The notes beneath the pieces are model-generated. The model was not told where the DNA came from. It searched no databases and saw only the letters and a program-made list of their open reading frames with translations. A DNA stretch of 56,183 bases from Crocinitomicaceae bacterium (GTDB lineage: Bacteria; Bacteroidota; Bacteroidia; Flavobacteriales_D; Crocinitomicaceae): the NCBI GenBank assembly GCA_029252405.1, contig JAQXBM010000039.1:1-56183 (forward strand), in the 5' to 3' direction. The position numbers and the translations under genes are program-made. Shown here piece by piece: positions 1-56,183 of the stretch. The stretch's first letter is position 1, and the number at the start of each line of letters is the position of its first letter.

Positions 1-171
1 TATACCGTTTTCTCTGATCCTAGTAACAACTCCCTTACGGCTCTAAATTTTACAAAAATACCTCATACACTTATCGTAAATCAAAAGGGGGACATCCTTT
101 ATTCACGAGTGGGGTATAACCCTGGCGATGAGCTTGAAGTTGAAAAGGCGTTAAAAGAAAATTCTAAGTAG
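1..171 (+). CDS. Thioredoxin-fold protein, C-terminal fragment (TlpA/redoxin type)
   Basis: The window opens inside this gene, and only the last 56 residues before the TAG at 169-171 are visible. They contain IPHTLIVNQKGDILYSRVGY, which is the cis-proline strand and following beta-hairpin of TlpA/ResA-like thioredoxin folds (a proline before T-x-x-V, then a G-x-I/V turn). The active-site CxxC would lie upstream and cannot be checked, so whether it is a reductase or a peroxiredoxin is open. It converges with the gene that ends at 186. Confidence 0.6.
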   Translation, partial: YTVFSDPSNNSLTALNFTKIPHTLIVNQKGDILYSRVGYNPGDELEVEKALKENSK

Positions 172-185
172 GCAATCTAACTTCT

Positions 186-1013
186 TCAGTCTTCCACATA
201 ATTCTCGAATCTTTTGTCGAGTGCTCTGTTGGACAATACCAATCCTAATAGATCAATGCGAAGGTCTGTCTGGACATTTACCCTTAACTTCTGCGTAAAT
301 TCAAGGAGTCTTTGTTCTTCTTCCGTGAGCGTTACACCTTCCTTCCTAAGGAAATAAAGACCTGCAGCACCAAATGCCTTATCTTCTATGTTGAATGAGC
401 GAATCCAATTTAGTAGAACCTGTTTCTGATTATTCTTTACCGCCGCCAACATTTCATCGTGTTGATCGGAGCCATGATTCATGCAAATTGGTCCATAATA
501 ATTATGACTGATGAAAGGAGGGGAACTGAAATTCCTCAAGGTGTTCGTATTGTATAAACTATCGTGGCGAGCAAAGCATGTCTCAAATTTGGTTGAATCA
601 AATTTCAACTTACTTGAACTTATGTACTCATCGCGACCATACCCGTGGAATTCTACAAGTCTGCAGTAAAAAATTGTGGAGTCCTTTTGATCGAAAAGTA
701 TTCTCAATCGATAATTTTTAGATCTGAAAGATGAACCTTCCACTTCAGTTATTTCCTGAAAGTTGAATTTATACTCCATAACACGGAATCCGTAGCGTCT
801 GAAGCTATTTCGATTGTTGAAGGGTCGTAAATTCCCTTCAGCAATTTCATTTGAAAGTGAATCTTTGAATGGTTCAAATTCTGACCAAAACTCGGGGAAA
901 GTAGCGCGATCTGTGATCTTCATGAGTCTTTCAATACCCGCGCGATTCTCTGATTGCGCATGAAGACGAACAGCTCCAGTGAGAACAAATACTATGACTA
1001 AAATCTTATTCAT
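186..1013 (-). CDS. Secreted protein of unknown function
   Basis: A 275-residue protein with a clear Sec signal peptide (about residues 1-20, ending in LHAQ). The mature part is hydrophilic and rich in aromatic residues (RFRRYGF-like stretches, many Phe/Tyr), with no motif I recognise and no C-terminal sorting domain. It is probably periplasmic. It stands alone on the minus strand, 82 bp beyond the stop of the BNR-repeat gene, so it may be transcribed with that pair. Its function cannot be given. Confidence 0.7.
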   Translation of the reverse strand: MNKILVIVFVLTGAVRLHAQSENRAGIERLMKITDRATFPEFWSEFEPFKDSLSNEIAEGNLRPFNNRNSFRRYGFRVMEYKFNFQEITEVEGSSFRSKNYRLRILFDQKDSTIFYCRLVEFHGYGRDEYISSSKLKFDSTKFETCFARHDSLYNTNTLRNFSSPPFISHNYYGPICMNHGSDQHDEMLAAVKNNQKQVLLNWIRSFNIEDKAFGAAGLYFLRKEGVTLTEEEQRLLEFTQKLRVNVQTDLRIDLLGLVLSNRALDKRFENYVED

Positions 1014-1095
1014 AATTTCTTTTGAGCAAAACCTATATCGTCATATTGCGAAATAGATTTATTGCATTATTTCGCTCTCAAAATGAACGATCTCA

Positions 1096-2394
1096 CTACT
1101 TATCATTAATCAACGCCACCCACAAAGTAATGAACCCGTCATCCATTCGTGGCCAAATTGGGCGAACCACACCATCAACAGCAGCAATGTTCAAATAATC
1201 ACCAAAAAACACTCCTTTTGTCGGAGTAAATGGCGTTTTTGAAAGCTTCGTATCGGTGAAGGTTTGACCTCCATCCTTTGAAACGGACATGTAAACATCA
1301 GTTTGATTAGCTTCGCTGCTGCCTTCGGCGGTGCCTGAAAGATTTCGACGGTCGTAATACACGAAATACAAATATCCTGTGCTCTGATCTACATCCATCC
1401 ACGTAAAGAATTGGTGTTTTTTGGAATTATCTTGATTTACTTTAATCGCGTCACTCCACGTCTCTCCTCCATCGGTCGATTTCTTGATGAACACATCTGT
1501 ATCGGTCAATCCGTTGCGTTGATCGCACCAATTCAAATACAAGGTTCCGCGATTCGGTCCGTCACTCAGATCACATTTCAAAATCGGCAAACCGTTCGCG
1601 CGTCCCATTCCTGGAACATCCAGCGTCCATCCGCCAAAATGTTTTTCCAAGGATTTCTCTTCTTCGAGCCATGTACTTCCACCGTCCAGTGATTTCTGCA
1701 TGACCAATCCATTCGGACCTGTCCATGTTACGTAGATTTCACCATTCGGTCCAACAGCTGGAACTGCCCCTTCAACCGTTTCATCATCGTCGAGACAATC
1801 TCCTCCGTACTTCGAAATTCTAAGTGGATCAGACCATGTTTTTCCTTGATCCGAGGATTTCGAAAACACGATAATCGAAGAATCTTCGGCTTTGTTAGAA
1901 TTGTACGCATCGAACTGCGTCCATGTCATGTACAACTCGTTGTTCTTTTGATTGACAACCACCCAATGCTTGTCTTGGACTTTTGTTCCATTTGGTTTTG
2001 GGAAAGTTCCGTCGTCAAATGGTTTGCAGATTTTCTTCGCTGACTGACAAACGATACGGTCCAAATGTGAAGTTTCTTTGTAACTTGCTAAGTGAAAATA
2101 GTACGGGCGACCAATCGTATCGAAAATGACCACTGGATCACCATAAACACCATACGGACTCGTTAAGGTTTTACTCTTCCACGTTTTCCCGCCATTCTTC
2201 GAATAATAGTAATCACTGAGGACAGAACCCGCAATCATTATTCTCGGTTTTTTGGGATGAATGGCAATCGAAGGCTCACATTGTGAACTTTTATACTTGG
2301 CATTCTTAGGAAGTGGAATCTGCACCACTTTGTGATCTTGCCCAAAAGAATAAAACCCCAGGGCAAGCAGTAAAATCAGCGCTGTTATTTTCAT
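1096..2394 (-). CDS. BNR/Asp-box repeat exported protein (sialidase-like propeller)
   Basis: A 432-residue protein with a signal peptide (residues 1-18, ending YSFGQ). It carries at least five Asp-box repeats of the form S-x-D/N-x-G-x-T-W: SKNGGKTW, SSDQGKTW, SLDGGSTW, STDGGETW and SKDGGQTF. These mark the blades of a six-bladed sialidase-type beta-propeller. The catalytic arginine triad and Tyr/Glu of true sialidases are not evident, so 'exo-alpha-sialidase' would be over-calling; many such Bacteroidota propellers have no known substrate. The start codon overlaps the stop of the upstream M61 peptidase gene by 4 bp, implying translational coupling. Confidence 0.8.
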   Translation of the reverse strand: MKITALILLLALGFYSFGQDHKVVQIPLPKNAKYKSSQCEPSIAIHPKKPRIMIAGSVLSDYYYSKNGGKTWKSKTLTSPYGVYGDPVVIFDTIGRPYYFHLASYKETSHLDRIVCQSAKKICKPFDDGTFPKPNGTKVQDKHWVVVNQKNNELYMTWTQFDAYNSNKAEDSSIIVFSKSSDQGKTWSDPLRISKYGGDCLDDDETVEGAVPAVGPNGEIYVTWTGPNGLVMQKSLDGGSTWLEEEKSLEKHFGGWTLDVPGMGRANGLPILKCDLSDGPNRGTLYLNWCDQRNGLTDTDVFIKKSTDGGETWSDAIKVNQDNSKKHQFFTWMDVDQSTGYLYFVYYDRRNLSGTAEGSSEANQTDVYMSVSKDGGQTFTDTKLSKTPFTPTKGVFFGDYLNIAAVDGVVRPIWPRMDDGFITLWVALINDK

Positions 2395-4184
2395 TTGCTC
2401 GTCGTTCGAAGCCAGAAATCACTCAATTTCTGCGTTTTCTTATCGTTTGATAATTCGTAGCTGAATTTTGGTTTCTCGTATGTCGAAACCCCAATTGTAA
2501 TGGAGTACAACTCTTGATCGCGTGCAATCAGCAATTCCAACTCATTTCCAACATCCACAGAGTTGAAGAGTGATTCTAACGAGCGCTTGTCAGCTCTCAA
2601 ACCATTGCAACCAATGATTTCATCGTTTACACTCAATCCACCATCTTCGGCAGATGAACCACGACGAATTCCACTTACGGTCACCTTTCCTCCTGATTCT
2701 CTCAATGAGACTCCGACACTTGGTTCTGGCTTACCAACGTATTCAACTGTCAATCCAACAGCCGCGAAAATTGTTTTGTAATCCGGAATTTCTGTCCCGT
2801 TGATATACTTCGCATAAAATTCATCCAAATCTTCTTTCAAGAAATCTTCCAATTCCTGTTTGAACTCATCTTCTGAGAAACCTCGGTCTTTTTTGACGAA
2901 GTATTCTGAGTAAATGTGCTGCATGAAATCGTCTAAGCTTTTCTTTCCTTTGTATTTCGTTATGATCTTTGCATCCAACATCGCTGCAATTACTGATCCT
3001 TTTGAATAGTACGAAATCGTTGTGTTTCGACTGTTTTCATTTGGACGGTACGCTTTGATCCATGCATCGAAACTAGCATGTGCCAATGGCTGAACGCGCG
3101 CTCCAGGTGATCCTTCAACGTAATTCAACGAGCTGAAGAGTTTTCTGAGGTATTCCTCCTTCGTATAGTAACCCGCTCTCAACAACAATAATTCGTCGTA
3201 GTAAGAAGTGAATCCTTCCATCACCCATAAAAGTGATGTGTAGTTTTCGTTGTCGTAGTCGAATGGTCCGAGTTGAACAGGTCGAATGCGTTTTACATTC
3301 CAAAGGTGGAAGTATTCATGCGCCACCAAGGACAAGAACTTCTTGTAATCGCTTCCACTAAATGTGAAGCGGTTGACGCTCAACGTTGTTGAATTTACGT
3401 GCTCTAATCCTCCTTGACCGTTTGTAACGTTGTGAATAATGAAGGTGTAATCCTTGTTTGGATTCTGACGGAAAACTTCCGTTGCTGCTTCAACAATTCG
3501 CGCCATGTCCTTTTTTAAATCGGCTACTGAGAAATTTCCAGCTCCATAGATCCCAACGTGGTGCTTCACTCCTGCTGCATCAAAATCGAATTCAATTTGA
3601 TTTCCGATTTCAATTGGGCAATCTACTAATTGATCGTAGTCCTTGTATGTATAGAAGCGAGAACCATCAGAGGCAACACCTTCAGCCGCTCTCGGCAAAG
3701 CGGTTGTCACTTTTGAAAATCCTTTGTATGGTTGCACTTCCAAATTTCCAGATTTATCTTTCAATCCATCAACGTACATGAATACGCTCGGTCCGCTAAC
3801 AAATCCGTGCGTGAGGTCGAGGAAACTCGTCCGAACAGTTAATTCAAAAGCATACACTTCATATTTCACTGTGAAATTAGCGCTTTTCGACTTTTTAACT
3901 CTCCATGCGTTTTTTGAAATTTTCTTTACTTCAAGTGGATTTCCCTTACCATCAACCGCTTTAACCTGATCGAGGTGTTTTGAGAACTCGCGAACGAGGT
4001 AAGATCCTGGTGACCAAACGGGCATTTTGACAATAACTTCGTCCTTTTTTAGGTCATTTACAGTCATTTCGACTTGAAAATAATGCGTTTGAGGGCGCTC
4101 CATTTTCAATTTATAATTCACTTCTTGACTAAAACCAAGAAAACTAATTGCGGCAACTAGTATGCTCGTCCAATATTTCAACAT
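2391..4184 (-). CDS. M61 family (glycyl aminopeptidase-like) metallopeptidase with PDZ domain
   Basis: The zinc site HEYFH (H289, E290, H293 counted from the start used here) is followed by LWNVKRIRP and then by an EGFTSYYDELLL segment that supplies the third ligand, as in M61 peptidases. An N-terminal beta-domain precedes it and a PDZ domain follows at about residues 480-570. An ORF extends 20 codons further upstream to 4244, but the methionine at 4184 directly begins a typical signal peptide (MLKYWTSILVAAISFLGFSQ) and leaves 65 bp for divergent promoters, so I chose it. Likely periplasmic. It forms an operon with the following BNR protein. Confidence 0.88.
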   Translation of the reverse strand: MLKYWTSILVAAISFLGFSQEVNYKLKMERPQTHYFQVEMTVNDLKKDEVIVKMPVWSPGSYLVREFSKHLDQVKAVDGKGNPLEVKKISKNAWRVKKSKSANFTVKYEVYAFELTVRTSFLDLTHGFVSGPSVFMYVDGLKDKSGNLEVQPYKGFSKVTTALPRAAEGVASDGSRFYTYKDYDQLVDCPIEIGNQIEFDFDAAGVKHHVGIYGAGNFSVADLKKDMARIVEAATEVFRQNPNKDYTFIIHNVTNGQGGLEHVNSTTLSVNRFTFSGSDYKKFLSLVAHEYFHLWNVKRIRPVQLGPFDYDNENYTSLLWVMEGFTSYYDELLLLRAGYYTKEEYLRKLFSSLNYVEGSPGARVQPLAHASFDAWIKAYRPNENSRNTTISYYSKGSVIAAMLDAKIITKYKGKKSLDDFMQHIYSEYFVKKDRGFSEDEFKQELEDFLKEDLDEFYAKYINGTEIPDYKTIFAAVGLTVEYVGKPEPSVGVSLRESGGKVTVSGIRRGSSAEDGGLSVNDEIIGCNGLRADKRSLESLFNSVDVGNELELLIARDQELYSITIGVSTYEKPKFSYELSNDKKTQKLSDFWLRTTSK

Positions 4185-4249
4185 AAATTTGTTATTTTCA
4201 TTCAAAGATAAAATTTGCTTCATGGAAGCAGCCAAAAACAGCAAAAAAG

Positions 4250-5113
4250 ATGCCCAAAATCCTCTCCTTATTATTTCTAAGCCTATTTATCGCTACAAGT
4301 TGCAAGCAGGACACTGATTCTTCCGACGCTACTGCCAATTCTGTGGATCCAACGGAACTCCAAAACAGAATAGATCAATTGGAATTGGACAACTCTTTGA
4401 AAGATTCTGTAATCAATGAGTCCCTCCTCTTTTTCAATGAAATTCAAACAAACCTTGAGGCAATTGGAATCCGAAGAAATGAAATTCAAGATTTGACATC
4501 AAATCCTGAGTTTTCGGCGAGCGATAAAACGTGGGTACTGGAACAAATTCGTCAGATCAACTTTATGCGTGAGGACAACGCGGCGAAAATGAAGCAACTC
4601 AAAGATGAAATGGATAAGAATAAGTTTGAGATCGCGTCCTTAAAGACAATGATTGACGGCTTGTTGAAAGATATCGAATGGAAAGACGAGCAGATTAGTT
4701 TGCTTCAGAGCGAGTTGAATCAATTGGATAGTGAATACTCAAAATTGTTTGATGCGTATCAAGAAAAGGCGATTCAAGTCGATCGATTGACATCTGAAAT
4801 GAACACTGTTTATTATGCCTATGGAACGGCCAAGGAGCTTTCTGTGAATGGTGTCATCGAGAAGAAGAATGGATTTATCGGAATCGGAAAGAAGATCAAA
4901 CTAAAAGAAGAAATCAACGATGATTACTTCACGGAAATCAATGCCAGTAAGAAAACTTCAATTGGAATTGATGGTGACCATCCCCACTTCGTAACAGTTC
5001 ACCCGACAGGGTCTTACGAAATCACGAGCTCAAATGGACGTTCAAAACTGACCATTACGGATGTTTCTGAATTTTGGAAAATCTCCAAATACCTAGTGGT
5101 CGTTGTCGAATAG
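4250..5113 (+). CDS. Coiled-coil lipoprotein
   Basis: A 287-residue protein with a lipoprotein signal (lipobox ATSC, Cys18). Residues about 35-195 form a long predicted coiled coil rich in Glu, Lys, Leu and Gln, followed by a compact C-terminal domain of about 90 residues. Bacteroidota genomes hold many such lipoproteins with a C-terminal domain like FIGIGKKIKLKEEINDDYF, and their role is unknown; a periplasmic structural or envelope function is a guess. Two bases separate its stop from the start of the next gene. Confidence 0.75.
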   Translation: MPKILSLLFLSLFIATSCKQDTDSSDATANSVDPTELQNRIDQLELDNSLKDSVINESLLFFNEIQTNLEAIGIRRNEIQDLTSNPEFSASDKTWVLEQIRQINFMREDNAAKMKQLKDEMDKNKFEIASLKTMIDGLLKDIEWKDEQISLLQSELNQLDSEYSKLFDAYQEKAIQVDRLTSEMNTVYYAYGTAKELSVNGVIEKKNGFIGIGKKIKLKEEINDDYFTEINASKKTSIGIDGDHPHFVTVHPTGSYEITSSNGRSKLTITDVSEFWKISKYLVVVVE

Positions 5114-5114
5114 C

Positions 5115-5720
5115 ATGGAAAATAGCTTCACAGAAAAATCTGAGGGAACAGAGAAAAAGACCAAGTTTCAAAGTCCAAAGCCAATCTTGGTGCGGATCCG
5201 GAACATCGTTTTCGGTAAGCGCAAGCCGGACATTTTCACACGCGTCACATTTTACATCAATACGGTTCTTTGGTTGAGTTTCATGCTGTGGAATGTTATC
5301 GGTTATTTCGCTATTTCCTCCAGAAAAATGATCTCAGAGATGAAAAACATTGAGGTTGAAGAGATAATTGCAGCGCGAGGAGTTGAATTGGGATTTGAAC
5401 CGGGTGATTTCATTACACGCCTGACCGTAGTATACGGCGTTGGAATTCTCTGTTGGGCAGCGGTTTTCTTTGGGTTGATTCTGCTTTATCGAAAACGCAA
5501 ACAGTTCATTTACTTTGTTCTTGGTGGTGTTTTATTCTACGTTGGATTGAATATCTTCTATTTGAGTTTCCAATTTTTCAGAGAAGACACAACGAGTTTC
5601 GATAAAATTAGCTTGTTGGTGATTGCCTTGAGTACGATCATTCATTCTTTCCTAATGAACAATGAACGTCACGGAGGGAGCATTAGCTTTTTTGGAGAAG
5701 CGGATGAAGAAGATGTGTAA
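5115..5720 (+). CDS. Four-helix integral membrane protein, unknown function
   Basis: A 201-residue protein with four hydrophobic segments (around residues 38-62, 108-130, 137-160 and 170-187) after a charged cytoplasmic N-terminus of about 35 residues. A TTG at 5103 is in frame, but the ATG at 5115 comes straight after the stop of the lipoprotein gene and is the simpler start. It is probably co-transcribed with that gene. Its 3' end overlaps the 3' end of the convergent shikimate kinase gene by 38 bp. I see no family signature. Confidence 0.7.
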   Translation: MENSFTEKSEGTEKKTKFQSPKPILVRIRNIVFGKRKPDIFTRVTFYINTVLWLSFMLWNVIGYFAISSRKMISEMKNIEVEEIIAARGVELGFEPGDFITRLTVVYGVGILCWAAVFFGLILLYRKRKQFIYFVLGGVLFYVGLNIFYLSFQFFREDTTSFDKISLLVIALSTIIHSFLMNNERHGGSISFFGEADEEDV

Positions 5721-6210
5721 ATTCTTCAATCATTTGAGGGGTTTGGTCCTCCCTATCTAAAATCACGTGAGCGGCTTTGTAGTATTCTTCGCGCATACTG
5801 AGTTTTTCCTCAATGAACGAAATCAATTCTTCTTGTTCCATCCCGTCAATTAATGGTCGCCTCGATTTAGCATTAAACAAACGATTGGCTAATTCTTTCG
5901 CCGAACGTTCTAGGTAAAAGGTTGTCCCGAGTTCGTTCAATAACTCCATGTTCTTCCCAAAGCAAGGCATTCCGCCTCCTGTTGCCAACACGAATTCGTC
6001 TTTATTTTGAAGTGACGTAATGAAATCTGCTTCCAAGGTCCTAAAGAACGATTCTCCGTGTTCTGAGAAGATTTCACCAATGGATTTTTGGTGTCGTTCT
6101 TCAATTACGTGATCCGAATCGATGAAAGGAAGATCCATTTTCTTGGCTATCTTTTTTCCGAGCGTCGACTTTCCTGCTCCCATAAAACCTATTAAAATAA
6201 CGCGTTTCAT
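5683..6210 (-). CDS. aroK: Shikimate kinase
   Basis: A cytosolic enzyme of 175 residues, the usual AroK length. It phosphorylates shikimate at the 3-hydroxyl with ATP in the pathway to chorismate. The Walker A loop GFMGAGKST is at residues 8-16, the shikimate-binding Asp in FIDSD follows at about 30-34, an FRTLE segment at 57-61, and the GGG motif (LATGGGMP) at about 76-83. The C-terminal lid carries R-R-P-L. No other aromatic-pathway gene is nearby. The start is the only ATG before the P-loop. Confidence 0.95.
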   Translation of the reverse strand: MKRVILIGFMGAGKSTLGKKIAKKMDLPFIDSDHVIEERHQKSIGEIFSEHGESFFRTLEADFITSLQNKDEFVLATGGGMPCFGKNMELLNELGTTFYLERSAKELANRLFNAKSRRPLIDGMEQEELISFIEEKLSMREEYYKAAHVILDREDQTPQMIEEFTHLLHPLLQKS

Positions 6211-6319
6211 ACTTCTAAAGATACTGATTTCTAATGTATTTCTAAAGTGTACGTGCTTTGGTTAAAATTGTTGCTTTGAAAAACTTCAAAATAAATCGAA
6301 AAAAAGTCATTTCATTTCA

Positions 6320-6349
6320 TTGCGATAATAAATTAAGTGTATATATTTG
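6320..6349 (+). promoter_or_regulatory. Promoter of tRNA-Lys
   Basis: TTG at 6320-6322, a 19-bp spacer, then TATATTTG at 6342-6349. This is an exact match to the Bacteroidota sigma-ABfr consensus TTG-N19-TAnnTTTG and lies 20 bp before the tRNA. Confidence 0.85.
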
Positions 6350-6369
6350 CACTCGCTAACACGGAAAAT

Positions 6370-6442
6370 GATCTCTTAGCTCAGTTGGTAGAGCAACGCC
6401 CTTTTAAGGCGTGGGCCCTGGGTTCGAGCCCCAGAGGGATCA
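6370..6442 (+). tRNA. tRNA-Lys (anticodon TTT)
   Basis: A full cloverleaf of 73 nt can be folded. The 7-bp acceptor stem pairs GATCTCT with AGGGATC (one G-U), the D stem GCTC/GAGC encloses AGTTGGTA, the anticodon stem ACGCC/GGCGT holds loop CTTTTAA, and the T arm CTGGG/CCCAG holds TTCGAGC. The discriminator base is A. CCA is not encoded. Confidence 0.97.
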
Positions 6443-6443
6443 C

Positions 6444-6477
6444 AAAAAAGCTTCAATTTCGATTGAAGCTTTTTTTG
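6444..6477 (+). terminator. Rho-independent terminator of tRNA-Lys
   Basis: Immediately after the tRNA, A-rich flank plus GCTTCAAT pairs with ATTGAAGC around a TTCG tetraloop, followed by a run of seven T. The A tract before the stem can extend the pairing with the T tract. Confidence 0.92.
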
Positions 6478-6483
6478 TTTCCC

Positions 6484-6803
6484 CATGTTTATTGTGTTCA
6501 TCAAGTGCTAATAGCCTAGTCATAAAATAGGTGGTTCACCGATCGATGTTTGATTTAACTTAGGTTTAGAATTGAAAAATCTTAAAAGAATCATTTTCAG
6601 TACTTTCTTTAAGAACTTGGTCTGCCCAACTTACTCAAACTTTTAATAGAAGCTTCGCTATTTCAAGTAAGGTTGATACATAGCAAATACTTAAAATTGA
6701 GCGTAGCTAAAGCTTACCAAGAATGCGGTCTATTACTTCAAAAAACAATCTTGGTAATGAGCCCAAGGATGCGTAGCTTTAACCGTCAGCAACAACCAGT
6801 ACC
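6484..6803. other. 320-bp gene-free region between tRNA-Lys and ggt, with inverted repeat
   Basis: No coding signal on either strand. It contains a perfect 9-bp inverted repeat, TTACCAAGA at 6714-6722 and TCTTGGTAA at 6749-6757, and a short direct repeat GCGTAGCT at 6701-6708 and 6771-6778 that flanks it. I see no exact TAnnTTTG promoter before ggt. The repeat could be a leader structure or a protein-binding site. Confidence 0.4.
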
Positions 6804-8480
6804 ATGATTAAACACATTTCAATATTCATACTTGCACTAACCTGCAGCACGAACTCCTTCAGTCAAACTTACGCGTCGCAAGGCATGGTCGTTTCTGATA
6901 ATTCCGAAGCGTCGAAAGTTGGGATAGAAATTTTACAAAAAGGTGGGAACGCCATTGACGCTTCCATTGCAACGGCATTTGCACTCGCGGTTACCCATCC
7001 ACAAGCGGGAAATATTGGTGGTGGTGGGTTTATGGTTTACATGGATGACGCTTCAAACGTTACCACAATAGATTTTCGAGAAATGGCGCCGATAAAAGCG
7101 AGTTCAACAATGTTTCTAGATGAAAATGGTGAACTAATTAAAGGAAGTAATCACAATGGCGCTTTATCCATAGGCGTTCCTGGAACTGTGGCAGGTCTTT
7201 ATTTGGCCCATCAAAAATATGGCAAACTGCCTTGGAAAGAGCTCGTGCAGCCTGCCATTGACTTGGCAAAAAATGGTGTTGTTCTGAGCTATACGTTAGC
7301 TTCGCACGCTAAAAGAATTGATAATTCTAACTCTCCAGAATTCTTAAAGGGTTTGTATCTAGACAATGATGGTAAGCCTCTGAAATTTGGAAGTATTTGG
7401 AAACAACGAGCGCTCGCTGGTACTTTAGAACTCATAAGAGACAATGGCAAGGATGGGTTTTACACCGGTCCTGTTGCTGAAGAAATTGAAAGGTACATGA
7501 TTGAAAATGGTGGGATCATCACCAAAAAAGACCTTTTGGAATATGAAGCCATCCAACGAGAGCCACTGAGAGGAACTTACAAGGGATACGACATATTTTC
7601 CATGGCACCGCCGAGCTCTGGAGGTGTTGCCATGCTAGAAATGCTAAATATCATGGAGTTGGCGAATCTGGAAAATGTGCCGTTTAATTCAACGGAATAT
7701 GTCCATTTGACGGCTGAAGCCATGAGGCGAGCTTTCGCCGATCGTGCCGAACATCTTGGCGATCCTGACTTTAACCTTGAAATGCCTTTGGATAAACTCA
7801 CATCAAAAGAATTTGCGAAAAATAGATTGTCCAATATCGACTTGGAGCATGCTTCGATGAGCGATTCATCGCAATTTGGGCAACTCTACGATGGAAGAAA
7901 TACTACGCACTTTTCTGTGATAGATAAAGATGGGAATGCCGTATCTGTGACCTACACATTGGAACAGTCCTACGGTTCAGGGATGGGAAGTGAAAAGTTG
8001 GGATTCATTTTCAACAATGAAATGGGAGATTTCAACCCGCAGCCCGGATACACGAATTCTGGATGGTTGATTGGTACTGATCCCAATTTGATCGCACCTA
8101 AGAAACGCATGCTATCAAGTATGACTCCAACAATCGTTGCGAAAGATGGTAAACCAGTCTTGGTAATCGGAAGCCCTGGTGGAAGAACAATCATTAACAC
8201 GGTCTTTCAAACGGTGTTGTGCTTTTTGGAATACGACATGTCGATCAACGAAGCAATCGAAGCGATGAAAATTCATCATCAGTGGTTGCCGAATAAATTA
8301 GTGTACGAAGAGAATAAGCTCTCGCCTGATACTGTCGAGGCACTTAAGCTGATGGGACATGATGTTCAAGCGCGAAAAACCTTAGGTCGACTCATGGGAA
8401 TCTCTATTGATAAAGAAAATGGAGTCAATGTCGGAGCATCTGATTCATCAAGCCCGGATGGTGGAGCTGTGGGATATTGA
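6804..8480 (+). CDS. ggt: Gamma-glutamyltransferase (glutathione hydrolase)
   Basis: A 558-residue periplasmic N-terminal-nucleophile hydrolase that removes or transfers the gamma-glutamyl group of glutathione. A signal peptide covers residues 1-20. The autoprocessing site is in GRNTTHFSVIDKDGNAVSV, with Thr367 the predicted nucleophile and new N-terminus of the small subunit; the following T-Y-T-L-E-x-x-Y-G pattern completes the family signature. The later GSPGGRTIINTV block is the conserved glycine-rich loop of the small subunit. Length is typical. The gene seems monocistronic. Confidence 0.95.
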   Translation: MIKHISIFILALTCSTNSFSQTYASQGMVVSDNSEASKVGIEILQKGGNAIDASIATAFALAVTHPQAGNIGGGGFMVYMDDASNVTTIDFREMAPIKASSTMFLDENGELIKGSNHNGALSIGVPGTVAGLYLAHQKYGKLPWKELVQPAIDLAKNGVVLSYTLASHAKRIDNSNSPEFLKGLYLDNDGKPLKFGSIWKQRALAGTLELIRDNGKDGFYTGPVAEEIERYMIENGGIITKKDLLEYEAIQREPLRGTYKGYDIFSMAPPSSGGVAMLEMLNIMELANLENVPFNSTEYVHLTAEAMRRAFADRAEHLGDPDFNLEMPLDKLTSKEFAKNRLSNIDLEHASMSDSSQFGQLYDGRNTTHFSVIDKDGNAVSVTYTLEQSYGSGMGSEKLGFIFNNEMGDFNPQPGYTNSGWLIGTDPNLIAPKKRMLSSMTPTIVAKDGKPVLVIGSPGGRTIINTVFQTVLCFLEYDMSINEAIEAMKIHHQWLPNKLVYEENKLSPDTVEALKLMGHDVQARKTLGRLMGISIDKENGVNVGASDSSSPDGGAVGY

Positions 8481-8538
8481 AATCTGCGAACAAATCTTAC
8501 CTTGCAGAAAATAACCTAAGTACCACTAACACAAATCA

Positions 8539-9102
8539 ATGAGTCAAAACGTAATTTCTATTTCAAGAGGTCCCCAATTCAGAGGAGGAAAATCAGCCTA
8601 TCTCTTCATCGTTTTGCTGTTTCTCATCTTAGCTTTTGTGTTGACTCTGATTTTTGGAGGTATCATTCCTGCTCTAATTATGGCACCAATCATTGTTCTG
8701 CTGGTATTCTTAGTATTAGATATTCAAGGAGTAGACATTAACAAAGAAAAAAACTTGATCCGCACCTATAAAGTCCATCCGTGGGGCAAAGTTGGCACAT
8801 GGAATGAGCTACAAGATTTCAATAGGCTCACGTTAGAACGAAGAACGTATTCCATGAAGGTCAGTACTTTCTACACCAACTTATCAACGATTCAACCAAA
8901 TTCACATGGCATTGAAAACCATGGGCATTTCTTGACACTTTTGGTGAACAAAAACGGACGAGAATCAATCATTCTAGCGGAAAACCTTCAGTACAAGGAA
9001 GCGAAAAAAGAATCGGTAGAAATATCCAAAAAGATCGGGTATCCGTTAGAAGATACTTACAATCAATCTGTTGCGGATTCTAGACAAAGACGACGGAGAT
9101 AA
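8539..9102 (+). CDS. Membrane protein with two N-terminal helices, unknown function
   Basis: A 187-residue protein. A short basic N-terminus is followed by two closely spaced transmembrane segments (about residues 21-42 and 44-63) and then a soluble domain of about 120 residues that ends in RQRRRR. The layout resembles small bacterial PH-like membrane proteins, but sequence alone does not establish that. It lies 58 bp downstream of ggt on the same strand. Confidence 0.65.
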   Translation: MSQNVISISRGPQFRGGKSAYLFIVLLFLILAFVLTLIFGGIIPALIMAPIIVLLVFLVLDIQGVDINKEKNLIRTYKVHPWGKVGTWNELQDFNRLTLERRTYSMKVSTFYTNLSTIQPNSHGIENHGHFLTLLVNKNGRESIILAENLQYKEAKKESVEISKKIGYPLEDTYNQSVADSRQRRRR

Positions 9103-9160
9103 GCAAACCTCATCCGGTCATGAAACGACTAATCAGTTGTAATTAAGAATCTTTGAGATT

Positions 9161-10279
9161 CTAAAAAGTACTCACGTGAATCTTCTTGTTCTTCCATTTG
9201 TACAACACCCCATTTTCGTTGATCGTTTCTTCTTGGGTACTTTCATCTTTTAAGATTTGACTCAAGTAATTGAACGCTTCTTCATTGTCCAAGGTAACTT
9301 TTGATCCATTTGTCATGGCCTCTCCGATGTAAGAGTGCAGCAAACTTTCGTAAGAACTGATGAACAAGTCGTGCGTTGCAAACATGTCGCAACCCATCAC
9401 TTTATCACCCGTAACAGCAATTACTCCAATCACATTAGGATCATTTTTGAAGGCAGTTTTGAAGGTTTCCATGTACTTCGCGAGGTTTTCTTGGTACTCA
9501 GCAGAATTCTCCAGGTTTGTGTACGTCCCTGTTGTCGAAGATGCCCCGTTCGTCGCCGTTTGCTCACCTACTTTTCGCCATACTTCGGATTGATTATCAT
9601 CTGTAGCGGCCGTTTTGCGAATGTCCATGTTGGCTACATTGTAGTACCCCGTGAACTTCCCATCGTTTCCATCTTTGGTCGTCCAACGATTTCTTTCAAC
9701 GCAAAAGGCGCTCAGGTTCACGTTCTCTCCAGGAGCAATCACGACGTCTTGTCCAATCACACGATCTTGCTTCCCTCCTTTCACAACTTCTCCAGCCATG
9801 ATAAAGATGGTATCTTGAGAATTATTCTGCGCAAATAATGTATTTACAGTTCCGTCTACACCTTGTCCAAATGATCCCTGATTGTACTCGACTTGATTAT
9901 TAATGAATTGCGAAGATGGATCAACGACAATCTCGACAATCGAATCATCGGGATGTTCTTCACTCGCATCATCGGCCAAATGCGTTGCTCCTGTTTCAGT
10001 AATGACAATTTTATCATCTTCAATGGCATCCTTCAGCAAGGTAAATTTCCCAATATCCTTGTGCTCTTCTTCGAATTGATTGTTGGCAATAATTGGATAC
10101 AATCGAAGGTTTTCGTATTCGTAGCTCATGTCATATTGTTCAAACTCCGCAGATTCTGTGCTAGGTTCAGAAAATTCGGAAGATCGTTTGATCTTTAAAT
10201 TTTCCTGATTGTATTGAGCAGAACTGTTAAAGTTGATGAGGAATACAGAGCTGATAGTTAGAAGGATGAACTTGTTCAT
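9161..10279 (-). CDS. Secreted protein resembling the ARPP-1/DUF6569 family
   Basis: A 372-residue protein with a signal peptide (residues 1-21, ending SSAQ). After an acidic stretch comes a domain running from LYPIIANN to a block IFIMAGEVVKGGKQDRVIGQ and NLSAFCVERNRW. The GE-x-x-x-GGKQDR and CVE-x-x-RW motifs match, from memory, the ARPP-1 domain (formerly DUF6569) common in Bacteroidota; a profile search would be needed to confirm this. Its biochemical role is unknown. It is a single gene on the minus strand between two plus-strand genes. Confidence 0.65.
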   Translation of the reverse strand: MNKFILLTISSVFLINFNSSAQYNQENLKIKRSSEFSEPSTESAEFEQYDMSYEYENLRLYPIIANNQFEEEHKDIGKFTLLKDAIEDDKIVITETGATHLADDASEEHPDDSIVEIVVDPSSQFINNQVEYNQGSFGQGVDGTVNTLFAQNNSQDTIFIMAGEVVKGGKQDRVIGQDVVIAPGENVNLSAFCVERNRWTTKDGNDGKFTGYYNVANMDIRKTAATDDNQSEVWRKVGEQTATNGASSTTGTYTNLENSAEYQENLAKYMETFKTAFKNDPNVIGVIAVTGDKVMGCDMFATHDLFISSYESLLHSYIGEAMTNGSKVTLDNEEAFNYLSQILKDESTQEETINENGVLYKWKNKKIHVSTF

Positions 10280-10411
10280 GGCAGAATTGATTAATGATTT
10301 ACAGCCTGTACAACTCTGAGCCAGAACGGTTCAAAGGATGAGATTACTCTCCGTAAATGAAGCATCACAGAAAATCCTATCTTTGATTGAACCCAAATCG
10401 AATCGCTGTTC

Positions 10412-11035
10412 TTGACCAAAAAAACCACATACATACAATTCCTACCCATCATTGGGATTTTGACCTTTGTCGCGTTGTACATCGTTGCGGTTTATCAATA
10501 TCCCGGCGGATCAGATTTCAATCCTGATGCAATTGGCTTCGATTGGCGATACAACTATTGGTGCAACTTGAACTATAAAATCGCGTTGAATGGAGAGATC
10601 AATCCAGCAAGACCAATTGGCATCATTGGGATGTATATTCTCGCTTCAAGTCTGCTCTACTTTTTCTACGAATTTCCGCTCTTCTTCAACTTGAAAGCTA
10701 CTTGGCGACAAACCATTCGGATTTCTGGTCTCCTTTCGATGATCTGCGCTGTGTTTATTTACACGGATTACCACGATGCGCTGACGTCACTTTCGGCATT
10801 ATTCGGAATGATATCCTTGCTAGGAGTGGTGATCGGCCTAAAACAAAAAGGAATGAACGGTTTCATGTGGACGGGAATCATCTCCATTTTGCTCATATTG
10901 ACCAATGGCCTTATCTACTTCACGCAACACTTCGTTGCATCACTTCCTATCCTGCAAAAAGTGACCTTTGGATTGATATTGATATGGATTGTGTCTGTGA
11001 ATTCAAGATTTGGAATTAGGAAACAACACAGCTAA
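10412..11035 (+). CDS. Integral membrane protein, DUF998-like
   Basis: A 207-residue protein with about six hydrophobic segments (roughly residues 9-29, 67-87, 98-115, 122-142, 150-170 and 178-197). An acidic loop between the first two holds PGGSDFNPDAIGFDW. The overall layout is like DUF998-type membrane proteins. No ATG fits: an in-frame stop lies at 10388-10390 and the first possible start is TTG at 10412. Function unknown. Confidence 0.6.
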   Translation: MTKKTTYIQFLPIIGILTFVALYIVAVYQYPGGSDFNPDAIGFDWRYNYWCNLNYKIALNGEINPARPIGIIGMYILASSLLYFFYEFPLFFNLKATWRQTIRISGLLSMICAVFIYTDYHDALTSLSALFGMISLLGVVIGLKQKGMNGFMWTGIISILLILTNGLIYFTQHFVASLPILQKVTFGLILIWIVSVNSRFGIRKQHS

Positions 11036-11061
11036 ATTGAAGCTATTATCCTTTTGAAATC

Positions 11062-11646
11062 CTAACTGTCCCCGTGATTGGTTTTATGCAATTCACAATA
11101 CTCCTTGAACCCGATCTCCGTGTCCACCATCACAAGATCAGCAATTTCAACCGTTCCTGTTTGTCCCTGTTCCATTCCTCTCTCCGTGGGCATTGGAGAT
11201 CCAACCCGAATCAATCCAAGGTAATCTGCTTTACAATTTTGACATTTGGAGTGCGTAATGTTCACAGAAGATTTCCGTTGAAAATCAAAGTCATATTGAA
11301 AATCCAGTCGATTCAAGTAACTCACTTCTTGAATTTTCACCAATTCTACTGAATCGAATAGCGTCGCAATGTTGTCTAAAAACTGCTGGGAATAATTGAA
11401 GGAATCAACGTTTTCTAGAACGGTGAAATTCGACGTACTTTCTTCAAAGTCCTGATCGATTCCTATCACATTTCCGCACGACAAACACTCGTGTTCAATC
11501 CTCCAACTACTGTTAAACTGAAATGAACTCGGAATGGCGGTTTGCTCCTGAATATCAAGAGCAGGAACATCTAGATCATCAATCAATTGCTTTCCGTAAA
11601 GCACAATACTTACAGATGGAACCGTTCCTTTTTGAATCATGTGCAA
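11062..11646 (-). CDS. Cytosolic protein with two CxxC motifs, unknown function
   Basis: A 194-residue protein without a signal peptide. It has two CxxC pairs, ECLSCG at about residues 54-59 and KCQNCK at about 133-138, which could together bind one zinc ion as in a split zinc ribbon. A second start (MIQKG) lies two codons downstream. The gene is 38 bp downstream of the next minus-strand gene and may be transcribed with it. Confidence 0.55.
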   Translation of the reverse strand: MHMIQKGTVPSVSIVLYGKQLIDDLDVPALDIQEQTAIPSSFQFNSSWRIEHECLSCGNVIGIDQDFEESTSNFTVLENVDSFNYSQQFLDNIATLFDSVELVKIQEVSYLNRLDFQYDFDFQRKSSVNITHSKCQNCKADYLGLIRVGSPMPTERGMEQGQTGTVEIADLVMVDTEIGFKEYCELHKTNHGDS

Positions 11647-11684
11647 GTATCGTAATATATTTTACCTTTCACGCTTTCGACGCC

Positions 11685-12458
11685 CTATTTCTTCTCAATG
11701 ACCATTCCCGCTAACTTTGAGAACTTGCCACTTGGTGATGAAACGATGGTGATACGAATCAGTCCCATTTGCGCTAACTGCGTGTACGAGTAATTATATC
11801 CTTTCGCTGAGTTCGGATCTTTTGGTATGTTCCATTTCTCCTGAATCGCCAAACCTGGTTGCTTGAACCAAGGAATAACGTCCGCTTCTTCGCAGGTGAA
11901 TTCCAAATCTTCCACAATTTCGATGGTGTAATAGTAATCGTATGAATCTTTTGTACCCTCCAACGCTCTTTGACCGTATGAAAAAGGTCGATCGTCAATG
12001 ATAGGACTCGTAAAGCTTCCTGTTAGAATTGGTACTCCATTGGCATCCATCCCACTATTTTTTCCGTATCGATCATACATTTGTCCTTTTTTGAAATGCA
12101 CATCGCCAGTCGTGTTAAAACCGCCGTTTGCTGGAGGCCAAATGATCGTTCTAGAAGCGATATCATTGCTTACAAACAATTCATTCAATTTTGGCCAATT
12201 CTGATTTAAGTAATACGCCCAAGCCTGATCGACGATTTCAGGTGTGACATTGGAAGCTCCGCTGAACGTTGCCGCAAACGTTTTTTTTGTGTAGAAATCC
12301 GAATCGAAGTGTTTATGGCAATCTGAACTGCTTGATTGCTTGAGCGAATCATCGTGTTCAATGTTCCAGTTGGCTATTGTTCCTTGAGATGCACTTAGTG
12401 AAAATGCAGTAAAGATGCTGATAGCAGTCAGCAGAGCGAATGTGGTGAGTTTTTTCAT
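11685..12458 (-). CDS. Secreted protein of unknown function
   Basis: A 257-residue protein with a signal peptide (residues 1-24, ending SASQ). The mature region has many Tyr, Trp and Asp residues (SYDYYYTIEIVEDLEF, IIWPPANGGF). The acidic/aromatic mix suggests a folded periplasmic or surface domain. No catalytic motif, lipobox or T9SS domain is visible. It is divergent from the broken TPR gene at 12563. Confidence 0.65.
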   Translation of the reverse strand: MKKLTTFALLTAISIFTAFSLSASQGTIANWNIEHDDSLKQSSSSDCHKHFDSDFYTKKTFAATFSGASNVTPEIVDQAWAYYLNQNWPKLNELFVSNDIASRTIIWPPANGGFNTTGDVHFKKGQMYDRYGKNSGMDANGVPILTGSFTSPIIDDRPFSYGQRALEGTKDSYDYYYTIEIVEDLEFTCEEADVIPWFKQPGLAIQEKWNIPKDPNSAKGYNYSYTQLAQMGLIRITIVSSPSGKFSKLAGMVIEKK

Positions 12459-12539
12459 GATTTAAATATAGTCAATTCGCGGAAAATCTGTAATACCTAT
12501 TTATGCTGTTTAAGAATCGACAAGAAACAGTAATTTCTG

Positions 12540-12547
12540 TAAATTTG
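12540..12547 (+). promoter_or_regulatory. -10 element (TAnnTTTG) of the TPR/HTH gene
   Basis: TAAATTTG at 12540-12547 matches TAnnTTTG exactly, 15 bp before the ATG at 12563. No TTG is found 18-20 bp upstream. It supports the start at 12563 over the longer ORF beginning at 12503, which would place this element inside the gene. Confidence 0.45.
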
Positions 12548-12562
12548 AAGCTACTGAACAAA

Positions 12563-14191
12563 ATGATGCGCTACTCGAAACTTCTGGTATTTCTATTATT
12601 TGCAACGGCATTCAATTCTGCCGTTGGTACAAGCCTTTGTTTCGGGCAATCGAAATCGGACTCCATTAAAGCCATTTGGGAAAATGATGAAGAGAGTGTC
12701 GAAACGCGTTTTGCCGCCTTTGAAGCCTACTTTCAACTCCATGTTTTATCGAATCCGAAGGAAATTATCGCATCAAGCGAACCACATTTTGAACTTGCCC
12801 AAAAAGTAGAGTCAAAGCACGAATTGCTACTTGTTGGGAAATAAGGCTCAAGCCCTTTCGATGATTGGCGACAATTACGGATCAATCGAGGTCTTAAAAA
12901 GAGGATACCGTATAGCCGAGAATTACAACGATTCAGTGAGTATGGCTTCCAATCGCGTCAATCGAGGGATTATTCACGTCATGCAAGGCAACTACCAAGA
13001 AGCGGTATAAACTACAGAAAAGGACTGATCATTTTTGAGGAAAAGAACATGCTTGAGCAGCAGGCGAAGATTTTGAACAATCTCGGATTGATCTTTTATG
13101 AAATCACCGACTTTGAATCAGCGCTGAAATATTTTAAAAAGTCCTTGAAGATTTTAGAAGAATTGGGAACTGCCGAGACTTCTGGATACATCTGGCTAAG
13201 TATTGCTGGAGCTCAATTCGAACTCAATTTAGAGAAAGATACATTGGATTACGCGGAAAAAGCCATTGGAATACTTGAGCTACAACAAGACAAAATAAGT
13301 TTGAGCATTTGCCATTCACTTCTCACTAGAATCTATGAGAAGAAAGGAAAAACGGAAAGAGCCATTATCAGCATCCAAAAGAGCATAGAAATTTCAGAGG
13401 AAATCGGAAATCCATCCTCCACGATTGAGTACAAGGTATTTCTCGCCAACTTGACTCTGGAGCATAATCTTGAAAAAGCAATGGAAATTGCAAAAGAAGG
13501 ATTGGCATTCATCAATACATCAAATGAAGCCGAAACGAGTCTAAAAAAGGACGTCTATGACCTGCTTTACAAATGCTACAAGGCAAAAGGAGAATCAGAA
13601 CTATCGCTTATCATGTTGGAAAAATATACGCAGTATAGCGACAGCCTGTCAATGGAGAAAAAAAACTACGACATCATCAAGATTACCATTCAGGACGAAT
13701 ATCAAAAGGAATTATCGGCTGAAAAACGTAACAACGATAAAGAGACAACGGATCTGAAACGCTCTCAATCGACGCAACTGGTTGTCATTACTTCCATTGC
13801 GCTTGGCGCTTTAATCATACTTTTTCTCTTCTTCAGATGGAAAAACGTGCAAAGCAATCGTGAACGTGAAGCACTCTTGGAAGAAATCGATTCACTCAAA
13901 TCGGAGCAAAACAAAGACGAAGGAGTCAGCGATGCAATTGGCTTTCGTCTTGACCGGGAAAAAATTGAAGCCGCTATTGATAGGAAAATCAATGAAACTG
14001 ATTGGAACGTTCTGAATATCTTACTTGATGATCCTGTGATCTCGAACAAAGACATTGCAGCAAAAGCGTTCTTAAGTGTCGACGGTATTGGTTCTTCTTT
14101 GAGAAGAATGTACGAGTTCTTGGAAATCAAGGAGTCCAAATACAAAAAGATTTCCTTGCTACTCGAAGCGGTTAAAATTTCAAACCAATAA
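12563..14191 (+). pseudogene. TPR protein with membrane helix and C-terminal HTH, split by two frameshifts
   Basis: Three reading-frame pieces make one protein. The first (12563-12844) has a signal-like N-terminus and then runs into TAA. The second (codons from 12837 to the stop at 13008) reads GNKAQALSMIGDNYG and ends QGNYQEAV. The third, in the same frame as the first, continues INYRKGLIIFEEKN and goes on to 14191. Together they give TPR repeats, a transmembrane helix (LVVITSIALGALIILFLFF), a short coiled coil and a C-terminal helix-turn-helix-like domain. This is the layout of Bacteroidota TPR/membrane/LuxR-like regulators. An extra base in the GGG at 12836-12838 and a missing base near GCGGT at 13002-13006 would explain both shifts. 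Either sequencing errors or true decay. Confidence 0.75.
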
Positions 14192-14288
14192 TCCATTGTA
14201 CGTAGGAAACGCAATTAAACAAAGGATTCACGCATAGGCGTGAGACAAATTCACTTCAAATCGCTGAAATTTGTAGCACAAACTTTAA

Positions 14289-15827
14289 TTGATAAAACTT
14301 TCAAAGATGATAAAACTCTCAGTGTATTTCATGTTCGTCCTTTTGCCGATAATTAGCTTCGGTCAATGGCAATTAATGGGGAACAAAATTGACGGCACAA
14401 CGGATGGAGACAAAATTGGATCTACCCACTCGCTTGATATCGATTCAACAGGAACTACAATTGCATTCGGCACAGCAACGAATAGTGACTTTTTTCCCTT
14501 CTCTGGATTTGCCAAGGTCATGGATTGGAATGGAACAGATTGGGTTCAGCGCGGAGATACTTTCTTTGGCACTGACCCAGCATACGAAGGAACGGTTTCT
14601 GCCGTGAGCTTGAGTGCAGACGGAATGACCGTCGCTGTGAGCAGCCCATGGGGATTCAATGCACTCGGATATAAAAGCGGAGTAGTTCGCGTGTTCGATT
14701 GGGACGGAACGAATTGGATCCTTCGCGGAGAGAACATTGACGGCGAAGGGAACGCCAGTCCAACTTTGTCTGGAGATGTTTTTGGAACGGCGCTTGAGCT
14801 TAGTTCGGATGGAAATAAAATCGTCATTGGCGCACGATCAAACTCTCCACAAGCTGGTGCAATCCAGTTCTCAGGACATGCCCGTGTGTATCATTGGAAC
14901 GGAACAGATTGGATCCAGATAGGGTAAGATTTAGACGGCGACGCGATTGGTGGTGTTCAGGAATTCGGTTATTCCGTTAGCATTAGTGATGATGGAAATC
15001 GAGTGGCCGTTGGTGGAAGATCCTACAGCACAAGTGTTCAAGAAGCTGGTTGTGCGCGCATGTTTGAATACAATGGTTCTTCCTGGGTTCAATTGGGCGA
15101 TAAACTCTTTGGAACCGAACTCGGTGAACAGATGGGATCAGCGGTAAAACTCACTCGTGATGTAAATTCAGTAGCCATCGGATCACCTGAAACGCTTTCG
15201 ACATCAACAGGAAAAACGAGAATGTTCGATTGGAATGGTTCGAATTGGGTACAAAGAGGAAACGCAATTTTAGGCTCACTAACGAGTAAATCTGGGCTCT
15301 CCATCGATTTAAGTTTTGACGGAAACATTATCGCCGTTGGTGAACCTTGGGCAAATAGCTTCAACGGCACAGTGAAACTTCACGAATGGAATGGGAGTTC
15401 TTGGCAACAATTGGGCACTACCCTTTCACCTTCGAATTCTTCAGCCATCGTTTCTTTTGGAAGTGCGTTGAGACTGAATTCCAATGGATCGCGAGTTATC
15501 ATCGGCGAACCGTCGAATGATGAAGCAGGTTTTAATACAGGACAAATTACCGTTTTTGGTGATGGGTCAGATGCTGGCCCGGCAGAATTGACCGAAGTTG
15601 AAATTCACCTCTTCCCTAACCCTAGTTCAGATTTTATTTCTATTTCATCTGAGGAAAACATCGAATCTGTTCTGATCTTAGATATGACAGGGCGCGAAAT
15701 ACTGAACATTAAGGCGAATTCAAACAATGTTGAATTGGACGTCAAGGCTAAAGCGAATGGAAAATATGCCGTGAGAGTTATTACGCAAAACGGAATTAGA
15801 GTTATTCCTTTTATCAAGAATGACTGA
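14289..15827 (+). pseudogene. Seven-repeat T9SS-sorted surface protein interrupted by in-frame TAA
   Basis: A signal peptide (ending ISFGQ) is followed by about seven repeats of roughly 65 residues. Each contains an HxWNGTDWxQxG-like turn followed by S-x-DG-x-x-x-A-V-G, the pattern of FG-GAP/WD-like propeller repeats in flavobacterial surface proteins. A T9SS type A sorting domain begins at about LFPNPSSDFISIS and runs to the end. A TAA at 14925-14927 interrupts the frame after WIQIG at codon 213, and the same frame continues with DLDGDAIGGVQEFG. In the sister repeats the residue at this spot is D, N, E or T, so a single GAA-to-TAA change would suffice. The truncated product would lose its sorting domain. 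Confidence 0.8.
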
Positions 15828-15938
15828 TCTAACCGTCTGCTTTTATTGCTGGATGGATACGATCTAATCTGAATTACTGCTCTACAAGTAGCTGAAAATC
15901 GTCTCGAAAGGGACGAATTTCTGTTTTATGAAGCTGCA

Positions 15939-16511
15939 TTAAACTTCTCTTACCATGAACCACAACGCTTTGCCTCCACCTGAGTCTGGCCATGTATGAT
16001 AGACTTTGAAGCCATAGCGTTCGTAAATTTCCTTGTTACGCTCAACTGACGTCTCCAAAATAATTGGCAACTTCTCTTTTTCAGAAAGGTCGAACAAGTA
16101 ATCTTTCATTTCAAATCCAGCCTTACCTCCGCCCTTCTGCACGCCAAGAAACCAGAAATATAGATGGTCCTGCTCTATTCTATTCTTCTTGATGTAGGAT
16201 TCTCGCTTCAAGGTTTGGAATACCTTTTTTACTGGAATGGAGAACGCAAAACGCACTTCAAAATAGATCTCCTTCACACTGAATGATTTGACATTCGACG
16301 CAAAACATAAAGCTGTTCCCATCTTGTTATCGGAGAGATAAGCACCATTTCTGTTCAGCGCTTTCACAAATGCATAATCCGCGAGTCGACTGATCTTCTT
16401 TCGACGATTTCCTTTGTCCCCAATCACAATGTTGACACTAGGATTCGCGTCGAAGGTATCTGCGATAATTCGAACTGAATCCTTCTTGTGTTTTTCTTGG
16501 GCGATGATCAT
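15939..16511 (-). CDS. GNAT family N-acetyltransferase
   Basis: About 190 residues with the GNAT acetyl-CoA loop VQKGGGKAG (Q/R-x-x-G-x-G/A pattern) preceded by the strand LYFWFLGV, and followed by the C-terminal LETSVERNKEIYERYGFKVYH, in which the N-x-x-x-x-x-x-Y-GF signature is typical. The ORF is open back to 16547, but the methionine at 16511 (MIIAQEKHKK) is a better start because the preceding residues look untranslated. The substrate cannot be told from the sequence. Confidence 0.85.
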   Translation of the reverse strand: MIIAQEKHKKDSVRIIADTFDANPSVNIVIGDKGNRRKKISRLADYAFVKALNRNGAYLSDNKMGTALCFASNVKSFSVKEIYFEVRFAFSIPVKKVFQTLKRESYIKKNRIEQDHLYFWFLGVQKGGGKAGFEMKDYLFDLSEKEKLPIILETSVERNKEIYERYGFKVYHTWPDSGGGKALWFMVREV

Positions 16512-16709
16512 GGTGCGAAGATAGCTGTTGAAAACGAAAAAAACCACGTACGAACCTGCCCTTTATCCTGATTTTTCTCCATTAAGCCAATTGCTTATTC
16601 AATCCATGTAATGTTCAAAAGAACAACTCAATATGAGTCATACCTTTAATTAAGGAAGGTTTTCAATTGATTCCACGAAAACAATTGTTGAATTTCTGTA
16701 ACTATTCTG

Positions 16710-16724
16710 AAGACAAGATGTCTT
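16710..16724. promoter_or_regulatory. Short inverted repeat upstream of the beta-barrel receptor-like gene
   Basis: AAGACA-AGA-TGTCTT is a perfect 6-bp inverted repeat with a 3-nt centre, 34 bp before the start at 16758. It could be an operator or a 5'-leader hairpin; nothing else in the window repeats it. Confidence 0.3.
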
Positions 16725-16757
16725 ATGGATAAATGATACCAAATAACTAACTCGCTC

Positions 16758-19160
16758 ATGAGAACCTCATTCCACTCAATCGCCATAACTGCCTTCAGTT
16801 TAATATTCTCGTGCTTTGCATTTGCGCAACAACAAGTTGAAGTAACCGGACAAGTGAAAGACGAACGAAGTAAAGAAAACCTGCCTTACACAAAAGTTGT
16901 AGCCCTCAACGCATCTGATAGTATTATTCAGGGTGGAATAACAGATGAAAACGGATTTTTTCGACTTCCACTGAATCCAGGGATGTATAAATTCGTCATC
17001 AGCGCCTATGGTTATGATAATGACACAGTTCCTTCAGCTATTATTAGAGAAGATAAGTTTTTGGGCGTAGTTCGATTGAAAGGCAGTGTCTTGGACATTG
17101 ACGAAGTAAAAGTCAGTGCGAGTTCAAGAATTGATTTGTTGGAAAAAGACGTACAAGTCGTTACTGAAGAACTTAAAAAAGGATCAACAGCCGCCAAAGA
17201 TGTTTTGGATAGAATTTCAGGAATCTCTTACGACGAGTACTCAGGCGTTTTGAAAGTTGACAACGACGCGAACATCATGGTTTTGGTTAACGGCGTTGAG
17301 AAAAGTCAGGAATACATTCAAAACTTGGAGCCTGAACGACTTCTTCGTGTTGAAACTATTCGTGATCCGGGAGGTCGCTATGGATTGGAAGGTTACACAG
17401 CAATTGTGAACGTCATCTTAAAGCGAAACTACAAAGGATCGGAACTCTACCTCGAGCAAATGAACTTGGTTGATATCGTACCTGAGCACAACCGTTTGGA
17501 TTACATGATCGGCAGTATTAATGCAACATACAACTTCACGAAGAACGATTTAAACATCTACGGATCGGCCTATTTGGAGCGAAAAAACTTCAAGCTAACT
17601 TCCGAATCAACAACTGAATACGTAGATGGAACCGTGGTAGAAGAAAATGCCGAATGGCGCGTTCCAAATACGAACATTTTGGAAACTGGCGCATACTATA
17701 CCTTGGGTGTCGATTATCGAATCAATCCAAAACACATCATCAGTTTTGAAAGTAACATTCAAGCGTTCCCGATGAGTTTGAGTCAAGAACACCTTGATTA
17801 CCACACCGACGTCATTTCAAACGGAGTAAAAGTTGATGAATACTTATTCACGATGCGCAACAAGAGCAACACCGCCAATTTCCTTAACTCCTTTTTTTGG
17901 ATTGCTGACTTTAACGAGCGCACAAAATTGAATGTGAATTTCACTCATTCTAACTACAAAGACGATTACAATTATCGCACGTACCAAGAAGGCGTGTATA
18001 GCCGATCGGAAATCGGGATTGATAAGAAACAATATACACGAGGTTACGCAGAACTTGATCATATCCTATCAAAGAAGACAAGTGTTCAATTTGGGTATGG
18101 AAATACTTGGAGAGAGTTGGAAAATGAATTCAATGTGACAGTAACTACTCCTAACCCTGCTGAGTCTTCTGAGTTCTCCAGTGATTTCAGACTCACCGAT
18201 ATGCGACACAAGCTCTATTCCAACTTCTCATGGAAAATTGGAAAGAAATGGAGTTCACGCATTGGAATAGCAGCTGAATCCTCTGCTCCTCGCGTTGATG
18301 ATCAACAATTAAGCTACATGATTCTTCAGCCTCTGTTTGATTTACGCTTCGCGGCAAACAAGGACCTCAACTTCATGTTGAAGTATAGAACGACGAGCAG
18401 TTACCCAACGATTTCTCAGACCAACCCGTTCACGAGTTTGGTCAACCCGAGAATTTGCGCAACTGGGAACCCGTATTTGCGCCCATCAACGACGCATCGT
18501 TTCTCGCTTCGCATCAACATGTTCCAAGGAATTTTGGCGCTCGAGCCGTATACACATTATTCGAATAACACCGTCGTGAATGTTGGAGAACTGGATGCCA
18601 ACGACATTTTCAATTTCCGCTTTGAAAATGCAGAACTCTACCAACGCACCGGAGCAAAAATGAACTTCAGTCATTTCTTTAAGCCTGGAATCATCATTCA
18701 AGCAAATACCGAGGTATTCCATTCAAAAATTGTTTCTACAAGCAAAACGAACAGTTTAATGGATTGGCGCGCAGATGTTGACCTCATCTACATGTTCATG
18801 AAAACGGAAACCTTGTTAGGATTGAAATATCAACGTCAGCAAAGCAAAATGATCAATGGACTCGGTTGGGACAAAGGCGACGTCGATTTCTGGCTACTGT
18901 TTTACAAACGTCCTTTCTTCAAAAAGCGCGCGAGCGTCATGTTTGGATACTTCCTCCCGATTAATTTTGGAGCGAGTTACACTCAAGGTTCTTACGCCGA
19001 GACGACTGGAATTACCCTGCGAACGGATAATGATGTTTCTTTGGTGAAGAACATGTTCATTCTTGAGTTGAGCTACCGATTCAGCAAAGGAAAATCAATC
19101 AAGAAAACGGAAAAAGTCATCCAGCGCGAAAATGAAAATCAAGGCGGCGGAATGTTTTAA
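16758..19160 (+). CDS. Outer-membrane beta-barrel protein, TonB-receptor-like, with carboxypeptidase-like N-terminal domain
   Basis: An 800-residue protein. A signal peptide (residues 1-23) is followed by a CarboxypepD_reg-type domain (about 26-110: EVTGQVKDERSKENLPYTKV ... GGITDENGFF), a plug-like segment (about 130-220: VLDRISGISYDEYSG, TIRDPGGRYG) and a beta-barrel up to LELSYRFSKG. A short Gln/Gly-rich tail follows. This is the layout of the flavobacterial 'outer membrane beta-barrel family' (OMP_b-brl_3). No TonB box is evident and no SusD partner follows, so the substrate and energy coupling are unknown. Monocistronic. Confidence 0.85.
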   Translation: MRTSFHSIAITAFSLIFSCFAFAQQQVEVTGQVKDERSKENLPYTKVVALNASDSIIQGGITDENGFFRLPLNPGMYKFVISAYGYDNDTVPSAIIREDKFLGVVRLKGSVLDIDEVKVSASSRIDLLEKDVQVVTEELKKGSTAAKDVLDRISGISYDEYSGVLKVDNDANIMVLVNGVEKSQEYIQNLEPERLLRVETIRDPGGRYGLEGYTAIVNVILKRNYKGSELYLEQMNLVDIVPEHNRLDYMIGSINATYNFTKNDLNIYGSAYLERKNFKLTSESTTEYVDGTVVEENAEWRVPNTNILETGAYYTLGVDYRINPKHIISFESNIQAFPMSLSQEHLDYHTDVISNGVKVDEYLFTMRNKSNTANFLNSFFWIADFNERTKLNVNFTHSNYKDDYNYRTYQEGVYSRSEIGIDKKQYTRGYAELDHILSKKTSVQFGYGNTWRELENEFNVTVTTPNPAESSEFSSDFRLTDMRHKLYSNFSWKIGKKWSSRIGIAAESSAPRVDDQQLSYMILQPLFDLRFAANKDLNFMLKYRTTSSYPTISQTNPFTSLVNPRICATGNPYLRPSTTHRFSLRINMFQGILALEPYTHYSNNTVVNVGELDANDIFNFRFENAELYQRTGAKMNFSHFFKPGIIIQANTEVFHSKIVSTSKTNSLMDWRADVDLIYMFMKTETLLGLKYQRQQSKMINGLGWDKGDVDFWLLFYKRPFFKKRASVMFGYFLPINFGASYTQGSYAETTGITLRTDNDVSLVKNMFILELSYRFSKGKSIKKTEKVIQRENENQGGGMF

Positions 19161-19203
19161 TTAAAATTCGAATCCAATTTTGATGTAATAATTCAACGGT
19201 TCT

Positions 19204-19230
19204 ATCTTAAAGAAATCAGTACTTTAAGAT
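19204..19230. repeat. 9-bp inverted repeat upstream of the SDR operon
   Basis: ATCTTAAAG (19204-19212) and CTTTAAGAT (19222-19230) are perfect inverted copies separated by 9 nt. There is no T tract, so a terminator for the upstream gene is unlikely; an operator for the downstream operon is possible. Confidence 0.4.
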
Positions 19231-19345
19231 CATAAATCGAGCGCATTTGATCGTTTCGGCGAAATGTGTTCGACCTTCTGCGAATTGTATACATCTCACG
19301 ACAACATATTCCTGAGATTTGTAAGTGAACACTTAATCAGAAATT

Positions 19346-20245
19346 ATGTCAACATCTAATTGGAATACAAACGACATTCCCGATCAAAAAGGAAAAGTTG
19401 TAATTATCACGGGAGCAACCAGTGGACTGGGAAAAGAGGCTTCCAAAATACTCGCCCAAAAGAATGCAACCGTAATTATGGCGGTCCGAAATGTTCAAAA
19501 GGCGGAAGCTGTTGCGTCTGAAATTCGAAAAGAATACCCGGAAGCGAAAATTGAGATCAACGCCTTGGATTTGGGAAGTTTGAGCTCTGTGAGAACATTT
19601 TCCAAAGAAATCTCCGAGGTCCACGATCACATTGACATCCTCATCAATAATGCAGGAGTTATGATGTGCCCTTACTCCAAGACTGAAGACGGTTTTGAGA
19701 TTCAAATGGGTACAAATCACCTTGGACATTTCGCTTTAACAGGTTTGTTGATGCCGCTAATTAAAAAGGCAGAACGTGGAAGAATTGTGGCAACATCGAG
19801 CATTGGTCATCGATCAGGAAACATCGATTTCAGTGATATCAATTGGGAAAGCAGAAAATATAAAACCACTCAAGCTTACGGAGATAGTAAAATGGCAAAT
19901 CTTTACTTCGCGTATGAATTGGGACGAAAATTAAGTAAAGAGGATAACGCTCCAATCGCTACGGCAGCTCACCCTGGTTGGACAAGCACAGATCTTCAAC
20001 GTCACTCATTATTTTTCAGAGTTCTTAATCCAGTTTTCTCCCAAAAAGTGGCAAGAGGAGTGCTACCGACTCTGCGCGCGGCAATCGACCCAGAAGCAAA
20101 ACAAGGTGATTATTTCGGACCAAAAGGTTTTCAGGAAATGAAAGGAAACCCAATTGTTGTTGGTTCAAATGATTTATCTCATAACGTCGAGAACGCGAAG
20201 AATCTTTGGAGTATGTCAGAAGAATTAACAGGCGTCCATTTCTAA
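19346..20245 (+). CDS. Short-chain dehydrogenase/reductase (retinol dehydrogenase-like)
   Basis: A 299-residue NAD(P)-dependent oxidoreductase of the classical SDR type. The cofactor loop TGATSGLGKEAS is at residues 22-33, NNAGVM at about 98-103, the catalytic Ser in VATSSIGH at about 149-156, and the Y-G-D-S-K active-site pair at about 178-182. The sequence resembles the WW-oxidoreductase/retinol dehydrogenase subgroup often used on lipophilic alcohols or ketones; the true substrate is unknown. It is the first gene of an operon with a small membrane protein and an AraC regulator. Confidence 0.92.
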   Translation: MSTSNWNTNDIPDQKGKVVIITGATSGLGKEASKILAQKNATVIMAVRNVQKAEAVASEIRKEYPEAKIEINALDLGSLSSVRTFSKEISEVHDHIDILINNAGVMMCPYSKTEDGFEIQMGTNHLGHFALTGLLMPLIKKAERGRIVATSSIGHRSGNIDFSDINWESRKYKTTQAYGDSKMANLYFAYELGRKLSKEDNAPIATAAHPGWTSTDLQRHSLFFRVLNPVFSQKVARGVLPTLRAAIDPEAKQGDYFGPKGFQEMKGNPIVVGSNDLSHNVENAKNLWSMSEELTGVHF

Positions 20246-20255
20246 AACCACTATT

Positions 20256-20672
20256 ATGAAAAATGAACGAAAAATTGGACGCATCTTGTTTACCATCATT
20301 TTAGTGCTGCACGTTATTGGGTGCTATGTTATGGGAATAGCCATCATTGCAGATACGGAAACAGCTATGATCACTGGCTTTGGGGTGAATTACGCAGATG
20401 ACTTAGAAATAGTCGGGCTCGTCATTGGAATGGAACTACTGTTTTTAGGAACTATGGCGTTACTAGGCATTTTATGGACCCGAAAACAAAAATTGACTGG
20501 GATTTATATTGGCTCGGCCGTTGGCGTCTATATGTTCCTCTTTGGAATCGTAGCCTGTATTAAATTTGGAACAACGGATGCCTTAATTGTTGACAGCATT
20601 AGAGGATTCTTGACAATTGTATTCGGTTATATGGTATACAAAGAACTAAAAGCATCTTTAGCAAATGGTTGA
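20256..20672 (+). CDS. Small four-helix membrane protein
   Basis: A 138-residue protein with four hydrophobic segments (about residues 8-30, 48-72, 80-100 and 110-130) and a short cytoplasmic tail. It starts 10 bp after the SDR gene, and its end overlaps the AraC gene by 8 bp. No family motif is visible. The tight packing suggests a function shared with the SDR enzyme. Confidence 0.7.
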   Translation: MKNERKIGRILFTIILVLHVIGCYVMGIAIIADTETAMITGFGVNYADDLEIVGLVIGMELLFLGTMALLGILWTRKQKLTGIYIGSAVGVYMFLFGIVACIKFGTTDALIVDSIRGFLTIVFGYMVYKELKASLANG

Positions 20673-21573
20673 TATTCTTCAAATTAAAAGTGTTTCACAG
20701 CTTCATCAATTCTTAGGCTTTGAAGCGCCTGAGCACCCATTGATTACCATCATCAGAAAATGGCCTAATGTTGATTTCGATTTCAGTAAAATCAAGATTA
20801 CTAGCGATTTGTACTTGCTTTCGATGAAGGGAAAAATCAAAGGAACGACATTTCAATATGGACGAAACTCTTATGATTTTGAAGAAGGAACTTTAGTATT
20901 CATGTCACCTGGACAAATCGTGTCCTTCGCTGATCCCATTGAAGAATTAGACGATTCGGGATGGAGCATCGTTTTCCATCCAGACTTAATTCGAAGATCA
21001 AATTTGGGAAGAACCATTGGCGACTATTCATTTTTCGAATATGGTGTCAACGAAGCATTGCATCTTTCCGATAAAGAGAAAGGATTCTTGATCGAGTTGG
21101 TGAATACAATTCAATCTGAAATCAACCAGAACATCGATAAGCACTCCCAAGAACTGATTATTCAAAATCTTGAGACAATCCTGAAATACAGCAATCGCTA
21201 CTATGATCGACAATTCTACACACGAACGAACTTCAATCAGGATTACATTGGTCAATTCGAGCAGTTTCTCAAAGACTATTTTGCTTCTGAGGAACTTCGA
21301 GAAAACGGAATACCATCCCTAAAACGTTGTGGAGATGCTTTGAACTTATCAGGTTCTTACTTAAGCGATTTGTTGAAAGTTGAAACAGGTAAAAGCGCCA
21401 AAGATCACATTCATACCTTTTTAATTAACAAAGCGAAAATGATTCTGCTGAATTCCAATGATTCGGTCAGTTCAGTTGCATATGGCTTGGGATTCGAATA
21501 CCCTCAGCATTTTAGTAAATTGTTTAAAAGCAGAACGGGAATGAGTCCGAGTGAATATCGGGTCATGAATTGA
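20665..21573 (+). CDS. AraC family transcriptional regulator
   Basis: A 302-residue DNA-binding protein. The N-terminal sensing domain (about 1-180) has the cupin-like pattern TLVFMSPGQIVSF seen in AraC proteins. The C-terminal double helix-turn-helix (about 200-300) contains LNLSGSYLSDLLKVETGKSA and the family signature AYGLGFEYPQHFSKLFKSRTG-M-SPSEYR. It is the last gene of the SDR operon and probably regulates that operon in response to a small molecule. Confidence 0.93.
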   Translation: MVDILQIKSVSQLHQFLGFEAPEHPLITIIRKWPNVDFDFSKIKITSDLYLLSMKGKIKGTTFQYGRNSYDFEEGTLVFMSPGQIVSFADPIEELDDSGWSIVFHPDLIRRSNLGRTIGDYSFFEYGVNEALHLSDKEKGFLIELVNTIQSEINQNIDKHSQELIIQNLETILKYSNRYYDRQFYTRTNFNQDYIGQFEQFLKDYFASEELRENGIPSLKRCGDALNLSGSYLSDLLKVETGKSAKDHIHTFLINKAKMILLNSNDSVSSVAYGLGFEYPQHFSKLFKSRTGMSPSEYRVMN

Positions 21574-21578
21574 CAATA

Positions 21579-21609
21579 GTTGATACATCAACCACTTTCT
21601 TTAACTTTG
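21579..21609 (+). promoter_or_regulatory. MarR gene promoter overlapped by a palindromic operator
   Basis: TTG at 21580-21582, 19 bp, then TAACTTTG at 21602-21609: an exact Bacteroidota promoter. The palindrome GTTGAT-AC-ATCAAC at 21579-21592 covers its -33 element. A near copy lies just after the MarR gene, which supports binding by MarR itself. Confidence 0.75.
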
Positions 21610-21628
21610 TCTCATATCCAAATGTGAG

Positions 21629-22057
21629 ATGCAAAAAATCGAAGATGTAATTCTCTTTCAAATTGACCTGACGAGTAAGGTTTCTAAACAGCATTCCCAA
21701 AAGGAATTCGATAAACTTGGTTTAGGGATTACTGTCGAACAATGGGTGATTTTGAAACTTTTATCTGAAAAGAAGAACTTGTCCCAAAGAGATTTAGCGA
21801 ACAAATCCTATCGGGATCCTGCTTCTATTACGCGCACGATTGATCTTCTGGAAAAAAAGGGCTTGTTAGAGCGGCAGGCAATTCCGAATAATCGAAGACG
21901 TTATCACATCAATCTGACCAATGAAGGAGGATCATTTATTGAACGAAACATGGACCTCATAAATAAACACAGAGCTTTGAGCATTACTGGGCTGACCAAG
22001 GCAGAAATGGAAACCTTAAGTTCGGTTCTGGAAAAGATTCGGAGTAATATGAGTTAA
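21629..22057 (+). CDS. MarR family transcriptional regulator
   Basis: A 142-residue winged-helix repressor. The DNA-binding part is clear: VEQWVILKLLSEKKNLSQRD, then the recognition helix in SYRDPASITRTIDLLEKKGL, and a basic wing with NNRRRYHINLTNEG. The gene begins about 20 bp after an exact promoter whose -33 element lies inside a GTTGAT-AC-ATCAAC palindrome, so autorepression is likely. Such regulators usually respond to small phenolic or oxidising compounds. Targets probably include the NTF2-like gene downstream. Confidence 0.92.
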   Translation: MQKIEDVILFQIDLTSKVSKQHSQKEFDKLGLGITVEQWVILKLLSEKKNLSQRDLANKSYRDPASITRTIDLLEKKGLLERQAIPNNRRRYHINLTNEGGSFIERNMDLINKHRALSITGLTKAEMETLSSVLEKIRSNMS

Positions 22058-22075
22058 AAAAATTTGAAATAAAAA

Positions 22076-22087
22076 TTGATATATCAA
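22076..22087. promoter_or_regulatory. Second MarR-type palindrome
   Basis: TTGATATATCAA is a perfect 12-bp palindrome sharing the TTGAT-N2-ATCAA core with the operator at the MarR promoter. It lies 19 bp after the MarR stop and 118 bp before the next gene. Confidence 0.65.
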
Positions 22088-22101
22088 CTATTGATAAGTC
22101 T

Positions 22102-22151
22102 CAATATCGACATATTGCGATATTGAAATATTCCAAAATTACAATATGTCG
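22102..22151. repeat. Nested inverted repeats upstream of the NTF2-like gene
   Basis: Two perfect inverted repeats share a middle segment. CAATATCG (22102-22109) pairs with CGATATTG (22118-22125). CGACATATTG (22108-22117) pairs with CAATATGTCG (22142-22151). They are mutually exclusive as RNA structures, or could be tandem protein-binding sites. Confidence 0.6.
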
Positions 22152-22204
22152 CACGAAAAAAAGCTAACAAAAATTTAATCAAAAGTTCAACAAAAAAACA
22201 TACC

Positions 22205-22633
22205 ATGAAAAAAGTGAAATTAATTGCTCTTGCCTATCTAGTACTAACAACATTTGCGAGCAACGCCCAAAACAATTCGATGAAAGAAATTGAAACGACA
22301 ATCACCGAATTCGCCAAAGCGGCAGATAATAGCGATGCTGAAAAACTTGGAACTTACCTCGACGACAATTATCGAATCGTCATGAATCGCTTATTTGGAA
22401 GCAACGAAGTTAGCGTATTGACGAAAGACCTGTATCTCTCGAAAATCGAGTCCAAGGAGTTTGGAGGTGACAAGCGAGAAGGCTCAATCGAGAGCATCAC
22501 AATAAATGGATCAACTGCAAACGCTAAAGTACGCATGATAGGTACCAAAATGACCTTTGTATCACTCTTGAGCTTAGTGCAAGATGCTGCGGGAAACTGG
22601 AAATTAATTTCCGACACACCTATTACCGAATAA
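22205..22633 (+). CDS. Secreted NTF2-like (DUF4440/SnoaL-type) protein
   Basis: A 142-residue protein with a signal peptide (residues 1-21, ending SNAQ). The rest fits the NTF2-like cone fold: a helix with EFAKAADNSDAEKLGTYLDDNYRIV, mid strands, and a final NWKLISDTPI strand as in DUF4440 proteins. Such domains bind small hydrophobic molecules or act as accessory enzymes; no substrate can be named. The position after MarR and its palindromes suggests control by that regulator. Confidence 0.75.
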   Translation: MKKVKLIALAYLVLTTFASNAQNNSMKEIETTITEFAKAADNSDAEKLGTYLDDNYRIVMNRLFGSNEVSVLTKDLYLSKIESKEFGGDKREGSIESITINGSTANAKVRMIGTKMTFVSLLSLVQDAAGNWKLISDTPITE

Positions 22634-22772
22634 CTCAAATCCCAAGCGAGCAAGCCAGTGATTCGATTCATTTTAAATCGCTGTTCCTGCTTCTGGAGTG
22701 GCATGAATGAATACACGAATTAGTAGATTCCCAGCTTGAATGTTACTAACTTTGACATCACAAAACGCCGCG

Positions 22773-24173
22773 ATGAAAAAGCTACTAATTCTTATTTTTT
22801 TATTCATTACAGCTCAAGCCTCCCAGGCTCAAGAAATTACTGGACAATGGAACGGAGTCCTCAAAATTCAAGGCTCACAACTTCGACTGGTGTTTAATAT
22901 CACAAAAGACGACGAGGGTTATCAAGCAACAATGGATAGTCCTGATCAAGGGGCGAAAGGAATACCCGTGTCCTCCACTACTTTTGAAGATAACACCTTG
23001 ACCATAACGGTTGACAACATTGGATTTAAATACGAAGGTGATTTGGAAGATGATGGGCACATTGTAGGCTCCTTCGAGCAAGCAGGAATGAAATTGCCCT
23101 TGGACATGTATCGAGAAGTTGTGGAAATCAAGGAGAACATCCGCCCTCAAGAACCCAAAGAACCCTTCCCATACTACTCTGAAGATGTAACATTCAAAAA
23201 TAAAAAGGCTGATATCGAACTGGCGGGAACACTCACTTTACCTGAAAAGACGGGCAAGTATCCAGTAGTCGTATTAATTAGTGGTAGTGGACCTCAAAAC
23301 AGAAATGAAGAATTACTCGGACACAAACCTTTTCTTGTTCTTTCCGATTACTTGACGAGAAATGGAATCGCTGTGTTGCGTTATGACGATCGTGGAACGG
23401 CGAAATCAACAGGAGATTTTTCTACTGCAACATCTCACGATTTCTCAACAGACGTTGAAGCAGCGATCAAATATTTAAAAACGCGAAAAGAAATCGACAA
23501 GAAACAAATTGGATTGATGGGTCATAGTGAAGGTGGAATTATCGCTCCCATGGTAGCAAGTCGTTACAAAAAGGTGTCATTCATTGTGCTACTAGCAGGA
23601 ACAGGAATCCCGGGTGATGAATTATTACTTCTTCAACAACAATTAATCGGTGAAGCCTCTGGAGTTAATGAAACCGAACTCAAACAAAACATAGAACGGA
23701 GCGCTCAAGTATTTAACTTGATTCAAAAAGCGGAATCCACTGAATCATTAAAGGTTGAATTGACCAACTTCTTGACTGAATCGATAAGTGAAATCCCGGA
23801 TAGCCAGAAACCTTCTGGAATGACTGATGAGGAATTCATTGAGATGGAAGTCGATCAAATTACCGGTCCTTGGCTGCAGTATTTTATCAAACATGATCCA
23901 GCTACGATATTAGAAAAAGTGAAATGTCCCGTATTCGCACTGAATGGAAGTAAAGACTTGCAAGTTCCTCCTAAAGAGAATTTAGAAGCTATCGAAGCTG
24001 GTTTAAAAAGAGGAGGAAACTCTGACTTCAAGATGCTAGAATTACCCAATCTCAATCACCTATTCCAAGAATCTGAAACGGGCGCTCCATCTGAATATGC
24101 CGAAATTGAGCAGACTTTTTCACCAATCGCCCTCGAAGCAATTCTGCAGTGGCTTCAGACACAAATCAACTAG
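22773..24173 (+). CDS. Alpha/beta hydrolase (exported esterase/peptidase-like)
   Basis: A 466-residue exported hydrolase. The ORF opens at 22740, but the signal peptide begins at the ATG at 22773 (MKKLLILIFLFITAQASQAQ). A beta-rich N-terminal domain (about 20-115, GQWNGVLKIQGSQLRLVFNI) precedes the hydrolase fold. The nucleophile elbow is GHSEGG with Ser252. An Asp in NGSKDLQVP and a His in NLNHLFQ complete a plausible triad. The family (COG1073-like) includes secreted esterases; the substrate is unknown. Confidence 0.88.
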   Translation: MKKLLILIFLFITAQASQAQEITGQWNGVLKIQGSQLRLVFNITKDDEGYQATMDSPDQGAKGIPVSSTTFEDNTLTITVDNIGFKYEGDLEDDGHIVGSFEQAGMKLPLDMYREVVEIKENIRPQEPKEPFPYYSEDVTFKNKKADIELAGTLTLPEKTGKYPVVVLISGSGPQNRNEELLGHKPFLVLSDYLTRNGIAVLRYDDRGTAKSTGDFSTATSHDFSTDVEAAIKYLKTRKEIDKKQIGLMGHSEGGIIAPMVASRYKKVSFIVLLAGTGIPGDELLLLQQQLIGEASGVNETELKQNIERSAQVFNLIQKAESTESLKVELTNFLTESISEIPDSQKPSGMTDEEFIEMEVDQITGPWLQYFIKHDPATILEKVKCPVFALNGSKDLQVPPKENLEAIEAGLKRGGNSDFKMLELPNLNHLFQESETGAPSEYAEIEQTFSPIALEAILQWLQTQIN

Positions 24174-24426
24174 TTTTTCTTTCATGAGTAATAGTTTTTC
24201 CAGGATATCATGTTTCTCGATATACAGATTTCCATTGAGAAAATGAAAAAAGAGAACGTTCCATTGAATATTCGAAGGAGAAGGCGTCGCAGATGTGGCC
24301 TTTTCTCCCCATCATGAAATAAGCAAAATTGGTATTCAACGAAATTCTAAATAGATTATAGTGCGAGAACAAGAGATGATTGATCCATTACTATTAATGA
24401 AGATGGCACTTCCTTAATGGATTACA

Positions 24427-24457
24427 TTGCCCGAGACGATAAGTTTTAATATCTTCG
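24427..24457 (+). promoter_or_regulatory. Likely promoter of the interrupted T9SS hydrolase
   Basis: TTG at 24427-24429, a 20-bp spacer and TATCTTCG at 24450-24457 (one mismatch to TAnnTTTG), seven bases before the ATG at 24465. The intact promoter shows the interrupted gene may still be transcribed. The remainder of the 290-bp gap upstream holds nothing I recognise. Confidence 0.4.
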
Positions 24458-24464
24458 AATAACT

Positions 24465-25724
24465 ATGAAACGAGATTACTCCCTTTTGAAATACACTTGC
24501 CTACTGCTGTTCTTCTTATCGATGAACACTCAACTTTTCGGACAATTTTCCGAAGATTCCCTGATCCATTTCGAAGTGCAAGGAAATGATACTGATCCAC
24601 AAATTATATTGGACGGAGCCAAGCAGCACCAAGTTCTATTCAATCCGACGAGTCAAACTCAAAATACCCTTCTACTCCATCTTGTGGGATCATTTGATAA
24701 TCCCAACACGACCATTCTTTATCCAACGGACGCGGCAAATAATGGGTTTCACTGTATCAATCTTGCCTACCGTAACGGTGTTTCTGGAGAAGGAGCGTGT
24801 GGAGATATTCCCGTTGCTGATTGCCATTTGAACTACAGAAAAGAGGTCATTGAAGGAGTTGATTACAGCACTGAAGTGAATGTAAACGCTGCAAATTCAA
24901 TCGACAACCGTTTGATCAAACTACTTCAATACTTGGATGTAAATTATTCATCTCAAAATTGGTCGCAGTACTTTACAGGGAATGCGGTTAATTGGGATAA
25001 GCTAATCGTTTCCGGTCATTCACAAGGTGGCGGTCACGCCGCGGTCATTGGAATCACGCGCCCGATTCAACGTGTGTTGATGTTTGCTTCTCCAAACGAT
25101 TACAGTGATACATTGAATCAACTTGCGTCTTGGACACAACTGCCGAATTTGGTTCCCGATTCGAACTACTATTCGTTCAATGCTCTGAATGATGAAGTGA
25201 TCGACTTTTGGGTCCAACATACCCACTCAGACGCTCTCAATTTGGACAATCATGGCGATACGGTAGATGTTGACGTGGTTCCATCACCCTACAACAACAC
25301 GCGCCAGTTGTATACGCAAGAAATCGTTACGAGTCCGAACCCACTCGAGCTCACGCATGATGTCATGATCCGTGATGCTGAAACACCTGTCGATGGGCAA
25401 GGAGAAGCAGTATTCGCGTGTGTTTGACGTTACATGCTCGGAGTGACGTGTGGCGTGAATTCAATTGACGAAATTGGTCAAACGGATTTTCAAATCTATC
25501 CGAACCCGACGCGCGATATTATCAATTTTCAACTGGAAGAATCTACGTTGAATGAAATTGAAATTCACGTCACAGATATATACGGTAGAATAAGAATGGC
25601 GAAAACAATTGCTGCTGAAAATGATCTCTCACTTAACGTTGAAGCTCTTCCCAAAGGAATCTACTTCGTTCAGCTCTTGGATGAAAAAAATCTTCTTGGA
25701 GCGAAACGATTTGTGAAACTGTAA
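24465..25724 (+). pseudogene. T9SS-sorted alpha/beta hydrolase interrupted by in-frame TGA
   Basis: A signal peptide (residues 1-27, ending LFGQ) is followed by an alpha/beta hydrolase domain with the nucleophile elbow SGHSQGGGH (Ser186). The residues around it (WDKLIVSGHSQGG) resemble poly-ester/lipase-like hydrolases. The frame is closed by TGA at 25425-25427 (after VFACV) and continues unchanged with RYMLGVTCGVNSI, then a complete T9SS type A domain from FQIYPNPTRDIINFQ to the end. TGG-to-TGA (Trp to stop) is the simplest explanation. The first piece would keep the catalytic Ser but lack the sorting signal. Whether it is a true mutation, a sequencing error or readthrough is open. Confidence 0.8.
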
Positions 25725-25728
25725 GAAT

Positions 25729-26277
25729 TTATTCGCTGTATTGAAGGTCCAAATTATGCCCTAGGAGTAATTGGATGAACTCTTCGACTTCAAACTCCAA
25801 CTCGTTAAAATTCTCCGCGCGAACCATCGAATGACGCTGCCGTTCGATCGCCCTAGCAAAACGACGAACTTCTTCCTTTGTCTTTAAAATCAACCCTGGA
25901 ACTTTCGTACTTGAGCCGTCTTCATCCTTTGCTACCATTGTGAAGTATGAAGAATTACAGTGCTTCTTTTCTCCGCTTCGGATGTTCTCAGATTCAACAT
26001 GCAAACCGACCACCATCGACGTATTTCCCGTGTAATTGATTGAAGCTTTTAAATGAAGCATCTCCCCCACTTCCACGGGACTTAAAAAATCGACTTTATT
26101 GACTGAAGCCGTTACGCAGTAATGCCCAGAGTGCTTCGATGCGCACATGAAGGCAATTTGATCCATCAAGCCTAAAATATATCCTCCGTGAATCTTTCCA
26201 CTGAAGTTCGAATTCACTGGCGTCATCAAAAGACTCATATCCACTTGCGACTCCTCTACCGTTTTATAATCCGCCAT
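25729..26277 (-). CDS. Acyl-CoA thioesterase, hotdog fold (YciA/ACOT type)
   Basis: A 182-residue cytosolic protein. The hotdog pattern is complete: PVNSNFSGKIHGGYILGLMDQIAFMCASKHSG contains the catalytic N-x-x-x-x-x-H-GG-x-x-L-x-x-D segment, followed by the strand VTASVNKVDFLSPVEVGE typical of the acyl-CoA hydrolase family. The enzyme splits acyl-CoA to free acid and CoA; chain-length preference is unknown. Its stop lies only 4 bp from the end of the convergent hydrolase pseudogene. Confidence 0.9.
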   Translation of the reverse strand: MADYKTVEESQVDMSLLMTPVNSNFSGKIHGGYILGLMDQIAFMCASKHSGHYCVTASVNKVDFLSPVEVGEMLHLKASINYTGNTSMVVGLHVESENIRSGEKKHCNSSYFTMVAKDEDGSSTKVPGLILKTKEEVRRFARAIERQRHSMVRAENFNELEFEVEEFIQLLLGHNLDLQYSE

Positions 26278-26365
26278 GTTCTTTGTTGATTTCGCCTACA
26301 AGTTAATCAAGATTTGAGAAATGTCGATTACAAGTGTTACTTCTTCTTTGTCGAGCGTTTAATGA

Positions 26366-27088
26366 ATGATGAATCGAATCATTATTCTTGTCTTCGTATT
26401 AGCTCTCCCATTAATTTCAATGGGACAAAGTCAATTCAAATTGAATTCTCGGACTCAAAAAGCGGTTCCAATTTCTATCAATGGAAATGAAATTATTGTG
26501 GATAGTTCTTTCATCAATATAGAAACCAATTATCCGGCATTCGACACATTAATTCTTCTAAATAATCCAGTGGCAATAATCTGCAATTTCAAACCTGATT
26601 CGGTATACAGCTTTTGGTACTCTTGCTGCGGAAGTATTGATATAATTCCAACTTGGGAAATGGATCTAATTGTTAAAAACGATTTAGAGTATGATGAAAA
26701 TGGTTATCAGCAGCTCACAATGGATCAAACAACTTTTACTTTGAAAGTAATAAACAACGTGGCTAATGATTCCATCTACGGTTGGTATTCGGACCATGCT
26801 TGTTTCCCTCAATTCAAATTGCTCACATACGCAGATTGGGACTATGGATCTGCTCAGAAGTGCTTCTATTGGAACAACATCAGCGACTTCGTGTTCTTCA
26901 CAAGCAACCAGACCTACTACGAACATATGAATGAAAATGGGGTGATTGAAGATTGGTTCCCTTATCCGAATGACGATGAAAAGGTAATTATCGAAAAAGT
27001 TGGAAGCATTCGCGTGCGATTATTTGACAACGATCCATACGCTATTGTTTATGATGCTCAATCAAATAAGACGTACCTTGAGAACTAA
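26366..27088 (+). CDS. Secreted protein of unknown function
   Basis: A 240-residue protein with a signal peptide (ending SMGQ). Two adjacent methionines could serve as start. It contains a conserved-looking CCGSIDIIPTWEMD segment and several aromatic acidic stretches. No known domain is evident. The start of the next ORF follows 18 bp later, so they may form an operon. Confidence 0.6.
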   Translation: MMNRIIILVFVLALPLISMGQSQFKLNSRTQKAVPISINGNEIIVDSSFINIETNYPAFDTLILLNNPVAIICNFKPDSVYSFWYSCCGSIDIIPTWEMDLIVKNDLEYDENGYQQLTMDQTTFTLKVINNVANDSIYGWYSDHACFPQFKLLTYADWDYGSAQKCFYWNNISDFVFFTSNQTYYEHMNENGVIEDWFPYPNDDEKVIIEKVGSIRVRLFDNDPYAIVYDAQSNKTYLEN

Positions 27089-27106
27089 ATAATTCAGGCA
27101 TGAAAA

Positions 27107-27874
27107 TTGCTGTTTCAGAGTCAACAAATTTCTATTTTGATTCGAAAACTATTCTTCCTTCCGCTGATATTAGTGTTCATCTCGTGCACTGTTACCAAGC
27201 GGGTTCACCGACCAGGATACCACGTCCAATGGCATAAGGTTGAGCGAACGAAGAAATCGGATAAGGATGAAGCGAAATTCAAAGAATCCAAACCATCGAA
27301 ATCTCAGGACGAAATCAAATTGGAACTGGCTGAGATTAACGAAATCAATCTAAACGAGATCGACCCAAAAATTGCTTCTGAAGCCCCAGTAATTAGTGAA
27401 GATCAGATAGTCGATGAAAGCGATATCCCAGAAGTAGAATCAGCAATACAAGAAATAAACACCAGTCCAACTCAGTCGGAAAGGGCACCTGAAATTCGTT
27501 CGGTTTCTACGTCTGCGAGAGCCCCCATTTTCTGGCGAACTCCACCTGAAAATTTAAAAAAGCTAGGAATCGCCCTCATGATAACTGGTGGAATAATCCT
27601 TTGGGGAGCTTTGCTCGGATACTTCGGAGCATTTTCTGGCAGCGGAGATAGCGCTTGGCTCAACTTCTTTCTTGATTTACTCGATATTTCAGGTTGGTTC
27701 TGGCTACTGTTTTTTATACTTGCGATAATTCTCGTTTCGTACCTGTCCTTCCTTTTCGTAATGAGAGTGCTTGGCGGGCCACTTGTGGGACTGATTGTAG
27801 GACTTGGTCTTGCAGCGATAGGGTTATTTTTCTACACCCTCGGTGTGCGAAGAGAACCAGAACCGCCGAGATAA
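27107..27874 (+). CDS. Membrane-anchored lipoprotein-like protein
   Basis: Up to 255 residues. The N-terminus has a lipobox-like LVFISC followed by TVTKRVHRPGYHVQWHK, a pattern I have seen at the start of many flavobacterial small membrane lipoproteins. A long acidic linker (about residues 45-140) leads to two or three transmembrane segments (about 158-182, 195-220 and 224-245). No in-frame ATG exists near the start, since the ATG at 27100 is in another frame. TTG at 27107, or at 27137 just before the hydrophobic stretch, must be used. Function unknown. Confidence 0.55.
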   Translation: MLFQSQQISILIRKLFFLPLILVFISCTVTKRVHRPGYHVQWHKVERTKKSDKDEAKFKESKPSKSQDEIKLELAEINEINLNEIDPKIASEAPVISEDQIVDESDIPEVESAIQEINTSPTQSERAPEIRSVSTSARAPIFWRTPPENLKKLGIALMITGGIILWGALLGYFGAFSGSGDSAWLNFFLDLLDISGWFWLLFFILAIILVSYLSFLFVMRVLGGPLVGLIVGLGLAAIGLFFYTLGVRREPEPPR

Positions 27875-27890
27875 TTGCATAAAAGATAAT

Positions 27891-28262
27891 ATGACGAATA
27901 CAAAACAATCGATACGACCAATTATCCACACCATTGGATCGCAAGAACACGCGTCGAAAGAAGAACGATTTCAAAATGAAGTGCTGCGACCGATTCTTAA
28001 AATGCAACACGACTTGATCATTGCATTTTTCGATCATTACACTACTCGAATGAAGTTGGATTTCACCTTACTAACCGGATTCAAAAAGAAGGAAATGATC
28101 GCAAATGCCTTCGCCAGGGACAACCAATTCAAGACGGAATTAAGAGGGATAATCGTCGGTCAATTCACTGTTAACGAGTATCAAACCTATCTCCCAATGT
28201 CATCGTCTCTCAACAAAAGAATTGGTAACATGTTGCAAGAGCGGATTGCCTCGACCATTTAG
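27891..28262 (+). CDS. Small cytosolic protein of unknown function
   Basis: A 123-residue protein starting at the ATG at 27891; the open frame extends back to 27843 without a better start. It is mostly helical, with a central GFKKKEMIANAFARDNQFKTEL and a C-terminal basic helix. No motif is recognised. It is 16 bp downstream of the membrane lipoprotein-like gene, on the same strand. Confidence 0.55.
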   Translation: MTNTKQSIRPIIHTIGSQEHASKEERFQNEVLRPILKMQHDLIIAFFDHYTTRMKLDFTLLTGFKKKEMIANAFARDNQFKTELRGIIVGQFTVNEYQTYLPMSSSLNKRIGNMLQERIASTI

Positions 28263-28311
28263 CACACTCCGCAAGTAGGGATTTGCTTCCAGTCAAAGTA
28301 AACTATTTAGA

Positions 28312-28330
28312 TATTGTATTTTTGACAATA
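28312..28330. promoter_or_regulatory. Palindromic operator 1 (GH3-regulator operon)
   Basis: TATTGT-ATTTTTG-ACAATA: both half-sites perfect. It overlaps a promoter with TTG at 28314-28316 and TAACTTCG at 28337-28344 (20-bp spacer). It lies 38 bp before the GH3 start. The same TATTGT-N7-ACAATA layout recurs at four other starts in this window. Confidence 0.85.
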
Positions 28331-28367
28331 AATAGATAACTTCGTAGTATTCCATATAAATTATCCT

Positions 28368-30665
28368 ATGAAAATTTACGCGATTCTCGGTTTACTCATC
28401 TTTACAAATCTCTCGGTTTTTGCCCAAGAACGGTTCGAACTGGATGAAAAGGCAGAGAAAGAAATCAATAAAATCATTTCTGAATTAACTTTGGTTGAAA
28501 AGGTTGGACAAACCTGTCAAATTACGCTTGACGCTTTACTCGCGCGAGATGAGTCTGGAGAATTGTTGGAACCGATCCAATTCGATCCTGAGAAATTCAA
28601 CATTGCGCTCTGCGAATACAGAGTTGGTTCTATCTTAAATGTGAGTTCGCACACTTTGACGATGGATGAATGGAATAACATCCTTCCGAAAGTCAACAAT
28701 GCATTCCTCAATAAGAAAATCAACGTTCCGATTATTTACGGAATTGATGCCATCCATGGCGTTAACTATACTGTCGGAGCTACACTCTTCCCTCAAGAAA
28801 TTGGACTTGCTGCCACTTGGAACAACGATCTTTCATATGAATTCGGAGAAATTACCGCTTACGAAATGCGTAAAACAGGACTTCGTTGGAATTTCTCACC
28901 TGTCCTCGATTTAGCGCGCCAACCGCTTTGGTCGCGATATTTTGAAACATTAGGCGAAGATCCTTACCTCGCTGGTGAGTTGGGAGAAAGCATCGTAATG
29001 GGCTACCAAGGATCGAAATACAGTTACCTGGACGATTTTCACGTTGCTTCCTGCTTGAAACACTTCGTGGGATACAGCATGCCGCAATCCGGAAGAGATC
29101 GCACTCCAGCTTGGATTCCACAGAAATTCATGACTGAATTGTATTTACCTCCCTTCAAAAAATCGATTGACGCTGGAGCTATGACATTAATGATCAACAG
29201 TGGAGATGTAAACGGAATCCCAGGTCATGCGAACAAAGCGCTTTTGACGGATTTACTCAAAGATGAATGGGGATTCAAAGGATTCACTGTATCGGATTGG
29301 GAAGATTTCATCATGCTTCAAACAGTGCACAATGTCGCAGCGGATCAACGTGAAGCGATCGCAATGGCAATCAACGCAGGAGTCGATATGAGCATGGTTC
29401 CTTACAATCCGCAATACAAAGAATACTGCGAAACGCTTTTGAAATGTGTTGAAGAAGGTGATGTGAGCATGGAGCGTCTAGAAGATGCTGTGCGCAGAAT
29501 ACTTCGCGTGAAAATGGCAATTGGATTGTATGACAAAAAATCTTACAAGAAAACAGATTACCCTGATTTCGCAAGTGAAGCGTTCAAGAACTCAGCCTTA
29601 CAGTCTGCTCAGGAATCAATCACATTGTTGAAGAATGAGGACGATCTGCTCCCATTGAAAAAATCGACAAAGGTGCTTGTTGCTGGACCAACAGGAAACA
29701 ATTTGACTTTCATCAACGGTGCTTGGACACATACTTGGCAAGGAGTTGATGAATCGTACAATACAGAAAATTGCGAAACGATTTATTCCGCGATCGCCAA
29801 GAAAGTTGGTGCCGAAAATTGTCAATACGCTCAAGGGGCAAACCTCGTTTTGAAAGGTGGCTGGGAAACCTCGACCTTGGTAGACTCAAGTGATTTCAAA
29901 TCGAAAGCTGCAAACAGCGATGTAATCGTTCTCTGCGTTGGAGAGTTACCATCGACCGAAAAGCCGGGTGACATTCGTTCGCTTGATTTGCTCGATGCAC
30001 AAATGGATTTAGCGAAAATGGCTTACAGAACTGGTAAACCTGTTGTTCTTGTTCTTGTAGAGGCTCGCCCTCGTGTTATACATGATATTGTTGGTGATGC
30101 TAACGCAGTTTTCCAAACGTATTTACCTGGAGATTACGGAGGAACTGCTTTGGCAGATTTGATGTTTGGTGATGTCAACCCAAGCGGAAAACTACCTTAC
30201 TCCTATCCAAAATATCCAGGAGTTGTTGAATTCTATGATCGTCCAAAAAGTGTAGATCGTTCTGGAAAGTCAAATGAATTTGATGCTTTTGAACCGGAGT
30301 GGGAATTTGGTTTTGGATTGAGCTACACAGATTTCGAATACTCGAATTTATCAATCGATAAATCAAAAATGAGCAGAACGGATTCCATTCAAGTTACCGT
30401 AGATGTCAAAAATGTTGGAGATCGTGAAGGTAAGGAGGTAGTTCAACTGTATATTTCCGATTTAAAAGCGTCAATTGTTCCTGCTGGAAAACGCTTGAGA
30501 GGTTATAGTAAAATCGACCTAAAGCCAAGTGAGACAGAGACTGTAGCGTTTACGATACACACTGATGACCTCCAATTTTCCGATGCGCAAGGGAACTGGA
30601 TACTGGAAAATGGTGAGTTCCAAGTAGAAATAAGCGGTGAAAACGTTAATTTTGAATTAAACTAA
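28368..30665 (+). CDS. Glycoside hydrolase family 3 beta-glucosidase
   Basis: A 765-residue exported enzyme (signal peptide 1-20, ending VFAQ) that removes terminal glucose from beta-glucan oligomers. The N-terminal GH3 barrel carries PIIYGIDAIHGVNY and KGFTVSDWED, with Asp310 the predicted nucleophile. The (alpha/beta)6 sandwich follows (about 410-620, with LCVGELPSTEKPGD). A C-terminal fibronectin III-like domain (about 660-760) holds GFGLSYTDFEY. The operator 38 bp upstream and the regulator gene 7 bp downstream tie it to the beta-glucan regulon. Confidence 0.93.
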   Translation: MKIYAILGLLIFTNLSVFAQERFELDEKAEKEINKIISELTLVEKVGQTCQITLDALLARDESGELLEPIQFDPEKFNIALCEYRVGSILNVSSHTLTMDEWNNILPKVNNAFLNKKINVPIIYGIDAIHGVNYTVGATLFPQEIGLAATWNNDLSYEFGEITAYEMRKTGLRWNFSPVLDLARQPLWSRYFETLGEDPYLAGELGESIVMGYQGSKYSYLDDFHVASCLKHFVGYSMPQSGRDRTPAWIPQKFMTELYLPPFKKSIDAGAMTLMINSGDVNGIPGHANKALLTDLLKDEWGFKGFTVSDWEDFIMLQTVHNVAADQREAIAMAINAGVDMSMVPYNPQYKEYCETLLKCVEEGDVSMERLEDAVRRILRVKMAIGLYDKKSYKKTDYPDFASEAFKNSALQSAQESITLLKNEDDLLPLKKSTKVLVAGPTGNNLTFINGAWTHTWQGVDESYNTENCETIYSAIAKKVGAENCQYAQGANLVLKGGWETSTLVDSSDFKSKAANSDVIVLCVGELPSTEKPGDIRSLDLLDAQMDLAKMAYRTGKPVVLVLVEARPRVIHDIVGDANAVFQTYLPGDYGGTALADLMFGDVNPSGKLPYSYPKYPGVVEFYDRPKSVDRSGKSNEFDAFEPEWEFGFGLSYTDFEYSNLSIDKSKMSRTDSIQVTVDVKNVGDREGKEVVQLYISDLKASIVPAGKRLRGYSKIDLKPSETETVAFTIHTDDLQFSDAQGNWILENGEFQVEISGENVNFELN

Positions 30666-30672
30666 GAGGGTA

Positions 30673-31368
30673 ATGTATAAAATTGATTTCAATAACTTTT
30701 TTTCCTACTCGTTCTCTATCGATTGCGTCATTTTTGGATTCAAAGATGGACAGGTCAATGTTCTAATGATCAAACGATCGATGGAACCTTTCCTTAATCA
30801 TTGGGCGATACCTGGTGATTTGGTGTACCCTGATGAGGATTTGCAAGTTGCAGCTACTAGAATCTTAACGGAGCTCACAAACCTGAGTAACCTCGATTTA
30901 CATCAAGCGCAAACTTTTGGAAATCCAAGTCGTCACCCTCAAGGACGTGTAATTACAACAGCGTATTTCGCCCTAATTCGAATTACTGATTTCGAAATTG
31001 AAGCATCATCCTTCGCTGAAGAAGTAAAATGGGTGCCAATTCACGAAGTTCCAGAATTGGCTTTCGATCACAACTTGATTTTAAACTCGACTTATGAGTT
31101 GCTGAAGCAAAAGCTTTCATACGAACCAATCTGCTTCGATTTACTGCCTGAAAAATTCACGCTCAACCAAATGCAGCAGCTATTTGAATATGTGAATGAA
31201 GCCGAAATGGATAAAGCAAACTTCAGAAAGAAGATTCGCCCTATTCCATTAATTGCATTGGGTGAGAAACAAAAAAACGTGAAGCATCGCCCTGCAAAAC
31301 TGTTCTCTTTTGATTCTGAAAAATACTCGGAGATCGCTGAAGAAGACGGTTACAGGTTCAAAATATAA
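30673..31368 (+). CDS. Nudix-domain transcriptional regulator (NrtR/AraR-like)
   Basis: A 231-residue cytosolic protein. An N-terminal Nudix-like domain (about 10-140) is followed by a winged helix (about 150-220) with LPEKFTLNQMQQLFEYVNEAEMDKANFRKKI, the layout of NrtR-type regulators such as the arabinose regulator AraR of Bacteroides. The Nudix box is degenerate: GDLVYPDEDLQVAATRILTE has G-x-x-x-x-x-D in place of E, and RILTEL where REUxEE should be. Hydrolysis is therefore unlikely and ligand sensing more probable. I infer that it binds the TATTGT-N7-ACAATA palindromes. The ligand could be glucose or an Entner-Doudoroff intermediate. Confidence 0.85.
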   Translation: MYKIDFNNFFSYSFSIDCVIFGFKDGQVNVLMIKRSMEPFLNHWAIPGDLVYPDEDLQVAATRILTELTNLSNLDLHQAQTFGNPSRHPQGRVITTAYFALIRITDFEIEASSFAEEVKWVPIHEVPELAFDHNLILNSTYELLKQKLSYEPICFDLLPEKFTLNQMQQLFEYVNEAEMDKANFRKKIRPIPLIALGEKQKNVKHRPAKLFSFDSEKYSEIAEEDGYRFKI

Positions 31369-31382
31369 TTCCTGAAAGTAGA

Positions 31383-31401
31383 TATTGTATATTTTACAAT
31401 A
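31383..31401. promoter_or_regulatory. Palindromic operator 2 (T9SS repeat protein-GH16 operon)
   Basis: TATTGT-ATATTTT-ACAATA: both half-sites perfect. The -33 TTG (31385-31387) is inside the left half-site and TAACTTGC (31408-31415, imperfect TAnnTTTG) follows after 20 bp, the same spacing as at operator 1. It lies 42 bp before the start at 31444. Confidence 0.85.
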
Positions 31402-31443
31402 ATGTCGTAACTTGCGTTCAAATTGAACCATTAATTATCTACC

Positions 31444-32442
31444 ATGAAAAAATTAGTTACGCAAAAAGTTTGGAAGAGCCTCGCGATTCTCTCGATGACG
31501 TTTTTCTCTTTCACTTCAATCGCTCAAGATTTAAGTATCACTGTAGATGTTTGTGACAGCGCCTCCGAAGTTCGAATGACCGGACCTTTTTGGGGATGGG
31601 ATCCAACTTCAGGACCTTTTGCGACAGATAATGGAAACGGAACATGGACATTTACGCTTTCACCAGCACCTACTACGAACATGGAATACTTAGTCATCGT
31701 TGATGGCATTCAAGAAAACTTGGTTGAAGATATGCTTAACGGTGGATCATGTGCACCTGTAACGGATTATTTCAGCTATGCGAACCGTATTTGGAACGTG
31801 GGAGATGGAGATGTTACTGGAATTAGCTACGACCGTTGCGTTTCATGTGCCATTGATGATTTGGTGATTACTACGGAAATCTGTGACACAACAATCACGG
31901 TAAATCAATTGAGCTTGACAGGTCCAATTTGGAGCTGGGATCCGAATCTAGGACCAGACGCTGTTGACAACGGAAATGGAACTTGGTCATTCACCTTCTC
32001 TCCTGCTCCAACAGATTCTCTTGAATACTTGCTTGTTTTGGACGGAACCTTTGAAAACCTTATTTCTGATATGGTAAATGGCGGCACATGTGCACCAAAT
32101 ACAGATTATTCTACATACGCTAATCGATTGTGGACAAATGGAGCTGGAAACGTGTTTAATACATTTGACCAGTGCTTCCTCTGTGCAGAAGCAAGCATCG
32201 ACGAGACAGCATTCGAAACGCTTTCTGTCTTCCCTGTCCCAGCTTCTGATGTAATTTACGTCAAAGACGAAACGACGATAGGAAACATTGTTATTTACTC
32301 TGTCGATGGCAAAAAAGTTATTGAACGCGAAGTAAACGATTCGAACGCATCAATCTCCATTCATGACTTGAATCCTGGAGTATACTACTTGACGGTATAC
32401 AGAGACGGTGCGTCTTCTGTGCATCAAATCGTTAAGCAATAA
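31444..32442 (+). CDS. T9SS-sorted protein with two tandem ~110-residue repeats
   Basis: A 332-residue protein with a signal peptide (ending SIAQ). The two repeats (about 30-135 and 140-250) share TGPFWGWDP / TGPIWSWDP, TDNGNGTWTF / VDNGNGTWSF, SPAPTT / SPAPTD, LVxDGxxENL and NGGxCAP. They look like small beta-sandwich domains, possibly carbohydrate-binding. A T9SS type A domain occupies about 255-332 (SVFPVPASDVIYV). It is 24 bp upstream of the GH16 gene and under operator 2. The role is inferred as a cell-surface or secreted beta-glucan binder; the sequence does not prove binding. Confidence 0.75.
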   Translation: MKKLVTQKVWKSLAILSMTFFSFTSIAQDLSITVDVCDSASEVRMTGPFWGWDPTSGPFATDNGNGTWTFTLSPAPTTNMEYLVIVDGIQENLVEDMLNGGSCAPVTDYFSYANRIWNVGDGDVTGISYDRCVSCAIDDLVITTEICDTTITVNQLSLTGPIWSWDPNLGPDAVDNGNGTWSFTFSPAPTDSLEYLLVLDGTFENLISDMVNGGTCAPNTDYSTYANRLWTNGAGNVFNTFDQCFLCAEASIDETAFETLSVFPVPASDVIYVKDETTIGNIVIYSVDGKKVIEREVNDSNASISIHDLNPGVYYLTVYRDGASSVHQIVKQ

Positions 32443-32466
32443 ATCGAATAAATAAAAAGAACTGTT

Positions 32467-33474
32467 ATGACTAAATTCCTTTTTCTTGCATTATTTGGAT
32501 TGACGACATTCGCGAGTAACGCGCAATGGACATTGATCTGGTCTGATGAATTTGGTGGAGACGCCTTAGATCAAACTAAATGGGTTCCTGAGACTGGCGG
32601 TTGGGGCTGGGGAAACAACGAACTCCAATATTACACAGACGGTGACAATCTAACTGTTGCTGGTGGAGCCTTGATCATCGAAGCGCGACAAGAACAATTT
32701 GGAGGTAATTCGCACACTTCTGGAAAAATCATTACGAAGGATATTTTTGAAATTGCTTACGGAAAGATTGAAGCGCGTATCAAAGTGCCACTTGGACAAG
32801 GAATTTGGCCGGCATTTTGGATGTTGGGAGCGAATATTGATCAAGTGAGTTGGCCGTATTGTGGCGAAATTGACGTAATGGAACATGTCAACAATGAAAT
32901 GGCAATTCACGGAACGGCTCACTGGCACAATGGCGGCGGTCACACCTACGATGGAAATTCGGCAGTTGTTAACCCAACAAACTATCAGGTCTACTCTATC
33001 GAGTGGAATGATCAAGAAATCAGATGGTTCTTGAATGGAAATCAATACCACTATTTGTCGATAGCGAACAACACACAGAGCACTGGAGAATTTCAATTGC
33101 CTTTCTACTTAATTCTCAATTTAGCAGTTGGTGGAAATTGGCCAGGCTATCCTGATGCATCGACCGTATTCCCTACTCAATTAGAAATCGATTACGTTAG
33201 GGCTTACAAACTGGATGCAGAAGCAAGTGTTATAGAAAACGAAATTGCAGAAGTATCGGTATTTCCAAATCCTGCGGTGGATCAACTAACGGTTGAATCT
33301 TCATTGGAAGGAAACGCAACAATCACAGGCATGGATGGATCAATCATTTCTGAAGAAGTAATTCTTTCTGGATCAAATAATTTATCAATCGCAGATATGG
33401 CAGAAGGCATGTATTTGCTAACGATTCAACATGAGAATGGATCGACATCAACAACAAGATTTGTAAAAGAATAA
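32467..33474 (+). CDS. Glycoside hydrolase family 16 endo-beta-1,3-glucanase (laminarinase-like), T9SS-sorted
   Basis: A 335-residue secreted enzyme. After a signal peptide (ending SNAQ) comes a GH16 beta-jelly roll with WSDEFGG, the GKIEARIKVPLGQGIWPAFW segment and the catalytic EIDVMEH motif (Glu134 nucleophile, Asp136, Glu139 acid/base). The extra Met in ExDxxE matches bacterial laminarinase subgroups. A T9SS type A domain (about 255-335, VFPNPAVDQLTVES) directs it to the surface or medium. It would cut laminarin or a similar beta-1,3-glucan to oligomers for the GH3 enzyme. Confidence 0.93.
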   Translation: MTKFLFLALFGLTTFASNAQWTLIWSDEFGGDALDQTKWVPETGGWGWGNNELQYYTDGDNLTVAGGALIIEARQEQFGGNSHTSGKIITKDIFEIAYGKIEARIKVPLGQGIWPAFWMLGANIDQVSWPYCGEIDVMEHVNNEMAIHGTAHWHNGGGHTYDGNSAVVNPTNYQVYSIEWNDQEIRWFLNGNQYHYLSIANNTQSTGEFQLPFYLILNLAVGGNWPGYPDASTVFPTQLEIDYVRAYKLDAEASVIENEIAEVSVFPNPAVDQLTVESSLEGNATITGMDGSIISEEVILSGSNNLSIADMAEGMYLLTIQHENGSTSTTRFVKE

Positions 33475-33477
33475 TAG

Positions 33478-33498
33478 CCCATCCTTGAATGGGTTTTT
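33478..33498 (+). terminator. Weak first terminator after the GH16 gene
   Basis: CCCAT (33478-33482) pairs with ATGGG (33489-33493) followed by five T. The stem is short, but it sits right at the stop codon and is followed by a stronger terminator. Confidence 0.45.
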
Positions 33499-33504
33499 GG
33501 TTGG

Positions 33505-33533
33505 AAGGGATGACTTAGGTCATCCCTTTTTTT
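33505..33533 (+). terminator. Rho-independent terminator after the GH16 gene
   Basis: AAGGGATGAC (33505-33514) pairs perfectly with GTCATCCCTT (33519-33528) around a TTAG loop, followed by a T run. This closes the operator 2 transcription unit. Confidence 0.88.
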
Positions 33534-33626
33534 GTTCAATTTCATTTCAAAATAACGATTCGAAATAATATTCCGCCGTCTTTTCCGTTTGAAGAGTATA
33601 GCAATCCTATCAAATCTTTTACTACT

Positions 33627-34316
33627 ATGCTTAGAACATCTTTGATCCTATTATTCGTCTCTTCATTTTTCAGTTTGACCTCTTTTAGCCAACAACGCGT
33701 TGGAGTTGATGTGAGTTCTCGATTGGATAATCTACTCTTCACGGTTCACTATCAGAAAGTATTGAAAAACCGATTTTTGTACTCGGCAGGTGTCCAATTC
33801 GGTGGACATGGAAGCAGTTTTATCTCAAACGATACGATGAGATTGTATACTGGACGATCCATTGAATCACCATACAGCAACGCAAACCAGCCAATTGTTG
33901 ATCCTACCGGATCGTATTCTCTGCTTGACTACAAAACCACTGCCAGATCTGTTGGGATTCAAGTCGGACTCGGATATTTTCATGAATTCGATGTTAGGCA
34001 TGGACTTAGGTTTAACCTGAATTCATCGATTAGTTTCGTCAGTTCCAGAATCGGCGGGTACTACCGTTCGATCAATAATTTCACGGAGCAGTACAGAGTT
34101 CACACGAATAACCACTTTGCGGGATCGGTGAGTCTGGAAGCCTACCACACTATGCGTTTGACAGGCAGAATGACCTTCAACTACGGAGTAAAAATTCCTT
34201 ACTTCTTCACTGTTGATAGAGCAAAATTCGACCCTACCGTTCAGAAAGATTTGGTTTACGGGTTTGAGCCTCTACTTAGCATTGGAATGACGCGTGTAAT
34301 TGGCAAGTGCGAGTAA
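33627..34316 (+). CDS. Small outer-membrane beta-barrel protein
   Basis: A 229-residue protein with a signal peptide (residues 1-20, ending SFSQ). The rest alternates polar and hydrophobic residues with paired Gly/Tyr/Phe (LLFTVHYQKVLKNRFLYSAG, TARSVGIQVGLGYF), as in eight- to ten-stranded outer-membrane barrels. It ends FEPLLSIGMTRVIGKCE with no terminal aromatic. It is separated from the GH16 operon by terminators and carries no operator, so I do not count it in the glucan regulon. Confidence 0.6.
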   Translation: MLRTSLILLFVSSFFSLTSFSQQRVGVDVSSRLDNLLFTVHYQKVLKNRFLYSAGVQFGGHGSSFISNDTMRLYTGRSIESPYSNANQPIVDPTGSYSLLDYKTTARSVGIQVGLGYFHEFDVRHGLRFNLNSSISFVSSRIGGYYRSINNFTEQYRVHTNNHFAGSVSLEAYHTMRLTGRMTFNYGVKIPYFFTVDRAKFDPTVQKDLVYGFEPLLSIGMTRVIGKCE

Positions 34317-34398
34317 ACCATCTGAAATTTATCCATACAAACAGTTCATGTAAATCATTCCTTTAAGTTGATTCTGAAATAATCAGTATTTTAACTTC

Positions 34399-35058
34399 AT
34401 GGAGCCAAACTATTTACAAGCTTACAAGGACTATTATCGCGTTCGAGCAGAGCGATTTGCGGACAACCCCAACTATCAGCATTCTTACAAAGCAGAATCC
34501 AATTTATCGGCAGCGATGCAATCATGCAATGAATTGATTGAATTCCAAGACAAAATTGGAAACTTGAATGAACTTTGCGCCAATGCTTTGGTCAAAGATG
34601 AACACTTGATGGAAAAGGCTTTCTACGAAAAACACCAAGAGCATATTCGCGTTTTAGCAGCTCAACGCATTCTGGATAAAATTGATCAGTGTTCCAACGT
34701 AACAGAAGTCATTACGCTCGTAATGGAGGAAGTGAACAAGAACAGCCTCGAAATTTCCATGGACGAAGCGCACCGGGAATTTCAGGGAGATTGGTTTTTG
34801 ATGGATCGCGCAGAAGTATACGAAAACGCCGTTGTTCCCGATAAATACAAAGCCGAGCTCAAGTCATCAGCGAGTGAGATAAAAGCTGGAATCATCAAAA
34901 GCAATGCGGAAGCAGAGGAAGAAGCGCGAAAGTTTCAGCCCGATTTTGTGATGAAGCCTGAACTCAATTTAGAACACAGACACAGGCGGCTTCTCCCCTA
35001 TTCTGATGCGCACATTCAAGAGCAATTAGCCAAGTACAAATCACTCGTAAACCGATAA
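34399..35058 (+). CDS. Helical cytosolic protein of unknown function (gene A of a pair)
   Basis: A 219-residue protein without signal peptide or membrane segment. It is rich in Glu, Lys and Ala with long predicted helices (AAMQSCNELIEFQDKIGN, SSASEIKAGIIKSNAEAEEE) and some coiled-coil character. No homologous family comes to mind. Its stop is 3 bp before the next start, so the pair is almost certainly translated together and may form a complex. Confidence 0.6.
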   Translation: MEPNYLQAYKDYYRVRAERFADNPNYQHSYKAESNLSAAMQSCNELIEFQDKIGNLNELCANALVKDEHLMEKAFYEKHQEHIRVLAAQRILDKIDQCSNVTEVITLVMEEVNKNSLEISMDEAHREFQGDWFLMDRAEVYENAVVPDKYKAELKSSASEIKAGIIKSNAEAEEEARKFQPDFVMKPELNLEHRHRRLLPYSDAHIQEQLAKYKSLVNR

Positions 35059-35061
35059 ATC

Positions 35062-36312
35062 ATGCCAATAGATCAAGCGATTTTAGGACCAATGATGGGA
35101 CCTTACGAAAACATGATTAACGATGTCGATTCCCAAGGAATTTCCAACGAACACGTCGATGAAATGAAGTCGTGCTTTGCAAGAATGACCGATTTAGCCC
35201 TAGAACATTCAGATATCACGGCATTCATGGGGATATGCATGCAAGAGGACTTATTTGGGAAATTCAGTAATCAATACGGTCAAGCTCTTACAGCTGGAGC
35301 AGAAGAAAGCACCGCTTCTCGATCGAATTATGATGACGCCGCGCTTCTGAAGCAAACCGTTAATGCATTACGTCAGTCCATTTCAGCTATCAAACAAGGA
35401 CAGAAAGATGCGCTCGCAGAGGCTTCAAAATCGGATAGCGTAGCTGAAGTCGAGTCATTGGATCAAACTGCAGATATCATTCAACCCATTGAAGATTTAA
35501 TTGCTCTGGGAGAGCAAGGTGGAATTACCTACGCAGATTTCCTCAGAATGCAGATCGAGCAAGGGCTGGACAAAGCTATGGAAGGATCAGTGGCTACGCG
35601 CAAAGGTTTGGTCTTTTCTCTTGGATGGGCTGAAGCGGGCAAAATCAGTCCACACCATATCGCAAAATGCAAAAAGCACTTATCCGTTTTTGACGATTTG
35701 AGCAGCAAGCAGAAGTTTGGCGTTCCAAATTCGAAAGAGCTCCAGTGGGCAATGATTGATGTCGACTACGAATTCGAATTGGACATCATCAAATGGGGAG
35801 AAATCACCAGCAGGTGGAATACCATTTTGGATAATTTACACGAATGGAGTTTGGCTTATTGCAGTCATGCGCCGTTTGTTGATCCTTGGAGAATGCTTCA
35901 AGAACCTCAAAAATCGCGATCAATTCAGAAATCAAAAGATTGTTTGCCCGGAATGATCAAGCAACGAGAGCGATTATTGGAGAAGTATTTCGGAATTACG
36001 TTTCAAGATATATTTACGCACGAAACCTTCTTGTGGGCAATTGAAACAAACACCATTCATTACTCAAAGGAATTCATAGATTTCCTGAAACATAAAGTCT
36101 ATCCAACGTGCATTCCTTTGCAGCAGATGCCTCAGGAATTCATTGCAGAACGCGAGCAATTATCAAAAGACAAACGCGAAGTCAACCCAAAAATTATGGA
36201 ACCAGCGAAACGAATGCGCACTCATTACGATAGTAAATTCGGGGAGGGACGATACACTACTAAGTATGGTGAACTAGACACGATTGAAAGTAATGCGATC
36301 CCTTGGGGCTAG
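35062..36312 (+). CDS. Helical cytosolic protein of unknown function (gene B of a pair)
   Basis: A 416-residue, mainly helical protein without export signal. It has three Cys and many Trp residues in the C-terminal half (SLAYCSHAPFVDPWRMLQ, HKVYPTCIPLQQMP) and ends in a polar tail, RYTTKYGELDTIES. No catalytic motif is visible. It follows gene A by 3 bp and precedes a HExxH protein by 42 bp. The whole block is a candidate for an uncharacterised functional unit. Confidence 0.6.
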   Translation: MPIDQAILGPMMGPYENMINDVDSQGISNEHVDEMKSCFARMTDLALEHSDITAFMGICMQEDLFGKFSNQYGQALTAGAEESTASRSNYDDAALLKQTVNALRQSISAIKQGQKDALAEASKSDSVAEVESLDQTADIIQPIEDLIALGEQGGITYADFLRMQIEQGLDKAMEGSVATRKGLVFSLGWAEAGKISPHHIAKCKKHLSVFDDLSSKQKFGVPNSKELQWAMIDVDYEFELDIIKWGEITSRWNTILDNLHEWSLAYCSHAPFVDPWRMLQEPQKSRSIQKSKDCLPGMIKQRERLLEKYFGITFQDIFTHETFLWAIETNTIHYSKEFIDFLKHKVYPTCIPLQQMPQEFIAEREQLSKDKREVNPKIMEPAKRMRTHYDSKFGEGRYTTKYGELDTIESNAIPWG

Positions 36313-36354
36313 TTACATTAAAACAGCTACATTTATCGGAAAAAACCACCAGAA

Positions 36355-36801
36355 ATGAAACTCAGGTATAAAGGAAGAAATGCCAATATCAAAAAGGCGA
36401 TGAAGATCGCGAACAAGATTTTAAACGACCAAGAATTCTATAAAAAAATTGATTCGTTCGGGCAGTTTGACAATACAGAACCTCTAGATTTAAGTTCAGT
36501 TCAAATTTCTAGTTTTATTAAAAATCATTCGAAATCAGTTTATGTAAAAACCTACATTGGAAAACCAGGGACGAATGCTAAAACAAATCGTTCCACAAAT
36601 TTCAAGTTGAACCGCATCAACCTAGGTAGACCGACAAACAAAATTGTAAGGACAATGATTCATGAATACGTCCATTGCATTGACTTTTCGCTTCGCGATT
36701 TTAAATTTACACATGTAGATAATGACAATTCTACCGGAGATGAAAACAACACTGCTCCATGGGCCATTGCTCAAATCGCTTTCGAAATGATTAACAAATA
36801 A
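36355..36801 (+). CDS. Small HExxH protein, putative zinc metallopeptidase
   Basis: A 148-residue protein with no signal peptide. A basic N-terminal half is followed by a zinc-binding motif HEYVH (about residues 101-105, in IVRTMIHEYVHCIDFS) and then THVDNDNSTGDENNTAPWAI, where an Asp or His could be the third ligand. The small size and late HExxH resemble effector-like or toxin-like peptidase domains more than housekeeping proteases. Eight bases separate it from the protein-glutaminase-like gene. Confidence 0.6.
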   Translation: MKLRYKGRNANIKKAMKIANKILNDQEFYKKIDSFGQFDNTEPLDLSSVQISSFIKNHSKSVYVKTYIGKPGTNAKTNRSTNFKLNRINLGRPTNKIVRTMIHEYVHCIDFSLRDFKFTHVDNDNSTGDENNTAPWAIAQIAFEMINK

Positions 36802-36808
36802 TCCTTCT

Positions 36809-37504
36809 ATGAAAACTACACTCATTTTTCTACTCACTTTTTGCTCTCTTTTTTCTTTTTCACAAAAAGCAGATTTCAACGCGCCACTCAACGAAGTAGT
36901 CGACTTAAGTCCAATTTGCCTGGAACTTGCTGAAAAATTAAATCAAACACTCATTGATGCGAAATGTTTTGATTGGACCAACCGAAGTAATAACTGCGAG
37001 GATAGGGCAAATGCCGCCTGTCTTTTACTTGACGCTTGGGGAATTTCAAATGCAAAAGCGTGGTGTTTTGCCGGAAAAAATGCCAATTACCTCAATGGAA
37101 AAGGAACGCTCAAAGGATGGAGTTACCACGTTGCAGCCTTCGTTTTAGTTGAAAACGAGGGGGAAATCGACTCCTTGGTATTTGACCCGTTGACATCAAC
37201 AACATTAATGACCATCAAAGAATGGTCGAACGAAATCTCAGCAACGAGCGGCAATTTGTACTTCACAACCACTAACAAAAGGTATCAACAGAACAAAGTT
37301 GCAATGACGACCACTTGGAAATCTTCTGATGACTCATTTGACCGCACCTTGAAAGGCCTAACCAGGTACAACGACTACAGTTCTAGACGAAAAAGAAAGA
37401 CGAGACATTTCCTTGATGCGCGTATTATAAGCGTGACACAAGCGTTTTTCGAGCTTCTTTATATTCATCCGAAGTACCTAAGTGAGAATAATTGCATTGA
37501 ATAA
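36809..37504 (+). CDS. Secreted protein-glutaminase-like deamidase
   Basis: A 231-residue protein with a signal peptide (residues 1-19, ending SFSQ). A catalytic triad can be placed as Cys63 (NNCEDRANAAC), His107 (WSYHVAAF) and Asp126 (LVFDPLTS). The order and spacing match the Cys-His-Asp triad of Chryseobacterium protein-glutaminase, which deamidates Gln side chains of proteins. The usual N-terminal pro-region appears shorter here. Alternatives are other papain-like or transglutaminase-like folds. It would act outside the inner membrane. Confidence 0.6.
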   Translation: MKTTLIFLLTFCSLFSFSQKADFNAPLNEVVDLSPICLELAEKLNQTLIDAKCFDWTNRSNNCEDRANAACLLLDAWGISNAKAWCFAGKNANYLNGKGTLKGWSYHVAAFVLVENEGEIDSLVFDPLTSTTLMTIKEWSNEISATSGNLYFTTTNKRYQQNKVAMTTTWKSSDDSFDRTLKGLTRYNDYSSRRKRKTRHFLDARIISVTQAFFELLYIHPKYLSENNCIE

Positions 37505-37605
37505 GTCAATTCTAAAGTAAGTATCTGCATAACAACAAAAAATGCTCAAAACGTTTTCCATTTCTTTAACTACATTCGTAAACTAATTTTCAAACGACTT
37601 ACTAC

Positions 37606-38631
37606 ATGGACTCATCCAATTTAGCATCAATCATACAAGGCATTCCGAAAACAGAACTTCATTTACACATTGAAGGGAGTTTTGAACCTGAATTGATGTT
37701 TGAAATAGCCAAACGAAACAACATTCCCTTGGATTACGATTCCGTTGAATCCTTGAAGAAAGCATATAAATTCAACAATCTTCAGGAATTCCTTGACATC
37801 TATTACATGGGAGCCAAAGTGCTGATCCACGAGCAAGATTTCTTTGATCTAACTTGGGCATACTTGACCAAAGTAAACAGTCAGAATGTGGTGCACGTAG
37901 AAGTTTTCTTTGATCCACAGACTCACACAGAAAGAGGAATTGCATTTGATGTTGTCATCAAAGGGATACGCCGTGCGTTGGAAAAAGCGAAAGATGAATT
38001 GAACATTTCGTACAAGCTAATCATGTCTTACTTGAGACATTTAAGTGAAGAAGATGCCTTCAAAACCTTGGAAGAATCACTGCCATTTAAAGATTGGATT
38101 GATGGAATTGGTCTTGATTCATCAGAATTGGGAAATCCTCCAAGTAAGTTCGTAAATGTATTCAAAGCTTCCGCTGAGCACGGATTCAAATTGGCTGCAC
38201 ATGCAGGTGAAGAAGGTCCATCCGAGTACATTTGGGAAGCCTTGGATTTGTTGAAGGTTGATCGTATTGATCATGGAAATCGTTGTTTGTCTGATGATAA
38301 ACTGGTCGAGCGCCTCGTAAAAGATCAAATGCCGCTTACGCTTTGCCCGCTAAGTAATGTTGAACTCAAAGTGATCCAAAAGATGCACGAACATCCAGTG
38401 GCAGAAATGCTGGAGAAAGGAATTTTGGCGACGATTCACTCTGATGATCCAGCTTATTTCGGGGGATACATGAACGAGAATTATTTAGAAACGGCCAAAG
38501 AGCTAGACTTGAATAGTAATCAACTCATGCAATTGGCTATTAACGGATTTGAAGCGAGTTGGTTGAAGAGAAACGAAAAAGATGAGCATATTTCAAAAGT
38601 AAAAGCCTATTTTGAGTCATTGAATTCTTAG
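37606..38631 (+). CDS. Adenine deaminase (adenosine deaminase family, ADE type)
   Basis: A 341-residue cytosolic zinc hydrolase. The metal site is built from HLHIEGS (His18 and His20 region), HAGEEG, DHGNR and SDDPAYFGGY. The last motif and FFDPQTHTERG are characteristic of the adenine deaminase subgroup, best known from Pseudomonas and from fungal Aah1, rather than of true adenosine deaminases. The reaction would be adenine to hypoxanthine plus ammonia in purine salvage. It appears to be a single gene. Confidence 0.88.
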   Translation: MDSSNLASIIQGIPKTELHLHIEGSFEPELMFEIAKRNNIPLDYDSVESLKKAYKFNNLQEFLDIYYMGAKVLIHEQDFFDLTWAYLTKVNSQNVVHVEVFFDPQTHTERGIAFDVVIKGIRRALEKAKDELNISYKLIMSYLRHLSEEDAFKTLEESLPFKDWIDGIGLDSSELGNPPSKFVNVFKASAEHGFKLAAHAGEEGPSEYIWEALDLLKVDRIDHGNRCLSDDKLVERLVKDQMPLTLCPLSNVELKVIQKMHEHPVAEMLEKGILATIHSDDPAYFGGYMNENYLETAKELDLNSNQLMQLAINGFEASWLKRNEKDEHISKVKAYFESLNS

Positions 38632-38669
38632 TACACAGTTAATTGTTGACTATGGGTAAGCAATAATTG

Positions 38670-39122
38670 ATGAAAACAGAAGGGTTTATCGAAAACAGAA
38701 TACTTTGGAGAGCATCTAAAAGTAATCTACCTAATCGAAATGTATTCATTTATGAAGATATGCCCGATAGTAAGCGGTCGAAATACGCACATATAATCGA
38801 TAAGGTTGATTCTGGAAAAATCATATTACTGTTTGTCGGTAAAAGTAGAGTTTGGACGGCTGTGGGCACAAAAATGATTGTCGGATTTGATGGTGAAAAA
38901 GTTAATTCGATAAGAATAGATGATATAAAACATATTGATTCTAAAAGGATGAAAGAGCTTCCTGATGAACCAACTGGTTGGACCAGAATACCAAGGAAAT
39001 TAAATGAGAAAGCAGTAATCTTGACAGACAAAGGGGGCGTAGAATCAACATTTCTAACTAGAAAAGGTAAAAATTTATTTTCTCTTTGCAGTATGCTTTT
39101 AATGCTTAAAAGGTTAGATTGA
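38670..39122 (+). CDS. Basic cytosolic protein of unknown function
   Basis: A 150-residue protein rich in Lys and Arg. The open frame also reads from TTG at 38667, but the ATG at 38670 is the natural start. It has a beta-rich look (KIILLFVGKSRVWTAVGTKMIV) and no recognised motif. Its A+T content is higher than that of its neighbours. It stands alone between adenine deaminase and the DUF1805 gene. Confidence 0.5.
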   Translation: MKTEGFIENRILWRASKSNLPNRNVFIYEDMPDSKRSKYAHIIDKVDSGKIILLFVGKSRVWTAVGTKMIVGFDGEKVNSIRIDDIKHIDSKRMKELPDEPTGWTRIPRKLNEKAVILTDKGGVESTFLTRKGKNLFSLCSMLLMLKRLD

Positions 39123-39242
39123 GATCAAAAAGTCATTCACAAAGACAGTAGTCAAGTCCCCGGAGTATGAATTGTCGCCAACATAGAATCTCTGGGAAAG
39201 AAGAAAATGAAGAATATATAATAACCACTAATCACATACATT

Positions 39243-39506
39243 ATGAATGAAAATTTATTAGAAAAATTTCAAATTCAACTCGAACTACCACTTTTAATTA
39301 TCAGAGCCCCAAAAGGAATTTTGGCCTGCGGATATATCGACATGGTAACATGCAACAAAGCAGGCGATGTTTGCGCCATTGTCACTGGAGTAAATGATTT
39401 AGATGAGTTGGTGAGCGGCAGAGTCCAAGAAGTATCAAAGAGAGCCATGGAATTAGGCATCAAAGAAGGAGATACAGGACAAATGGCTTTGGATAAAATG
39501 ATGTGA
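39243..39506 (+). CDS. DUF1805 (YunC-like) protein
   Basis: An 87-residue protein. The core LPLLIIRAPKGILACGYIDM followed by AIVTGVNDLDELVSGRVQEVSKRAMELGI matches the DUF1805 pattern (LLVI-x-x-x-x-G-x-x-ACGYI and TGV-x-x-x-D-x-L). Bacillus YunC and archaeal members are known structurally, but function is unknown. The next small ORF follows directly. Confidence 0.8.
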   Translation: MNENLLEKFQIQLELPLLIIRAPKGILACGYIDMVTCNKAGDVCAIVTGVNDLDELVSGRVQEVSKRAMELGIKEGDTGQMALDKMM

Positions 39507-39567
39507 GTGTAACTTCATCGATCCAATAGTTATCTCAAGCTTTCAGGAAAGGGAAAGTCCTTCAGAA

Positions 39568-39723
39568 ATGATCGGTCAAATCTCAAGGCAGATGAACATT
39601 TTCAAACTTCAAAATACTGGAAGAATTCAGCTTCTTTTAAAAACTGGTAAGATCGTTCGCTTCTTAGATAATGTAACGATCGAAAGAGCACAAGAGGTAA
39701 TCAATGAAATAAACAAGTACTAG
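39568..39723 (+). CDS. Short ORF following DUF1805 gene
   Basis: A 51-residue ORF from ATG at 39568 to TAG at 39721. The frame is open back to the stop of the DUF1805 gene and reads as ordinary protein there too (FQERESPSEM), so the real start may be upstream or this may be a fragment. The product holds GRIQLLLKTGKIVRFLDNVT. Its stop shares bases with the stop of the convergent CBM9-like gene at 39720. Confidence 0.4.
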   Translation: MIGQISRQMNIFKLQNTGRIQLLLKTGKIVRFLDNVTIERAQEVINEINKY

Positions 39724-40988
39724 AAAATCAATTTACCCCACAAGGAAGGATTCGTATGGAAACCTTCTGCCCCGTCGCTGTTCCAGCGTTCTTGTGTAAG
39801 CCTCGTCTCACCTGTATCACTGCCATCTTTGGCAATTTCGAAGCTGAGCGACTCGACATTGGGAAGGTGAAAACTAGATGATCCATTGAACTGACCGATT
39901 GGAATAACCATTTCCACAAAACTTCCATCTTCGGAAATCGTGTATTCAATGCTCGTTTCCAGTTTATCTTCGCTCCAGTTCCAGACGTAAGGATTCGCCC
40001 CAAGGTTCAATCCAAAATGGTAATCACTGAGTAAAAAAGACGTTCGCTTCGTATCAGCTTTTGGATTCGTTGCAAACGCAAACTCCAATGCATCGCCTTT
40101 CCAAAGGTTAGATCCTTTGTTCGAATTCATTCGAGGCGTCTTATCGTTCAGTTTCACGGCAAGACCGATTTTATTTCCTGTATGAGCTATGCTGAACTCA
40201 TGTCCTTCACCAAATGGCTCAAACTTAGCATTCGTCCAATCCCAATTTAGACCTTGATCTGTCGCTTCTATTTCCTTGATGACGTTCTTTGAAACGACTT
40301 CTTTCTTCAATTTACCTGCGAAAGGAACAATTTGAACATCATTGATTTCTAAATCATCTTCCGCAAATACTTGAAACAACATTTGCTTGACATTCGAAAC
40401 ATCGCAATCACGTTGCTCAAAAGGAAACAACCCAAGCGGAATAGTCACTTTCGTCCATTCTTTGGTGATCACTTTGCCCTCAATGAATTTACTTGAAAAA
40501 CCAATCCATGCTTGACCGCCAGCGTAATCTTCAAATCCCATTGCCCACGGAAGATTTCCCATGGTTTTTCCGGTTGATCTAACCATTAATTGAACCGCAG
40601 CTGTATCAATGATGTCAATCATGTCTTTTCCAGCCCAAAAATCCCAGCCAAATCCAAATCCAACCCAATCACAATCGGGATGATCTTTGTTCCAGTGCAA
40701 CTTCAAGTAGGTGTCATTTTCATCTTGTTCTTGCGACAGAATAATACAATCTTGATTCTCCGAAGCCCAAACTTCGTCTGAAAAGTTATCTGCGTACAAA
40801 TCCAATTGATCGAATCCACGAATGTTTCGATTTTCATCCAATTCATACTCATCGTACAAGCCTACTCGTTGGAACAAGCGCGTTTCATCGACAACGATTT
40901 CATCGAATACTTGCACTTTCGATGTATCCTGTCCGAATGAAACGAAGGCGCAAATCAAAAAGATGCTATTTACGATACCTTTAATCAT
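39720..40988 (-). CDS. Secreted CBM9-like carbohydrate-binding protein
   Basis: A 422-residue protein with a signal peptide (residues 1-20, ending SFGQ). The C-terminal half (about 255-420) is CBM9-like: IGLAVKLNDKTPRMN, LWKGDALEFAFATNP and SIEYTISEDGSFVEMVIPI follow the CBM9 order. An N-terminal beta-sandwich domain (about 20-215) precedes it. It overlaps the upstream lipoprotein gene by 4 bp. It is the last gene of the operator 3 operon, and its inferred role is glucan capture in the periplasm or at the surface. Confidence 0.75.
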   Translation of the reverse strand: MIKGIVNSIFLICAFVSFGQDTSKVQVFDEIVVDETRLFQRVGLYDEYELDENRNIRGFDQLDLYADNFSDEVWASENQDCIILSQEQDENDTYLKLHWNKDHPDCDWVGFGFGWDFWAGKDMIDIIDTAAVQLMVRSTGKTMGNLPWAMGFEDYAGGQAWIGFSSKFIEGKVITKEWTKVTIPLGLFPFEQRDCDVSNVKQMLFQVFAEDDLEINDVQIVPFAGKLKKEVVSKNVIKEIEATDQGLNWDWTNAKFEPFGEGHEFSIAHTGNKIGLAVKLNDKTPRMNSNKGSNLWKGDALEFAFATNPKADTKRTSFLLSDYHFGLNLGANPYVWNWSEDKLETSIEYTISEDGSFVEMVIPIGQFNGSSSFHLPNVESLSFEIAKDGSDTGETRLTQERWNSDGAEGFHTNPSLWGKLIF

Positions 40989-41989
40989 GGGCGTAATGGT
41001 CCATTTTGCGTGAATATCATGTAATCCAACTTCGATTGAGCAAAACCAGTAACTGGATTCGCTAAGTGAAGCATATTGATGCTAGTCAGTTTGTCAGGAT
41101 TGTGAACTCCATTTCCGTTTGGCGCAGCTGGCTGTCCATTTACCAAACAAGGAATGTCGCTGTATTTGATTGAAACGAGTCGCCATCCTTCCCAATCAAC
41201 AATCAATTCCAAGGAATACATGTCTTCGTTTGAACCGTTGTGGTTACCATCATCATTATCATCCTCCGTGAATTGGAAAAGCATGATTGTGTTTGTCAAA
41301 CCTGGCTCACCGTAAAGCATGAAGTTGAAGTACTCATTGTCTGCATTGTTCGATAACGGATAATGTGCCGCTCCGTATGCACTAGCATCGAAATAAACGT
41401 ATCCAATCAAATAATCCCAATCTACCTCTCCCGCCATGTTGAAGTAAGAACCTTGCTCAGGTGAGAAATTGTCCGATTTGATTTGGAAATCCATGTTCGC
41501 TCCAGATTGCACAAATGTTGACCATCCAGAATTGAATCCACTTTCGAAATCAGCTACCAGGAATCCATCGTTTGTTTTTGGTGAAGTAATCTCCACTGTC
41601 TCAGCGAATACGTCAGGCTCATTTAAAAAGCTCAACTCCACATCACAAATTTCCGTTTGAAAGATTGGAAACTCTGTGATGTCTCCTATCCAGTTCGATG
41701 TATTCTCATCAATCGTTGCACCAAATCCTGAAATGACTTTAACTGCTCCAGAAGTTTGACCAGTGATTCTAATTTCCCAATCTACCGATTTAGAAAATTC
41801 AGCTGTGAAATGAACTGTTTCTCCCGTTCCAAAATCAACAGCAGGCGCACTGACGGCGAATGGCGTGAAAATGTTGAATTCCCCATAAATATCTGTCAAT
41901 GACGGTCCATCAATTTGATCCACCTCATCTTTTCGACAGGCCGTCAACAAGACTGACCCAACAACAAGTAGTAAAAGATACTTCTTCAT
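40985..41989 (-). CDS. Surface/periplasmic lipoprotein, glycan-binding candidate
   Basis: A 334-residue protein with a lipoprotein signal (lipobox LTAC, Cys18) followed by RKDEVDQIDGPSLTDIYGEF. The rest looks like two or three beta-sandwich domains with many Trp and Asn residues. It sits where SusE/SusF-type surface glycan-binding proteins sit in classical loci, but no SusC or SusD is present. The gene is 4 bp after the second beta-barrel gene and overlaps the CBM9-like gene. Confidence 0.65.
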   Translation of the reverse strand: MKKYLLLLVVGSVLLTACRKDEVDQIDGPSLTDIYGEFNIFTPFAVSAPAVDFGTGETVHFTAEFSKSVDWEIRITGQTSGAVKVISGFGATIDENTSNWIGDITEFPIFQTEICDVELSFLNEPDVFAETVEITSPKTNDGFLVADFESGFNSGWSTFVQSGANMDFQIKSDNFSPEQGSYFNMAGEVDWDYLIGYVYFDASAYGAAHYPLSNNADNEYFNFMLYGEPGLTNTIMLFQFTEDDNDDGNHNGSNEDMYSLELIVDWEGWRLVSIKYSDIPCLVNGQPAAPNGNGVHNPDKLTSINMLHLANPVTGFAQSKLDYMIFTQNGPLRP

Positions 41990-41993
41990 AATC

Positions 41994-43682
41994 TTAAAAT
42001 TTCATTACATAAAACACCATCACTTGATTCAAAGCGTATGGGTTAATTTCATTGTCGTTATTACTGTTTCCTTCGTAGAAGGCCGATAAGTAAACGTCTT
42101 CTGAGAAATTAAATCTCAATCCTGCCGCGTAATACCCTTCCTTCGCATTGATTCTGTATTCTGAAAAATTGATAATCTCATCGTTTCCATCGCGAACGGC
42201 TAACAATTCATTTCCTCTAGATATAAAATACGAATAGTTTCCGATCAAAAACAAATCTTCCACTAACTCAAACTCTCCACCAATTTGAAGTGCCTGCGTC
42301 GTAAGCGAAATCCCTCCAAATGGAGACGGCGCTCTGTTCGTTGCTTGGTATGACCAACCTACATTCACAGTTTGTCGTTTTTTCCAAGCCAACATCTCCG
42401 AAACATTCACATCTAACTTCGTTTTGGCAAAATCAAATTTCTTTAGTTCAGTCGTACCTTGACCTCGCACTTCACTCAGACGGTAGTAAGTCGCATCCAG
42501 TTTGATGTACTTCTTTTTGTCCTGATAATTCACTGTCGAGTAAATCCCTTTACGATTGAACGTTGCTACTCCAAACGGTAAAACATTGTTCAACGCTGGG
42601 TTGTAAGCAGCAATTCCTGTTGAAATCGACTGATTGTAGTAGTTTGGATCGTTGTAGATATCGTATAAAGACGTTGTTCTTTGAACCTGATCATTCGTGT
42701 AACGATCAAACATCGAGTTCACATTGTTGTAATTGATTCGCTTCGATTGTGCTCCAAAACTTCTAAAGTCTGCGCCATTATCCATGTACCCGACACTTGC
42801 CTTAAAACCATGATCTTTCAACTCAAAACTTACAGAAGCATTGATGAAGTAATCAGACAATGCTGACGTGTCCTCAACAAGTCCACTCGTTGAAATACCC
42901 GTTTCACCGTTAAATTTCAATCTCCATTTGTCTTTATCTAATGTTGATTGAGCCGTCAATGTGCTTACATTGTTTCTATATGCTGGAGTTCCAACTGCTG
43001 TTTCTTTCAAATCGAAAATGCTCACATGATTCAAGCCAACAGTAAGGTACTTACTTTGCTTGATGATCATGTTTCCTCCTCCGTACAAACGCTCAAGGAT
43101 ATTTGCAAAATTCGTTGGATTCAAACGTGTGATAAACCCGTTAAATTTGATTTCATTCACCACTTTCGGGAATGCCAATCCAAAATCGATAGCAGCTCCT
43201 TGCTGTCTCCACGTGTTATTATTCGTGTAGAATGTCTCATACCTGTTCACGTCCTGTTTGATTCCAAGCGCTCCTGAAGAATTCATCTGAAGATCGAGAT
43301 CATTGTTGTAGAATGTATACGGTGTAAGTTTGTAATCGATGTTTCCAATTTGGTAGCGAAGGATCTTTCCTGCAACACCACGAACGTACAATTGTCGAAC
43401 GTCAAATGTTACTCCTCCACCCCAGAATCCTCCGAATTCGTTGTTGATACGGATCATTCCTAGAATTTCCGTTTGTGCGTTTGGATTGATCTTAAATCCT
43501 AAATCGATCAGGGCATAGCCTCCTGTCGCCTTTCTTCGTGAAACCGTATCGGCTGCACCTGGATCCATCGACATGTGAGAAATCAACGAACGTGCTCCAC
43601 CGACAAATTGCACTTTCTTCTTGGATTGAGAAAAAGCAACTGTGCTTAGGCAACAAATAAATAGTATTAAAGCTGATTTCAT
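41994..43682 (-). CDS. Outer-membrane beta-barrel protein (barrel 2 of the glucan operon)
   Basis: A 562-residue protein with a signal peptide (ending VAFSQ). From about residue 40 to the end it shows the alternating pattern and frequent Tyr/Asn/Gly of a large outer-membrane barrel, with a terminal Phe (FYVMKF) as required for BAM-dependent assembly. There is no plug or carboxypeptidase-like domain, so it is not SusC-like. Its start overlaps the stop of barrel 1 by one base. Inferred role: a porin-like channel for glucan oligomers. Confidence 0.72.
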   Translation of the reverse strand: MKSALILFICCLSTVAFSQSKKKVQFVGGARSLISHMSMDPGAADTVSRRKATGGYALIDLGFKINPNAQTEILGMIRINNEFGGFWGGGVTFDVRQLYVRGVAGKILRYQIGNIDYKLTPYTFYNNDLDLQMNSSGALGIKQDVNRYETFYTNNNTWRQQGAAIDFGLAFPKVVNEIKFNGFITRLNPTNFANILERLYGGGNMIIKQSKYLTVGLNHVSIFDLKETAVGTPAYRNNVSTLTAQSTLDKDKWRLKFNGETGISTSGLVEDTSALSDYFINASVSFELKDHGFKASVGYMDNGADFRSFGAQSKRINYNNVNSMFDRYTNDQVQRTTSLYDIYNDPNYYNQSISTGIAAYNPALNNVLPFGVATFNRKGIYSTVNYQDKKKYIKLDATYYRLSEVRGQGTTELKKFDFAKTKLDVNVSEMLAWKKRQTVNVGWSYQATNRAPSPFGGISLTTQALQIGGEFELVEDLFLIGNYSYFISRGNELLAVRDGNDEIINFSEYRINAKEGYYAAGLRFNFSEDVYLSAFYEGNSNNDNEINPYALNQVMVFYVMKF

Positions 43683-45532
43683 TAGAAGTAAATTTTTAAT
43701 TCAACTGAAGTTTCAGTACCCGAATAACGATCGAGAGAGAAGTTAATGTCTTGGTAGTTCATCCATCGTTGGCGAACGTATAACCCAGTATTTTTCGATA
43801 ATTGAATATCTAAACCAATTGCGTAGCTGTATCCAATTTGATTTTTAGCCAGACCGCTTTGCGTGTCTAACTGAGTTCGATCATTCGCGATGATTCGGTC
43901 AACTCCAAAGTAATTCGAGAGTACAACTTTATCCAAAATGTTGTAGTAAAATTCTATTTGATTGCTGTAGCTCTGGAGATATGCTTTTTTCGAATATTTA
44001 GGCAGAGCCGAGAAATCATCTTGAACCGAGTAGAAACCTCCGAGGTAGAAAATGTATAAATCCCTGTTGAAAATCTTGTAGTTCGATTTGTAACTAATTT
44101 CGATAGAATTGAATCCTTTAGCCGCAGTTGTTGAATCAGTAATGATCAAGGTTTCGTATACTCCACGGTAGATTTTATTCAAATTGGCATAAGGTCCAAC
44201 ATCCGCTGGGAACGCCCAACGCCACATTCTTGAAAGCGCTAAATTATTGGCTGTATGACCATAAGTGATTCGATCCGAAAGTCCTGTAATTTCTTTTGCC
44301 GCACTATATCCAAGTGTGATTTTGTGCTTTTCGAATGGCATGTCCAAGTTGATAATTCCACCTCTACGGTTATTGGTCATTTGTCCGATTGAAACAAGAG
44401 AGCTCGCAAATGGAATAATTGGAGCTTGTCCTCCTTCAGCAACTTCGATACCAGCAAGTGCCTCGTTGTATTCTGAGATGGACGTGTTCCAGAAGATTCC
44501 GTTGTTGTTAATCACGTTGGGACTAATCTGAAAGTATCGGAATTCAATTGGGAAATAGGTCAAGTTCTTTGAAAGCTCCACTTTGACATCAATGGCTTCA
44601 CCCCATTGTGAATTGTACGTTGGACTGAAATACGTTCCCGCTCCAACTTCACCTTTCACTTTCACGTCTTTGAATCTCCATTCGAATTCACTCGTGACCA
44701 GGTTGTAGCCAATTGTTTCCATCGCCAAACTATCGCTGTATCGAGCACTAGTGATAGCGTTAACGCTGACAAATCCTTTATTAAAATCTTTTTTGACCTT
44801 CCCTGCCGTTAAGGTATTGGGAGTTGGAAGTGAACCTCCATTAAACTGAGATTTCCCGTGCATGAAGGCGAAAGAAAACTGTTTTGGAAGTCGCATTCCA
44901 TCAATGATAAATCCTTGAAATGCCTGCTGCCCCCAACGCGTATCTTGATTCAACAATCCCTCCTGGTAGTATTGTGAGTAACGATCCATTTCGTTCTTCG
45001 TGTTCGGATCCCATGGATTGCGTTCGAACAAACTGATTCTGTTATATCCTGTATTCGTTGCAAACGTGAATGGACTCAACGTATACCAGTGAATTCCTCC
45101 CATTCGAACTGAGAAGGTTCCATATTTCGTAGAATGTTTTCCGTTTAGATTCACCCCGAGGTTCAAACCTTTGGCGTAATCAGCATCAGAACCTGTTAAT
45201 GGTGTCCAAAGAAAGAAATCCGTGCTGAAGGAAGTGTTTTTAGAAGGTCGAGCGCTCAAGTTTATCGAAAGCTGCGGAATGTTACTATCATCTCCAATGA
45301 ACAAACGATTGGTGATGTCTCCCATCTCTGCGTATTGCTCGTCCATGGAAGTATAGGTTCCTAAAAAGCGGTAGTATCCGGAAACGGACAGTTTGTTCAG
45401 GCCTTGTTCCATCAATTTCGGGAACATTCCTGATTTCTCGAGCTTGGTCGTATCCTCCATTTGCGCATTGGCCGACAAGCAACCAAAGCTCATAAGGACG
45501 AGCAGTAAGCTATGTAGTTTATTGATCTTCAA
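43682..45532 (-). CDS. Outer-membrane beta-barrel protein (barrel 1 of the glucan operon)
   Basis: A 616-residue protein with a signal peptide (ending ANAQ). The barrel region begins near LSVSGYYRFLGTYTSM and runs to a C-terminal ELKIYF. Many Trp, Tyr and Asn residues lie in the predicted loops. It has no TonB plug and no lipobox. The gene overlaps the upstream glycosidase gene by 14 bp and is followed by barrel 2. Two consecutive large barrels in one glucan operon, with no SusCD, is unusual. Confidence 0.72.
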   Translation of the reverse strand: MKINKLHSLLLVLMSFGCLSANAQMEDTTKLEKSGMFPKLMEQGLNKLSVSGYYRFLGTYTSMDEQYAEMGDITNRLFIGDDSNIPQLSINLSARPSKNTSFSTDFFLWTPLTGSDADYAKGLNLGVNLNGKHSTKYGTFSVRMGGIHWYTLSPFTFATNTGYNRISLFERNPWDPNTKNEMDRYSQYYQEGLLNQDTRWGQQAFQGFIIDGMRLPKQFSFAFMHGKSQFNGGSLPTPNTLTAGKVKKDFNKGFVSVNAITSARYSDSLAMETIGYNLVTSEFEWRFKDVKVKGEVGAGTYFSPTYNSQWGEAIDVKVELSKNLTYFPIEFRYFQISPNVINNNGIFWNTSISEYNEALAGIEVAEGGQAPIIPFASSLVSIGQMTNNRRGGIINLDMPFEKHKITLGYSAAKEITGLSDRITYGHTANNLALSRMWRWAFPADVGPYANLNKIYRGVYETLIITDSTTAAKGFNSIEISYKSNYKIFNRDLYIFYLGGFYSVQDDFSALPKYSKKAYLQSYSNQIEFYYNILDKVVLSNYFGVDRIIANDRTQLDTQSGLAKNQIGYSYAIGLDIQLSKNTGLYVRQRWMNYQDINFSLDRYSGTETSVELKIYF

Positions 45533-46898
45533 AGGACTTAATATCTTGTTGAATAAATCTTACTCGCGTATCCTCTTCCATGTTCTTAGGATCTACGTAA
45601 AAAGGAATGTTGGCATACGAAACACGCACTCCGTCAGTCACAGTAACGAACAGGCGATACTTGCCTTCGCGAATAGGTGCTTTCATTTCCACTTTTGGTG
45701 AACTTTTCTTTGATAGTCGTCCCAAAATGGAAACAGGCTTGTTTTCTGCGTCTCCACCGGATTTTAAATCGGTACTTTCTGGATACAATTCCCAGGAATA
45801 TTTGAGTTTATCCGAATTCATGTCGGTCGCAAGCACTTCTATTGAAACTTTTTCATTTCCTCCAAGAATCGTGTTTTTTTCAAGCTGATTCCCATTGATT
45901 TTAAGGTCTTCAATTTTCGGAGCGCGATTTTCAGGGAATTCACCTTTCCAATTGTACTCAAGTACGTCGATAGCTTCTGTTGGCTCACCGTCTTCCGTGA
46001 ACACTCCGTACCAAGTTGACGTGTACTCTTGTTTCTGTCCCCACAAGAAGGCAAATGAACCAAGACACTGCTCGCGTTTGTCCCAAATGTATTTTTCGTA
46101 GCGATCTTTGTACACAGCAGCCTTTTCAGAGCTCGTTTGTTCGATGGATGCTCCCCAACGTGTTTTTGGTGATTCCCAGTGACCGTTTGGCCCCCACTCT
46201 GTAATCATATAAGGTCGTTCGAAATTTGCTTTCTCTAACACTTTGTGAACATTGCCAATATCGCCGTATGTATTGATTCCGTAGATATCGATTGCCGTCA
46301 ATTCATTCTTAACGAAGGCTACTTTCACATCGTTTGTTCCTGCAGTTACCGTTGAAGTCGGGTGATTTGGATCTTCCTCTTGGACCATTTCAGCGATATC
46401 ATTCACTGCTTTCCAAACTTTCGTGTTGTTGTATTGGAGTTCGTACTCATTTCCGATTCCCCATAATAAAAGCGCAGGATGGTCCTTGTATCTTCGCACC
46501 GCTAAACGGAACGATTCAAGTTGTTTTCTGATTTTATCCTCATCGTTGTAATCGAAACCGTGACGTTCATGTTGAACCCACAATCCCATCATTACCTTGA
46601 GGCCTTTCTTTTGAGCCAAATCCAACACTTCTTGAGCATTTTCAACTCCCCATGTTCGAATGGTGTTTCCTCCGCATTCTAATAATACGTCTAAATGCTT
46701 CTCTCCACCTGCTCCCTTAATATAGAAAGGCTCACCTTTTACGAGCAAGGTCCATTTCCCGTCTTCTTTTGAAACGGTTACTGGTTCAACTTGAGAAAAC
46801 GATGTAAATGAAAAGAAAACAATCATCGAGAATAGCGCTCGCTTAAGCAAAGCATTATTTCTTTCAGATAGTGTGTGATGTAGTTTTGGCGTTTTCAT
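45519..46898 (-). CDS. Clan GH-A glycoside hydrolase (GH2_C/GH5/GH158-like) with Ig-like C-terminal domain
   Basis: A 459-residue enzyme with an N-terminal signal-like stretch (ending SFTSFSQ). A TIM-barrel follows: YIKGAGGEKHLDVLLECGGN, then WGIGNEYE with Glu151 as acid/base and MITEWGP with Glu234 as nucleophile, as in clan GH-A. The C-terminal ~110 residues form an Ig-like domain (APKIEDLKINGNQLEKN...). A barrel plus Ig domain would fit a beta-1,3-glucanase of the GH158 kind; a family search is needed to choose. The first in-frame ATG may be too early, as the operator ends 11 bp before it and TTG at residue 16 gives a normal signal peptide. Confidence 0.82.
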   Translation of the reverse strand: MKTPKLHHTLSERNNALLKRALFSMIVFFSFTSFSQVEPVTVSKEDGKWTLLVKGEPFYIKGAGGEKHLDVLLECGGNTIRTWGVENAQEVLDLAQKKGLKVMMGLWVQHERHGFDYNDEDKIRKQLESFRLAVRRYKDHPALLLWGIGNEYELQYNNTKVWKAVNDIAEMVQEEDPNHPTSTVTAGTNDVKVAFVKNELTAIDIYGINTYGDIGNVHKVLEKANFERPYMITEWGPNGHWESPKTRWGASIEQTSSEKAAVYKDRYEKYIWDKREQCLGSFAFLWGQKQEYTSTWYGVFTEDGEPTEAIDVLEYNWKGEFPENRAPKIEDLKINGNQLEKNTILGGNEKVSIEVLATDMNSDKLKYSWELYPESTDLKSGGDAENKPVSILGRLSKKSSPKVEMKAPIREGKYRLFVTVTDGVRVSYANIPFYVDPKNMEEDTRVRFIQQDIKSFEDQ

Positions 46899-46908
46899 GT
46901 TTTTACCT

Positions 46909-46927
46909 TATGGTAACTTGTACAATA
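46909..46927. promoter_or_regulatory. Palindromic operator 3 (glycosidase-barrel operon)
   Basis: TATGGT-AACTTGT-ACAATA read on the plus strand; 11 of 12 half-site positions match. It lies 11 bp before the start codon at 46898 and about 40 bp after the end of the sugar-kinase gene. No clear -10 element fits between it and the gene, so it may act on read-through from the kinase promoter. Confidence 0.7.
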
Positions 46928-46966
46928 ATATACTATTTTTTGGTCTCAGCCAAATTTATTCTACGA

Positions 46967-47830
46967 CTAAATTGGAGTGCTCTGCGCGTTCATTTTTTCT
47001 AAATGGTATGAAATCAATCCATCAATTGGCTTGCGAATCACTTGTCCCATCTGCGCTCTATGGAAATCACATGCATCCGAAAGCTGATTCTTAAATAGGA
47101 ATGCTATCGAACCAATGAAGTGCACTTTGTAGTTTTTGTAATCTTGATAACAGCAAACGTGTGCCTCAATGAACTCTTTAAATCCATTGTAGATCATTTC
47201 TTTGATAAAATCATCATCTGCATACTGCACAATGAACTTCATGAATGAAGCCAAGTATACGTTTGCATCTTTCTCCATGTAAACACGACGAACAATTTCA
47301 TCTTTCGTCAAGCCCATTTCATATTTCAAAGCATCGTTGATTCTCTTTGGCAATTTATGATACAAGTAGTTTGCAACCAACTTTTTCCCAAAATAAGCAC
47401 CGCTTCCTTCATCCCCTAGAATATAACCAAGCGCTGGAACTTCTTCAAATACGTTTTCTCCATCAAAAAAGCATGAATTCGATCCTGTACCTATAATACA
47501 AGAAATGGACGGCTCGTTTTCGTATGTCGCAAATGCGCAGGCCTTCAAATCGTGATCAACCACAATTTCGGCTTTTCTAAAAACACGCGTCAAGCCTCCA
47601 TGAATAATTTGATTCAATTCAGGTGAGGAACATCCAGCTCCGTAAAAATAGAGATGTGTTACATCATCTCGATACGCAAACAAATCTTCATTTTTCTCTA
47701 TCGCCTCATATACTGTATCCTCGCTGTGGAAGTATGGATTTAACCCCATTGTATTGAACGCTTCATTCGATGAACCTTTCAACAATACCCAGTCACTTTT
47801 TGTGGAACCACTATCTACTATTAAATGCAT
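46967..47830 (-). CDS. BadF-type sugar kinase (N-acetylglucosamine kinase/glucokinase-like)
   Basis: A 287-residue ASKHA-fold kinase. The phosphate 1 motif is IVDSGSTKSDWVLLKG (residues 3-18). VVDHDLKACAFA and ISCIIGTGSNSCFFDG are the phosphate 2 and adenosine regions, and LGYILGDEGSGAYFGKK the sugar-side loop, as in the BadF/BadG/NagK group. Its place between the glycosidase operon and zwf argues that it phosphorylates glucose to feed Zwf. An N-acetylglucosamine kinase role, which is the usual family label, is less likely here but cannot be excluded. Confidence 0.85.
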   Translation of the reverse strand: MHLIVDSGSTKSDWVLLKGSSNEAFNTMGLNPYFHSEDTVYEAIEKNEDLFAYRDDVTHLYFYGAGCSSPELNQIIHGGLTRVFRKAEIVVDHDLKACAFATYENEPSISCIIGTGSNSCFFDGENVFEEVPALGYILGDEGSGAYFGKKLVANYLYHKLPKRINDALKYEMGLTKDEIVRRVYMEKDANVYLASFMKFIVQYADDDFIKEMIYNGFKEFIEAHVCCYQDYKNYKVHFIGSIAFLFKNQLSDACDFHRAQMGQVIRKPIDGLISYHLEKMNAQSTPI

Positions 47831-47852
47831 GAAAATTCTATTAAATTCTACT

Positions 47853-47871
47853 TATTGTATTTTGTACCTTT
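47853..47871. promoter_or_regulatory. Palindromic operator 4 (sugar kinase)
   Basis: TATTGT-ATTTTGT-ACCTTT: the left half-site is perfect, the right one poor (9 of 12 positions in all). It lies 22 bp before the kinase start. The minus strand has TATATTTA (47881 to 47874), close to TAnnTTTG, just upstream of it, with a CAA (TTG on the minus strand) 21 bp further away. Confidence 0.55.
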
Positions 47872-48075
47872 TGTAAATATATAAAGAATAAATGAACCAT
47901 CCCAAACTATGCCCTGTCATCCCTCCTATATTTTAGTTTCTGGTTTCCAATTCGCAGGAACAGATATATTTGCATAAAAATTAGGCTTGACCTCATATTC
48001 AGCGAGTTTCTCAGCACAGGAAATTTTGAATTCGGACTCAAAAAAAAATATCAAAAAACTGTAAGTTGAAATACT

Positions 48076-48107
48076 TATTGTATTTTAGACTATAAGAACT
48101 ATATTTG
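48076..48107 (+). promoter_or_regulatory. Operator 5 and promoter of zwf-pgl-edd-eda
   Basis: TATTGT-ATTTTAG-ACTATA (48076-48094, 11 of 12 half-site positions) contains TTG at 48078-48080. After exactly 19 bp comes TATATTTG at 48100-48107, a perfect Bacteroidota -10. The operator thus covers the -33 element. A separate TATATTTG at 47965-47972 has no TTG in register. The rest of the 291-bp gap between the kinase and zwf shows nothing else. Confidence 0.85.
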
Positions 48108-48121
48108 TGTAACACATTTTT

Positions 48122-49609
48122 ATGAGTATTAAACGACCAAAAATTATAAAACCATTTAACGCGATCATCTTCGGAGGTGATGGCGACTTGGCATTTAGAA
48201 AGATATATCCTGCTCTATTCCACCGATTCGTGGACAAGCAACTGGAGATGGATCACGATATCTTCGCTGTTACTCGATCAGCAAATAGTGACGATAAGTT
48301 TTTCGAAAATCTCGAAAAGTTCATCGTTCAATCAGTTGACTACAACCTCGACATGAAACTTGTGGCTGTTTTCATCAAGAAGATTAAACTGCTTTACATT
48401 CCTGATCACACCAAGGAATCATACGCAGAGCTTAAGAAACACCTTAATAAGAATGCAGAGCGACAATGCGTGTATTATTTATCTACTCCTTCTTCTGCTT
48501 TTGGAGAGATTTCTGATTGTTTGAAACGCTGCGGATTATTGAACAAACGAAGTAAAGTCGTTCTAGAAAAGCCCTTGGGCAATAGCTTGGCAACTTCTCG
48601 TGCCATCCATGAGAAAATTGCGAAGTCTTTTGACGAAGACCAAATTTATCGCATCGATCACTACCTCGGTAAAGAGACTGTTCAGAATTTAATGGTCCTT
48701 CGCTTCGCAAACCGACTATTCGAATCTTCATGGGATTCTGAGAACATTGATAACGTACAAATCACGGTAGCTGAAAACCTCGGTGTAGAAAAACGTGGGG
48801 CATATTACGATCAAAGTGGCGCCTTGTTGGACATGGTTCAAAATCACTTGTTGCAATTACTTTGTTTGATCGCAATGGAGCCACCTTCAAAATTGGAGGC
48901 GAATCACGTTCGAAACGAGAAATTAAAAGTCTTACACGCCATTCGCTTGTTCGATGAGAACTCGGTGAAAACAGGAACTACTCGCGGACAGTACACACGC
49001 GGAAACATGGAAAGCGGCAAAGTGAATTCTTACCTCGAGGATATCGGTAAATACGAATCGGAGACAGAGACTTTTGTTGCCATCAAGGCATACATTGATA
49101 ACTGGCGATGGAAAGACACACCTTTCTATCTGCGCACAGGAAAAAGAATGATCAAGCGTTATTCTGAAATCATTATCAACTTCAAATCGGTAAAGCACAA
49201 CACTTTCGACTCGAACGGTGATATCCCAGGAAACAAACTCATCATCCGTCTCCAACCAGAAGAGCGTATTGAACTTGTTCAAATGACAAAGCTTCCTGGT
49301 CCTGGTGGATATCGCTACAAGCCAATTTCATTGAAACTGGACTACGTGGATTCATTCACGGAGCGTTTCCCTGAAGCCTACGAGCGATTAATGATAGATA
49401 TCCTTCGCGGAGAACAAACACTTTTCATGCGTCAAGATGAACTCGATGCGGCTTGGGTTTGGATCGAATCAATTGTCAATGGCTGGAAGAAATCAAAACA
49501 AGCCAAAATTCTTTACGAAGCAGGATCTTGGGGACCCGGTGACGGTGTCTTAAATGAAAATCATGCATGGTCAAAATCAATTAAAATCAATGAGGACGAA
49601 GCACTATAA
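48122..49609 (+). CDS. zwf: Glucose-6-phosphate 1-dehydrogenase
   Basis: A 495-residue cytosolic enzyme that oxidises glucose 6-phosphate to 6-phosphogluconolactone with NAD(P)+. The cofactor loop is GGDGDLAFRKIYPALF (residues about 18-33; the usual form is GASGDLAxRK). The active-site signature RIDHYLGKETVQN lies at about 178-190, and a conserved K in the substrate site (VLEKPLG) is at about 149. Length is typical. The start lies about 15 bp after the -10 element. The gene heads the Entner-Doudoroff operon. Confidence 0.96.
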   Translation: MSIKRPKIIKPFNAIIFGGDGDLAFRKIYPALFHRFVDKQLEMDHDIFAVTRSANSDDKFFENLEKFIVQSVDYNLDMKLVAVFIKKIKLLYIPDHTKESYAELKKHLNKNAERQCVYYLSTPSSAFGEISDCLKRCGLLNKRSKVVLEKPLGNSLATSRAIHEKIAKSFDEDQIYRIDHYLGKETVQNLMVLRFANRLFESSWDSENIDNVQITVAENLGVEKRGAYYDQSGALLDMVQNHLLQLLCLIAMEPPSKLEANHVRNEKLKVLHAIRLFDENSVKTGTTRGQYTRGNMESGKVNSYLEDIGKYESETETFVAIKAYIDNWRWKDTPFYLRTGKRMIKRYSEIIINFKSVKHNTFDSNGDIPGNKLIIRLQPEERIELVQMTKLPGPGGYRYKPISLKLDYVDSFTERFPEAYERLMIDILRGEQTLFMRQDELDAAWVWIESIVNGWKKSKQAKILYEAGSWGPGDGVLNENHAWSKSIKINEDEAL

Positions 49610-50252
49610 AACTACTGAACAACTAGAGGAAGCGCTATTTCGCGAGATAACAACCAAGATTAACCTTTCCATTGAAGAATATGGAGATGCAAGAATCCTT
49701 CTTTCAGGTGGAAATACACCAAAGGCTCTCTATGGGCGAATCTCAGCGGCTGAAATTGATTGGTCCAAAGTCAAAATCGGATTAGTCGACGATAGAAATG
49801 TTGACCTTTCTAGTGAATTCAGCAATGAACAAATGATGAGGGATACCTTTTTAAAAGATGATCAGCAGGGACCAGAAATCATTGGAATGGTCGGTGAAGG
49901 TTCGAATAAAAAAACCATTGAAAAACGTTACTCGACCTTTTTTGACCGCATTGACTATACACTCCTGGGCATGGGAGAAGATGGACATACTGCTTCCCTA
50001 TTCCCTGGCGACACTCCTTCAGAAGCGAGTTTGCGGAATACGGAAAGAGAAATCATTTTCACCACAGCTCCAAGTTTTCCAAACGACAGAATCTCTTGCA
50101 GCCGCGGACTGATTATTTCAAGTCAGAGCATCGGATTAATGATAATTGGAGAAAATAAACTCACAGTTCTTGAGGAATCAGAAGAACAAATGCTTCCAAT
50201 TGGTTATTTTACCAATGCCTGCCAACAATTAACAACATATTATTGCAAATAA
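49590..50252 (+). CDS. pgl: 6-Phosphogluconolactonase
   Basis: A 220-residue enzyme of the DevB/SOL type that hydrolyses 6-phosphogluconolactone to 6-phosphogluconate. LLSGGNTPKALY (substrate-phosphate site), VGLVDDRNV-like IGLVDDRNVDLSSEFSN, and GMGEDGHTASLFPGD (with the catalytic His) are the family blocks. The open frame extends back to ATG 49554, inside zwf, but the ATG at 49590 gives the usual N-terminus (MRTKHYKTTEQLEEA) with a 20-bp overlap; the choice is uncertain. Confidence 0.93.
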   Translation: MRTKHYKTTEQLEEALFREITTKINLSIEEYGDARILLSGGNTPKALYGRISAAEIDWSKVKIGLVDDRNVDLSSEFSNEQMMRDTFLKDDQQGPEIIGMVGEGSNKKTIEKRYSTFFDRIDYTLLGMGEDGHTASLFPGDTPSEASLRNTEREIIFTTAPSFPNDRISCSRGLIISSQSIGLMIIGENKLTVLEESEEQMLPIGYFTNACQQLTTYYCK

Positions 50253-52057
50253 TGAGTGTACATTCAGAAATTCAAAGAATTACAGATCGAATTATTGCGA
50301 GAAGTTCAGAAACACGTTCGGCGTACGTCGATCAGATGAAACAGCAATTCGAGCAAGAATCAACACGATCAGGATTACATTGCGGAAACTTAGCACATGC
50401 ATTCGCAGGTTGCGGAGCGCACGATAAAGCCGCCATTTCCGACGGGAAAGTTCCGAATCTAGGGATAATTACTGCTTACAATGACATGCTTTCGGCCCAC
50501 AAGCCATTTGAGACTTACCCTGAAATGATCCGCGAATTCGCTCAGAAACACAACGCTGTTGCCCAAGTTGCTGGTGCTGTGCCTGCCATGTGCGATGGAG
50601 TGACTCAAGGTCAAGTTGGGATGGAACTTTCTCTTTACAGCCGTGATGTGATAGCGCTTTCGACAACCGTGGGACTTTCTCACAACATGTTCGAAGGAGT
50701 CATCAACTTAGGAATCTGCGATAAAATTGTTCCTGGTTTACTCATTGGAAACCTGAAATTTGGAAATCTTCATGCGCTTTTCATGCCTGGAGGCCCAATG
50801 GAATCAGGCATAAGTAATGAGGAGAAAGCAAGAATTCGACGAGAATACGCGGAAGGAAAAATTGATCGTGCCACTTTATTAAAAGGGGAATCCGATTCCT
50901 ACCACTCTCCTGGTACGTGTACTTTTTATGGTACTGCCAACAGCAATCAAATGTTGATGGAAATCATGGGGCTTCAGCTTCCAGGTTCAAGTTTTGTAAA
51001 TCCAGGTACTGAATTGAGAACCTTACTCAACGAGGAAGCGGTGAAAGTTTTGGTTGAGATGATTCAAGAAAACAACTTCGATCGTTCGATTTCTCAAATC
51101 GTGAGTGAAAAGACGGTAGTAAACGCAATCATTGGATTACTCGCCACAGGGGGATCAACAAATCATACGATCCACTTGATCGCAATAGCTAAAGCTGCAG
51201 GAATTATTATTGATTGGACGGATTTCTCTGAATTATCGAAGGTGATTCCATTGCTGACGCGTGTCTATCCGAATGGAGCAGCAGACGTAAATCACTTCCA
51301 CGCTTCTGGCGGAATGGGATTTGTGATTCGCACGTTATTGGAAGGTGGATTACTTCACGAAGATGTTAATACGATCCTTGGGAAAGGATTGAATCTATAC
51401 AAAGCGGAGCCAAAAATCAAAGATCACAAACTGATCTGGGTGGACGGTGCAAAAGAATCACTTAATGATTCAATTTTGCGATCTGTCGACAAACCTTTCA
51501 GTCCTGAAGGAGGAATTACAATGCTCGAAGGAAACATTGGTCGTTCAGTACTGAAGAAATCAGCAGTTGACCCTGATAATTTCGTCACGGAAGCGCCAGC
51601 TATCGTATTTAATGAACAAGAAGATCTCATTAAAGCTTTCAAAAACGACGAACTCAATAAGGACTTTGTTGCAGTTTTACCATTTCAAGGTCCTCAGCAA
51701 AACGGAATGCCAGAACTACACCAGCTGACACCAACGCTCACTATTCTGCAAAAGCGCGGACACAAAGTAGCATTGGTAACAGACGGGCGAATGTCTGGCG
51801 CATCGGGAAAAGTTCCATCTGCGATTCATGTCACGCCAGAAGCACGATGTGGAGGAGCCATCGGGAAAATTCGCACAGGAGACCTCATTTTGGTGGACGC
51901 CAAAAACGGAATCCTCGAATGTAAAGAGCAATCACTGAACGATCGAACGATCGAAATCAAAGATAATTCTGGATCGATTGGAACTGGAAGAGAATTATTT
52001 AGTTCATTGCGACAAGTAATTACTTCTAGTGAAGAAGGTGCAAGTTTTATTCTATAA
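50252..52057 (+). CDS. edd: 6-Phosphogluconate dehydratase
   Basis: A 601-residue enzyme that dehydrates 6-phosphogluconate to 2-keto-3-deoxy-6-phosphogluconate. The iron-sulfur/dehydratase signatures are present: AHAFAGCGAHDK, PAMCDGVTQGQ, NMFEG, FYGTANSNQM, GGSTNHTIHL and TDGRMSGASGK. The ATG at 50252 shares its A with the pgl stop TAA (TAATG), a classical coupling overlap; TTG at 50243 is less likely. It is the first committed Entner-Doudoroff step. Confidence 0.97.
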   Translation: MSVHSEIQRITDRIIARSSETRSAYVDQMKQQFEQESTRSGLHCGNLAHAFAGCGAHDKAAISDGKVPNLGIITAYNDMLSAHKPFETYPEMIREFAQKHNAVAQVAGAVPAMCDGVTQGQVGMELSLYSRDVIALSTTVGLSHNMFEGVINLGICDKIVPGLLIGNLKFGNLHALFMPGGPMESGISNEEKARIRREYAEGKIDRATLLKGESDSYHSPGTCTFYGTANSNQMLMEIMGLQLPGSSFVNPGTELRTLLNEEAVKVLVEMIQENNFDRSISQIVSEKTVVNAIIGLLATGGSTNHTIHLIAIAKAAGIIIDWTDFSELSKVIPLLTRVYPNGAADVNHFHASGGMGFVIRTLLEGGLLHEDVNTILGKGLNLYKAEPKIKDHKLIWVDGAKESLNDSILRSVDKPFSPEGGITMLEGNIGRSVLKKSAVDPDNFVTEAPAIVFNEQEDLIKAFKNDELNKDFVAVLPFQGPQQNGMPELHQLTPTLTILQKRGHKVALVTDGRMSGASGKVPSAIHVTPEARCGGAIGKIRTGDLILVDAKNGILECKEQSLNDRTIEIKDNSGSIGTGRELFSSLRQVITSSEEGASFIL

Positions 52058-52060
52058 GTT

Positions 52061-52624
52061 ATGAAGCAAAACAACATTGAAAACGTCTTAAAGAATCACC
52101 CGCTGATTCCTGTAGTTACGATTCATTCTGAAGACGAAATTGATCCGATTATTAGCACGCTGAAATCGCGAAACGTAAATTGCATCGAAGTGACTTTGCG
52201 CACGGACTTTGCGTTTGAAGCACTTCAAATCATTAAGGATCGTTATTCTGATAGCATAACGCTCGGAGTCGGAACGGTTATTTCCACAGACCAAATCGAT
52301 AAGCTCGCTGCCATTGGGGTTGATTTTATCGTCAGTCCTGGATTGACCTCTAAACTCTACCATCACTTCATGGCCTCTTCGATTCCTTTTATTCCTGGAG
52401 TTGCGAGCCCGAGTGAAATCATCCAAGCCATTGAATTGGGTTGCGACATGTTGAAATTTTTCCCCGCAAACTTGTTCGGAGGAATCAACGCGCTCAAGAC
52501 GTATGGCAATGTATTTCCTCAGGTTAAATTCTGCCCGACTGGCGGTGTGAGTGAATCGACTTTTGAAGATTATTTGGCACTGAACAACGTGATTTCCGTT
52601 GGAGGTTCTTGGATGATGAAGTAG
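52061..52624 (+). CDS. eda: KDPG aldolase (2-keto-3-deoxy-6-phosphogluconate aldolase)
   Basis: A 187-residue class I aldolase that splits KDPG to pyruvate and glyceraldehyde 3-phosphate. The Schiff-base lysine is Lys132 in MLKFFPANLFGG. The catalytic Glu is in CIEVTLRT, and GVGTVIS and SPGLTSKL complete the barrel pattern. It starts 3 bp after edd. It is a little shorter than the typical ~205-215 residues, missing mainly the C-terminal helix. Confidence 0.95.
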   Translation: MKQNNIENVLKNHPLIPVVTIHSEDEIDPIISTLKSRNVNCIEVTLRTDFAFEALQIIKDRYSDSITLGVGTVISTDQIDKLAAIGVDFIVSPGLTSKLYHHFMASSIPFIPGVASPSEIIQAIELGCDMLKFFPANLFGGINALKTYGNVFPQVKFCPTGGVSESTFEDYLALNNVISVGGSWMMK

Positions 52625-52732
52625 AAAAAAAGACCACTTATCGATGATGTTGGTTCATCCAACTCTTTCACTAAACAAGATAAGTTCGCGTTGTGATTTT
52701 TTCTTACCTTTCTCGTTGCTAGGCGATAATAA

Positions 52733-55072
52733 ATGGAAAAATACCCGGTACTTCAAAATGAACTTGCGCGACTTGAGAAATTGTATAGCTACAATATTCT
52801 TGAGATGGAGCCTGAGGACCAGTTTGACGACCTAAATCGCCTAACAGCTTCAATATTAGACGTGCCGATTTGTTTAATCACTTTGATGGATGCGGATTGG
52901 CAAGTTTTCATTTCCAATGTCGGAACCGACATTGGAAATCACCGAGAATTGGCTTTCTGCCAGTACTGCGTAGTTCAGGAGAATATTTTGGAAATCAAAG
53001 ACGCAACAAAAGATGATCGTGTTTCTCATAACCCACTTGTAGCAAATGAACCGAATATCCGATATTATGTCGGTGCTCCATTAATTGACGATGAAGGTTT
53101 CATTATTGGTACCGTTTGCGGATACGATGTGAAGCCCAGAGAAATGTCTGAGTTTCAAAAAACGGCTTTGAAGCAAATTACAGCCACGGTTATGCGCTTG
53201 ATTCATTTGCGTAAAGTCGATTTGGATCAGAAGAAATACAAAGGAATTTTCAACCTCAGCCAAGACATACTCTGCATTCTTTCGAAAGATGGATATTTGA
53301 AAGAATTCAATCCCGTTATCTGCAAAATATTAGATACGTCGCGAGACGCATTACTCAGCAAGGAGTTTTTCAATTGGGTTCATCCCGATGATATTTCCGA
53401 ATATGAAAAACTCATTGAGTATTCCGATCAGCAAGAAATACGAGCAGGATTAAAGTTTAGGCTTGAAAAATCTGATGGTAATTACGTGACAATCGAGTGG
53501 TCGTGTTATTACGACATGCAATTGAGCTTAATCGTAGTTTCTGGACATGATATTTCGGACTCATTGAAAAGACGTTCAGAGTTAGAGGATGCTGTCCAAA
53601 ACGCGAATGATGCAATGGAAATGAAGGATCAATTTCTCTCAGACATGAGTCATGAGATTAGAACTCCCCTCGCCTCTATTGTTGGCTTTAATAAGTTATT
53701 GTCAACCTCTAACCTAACACAAGAGCAGAAATCATTTGCCGAAACGGTTGATGTTGCCTCCGAGCATTTGATGAATATCGTCAACGAGGTTTTGGATGTT
53801 TATAAATTCGAGAGTCACGAGGTTACACTCGACCCTTCTCCTGAAAATCTTCATACCATTCTTGACAAAATCAGGAAATTATATCGATTAAAAGCTCACG
53901 CGAAAGGCATTGATTTAATTCTCGATTACGATGAACGAATTCCAGATAGTCTGAACATTGATCGAACACGGTTGACTCAGATTATTTCGAACTTGACTAG
54001 TAATGCGATCAAATTTACCAATGAAGGAAGCGTAACCATCTCAGCGGAAATCACTTCTACAATCAGCAATGTTGCTGTAGTCAAGCTATCTGTGATTGAT
54101 ACCGGAGTAGGAATTGAAGAATCGAGACAAGAAGCCATTTTTGAGCGTTTCACGCAAGAAAACGATGCAACTTGGAGGCAATATGGTGGAACAGGGCTTG
54201 GATTGAGTATTGCAAAGCTGTTGGTGCAGTTGCATCGATCGAAATTGCAATTGACGAGTGCCCCCGACAAAGGAACAACCTTCAGTTTTGAGGTGCCGTT
54301 CACTCTGAGTGATTTAGCCTCGGTAAATATGGAAATGAATCAGTTGACTCCTATAGAAATCCCATCATTGGATGGACTTCGAATTCTTTTGGCTGAAGAC
54401 AACAAGCATTTACAAATACTCTGCAAGCGTCTAATTGAGCGCAACAAAGGTGAGATTCATTTAACTTCAAACGGAGAAGAAGCCATCAGCTTTCTGCAAA
54501 AAAACGCAGTGGATGTTGTCCTGCTTGACATGCAAATGCCCTTGATTAATGGAATGGAGGCAGCAAAGATAATTCGAAACGAATTGAAACTGGACTGCCC
54601 CATCATTGGCTGCTCGGCTAATCTAATTGATGTTGAGTACCCTGCCGACGAATTGGCATTACTCGATGAATTCATCACAAAACCTTACACAGAATTCAGA
54701 TTAATCTCTGAAATATTGCATCAATTCGAATCGAAATCTTCAATTAAGATTACAGATGACTTCAAAGCTATTTTAAACAAGCAAAGAAAGAACGAAGGCG
54801 ATGCTTTGGTAGATGAATTTGAGCGAATTTTCAAGCAGCGAATTCCCAAAGACATTCAAGATTTAATTATCGCAAGAAAAGACCGAGACTTTGGAGTGAT
54901 AAAGGCGAAAGCCCATTACCTATCAACAACCTTACTCACACTCAAATTTGAACAAGGTCTTTCCTTATCGGAGAAACTAGACGAATCTGCGCTCGATCAG
55001 GACGAAACCTCCACTCTTATGATCACTGACCAATTTATCGATTACTTAAACAGTGCACTAAAGGAAATTTAA
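52733..55072 (+). CDS. Hybrid sensor histidine kinase (GAF-PAS-HisKA-HATPase-REC-HPt)
   Basis: A 779-residue signalling protein without transmembrane segments. A GAF domain spans about 20-165, PAS about 170-280, HisKA with SHEIRTPLAS (His307) and HATPase with NLTSNAIKFTNEG, DTGVGIEES and YGGTGLGLSI to about 530. A receiver domain covers about 540-660 (LLDMQMP, Asp599). A C-terminal HPt-like domain holds AHYLSTTLLTL with His728. It can therefore run a full phosphorelay within one protein. The next gene, a response regulator, starts at the base after its stop. Confidence 0.93.
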   Translation: MEKYPVLQNELARLEKLYSYNILEMEPEDQFDDLNRLTASILDVPICLITLMDADWQVFISNVGTDIGNHRELAFCQYCVVQENILEIKDATKDDRVSHNPLVANEPNIRYYVGAPLIDDEGFIIGTVCGYDVKPREMSEFQKTALKQITATVMRLIHLRKVDLDQKKYKGIFNLSQDILCILSKDGYLKEFNPVICKILDTSRDALLSKEFFNWVHPDDISEYEKLIEYSDQQEIRAGLKFRLEKSDGNYVTIEWSCYYDMQLSLIVVSGHDISDSLKRRSELEDAVQNANDAMEMKDQFLSDMSHEIRTPLASIVGFNKLLSTSNLTQEQKSFAETVDVASEHLMNIVNEVLDVYKFESHEVTLDPSPENLHTILDKIRKLYRLKAHAKGIDLILDYDERIPDSLNIDRTRLTQIISNLTSNAIKFTNEGSVTISAEITSTISNVAVVKLSVIDTGVGIEESRQEAIFERFTQENDATWRQYGGTGLGLSIAKLLVQLHRSKLQLTSAPDKGTTFSFEVPFTLSDLASVNMEMNQLTPIEIPSLDGLRILLAEDNKHLQILCKRLIERNKGEIHLTSNGEEAISFLQKNAVDVVLLDMQMPLINGMEAAKIIRNELKLDCPIIGCSANLIDVEYPADELALLDEFITKPYTEFRLISEILHQFESKSSIKITDDFKAILNKQRKNEGDALVDEFERIFKQRIPKDIQDLIIARKDRDFGVIKAKAHYLSTTLLTLKFEQGLSLSEKLDESALDQDETSTLMITDQFIDYLNSALKEI

Positions 55073-55882
55073 ATGAAAACTACTGAACTTAAGGTACTCA
55101 TCGTTGAAGATGAAATGATTTTCGCTCGACAACTTGAGAGCTGGCTTAAACGCAAAGTTGCCCAGGTTTTTATCTCTACGAATTCAGAGAATGGATCATT
55201 TCATATTTCTCAAGAGCGACCTGACATTATTTTCTTGGACAATCAGTTGCCCGGAATAAATGGAATTGACGTAATTGAATTTTACAAAGAGAAGGCACCA
55301 GACAGTGTTTTGGTTTTAATGTCAAGTGTTTTCACTTTGGAAGAGATTTCACAGGCGCTCAAAAATGGCGCTGATTATGTTCTAAATAAGAAGAACGAAA
55401 AGGAAAGTGGTCTCAACTCAATTTTGCAGGCGAGCGTTCGCTCGAAAGCTACAGGTAGTCCTTTTTGGAAACTCATGGAGTTTATCGCTCCAGAGAAATC
55501 AAACTCATCAAAGGAAATTGTTATTCTTGAAGACGAAGAAATGTTTTCGTTTCAGTTATCCATGGCGTTAAACAACCTTCCATCTCAAAAGAAGCATACC
55601 ATATATCGTTTCTCCCACACCTCAGAATTTGAGCAGCATTGCAAGAAGAACGGATTGCCCGAAGTTCTATTCTTAGATTATTCTTTGGAAGACGGAACAG
55701 GGTTGGATGCCCTGAAGTACTTGAACAAGCAAAGCAAGGATTGTAAGACCATTGTTATCAGTTCCACAATTGATGTAGATATGGCGCTCACCCTTAACTT
55801 AGAAGGGGTTTCCGAGTTCATTGTTAAAGACGAAAATTGGCAAGAAAGCATTCGTGAATGTGCGGCGAATTTACGACTATAA
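55073..55882 (+). CDS. Double-receiver response regulator without output domain
   Basis: A 269-residue protein of two receiver domains in tandem. The first (about 6-120) has VLIVEDE and IIFLDNQLPG with Asp56; the second (about 145-265) has IVILEDE and FLDYSLEDGTG with Asp202. No DNA-binding or enzymatic output follows. It begins directly after the stop of the kinase gene, so it is its partner, possibly a phosphate sink or a protein-interaction switch. Confidence 0.9.
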   Translation: MKTTELKVLIVEDEMIFARQLESWLKRKVAQVFISTNSENGSFHISQERPDIIFLDNQLPGINGIDVIEFYKEKAPDSVLVLMSSVFTLEEISQALKNGADYVLNKKNEKESGLNSILQASVRSKATGSPFWKLMEFIAPEKSNSSKEIVILEDEEMFSFQLSMALNNLPSQKKHTIYRFSHTSEFEQHCKKNGLPEVLFLDYSLEDGTGLDALKYLNKQSKDCKTIVISSTIDVDMALTLNLEGVSEFIVKDENWQESIRECAANLRL

Positions 55883-56142
55883 CCAGAAAGTTGCCTCGAC
55901 TTTTCTTCAAATAAAATCGAAAACAGGTATTTATACCTGCTTAAAATCACTTAGCTCTCGGTAGTTTTACTCTAACGTTAAAGGCGAAAAAAAATTCCCC
56001 TAAATCACACATAGAGTCAACGATTTAATCTAGGCTCCATGTTCACTGCAAACAAAGGCTCTCTCCGAGGACACAATTGGTAAACTCTGCAAAGAACCAA
56101 AAGTATCAGCAAGAAAGCGACTGATTTATCAGTATAAACTTC
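55883..56142. other. 260-bp gene-free region before a strong terminator
   Basis: No coding signal on either strand. A short palindrome CAGGTA-TTTA-TACCTG lies at 55924-55939. No exact TAnnTTTG promoter with a TTG in register is visible. It is either a long 3' UTR of the response regulator or a small RNA gene ending at the terminator that follows. Confidence 0.4.
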
Positions 56143-56183
56143 TAACTCTGGTCTTTCCACTAAAGATCAGAGTTATTTTTTTT
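56143..56183 (+). terminator. Strong rho-independent terminator
   Basis: AACTCTGGTCTTT (56144-56156) pairs with AAAGATCAGAGTT (56162-56174) with one G-U pair and a five-base loop; T56143 and A56175 can extend it by one pair. A T tract of at least eight follows to the window end. It lies 260 bp past the last gene. Confidence 0.88.

What the first reader, a model, noticed from the sequence alone, without database searches (positions are those of the whole stretch)
28312..52624. A beta-glucan-to-Entner-Doudoroff system without SusC/SusD, under one operator
Within 24 kb lie a GH3, a GH16, a clan GH-A enzyme, binding-protein candidates, two beta-barrels, a sugar kinase, zwf-pgl-edd-eda and a Nudix-type regulator. 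Each of the five transcription units that carry these genes has the same palindrome. This would be a single regulon that links extracellular glucan cleavage directly to one central carbon pathway. Classical Bacteroidota glycan loci use SusC/SusD and seldom include central metabolism. Seen: gene content and palindromes. Inferred: substrate (laminarin-like glucan) and co-regulation. No glucose transporter of the inner membrane is in the window, so one must be encoded elsewhere.
Basis: partly seen in the sequence, partly recalled or inferred. Interest (0 to 1): 0.9.

Follow-up and report, generated by a model that had tools for sequence, protein, structure and literature searches.

The report
Beta-glucan locus with plugless double barrel
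An aquatic bacterium appears to take up algal-type beta-glucan through two newly recognised outer-membrane barrel proteins instead of the usual SusC/SusD pump, under one genetic switch that also turns on the pathway that burns the released glucose.

Summary
Five transcription units (28312-52624) carry one operator, TATTGTA-N5-TACAATA, 10-42 bp before their start codons. They encode GH3 with a Nudix/AraR-type regulator; a secreted protein with T9SS-tailed GH16; GH158, two barrels, a CBM11-like lipoprotein and a CBM30-like protein; a sugar kinase; and zwf-pgl-edd-eda. The operator recurs before most orthologous lead genes in near relatives, including SSF or MFS transporters. The host assembly (4.28 Mb) has no SusD match and no SusC above cut-off.

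The new element is the cassette GH158-barrel1-barrel2-lipoprotein-CBM. Barrel2 directly follows barrel1 in 73 of 73 loci with room; GH158 occurs in 25 of 27 barrel genomes and 0 of 72 others. AlphaFold models both barrels as about 22 long strands without a plug domain. Among 17 family members with the orthologous regulator, 8 have the cassette, 7 an orthologous SusC/SusD pair, 2 neither, none both; regulator and GH3 trees interleave the types.

Best reading: an alternative outer-membrane module that takes SusCD's place for beta-1,3-glucan uptake. Substrate, uptake and DNA binding are untested. I found no description of the cassette in ten literature searches. The regulator principle has a precedent (AraR of Bacteroides).

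The parts
28312..28330 (.). operator, unit 1 (GH3-regulator), 37 bp before ATG
   Evidence: 13 of 14 positions; same site before GH3 in relatives
28368..30665 (+). GH3 beta-glucosidase, signal peptide by eye, no T9SS tail: probably periplasmic
   Evidence: Pfam GH3 N and C domains
30673..31368 (+). Nudix/winged-helix regulator, AraR/NrtR type
   Evidence: NrtR_WHD, NUDIX, AraR_C; phmmer E 1.4e-48 to AraR 5bs6
31383..31401 (.). operator, unit 2 (secreted protein-GH16), 42 bp before ATG
   Evidence: 14 of 14
31444..32442 (+). secreted protein with two similar domains and T9SS sorting tail; glycan binding inferred
   Evidence: Por_Secre_tail only
32467..33474 (+). GH16 endo-glucanase with T9SS sorting tail
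   Evidence: Glyco_hydro_16 E 2.1e-20, Por_Secre_tail
39720..40988 (-). secreted CBM30-like protein; homologues also show CBM9_1
   Evidence: window protein only E 0.0031, below cut-off; homologues above cut-off
40985..41989 (-). lipoprotein with CBM11-like domain
   Evidence: CBM_11 27.3 bits, cut-off 27; lipobox pattern in 71 of 83 homologues
41994..43682 (-). barrel2, 562 aa, about 22 strands, no plug
   Evidence: AlphaFold mean pLDDT 87.9, pTM 0.84; no solved relative
43682..45532 (-). barrel1, 616 aa, 21-23 long strands, no plug
   Evidence: AlphaFold mean pLDDT 80.6, pTM 0.79; no credible solved relative
45519..46898 (-). GH158 endo-beta-1,3-glucanase, no T9SS tail: probably periplasmic
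   Evidence: E 3.5e-93 to 9oro GH158
46909..46927 (.). operator, unit 3 (GH158-barrel cassette), 10 bp before ATG
   Evidence: 13 of 14
46967..47830 (-). sugar kinase of the BadF/N-acetylhexosamine kinase type; glucose as substrate inferred
   Evidence: BadF below Pfam cut-off; matches to solved GlcNAc and MurNAc kinases
47853..47871 (.). operator, unit 4 (kinase), 22 bp before ATG, weakest
   Evidence: 11 of 14; 6 of 8 relatives score 12 or more before the kinase
48076..48094 (.). operator, unit 5 (zwf operon), 27 bp before ATG
   Evidence: 12 of 14; 8 of 8 relatives score 12 or more
48122..49609 (+). zwf, glucose-6-phosphate dehydrogenase
   Evidence: G6PD_N and G6PD_C
49554..50252 (+). pgl, 6-phosphogluconolactonase
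   Evidence: Glucosamine_iso family; role from operon position
50243..52057 (+). edd, 6-phosphogluconate dehydratase
   Evidence: ILVD_EDD_N and ILV_EDD_C
52061..52624 (+). eda, KDPG aldolase
   Evidence: Aldolase PF01081 E 5.8e-59

Best explanation
A beta-1,3-glucan (laminarin-type) utilisation regulon whose outer-membrane step is done by a two-barrel cassette instead of SusC/SusD. Inferred order: GH16 and a companion protein, secreted by the type IX system, cut and hold glucan at the cell surface; the CBM11-like lipoprotein and the CBM30-like protein bind oligosaccharides; these cross the outer membrane through barrel1 and barrel2, which have no plug and so are probably open or ligand-gated pores not driven by TonB; GH158 and GH3 finish hydrolysis in the periplasm; an SSF or MFS carrier takes glucose in; the kinase makes glucose-6-phosphate; zwf-pgl-edd-eda take it to pyruvate and glyceraldehyde-3-phosphate. 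A Nudix/AraR-type repressor on the shared operator would be released by a sugar or sugar phosphate. Shown by computation: gene content, operator conservation, synteny, absence of SusCD in this assembly, plugless all-beta models, exchange with SusCD among relatives. Inferred: substrate, locations, transport, effector.
For: GH158 identity. Cassette synteny in 80 loci, each step counted where the contig had room: barrel2 directly after barrel1 73 of 73, lipoprotein 66 of 66, CBM protein 62 of 64, GH158 or SSF directly before barrel1 73 of 74. GH158 in 25 of 27 barrel1 genomes and 0 of 72 others, Fisher p 2e-21. Operator score 12 or more of 14 in loci with barrel1 identity 53% or more: before GH158 17 of 20, GH3 9 of 10, MFS 5 of 5, SSF 2 of 3, T9SS protein of the CBMsec type 5 of 7, unlabelled genes 6 of 42; most shuffle rates 0-1.7% (SSF 3.3%). 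No SusD, no SusC above cut-off in the assembly. Exchange: of 17 family members with regulator identity 60% or more, 8 cassette, 7 orthologous SusC (68-92% to that of G021) and SusD (72-91%), 2 neither, 0 both, p 0.0023. Trees of regulator and GH3 pair cassette genome G017 with SusCD genome G012 (100/99; 100/100) and group G018 with G021 and G025 (97/97; 100/100). Four of the seven SusC genes have the operator 35-46 bp before the start. Models: about 22 long strands each, no plug domain.
Against: No experiment. Over the whole set of 99 genomes barrel1 and SusD_3 are not exclusive: 14 of 27 barrel genomes and 23 of 72 others have SusD_3, p 0.10 and in the positive direction; exclusion holds only for the glucan-type pair in the regulator-orthologue group, which I defined after seeing the data (with any SusD_3 counted, 2 of 8 against 7 of 9, p 0.057). 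Three of the seven SusC genes have no operator of 12 or more directly before them. In distant loci the operator is often weak: before GH158 5 of 29, MFS 1 of 10, REG 8 of 22. The host has 25 TonB-plug genes, any of which could import glucan oligosaccharides. No operator-linked glucose carrier was found in this genome. Barrel closure and pore width were not inspected; fold searches never ran. Near-identical records are among the 80 loci, so counts are not independent.
Confidence: 0.62

Rival explanations
1. The barrels do not import glucan: they insert, export or hold the CBM lipoprotein and CBM protein at the surface, as a surface-display complex, while oligosaccharides enter through another TonB-dependent receptor or a general porin.
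For: Barrels and CBM proteins are strictly neighbours; there are 25 TonB-plug genes in the genome; the surface lipoprotein would need a route out.
Against: SusCD-type relatives carry surface lipoprotein GH16 without these barrels. None of the 25 plug places listed is within 5 kb of a site with up to 2 mismatches listed (compared by eye).
Confidence: 0.2
2. Another beta-glucan is the substrate: mixed-linkage beta-1,3/1,4-glucan or bacterial/fungal beta-glucan, with laminarin incidental.
For: CBM11 and CBM30 are recalled to bind mixed-linkage glucan and cellulose (no call); [quoted passage not shown]
Against: GH158 is described as an endo-beta(1,3)-glucanase family and BuGH3 as a specific beta(1,3)-glucosidase (passages).
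Confidence: 0.25
3. Ordinary SusCD polysaccharide utilisation locus whose SusCD pair was missed by the assembly or by the profiles.
For: Draft genome of 102 contigs; profile searches can miss divergent proteins.
Against: PF14322, PF07980 and TIGR04056 all negative or far below cut-off with a positive control genome; SusC-like genes occur in only 3 of 80 cassette loci, two of them at 25-27% identity over part of the protein, and SusD in 1.
Confidence: 0.05
4. The operator belongs to more than one Nudix regulator; the regulon is run by a paralogue or shared.
For: Two further homologues in this genome, 42% and 44% identical, and a site with 2 mismatches lies just before the one on C18.
Against: The 100%-matched site flanks this regulator, and orthologues of this regulator lie beside the regulon genes in relatives.
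Confidence: 0.2

Closest known systems
Beta(1,3)-glucan utilisation locus of Bacteroides uniformis (1,3GUL; PMC7157763, passages seen)
   Same: GH16, GH158 and GH3 together with surface glycan-binding proteins
   Different: There SusC/SusD and a hybrid two-component regulator; here two plugless barrels, a Nudix regulator and central metabolism in the regulon
AraR regulon of Bacteroides thetaiotaomicron (PMC4666351, PMC3878776, passages seen)
   Same: Nudix/winged-helix regulator with a palindromic operator joining sugar catabolism to glycan hydrolases
   Different: There L-arabinose, a 21-bp motif and SusC/SusD pairs in the regulon; here beta-glucan enzymes, Entner-Doudoroff genes and no SusCD
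Marine Bacteroidetes laminarin PUL variants (PMC6794258, passages seen)
   Same: GH16/GH3-based laminarin loci
   Different: Defined there through SusC/D trees; the cassette would not be called
'CAZyme clusters' without susCD (PMC10108472, passages seen)
   Same: Authors recognise CAZyme gene groups without susCD or with MFS transporters
   Different: The passages seen describe no barrel pair

Membership tests
SusC/SusD-type polysaccharide utilisation locus | SusC/SusD pair | tested here: not met
   over the whole assembly
SusC/SusD-type polysaccharide utilisation locus | co-located glycan hydrolases and binding proteins under a local regulator | tested here: met
GH158 | full-length similarity to solved members | tested here: met
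   residues 34-435 aligned to 9oro, E 3.5e-93
[quoted passage not shown]
   needs enzyme assay
AraR/NrtR Nudix regulators | Nudix-like domain plus winged-helix domain | tested here: met
AraR/NrtR Nudix regulators | binding of a palindromic operator, released by a sugar effector | tested here: inconclusive
   operator conserved with the regulator; binding and effector untested
TonB-dependent receptors (for barrel1 and barrel2) | N-terminal plug domain and about 22-stranded barrel | tested here: not met
   no plug in the models; no Plug or TonB match in 61 and 63 homologues, only weak barrel models OMP_b-brl, DUF2490, DUF3575, OmpA_membrane
Known porin folds with solved structure | fold match | not tested
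   Fold search busy; profile search of sequences found nothing credible

The most novel reading that the evidence does not exclude
A TonB-independent glycan import system of Bacteroidota: two unrelated plugless barrels of about 22 strands plus two CBM proteins and GH158 form a mobile outer-membrane module that has repeatedly taken the place of SusC/SusD (or been replaced by it) under the same regulator and the same downstream metabolism.
Probability: 0.42. Interest if true: 0.87.

Novelty: new variant of a known kind. Interest (0 to 1): 0.74.

Why it matters
SusC/SusD is the usual mark by which Bacteroidota glycan loci are found, so genomes that use this cassette would be scored as having no glucan locus; one paper reports a Crocinitomicaceae isolate as lacking PULs (PMC12313589, passages; I did not test that strain). 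Laminarin is a major algal storage glucan, so who can eat it matters for aquatic carbon budgets. It also makes testable whether large plugless barrels can feed a Bacteroidota cell on oligosaccharides without TonB energy.

Tried and rejected
Palindrome as chance: not rejected by count in the window, rejected by position and conservation. SusCD elsewhere in the genome: looked for, not found. Own SSF carrier: best 27% identity. Own MFS carrier: C83, 62% to a regulon MFS of a relative, but in an operon with proline racemase, FAD oxidoreductase and aldehyde dehydrogenase and with only 11 of 14 at its start codon: not assigned. Kinship of the two barrels to each other: hhalign probability 24%, not claimed. 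General exclusion of SusD by barrels in the order: not borne out. A sequence-only strand scan had no control and is superseded by the models. Kinase as a proven glucokinase: not supported, nearest solved named proteins are GlcNAc and MurNAc kinases. Literature: ten searches; no paper in the listings or passages seen describes the cassette; preprints and most subscription papers are not held, so this is weak evidence of absence.
Full report
What is there. The interval holds five transcription units with the same operator and, between them, unrelated genes. Unit 1 is GH3 plus a Nudix/winged-helix regulator (closest solved relative AraR of Bacteroides). Unit 2 is a T9SS-tailed protein plus T9SS-tailed GH16. 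Unit 3 runs leftward: GH158, barrel1, barrel2, a lipoprotein with a CBM11-like domain and a protein whose homologues score as CBM30 and CBM9. Unit 4 is a sugar kinase. Unit 5 is zwf-pgl-edd-eda. Genes at 33627-39122 show no match to the operator.

The operator. Scores of the five sites are 13, 14, 13, 11 and 12 of 14 positions, all 10-42 bp before the start codon. The sum, 63, exceeds all 2000 shuffles of the same stretches (maximum 52) and all 104 other permutations of the half-site. Counting matches in the window at up to 3 mismatches gives no significance (8 of 100 shuffles reach 6), nor does the genome at that level (299 against 319 for the reversed pattern), so weak single sites must not be trusted. 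At up to 1 mismatch the genome has 5 sites against 0. The two outside the window lie 22-23 bp before a T9SS-tailed secreted protein (C92) and across the start of a 1131-residue adhesin with an L-type lectin domain (C28).

Conservation of the operator. In fetched relatives zwf has a site of 12 or more in 8 of 8, GH158 13 or more in 6 of 8, kinase 12 or more in 6 of 8, GH3 13 in 4 of 9. In the 80 loci, split by barrel1 identity at 53%, the near group has 12 or more before GH158 in 17 of 20, GH3 9 of 10, MFS 5 of 5, SSF 2 of 3, unlabelled genes 6 of 42 and zwf 0 of 1; the far group is much weaker (GH158 5 of 29, REG 8 of 22, SSF 4 of 6, MFS 1 of 10). Some records are near-identical, so these are not independent counts.

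The cassette. A genome scan with barrel1 found 164 stretches, 154 of them relatives, of which 80 were kept; all 80 titles read MAG or uncultured, mostly Flavobacteriales, with some titled Bacteroidales, Chitinophagaceae/Chitinophagales and Sphingobacteriales (MAG titles can be wrong; one reads Euryarchaeota). Where the contig had room, barrel2 follows barrel1 in 73 of 73, the lipoprotein in 66 of 66, the CBM protein in 62 of 64, and GH158 or an SSF symporter precedes barrel1 in 73 of 74; GH158 is in 70 of the 80 loci, GH3 in 43, the regulator family in 33, MFS in 17, SSF in 15, a SusC-like gene in 3, SusD in 1. Over 99 genomes of genus, family and order, barrel1 is in 27 and GH158 (E up to 1e-20) in 25, all of them among the 27.

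The barrels. Pfam finds nothing in either window protein; of 61 and 63 homologues a handful match only generic barrel models. Profile searches of solved sequences give nothing credible. AlphaFold gives mean pLDDT 80.6 (barrel1) and 87.9 (barrel2). Barrel2 has 22 strands of 10 or more residues, starting directly after the signal peptide; barrel1 has 21 strands of 9 or more (23 of 8 or more), after a disordered stretch at 22-41. So both look like large barrels of about the TonB-receptor size but without plug. I did not inspect closure or pore. Every one of 99 barrel1 homologues read ends in phenylalanine, and 74 of 88 barrel2 homologues (the sets overlap).

Exchange with SusCD. In family f1 17 genomes, the window's included, have the regulator at 60% identity or more. 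Eight have barrel1. Seven others have a SusC/SusD pair orthologous to that of G021 (SusC 68-92%, SusD 72-91%) with a GH16 beside it. G028 and G022 have neither. G048 and G050 (barrel genomes) have one other SusD each, only 24-28% identical. In four of seven SusC genes the operator lies 35-46 bp before the start; in G021 and G025 SusC follows the regulator gene, and in G012 no site of 12 or more was found on the stretch. Trees of regulator and GH3 mix the two types with good support. By eye, GH16 has a T9SS-like tail in the cassette genomes and a lipoprotein start in the SusCD genomes, with G026 showing both. I defined this group and the orthology criterion after seeing the data; with any SusD_3 counted, p is 0.057, and order-wide the two are not exclusive.

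Transporter. In relatives an SSF symporter or an MFS carrier is in the locus and often under the operator. In this genome the best SSF is 27% identical and the MFS homologue (62%) sits in an unrelated operon. This step stays open.

Who it is. The window's relative G013 (same genus by the tool) has a 7175-base contig matching exactly the length and match of record CALFOS010000006.1, titled uncultured Fluviicola sp.; so the host is probably a Fluviicola-type member of Crocinitomicaceae. This is inference.

Known or new. Enzymes and substrate logic match the Bacteroides uniformis beta(1,3)-glucan locus (passages). A Nudix regulator that joins hydrolases and catabolism is known (passages). What I find no trace of in ten searches is the barrel cassette and its exchange with SusCD. 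The surface-export reading of the lipoprotein (CRKDE-like start) rests on a recalled Capnocytophaga signal; a loose pattern for it matched 26 of 83 homologues.

Noticed in passing
G000:C92:6673-6691 (L011 1501-1519): Operator with 1 mismatch just before a T9SS-tailed secreted protein without other Pfam match: probable sixth regulon member.
   Followed up: partly
G000:C28:4303-4321 (L009 1501-1519; L019 908-4303): Perfect operator across the start of a 1131-aa adhesin with L-type lectin, PKD and CHU_C domains; L-type lectin genes also lie near the regulator in some relatives (L095, L207, L209, L212).
   Followed up: partly
G000:C18:43424-44056 and G000:C13:45786-46484: Two more Nudix-type regulator homologues (42% and 44%); a site with 2 mismatches lies before the C18 one. 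Cross-talk possible.
   Followed up: no
L101:17280-18119 and similar in many far loci: A protein of about 280 aa without Pfam match follows GH3 in many distant cassette loci; absent from the window.
   Followed up: no
window 36809-37504: Secreted protein with a Gln_deamidase_2 domain (E 4.4e-19), beside small genes of unknown function.
   Followed up: no
window 52733-55882: Hybrid histidine kinase and response regulator directly after eda; no operator seen in the matches.
   Followed up: no
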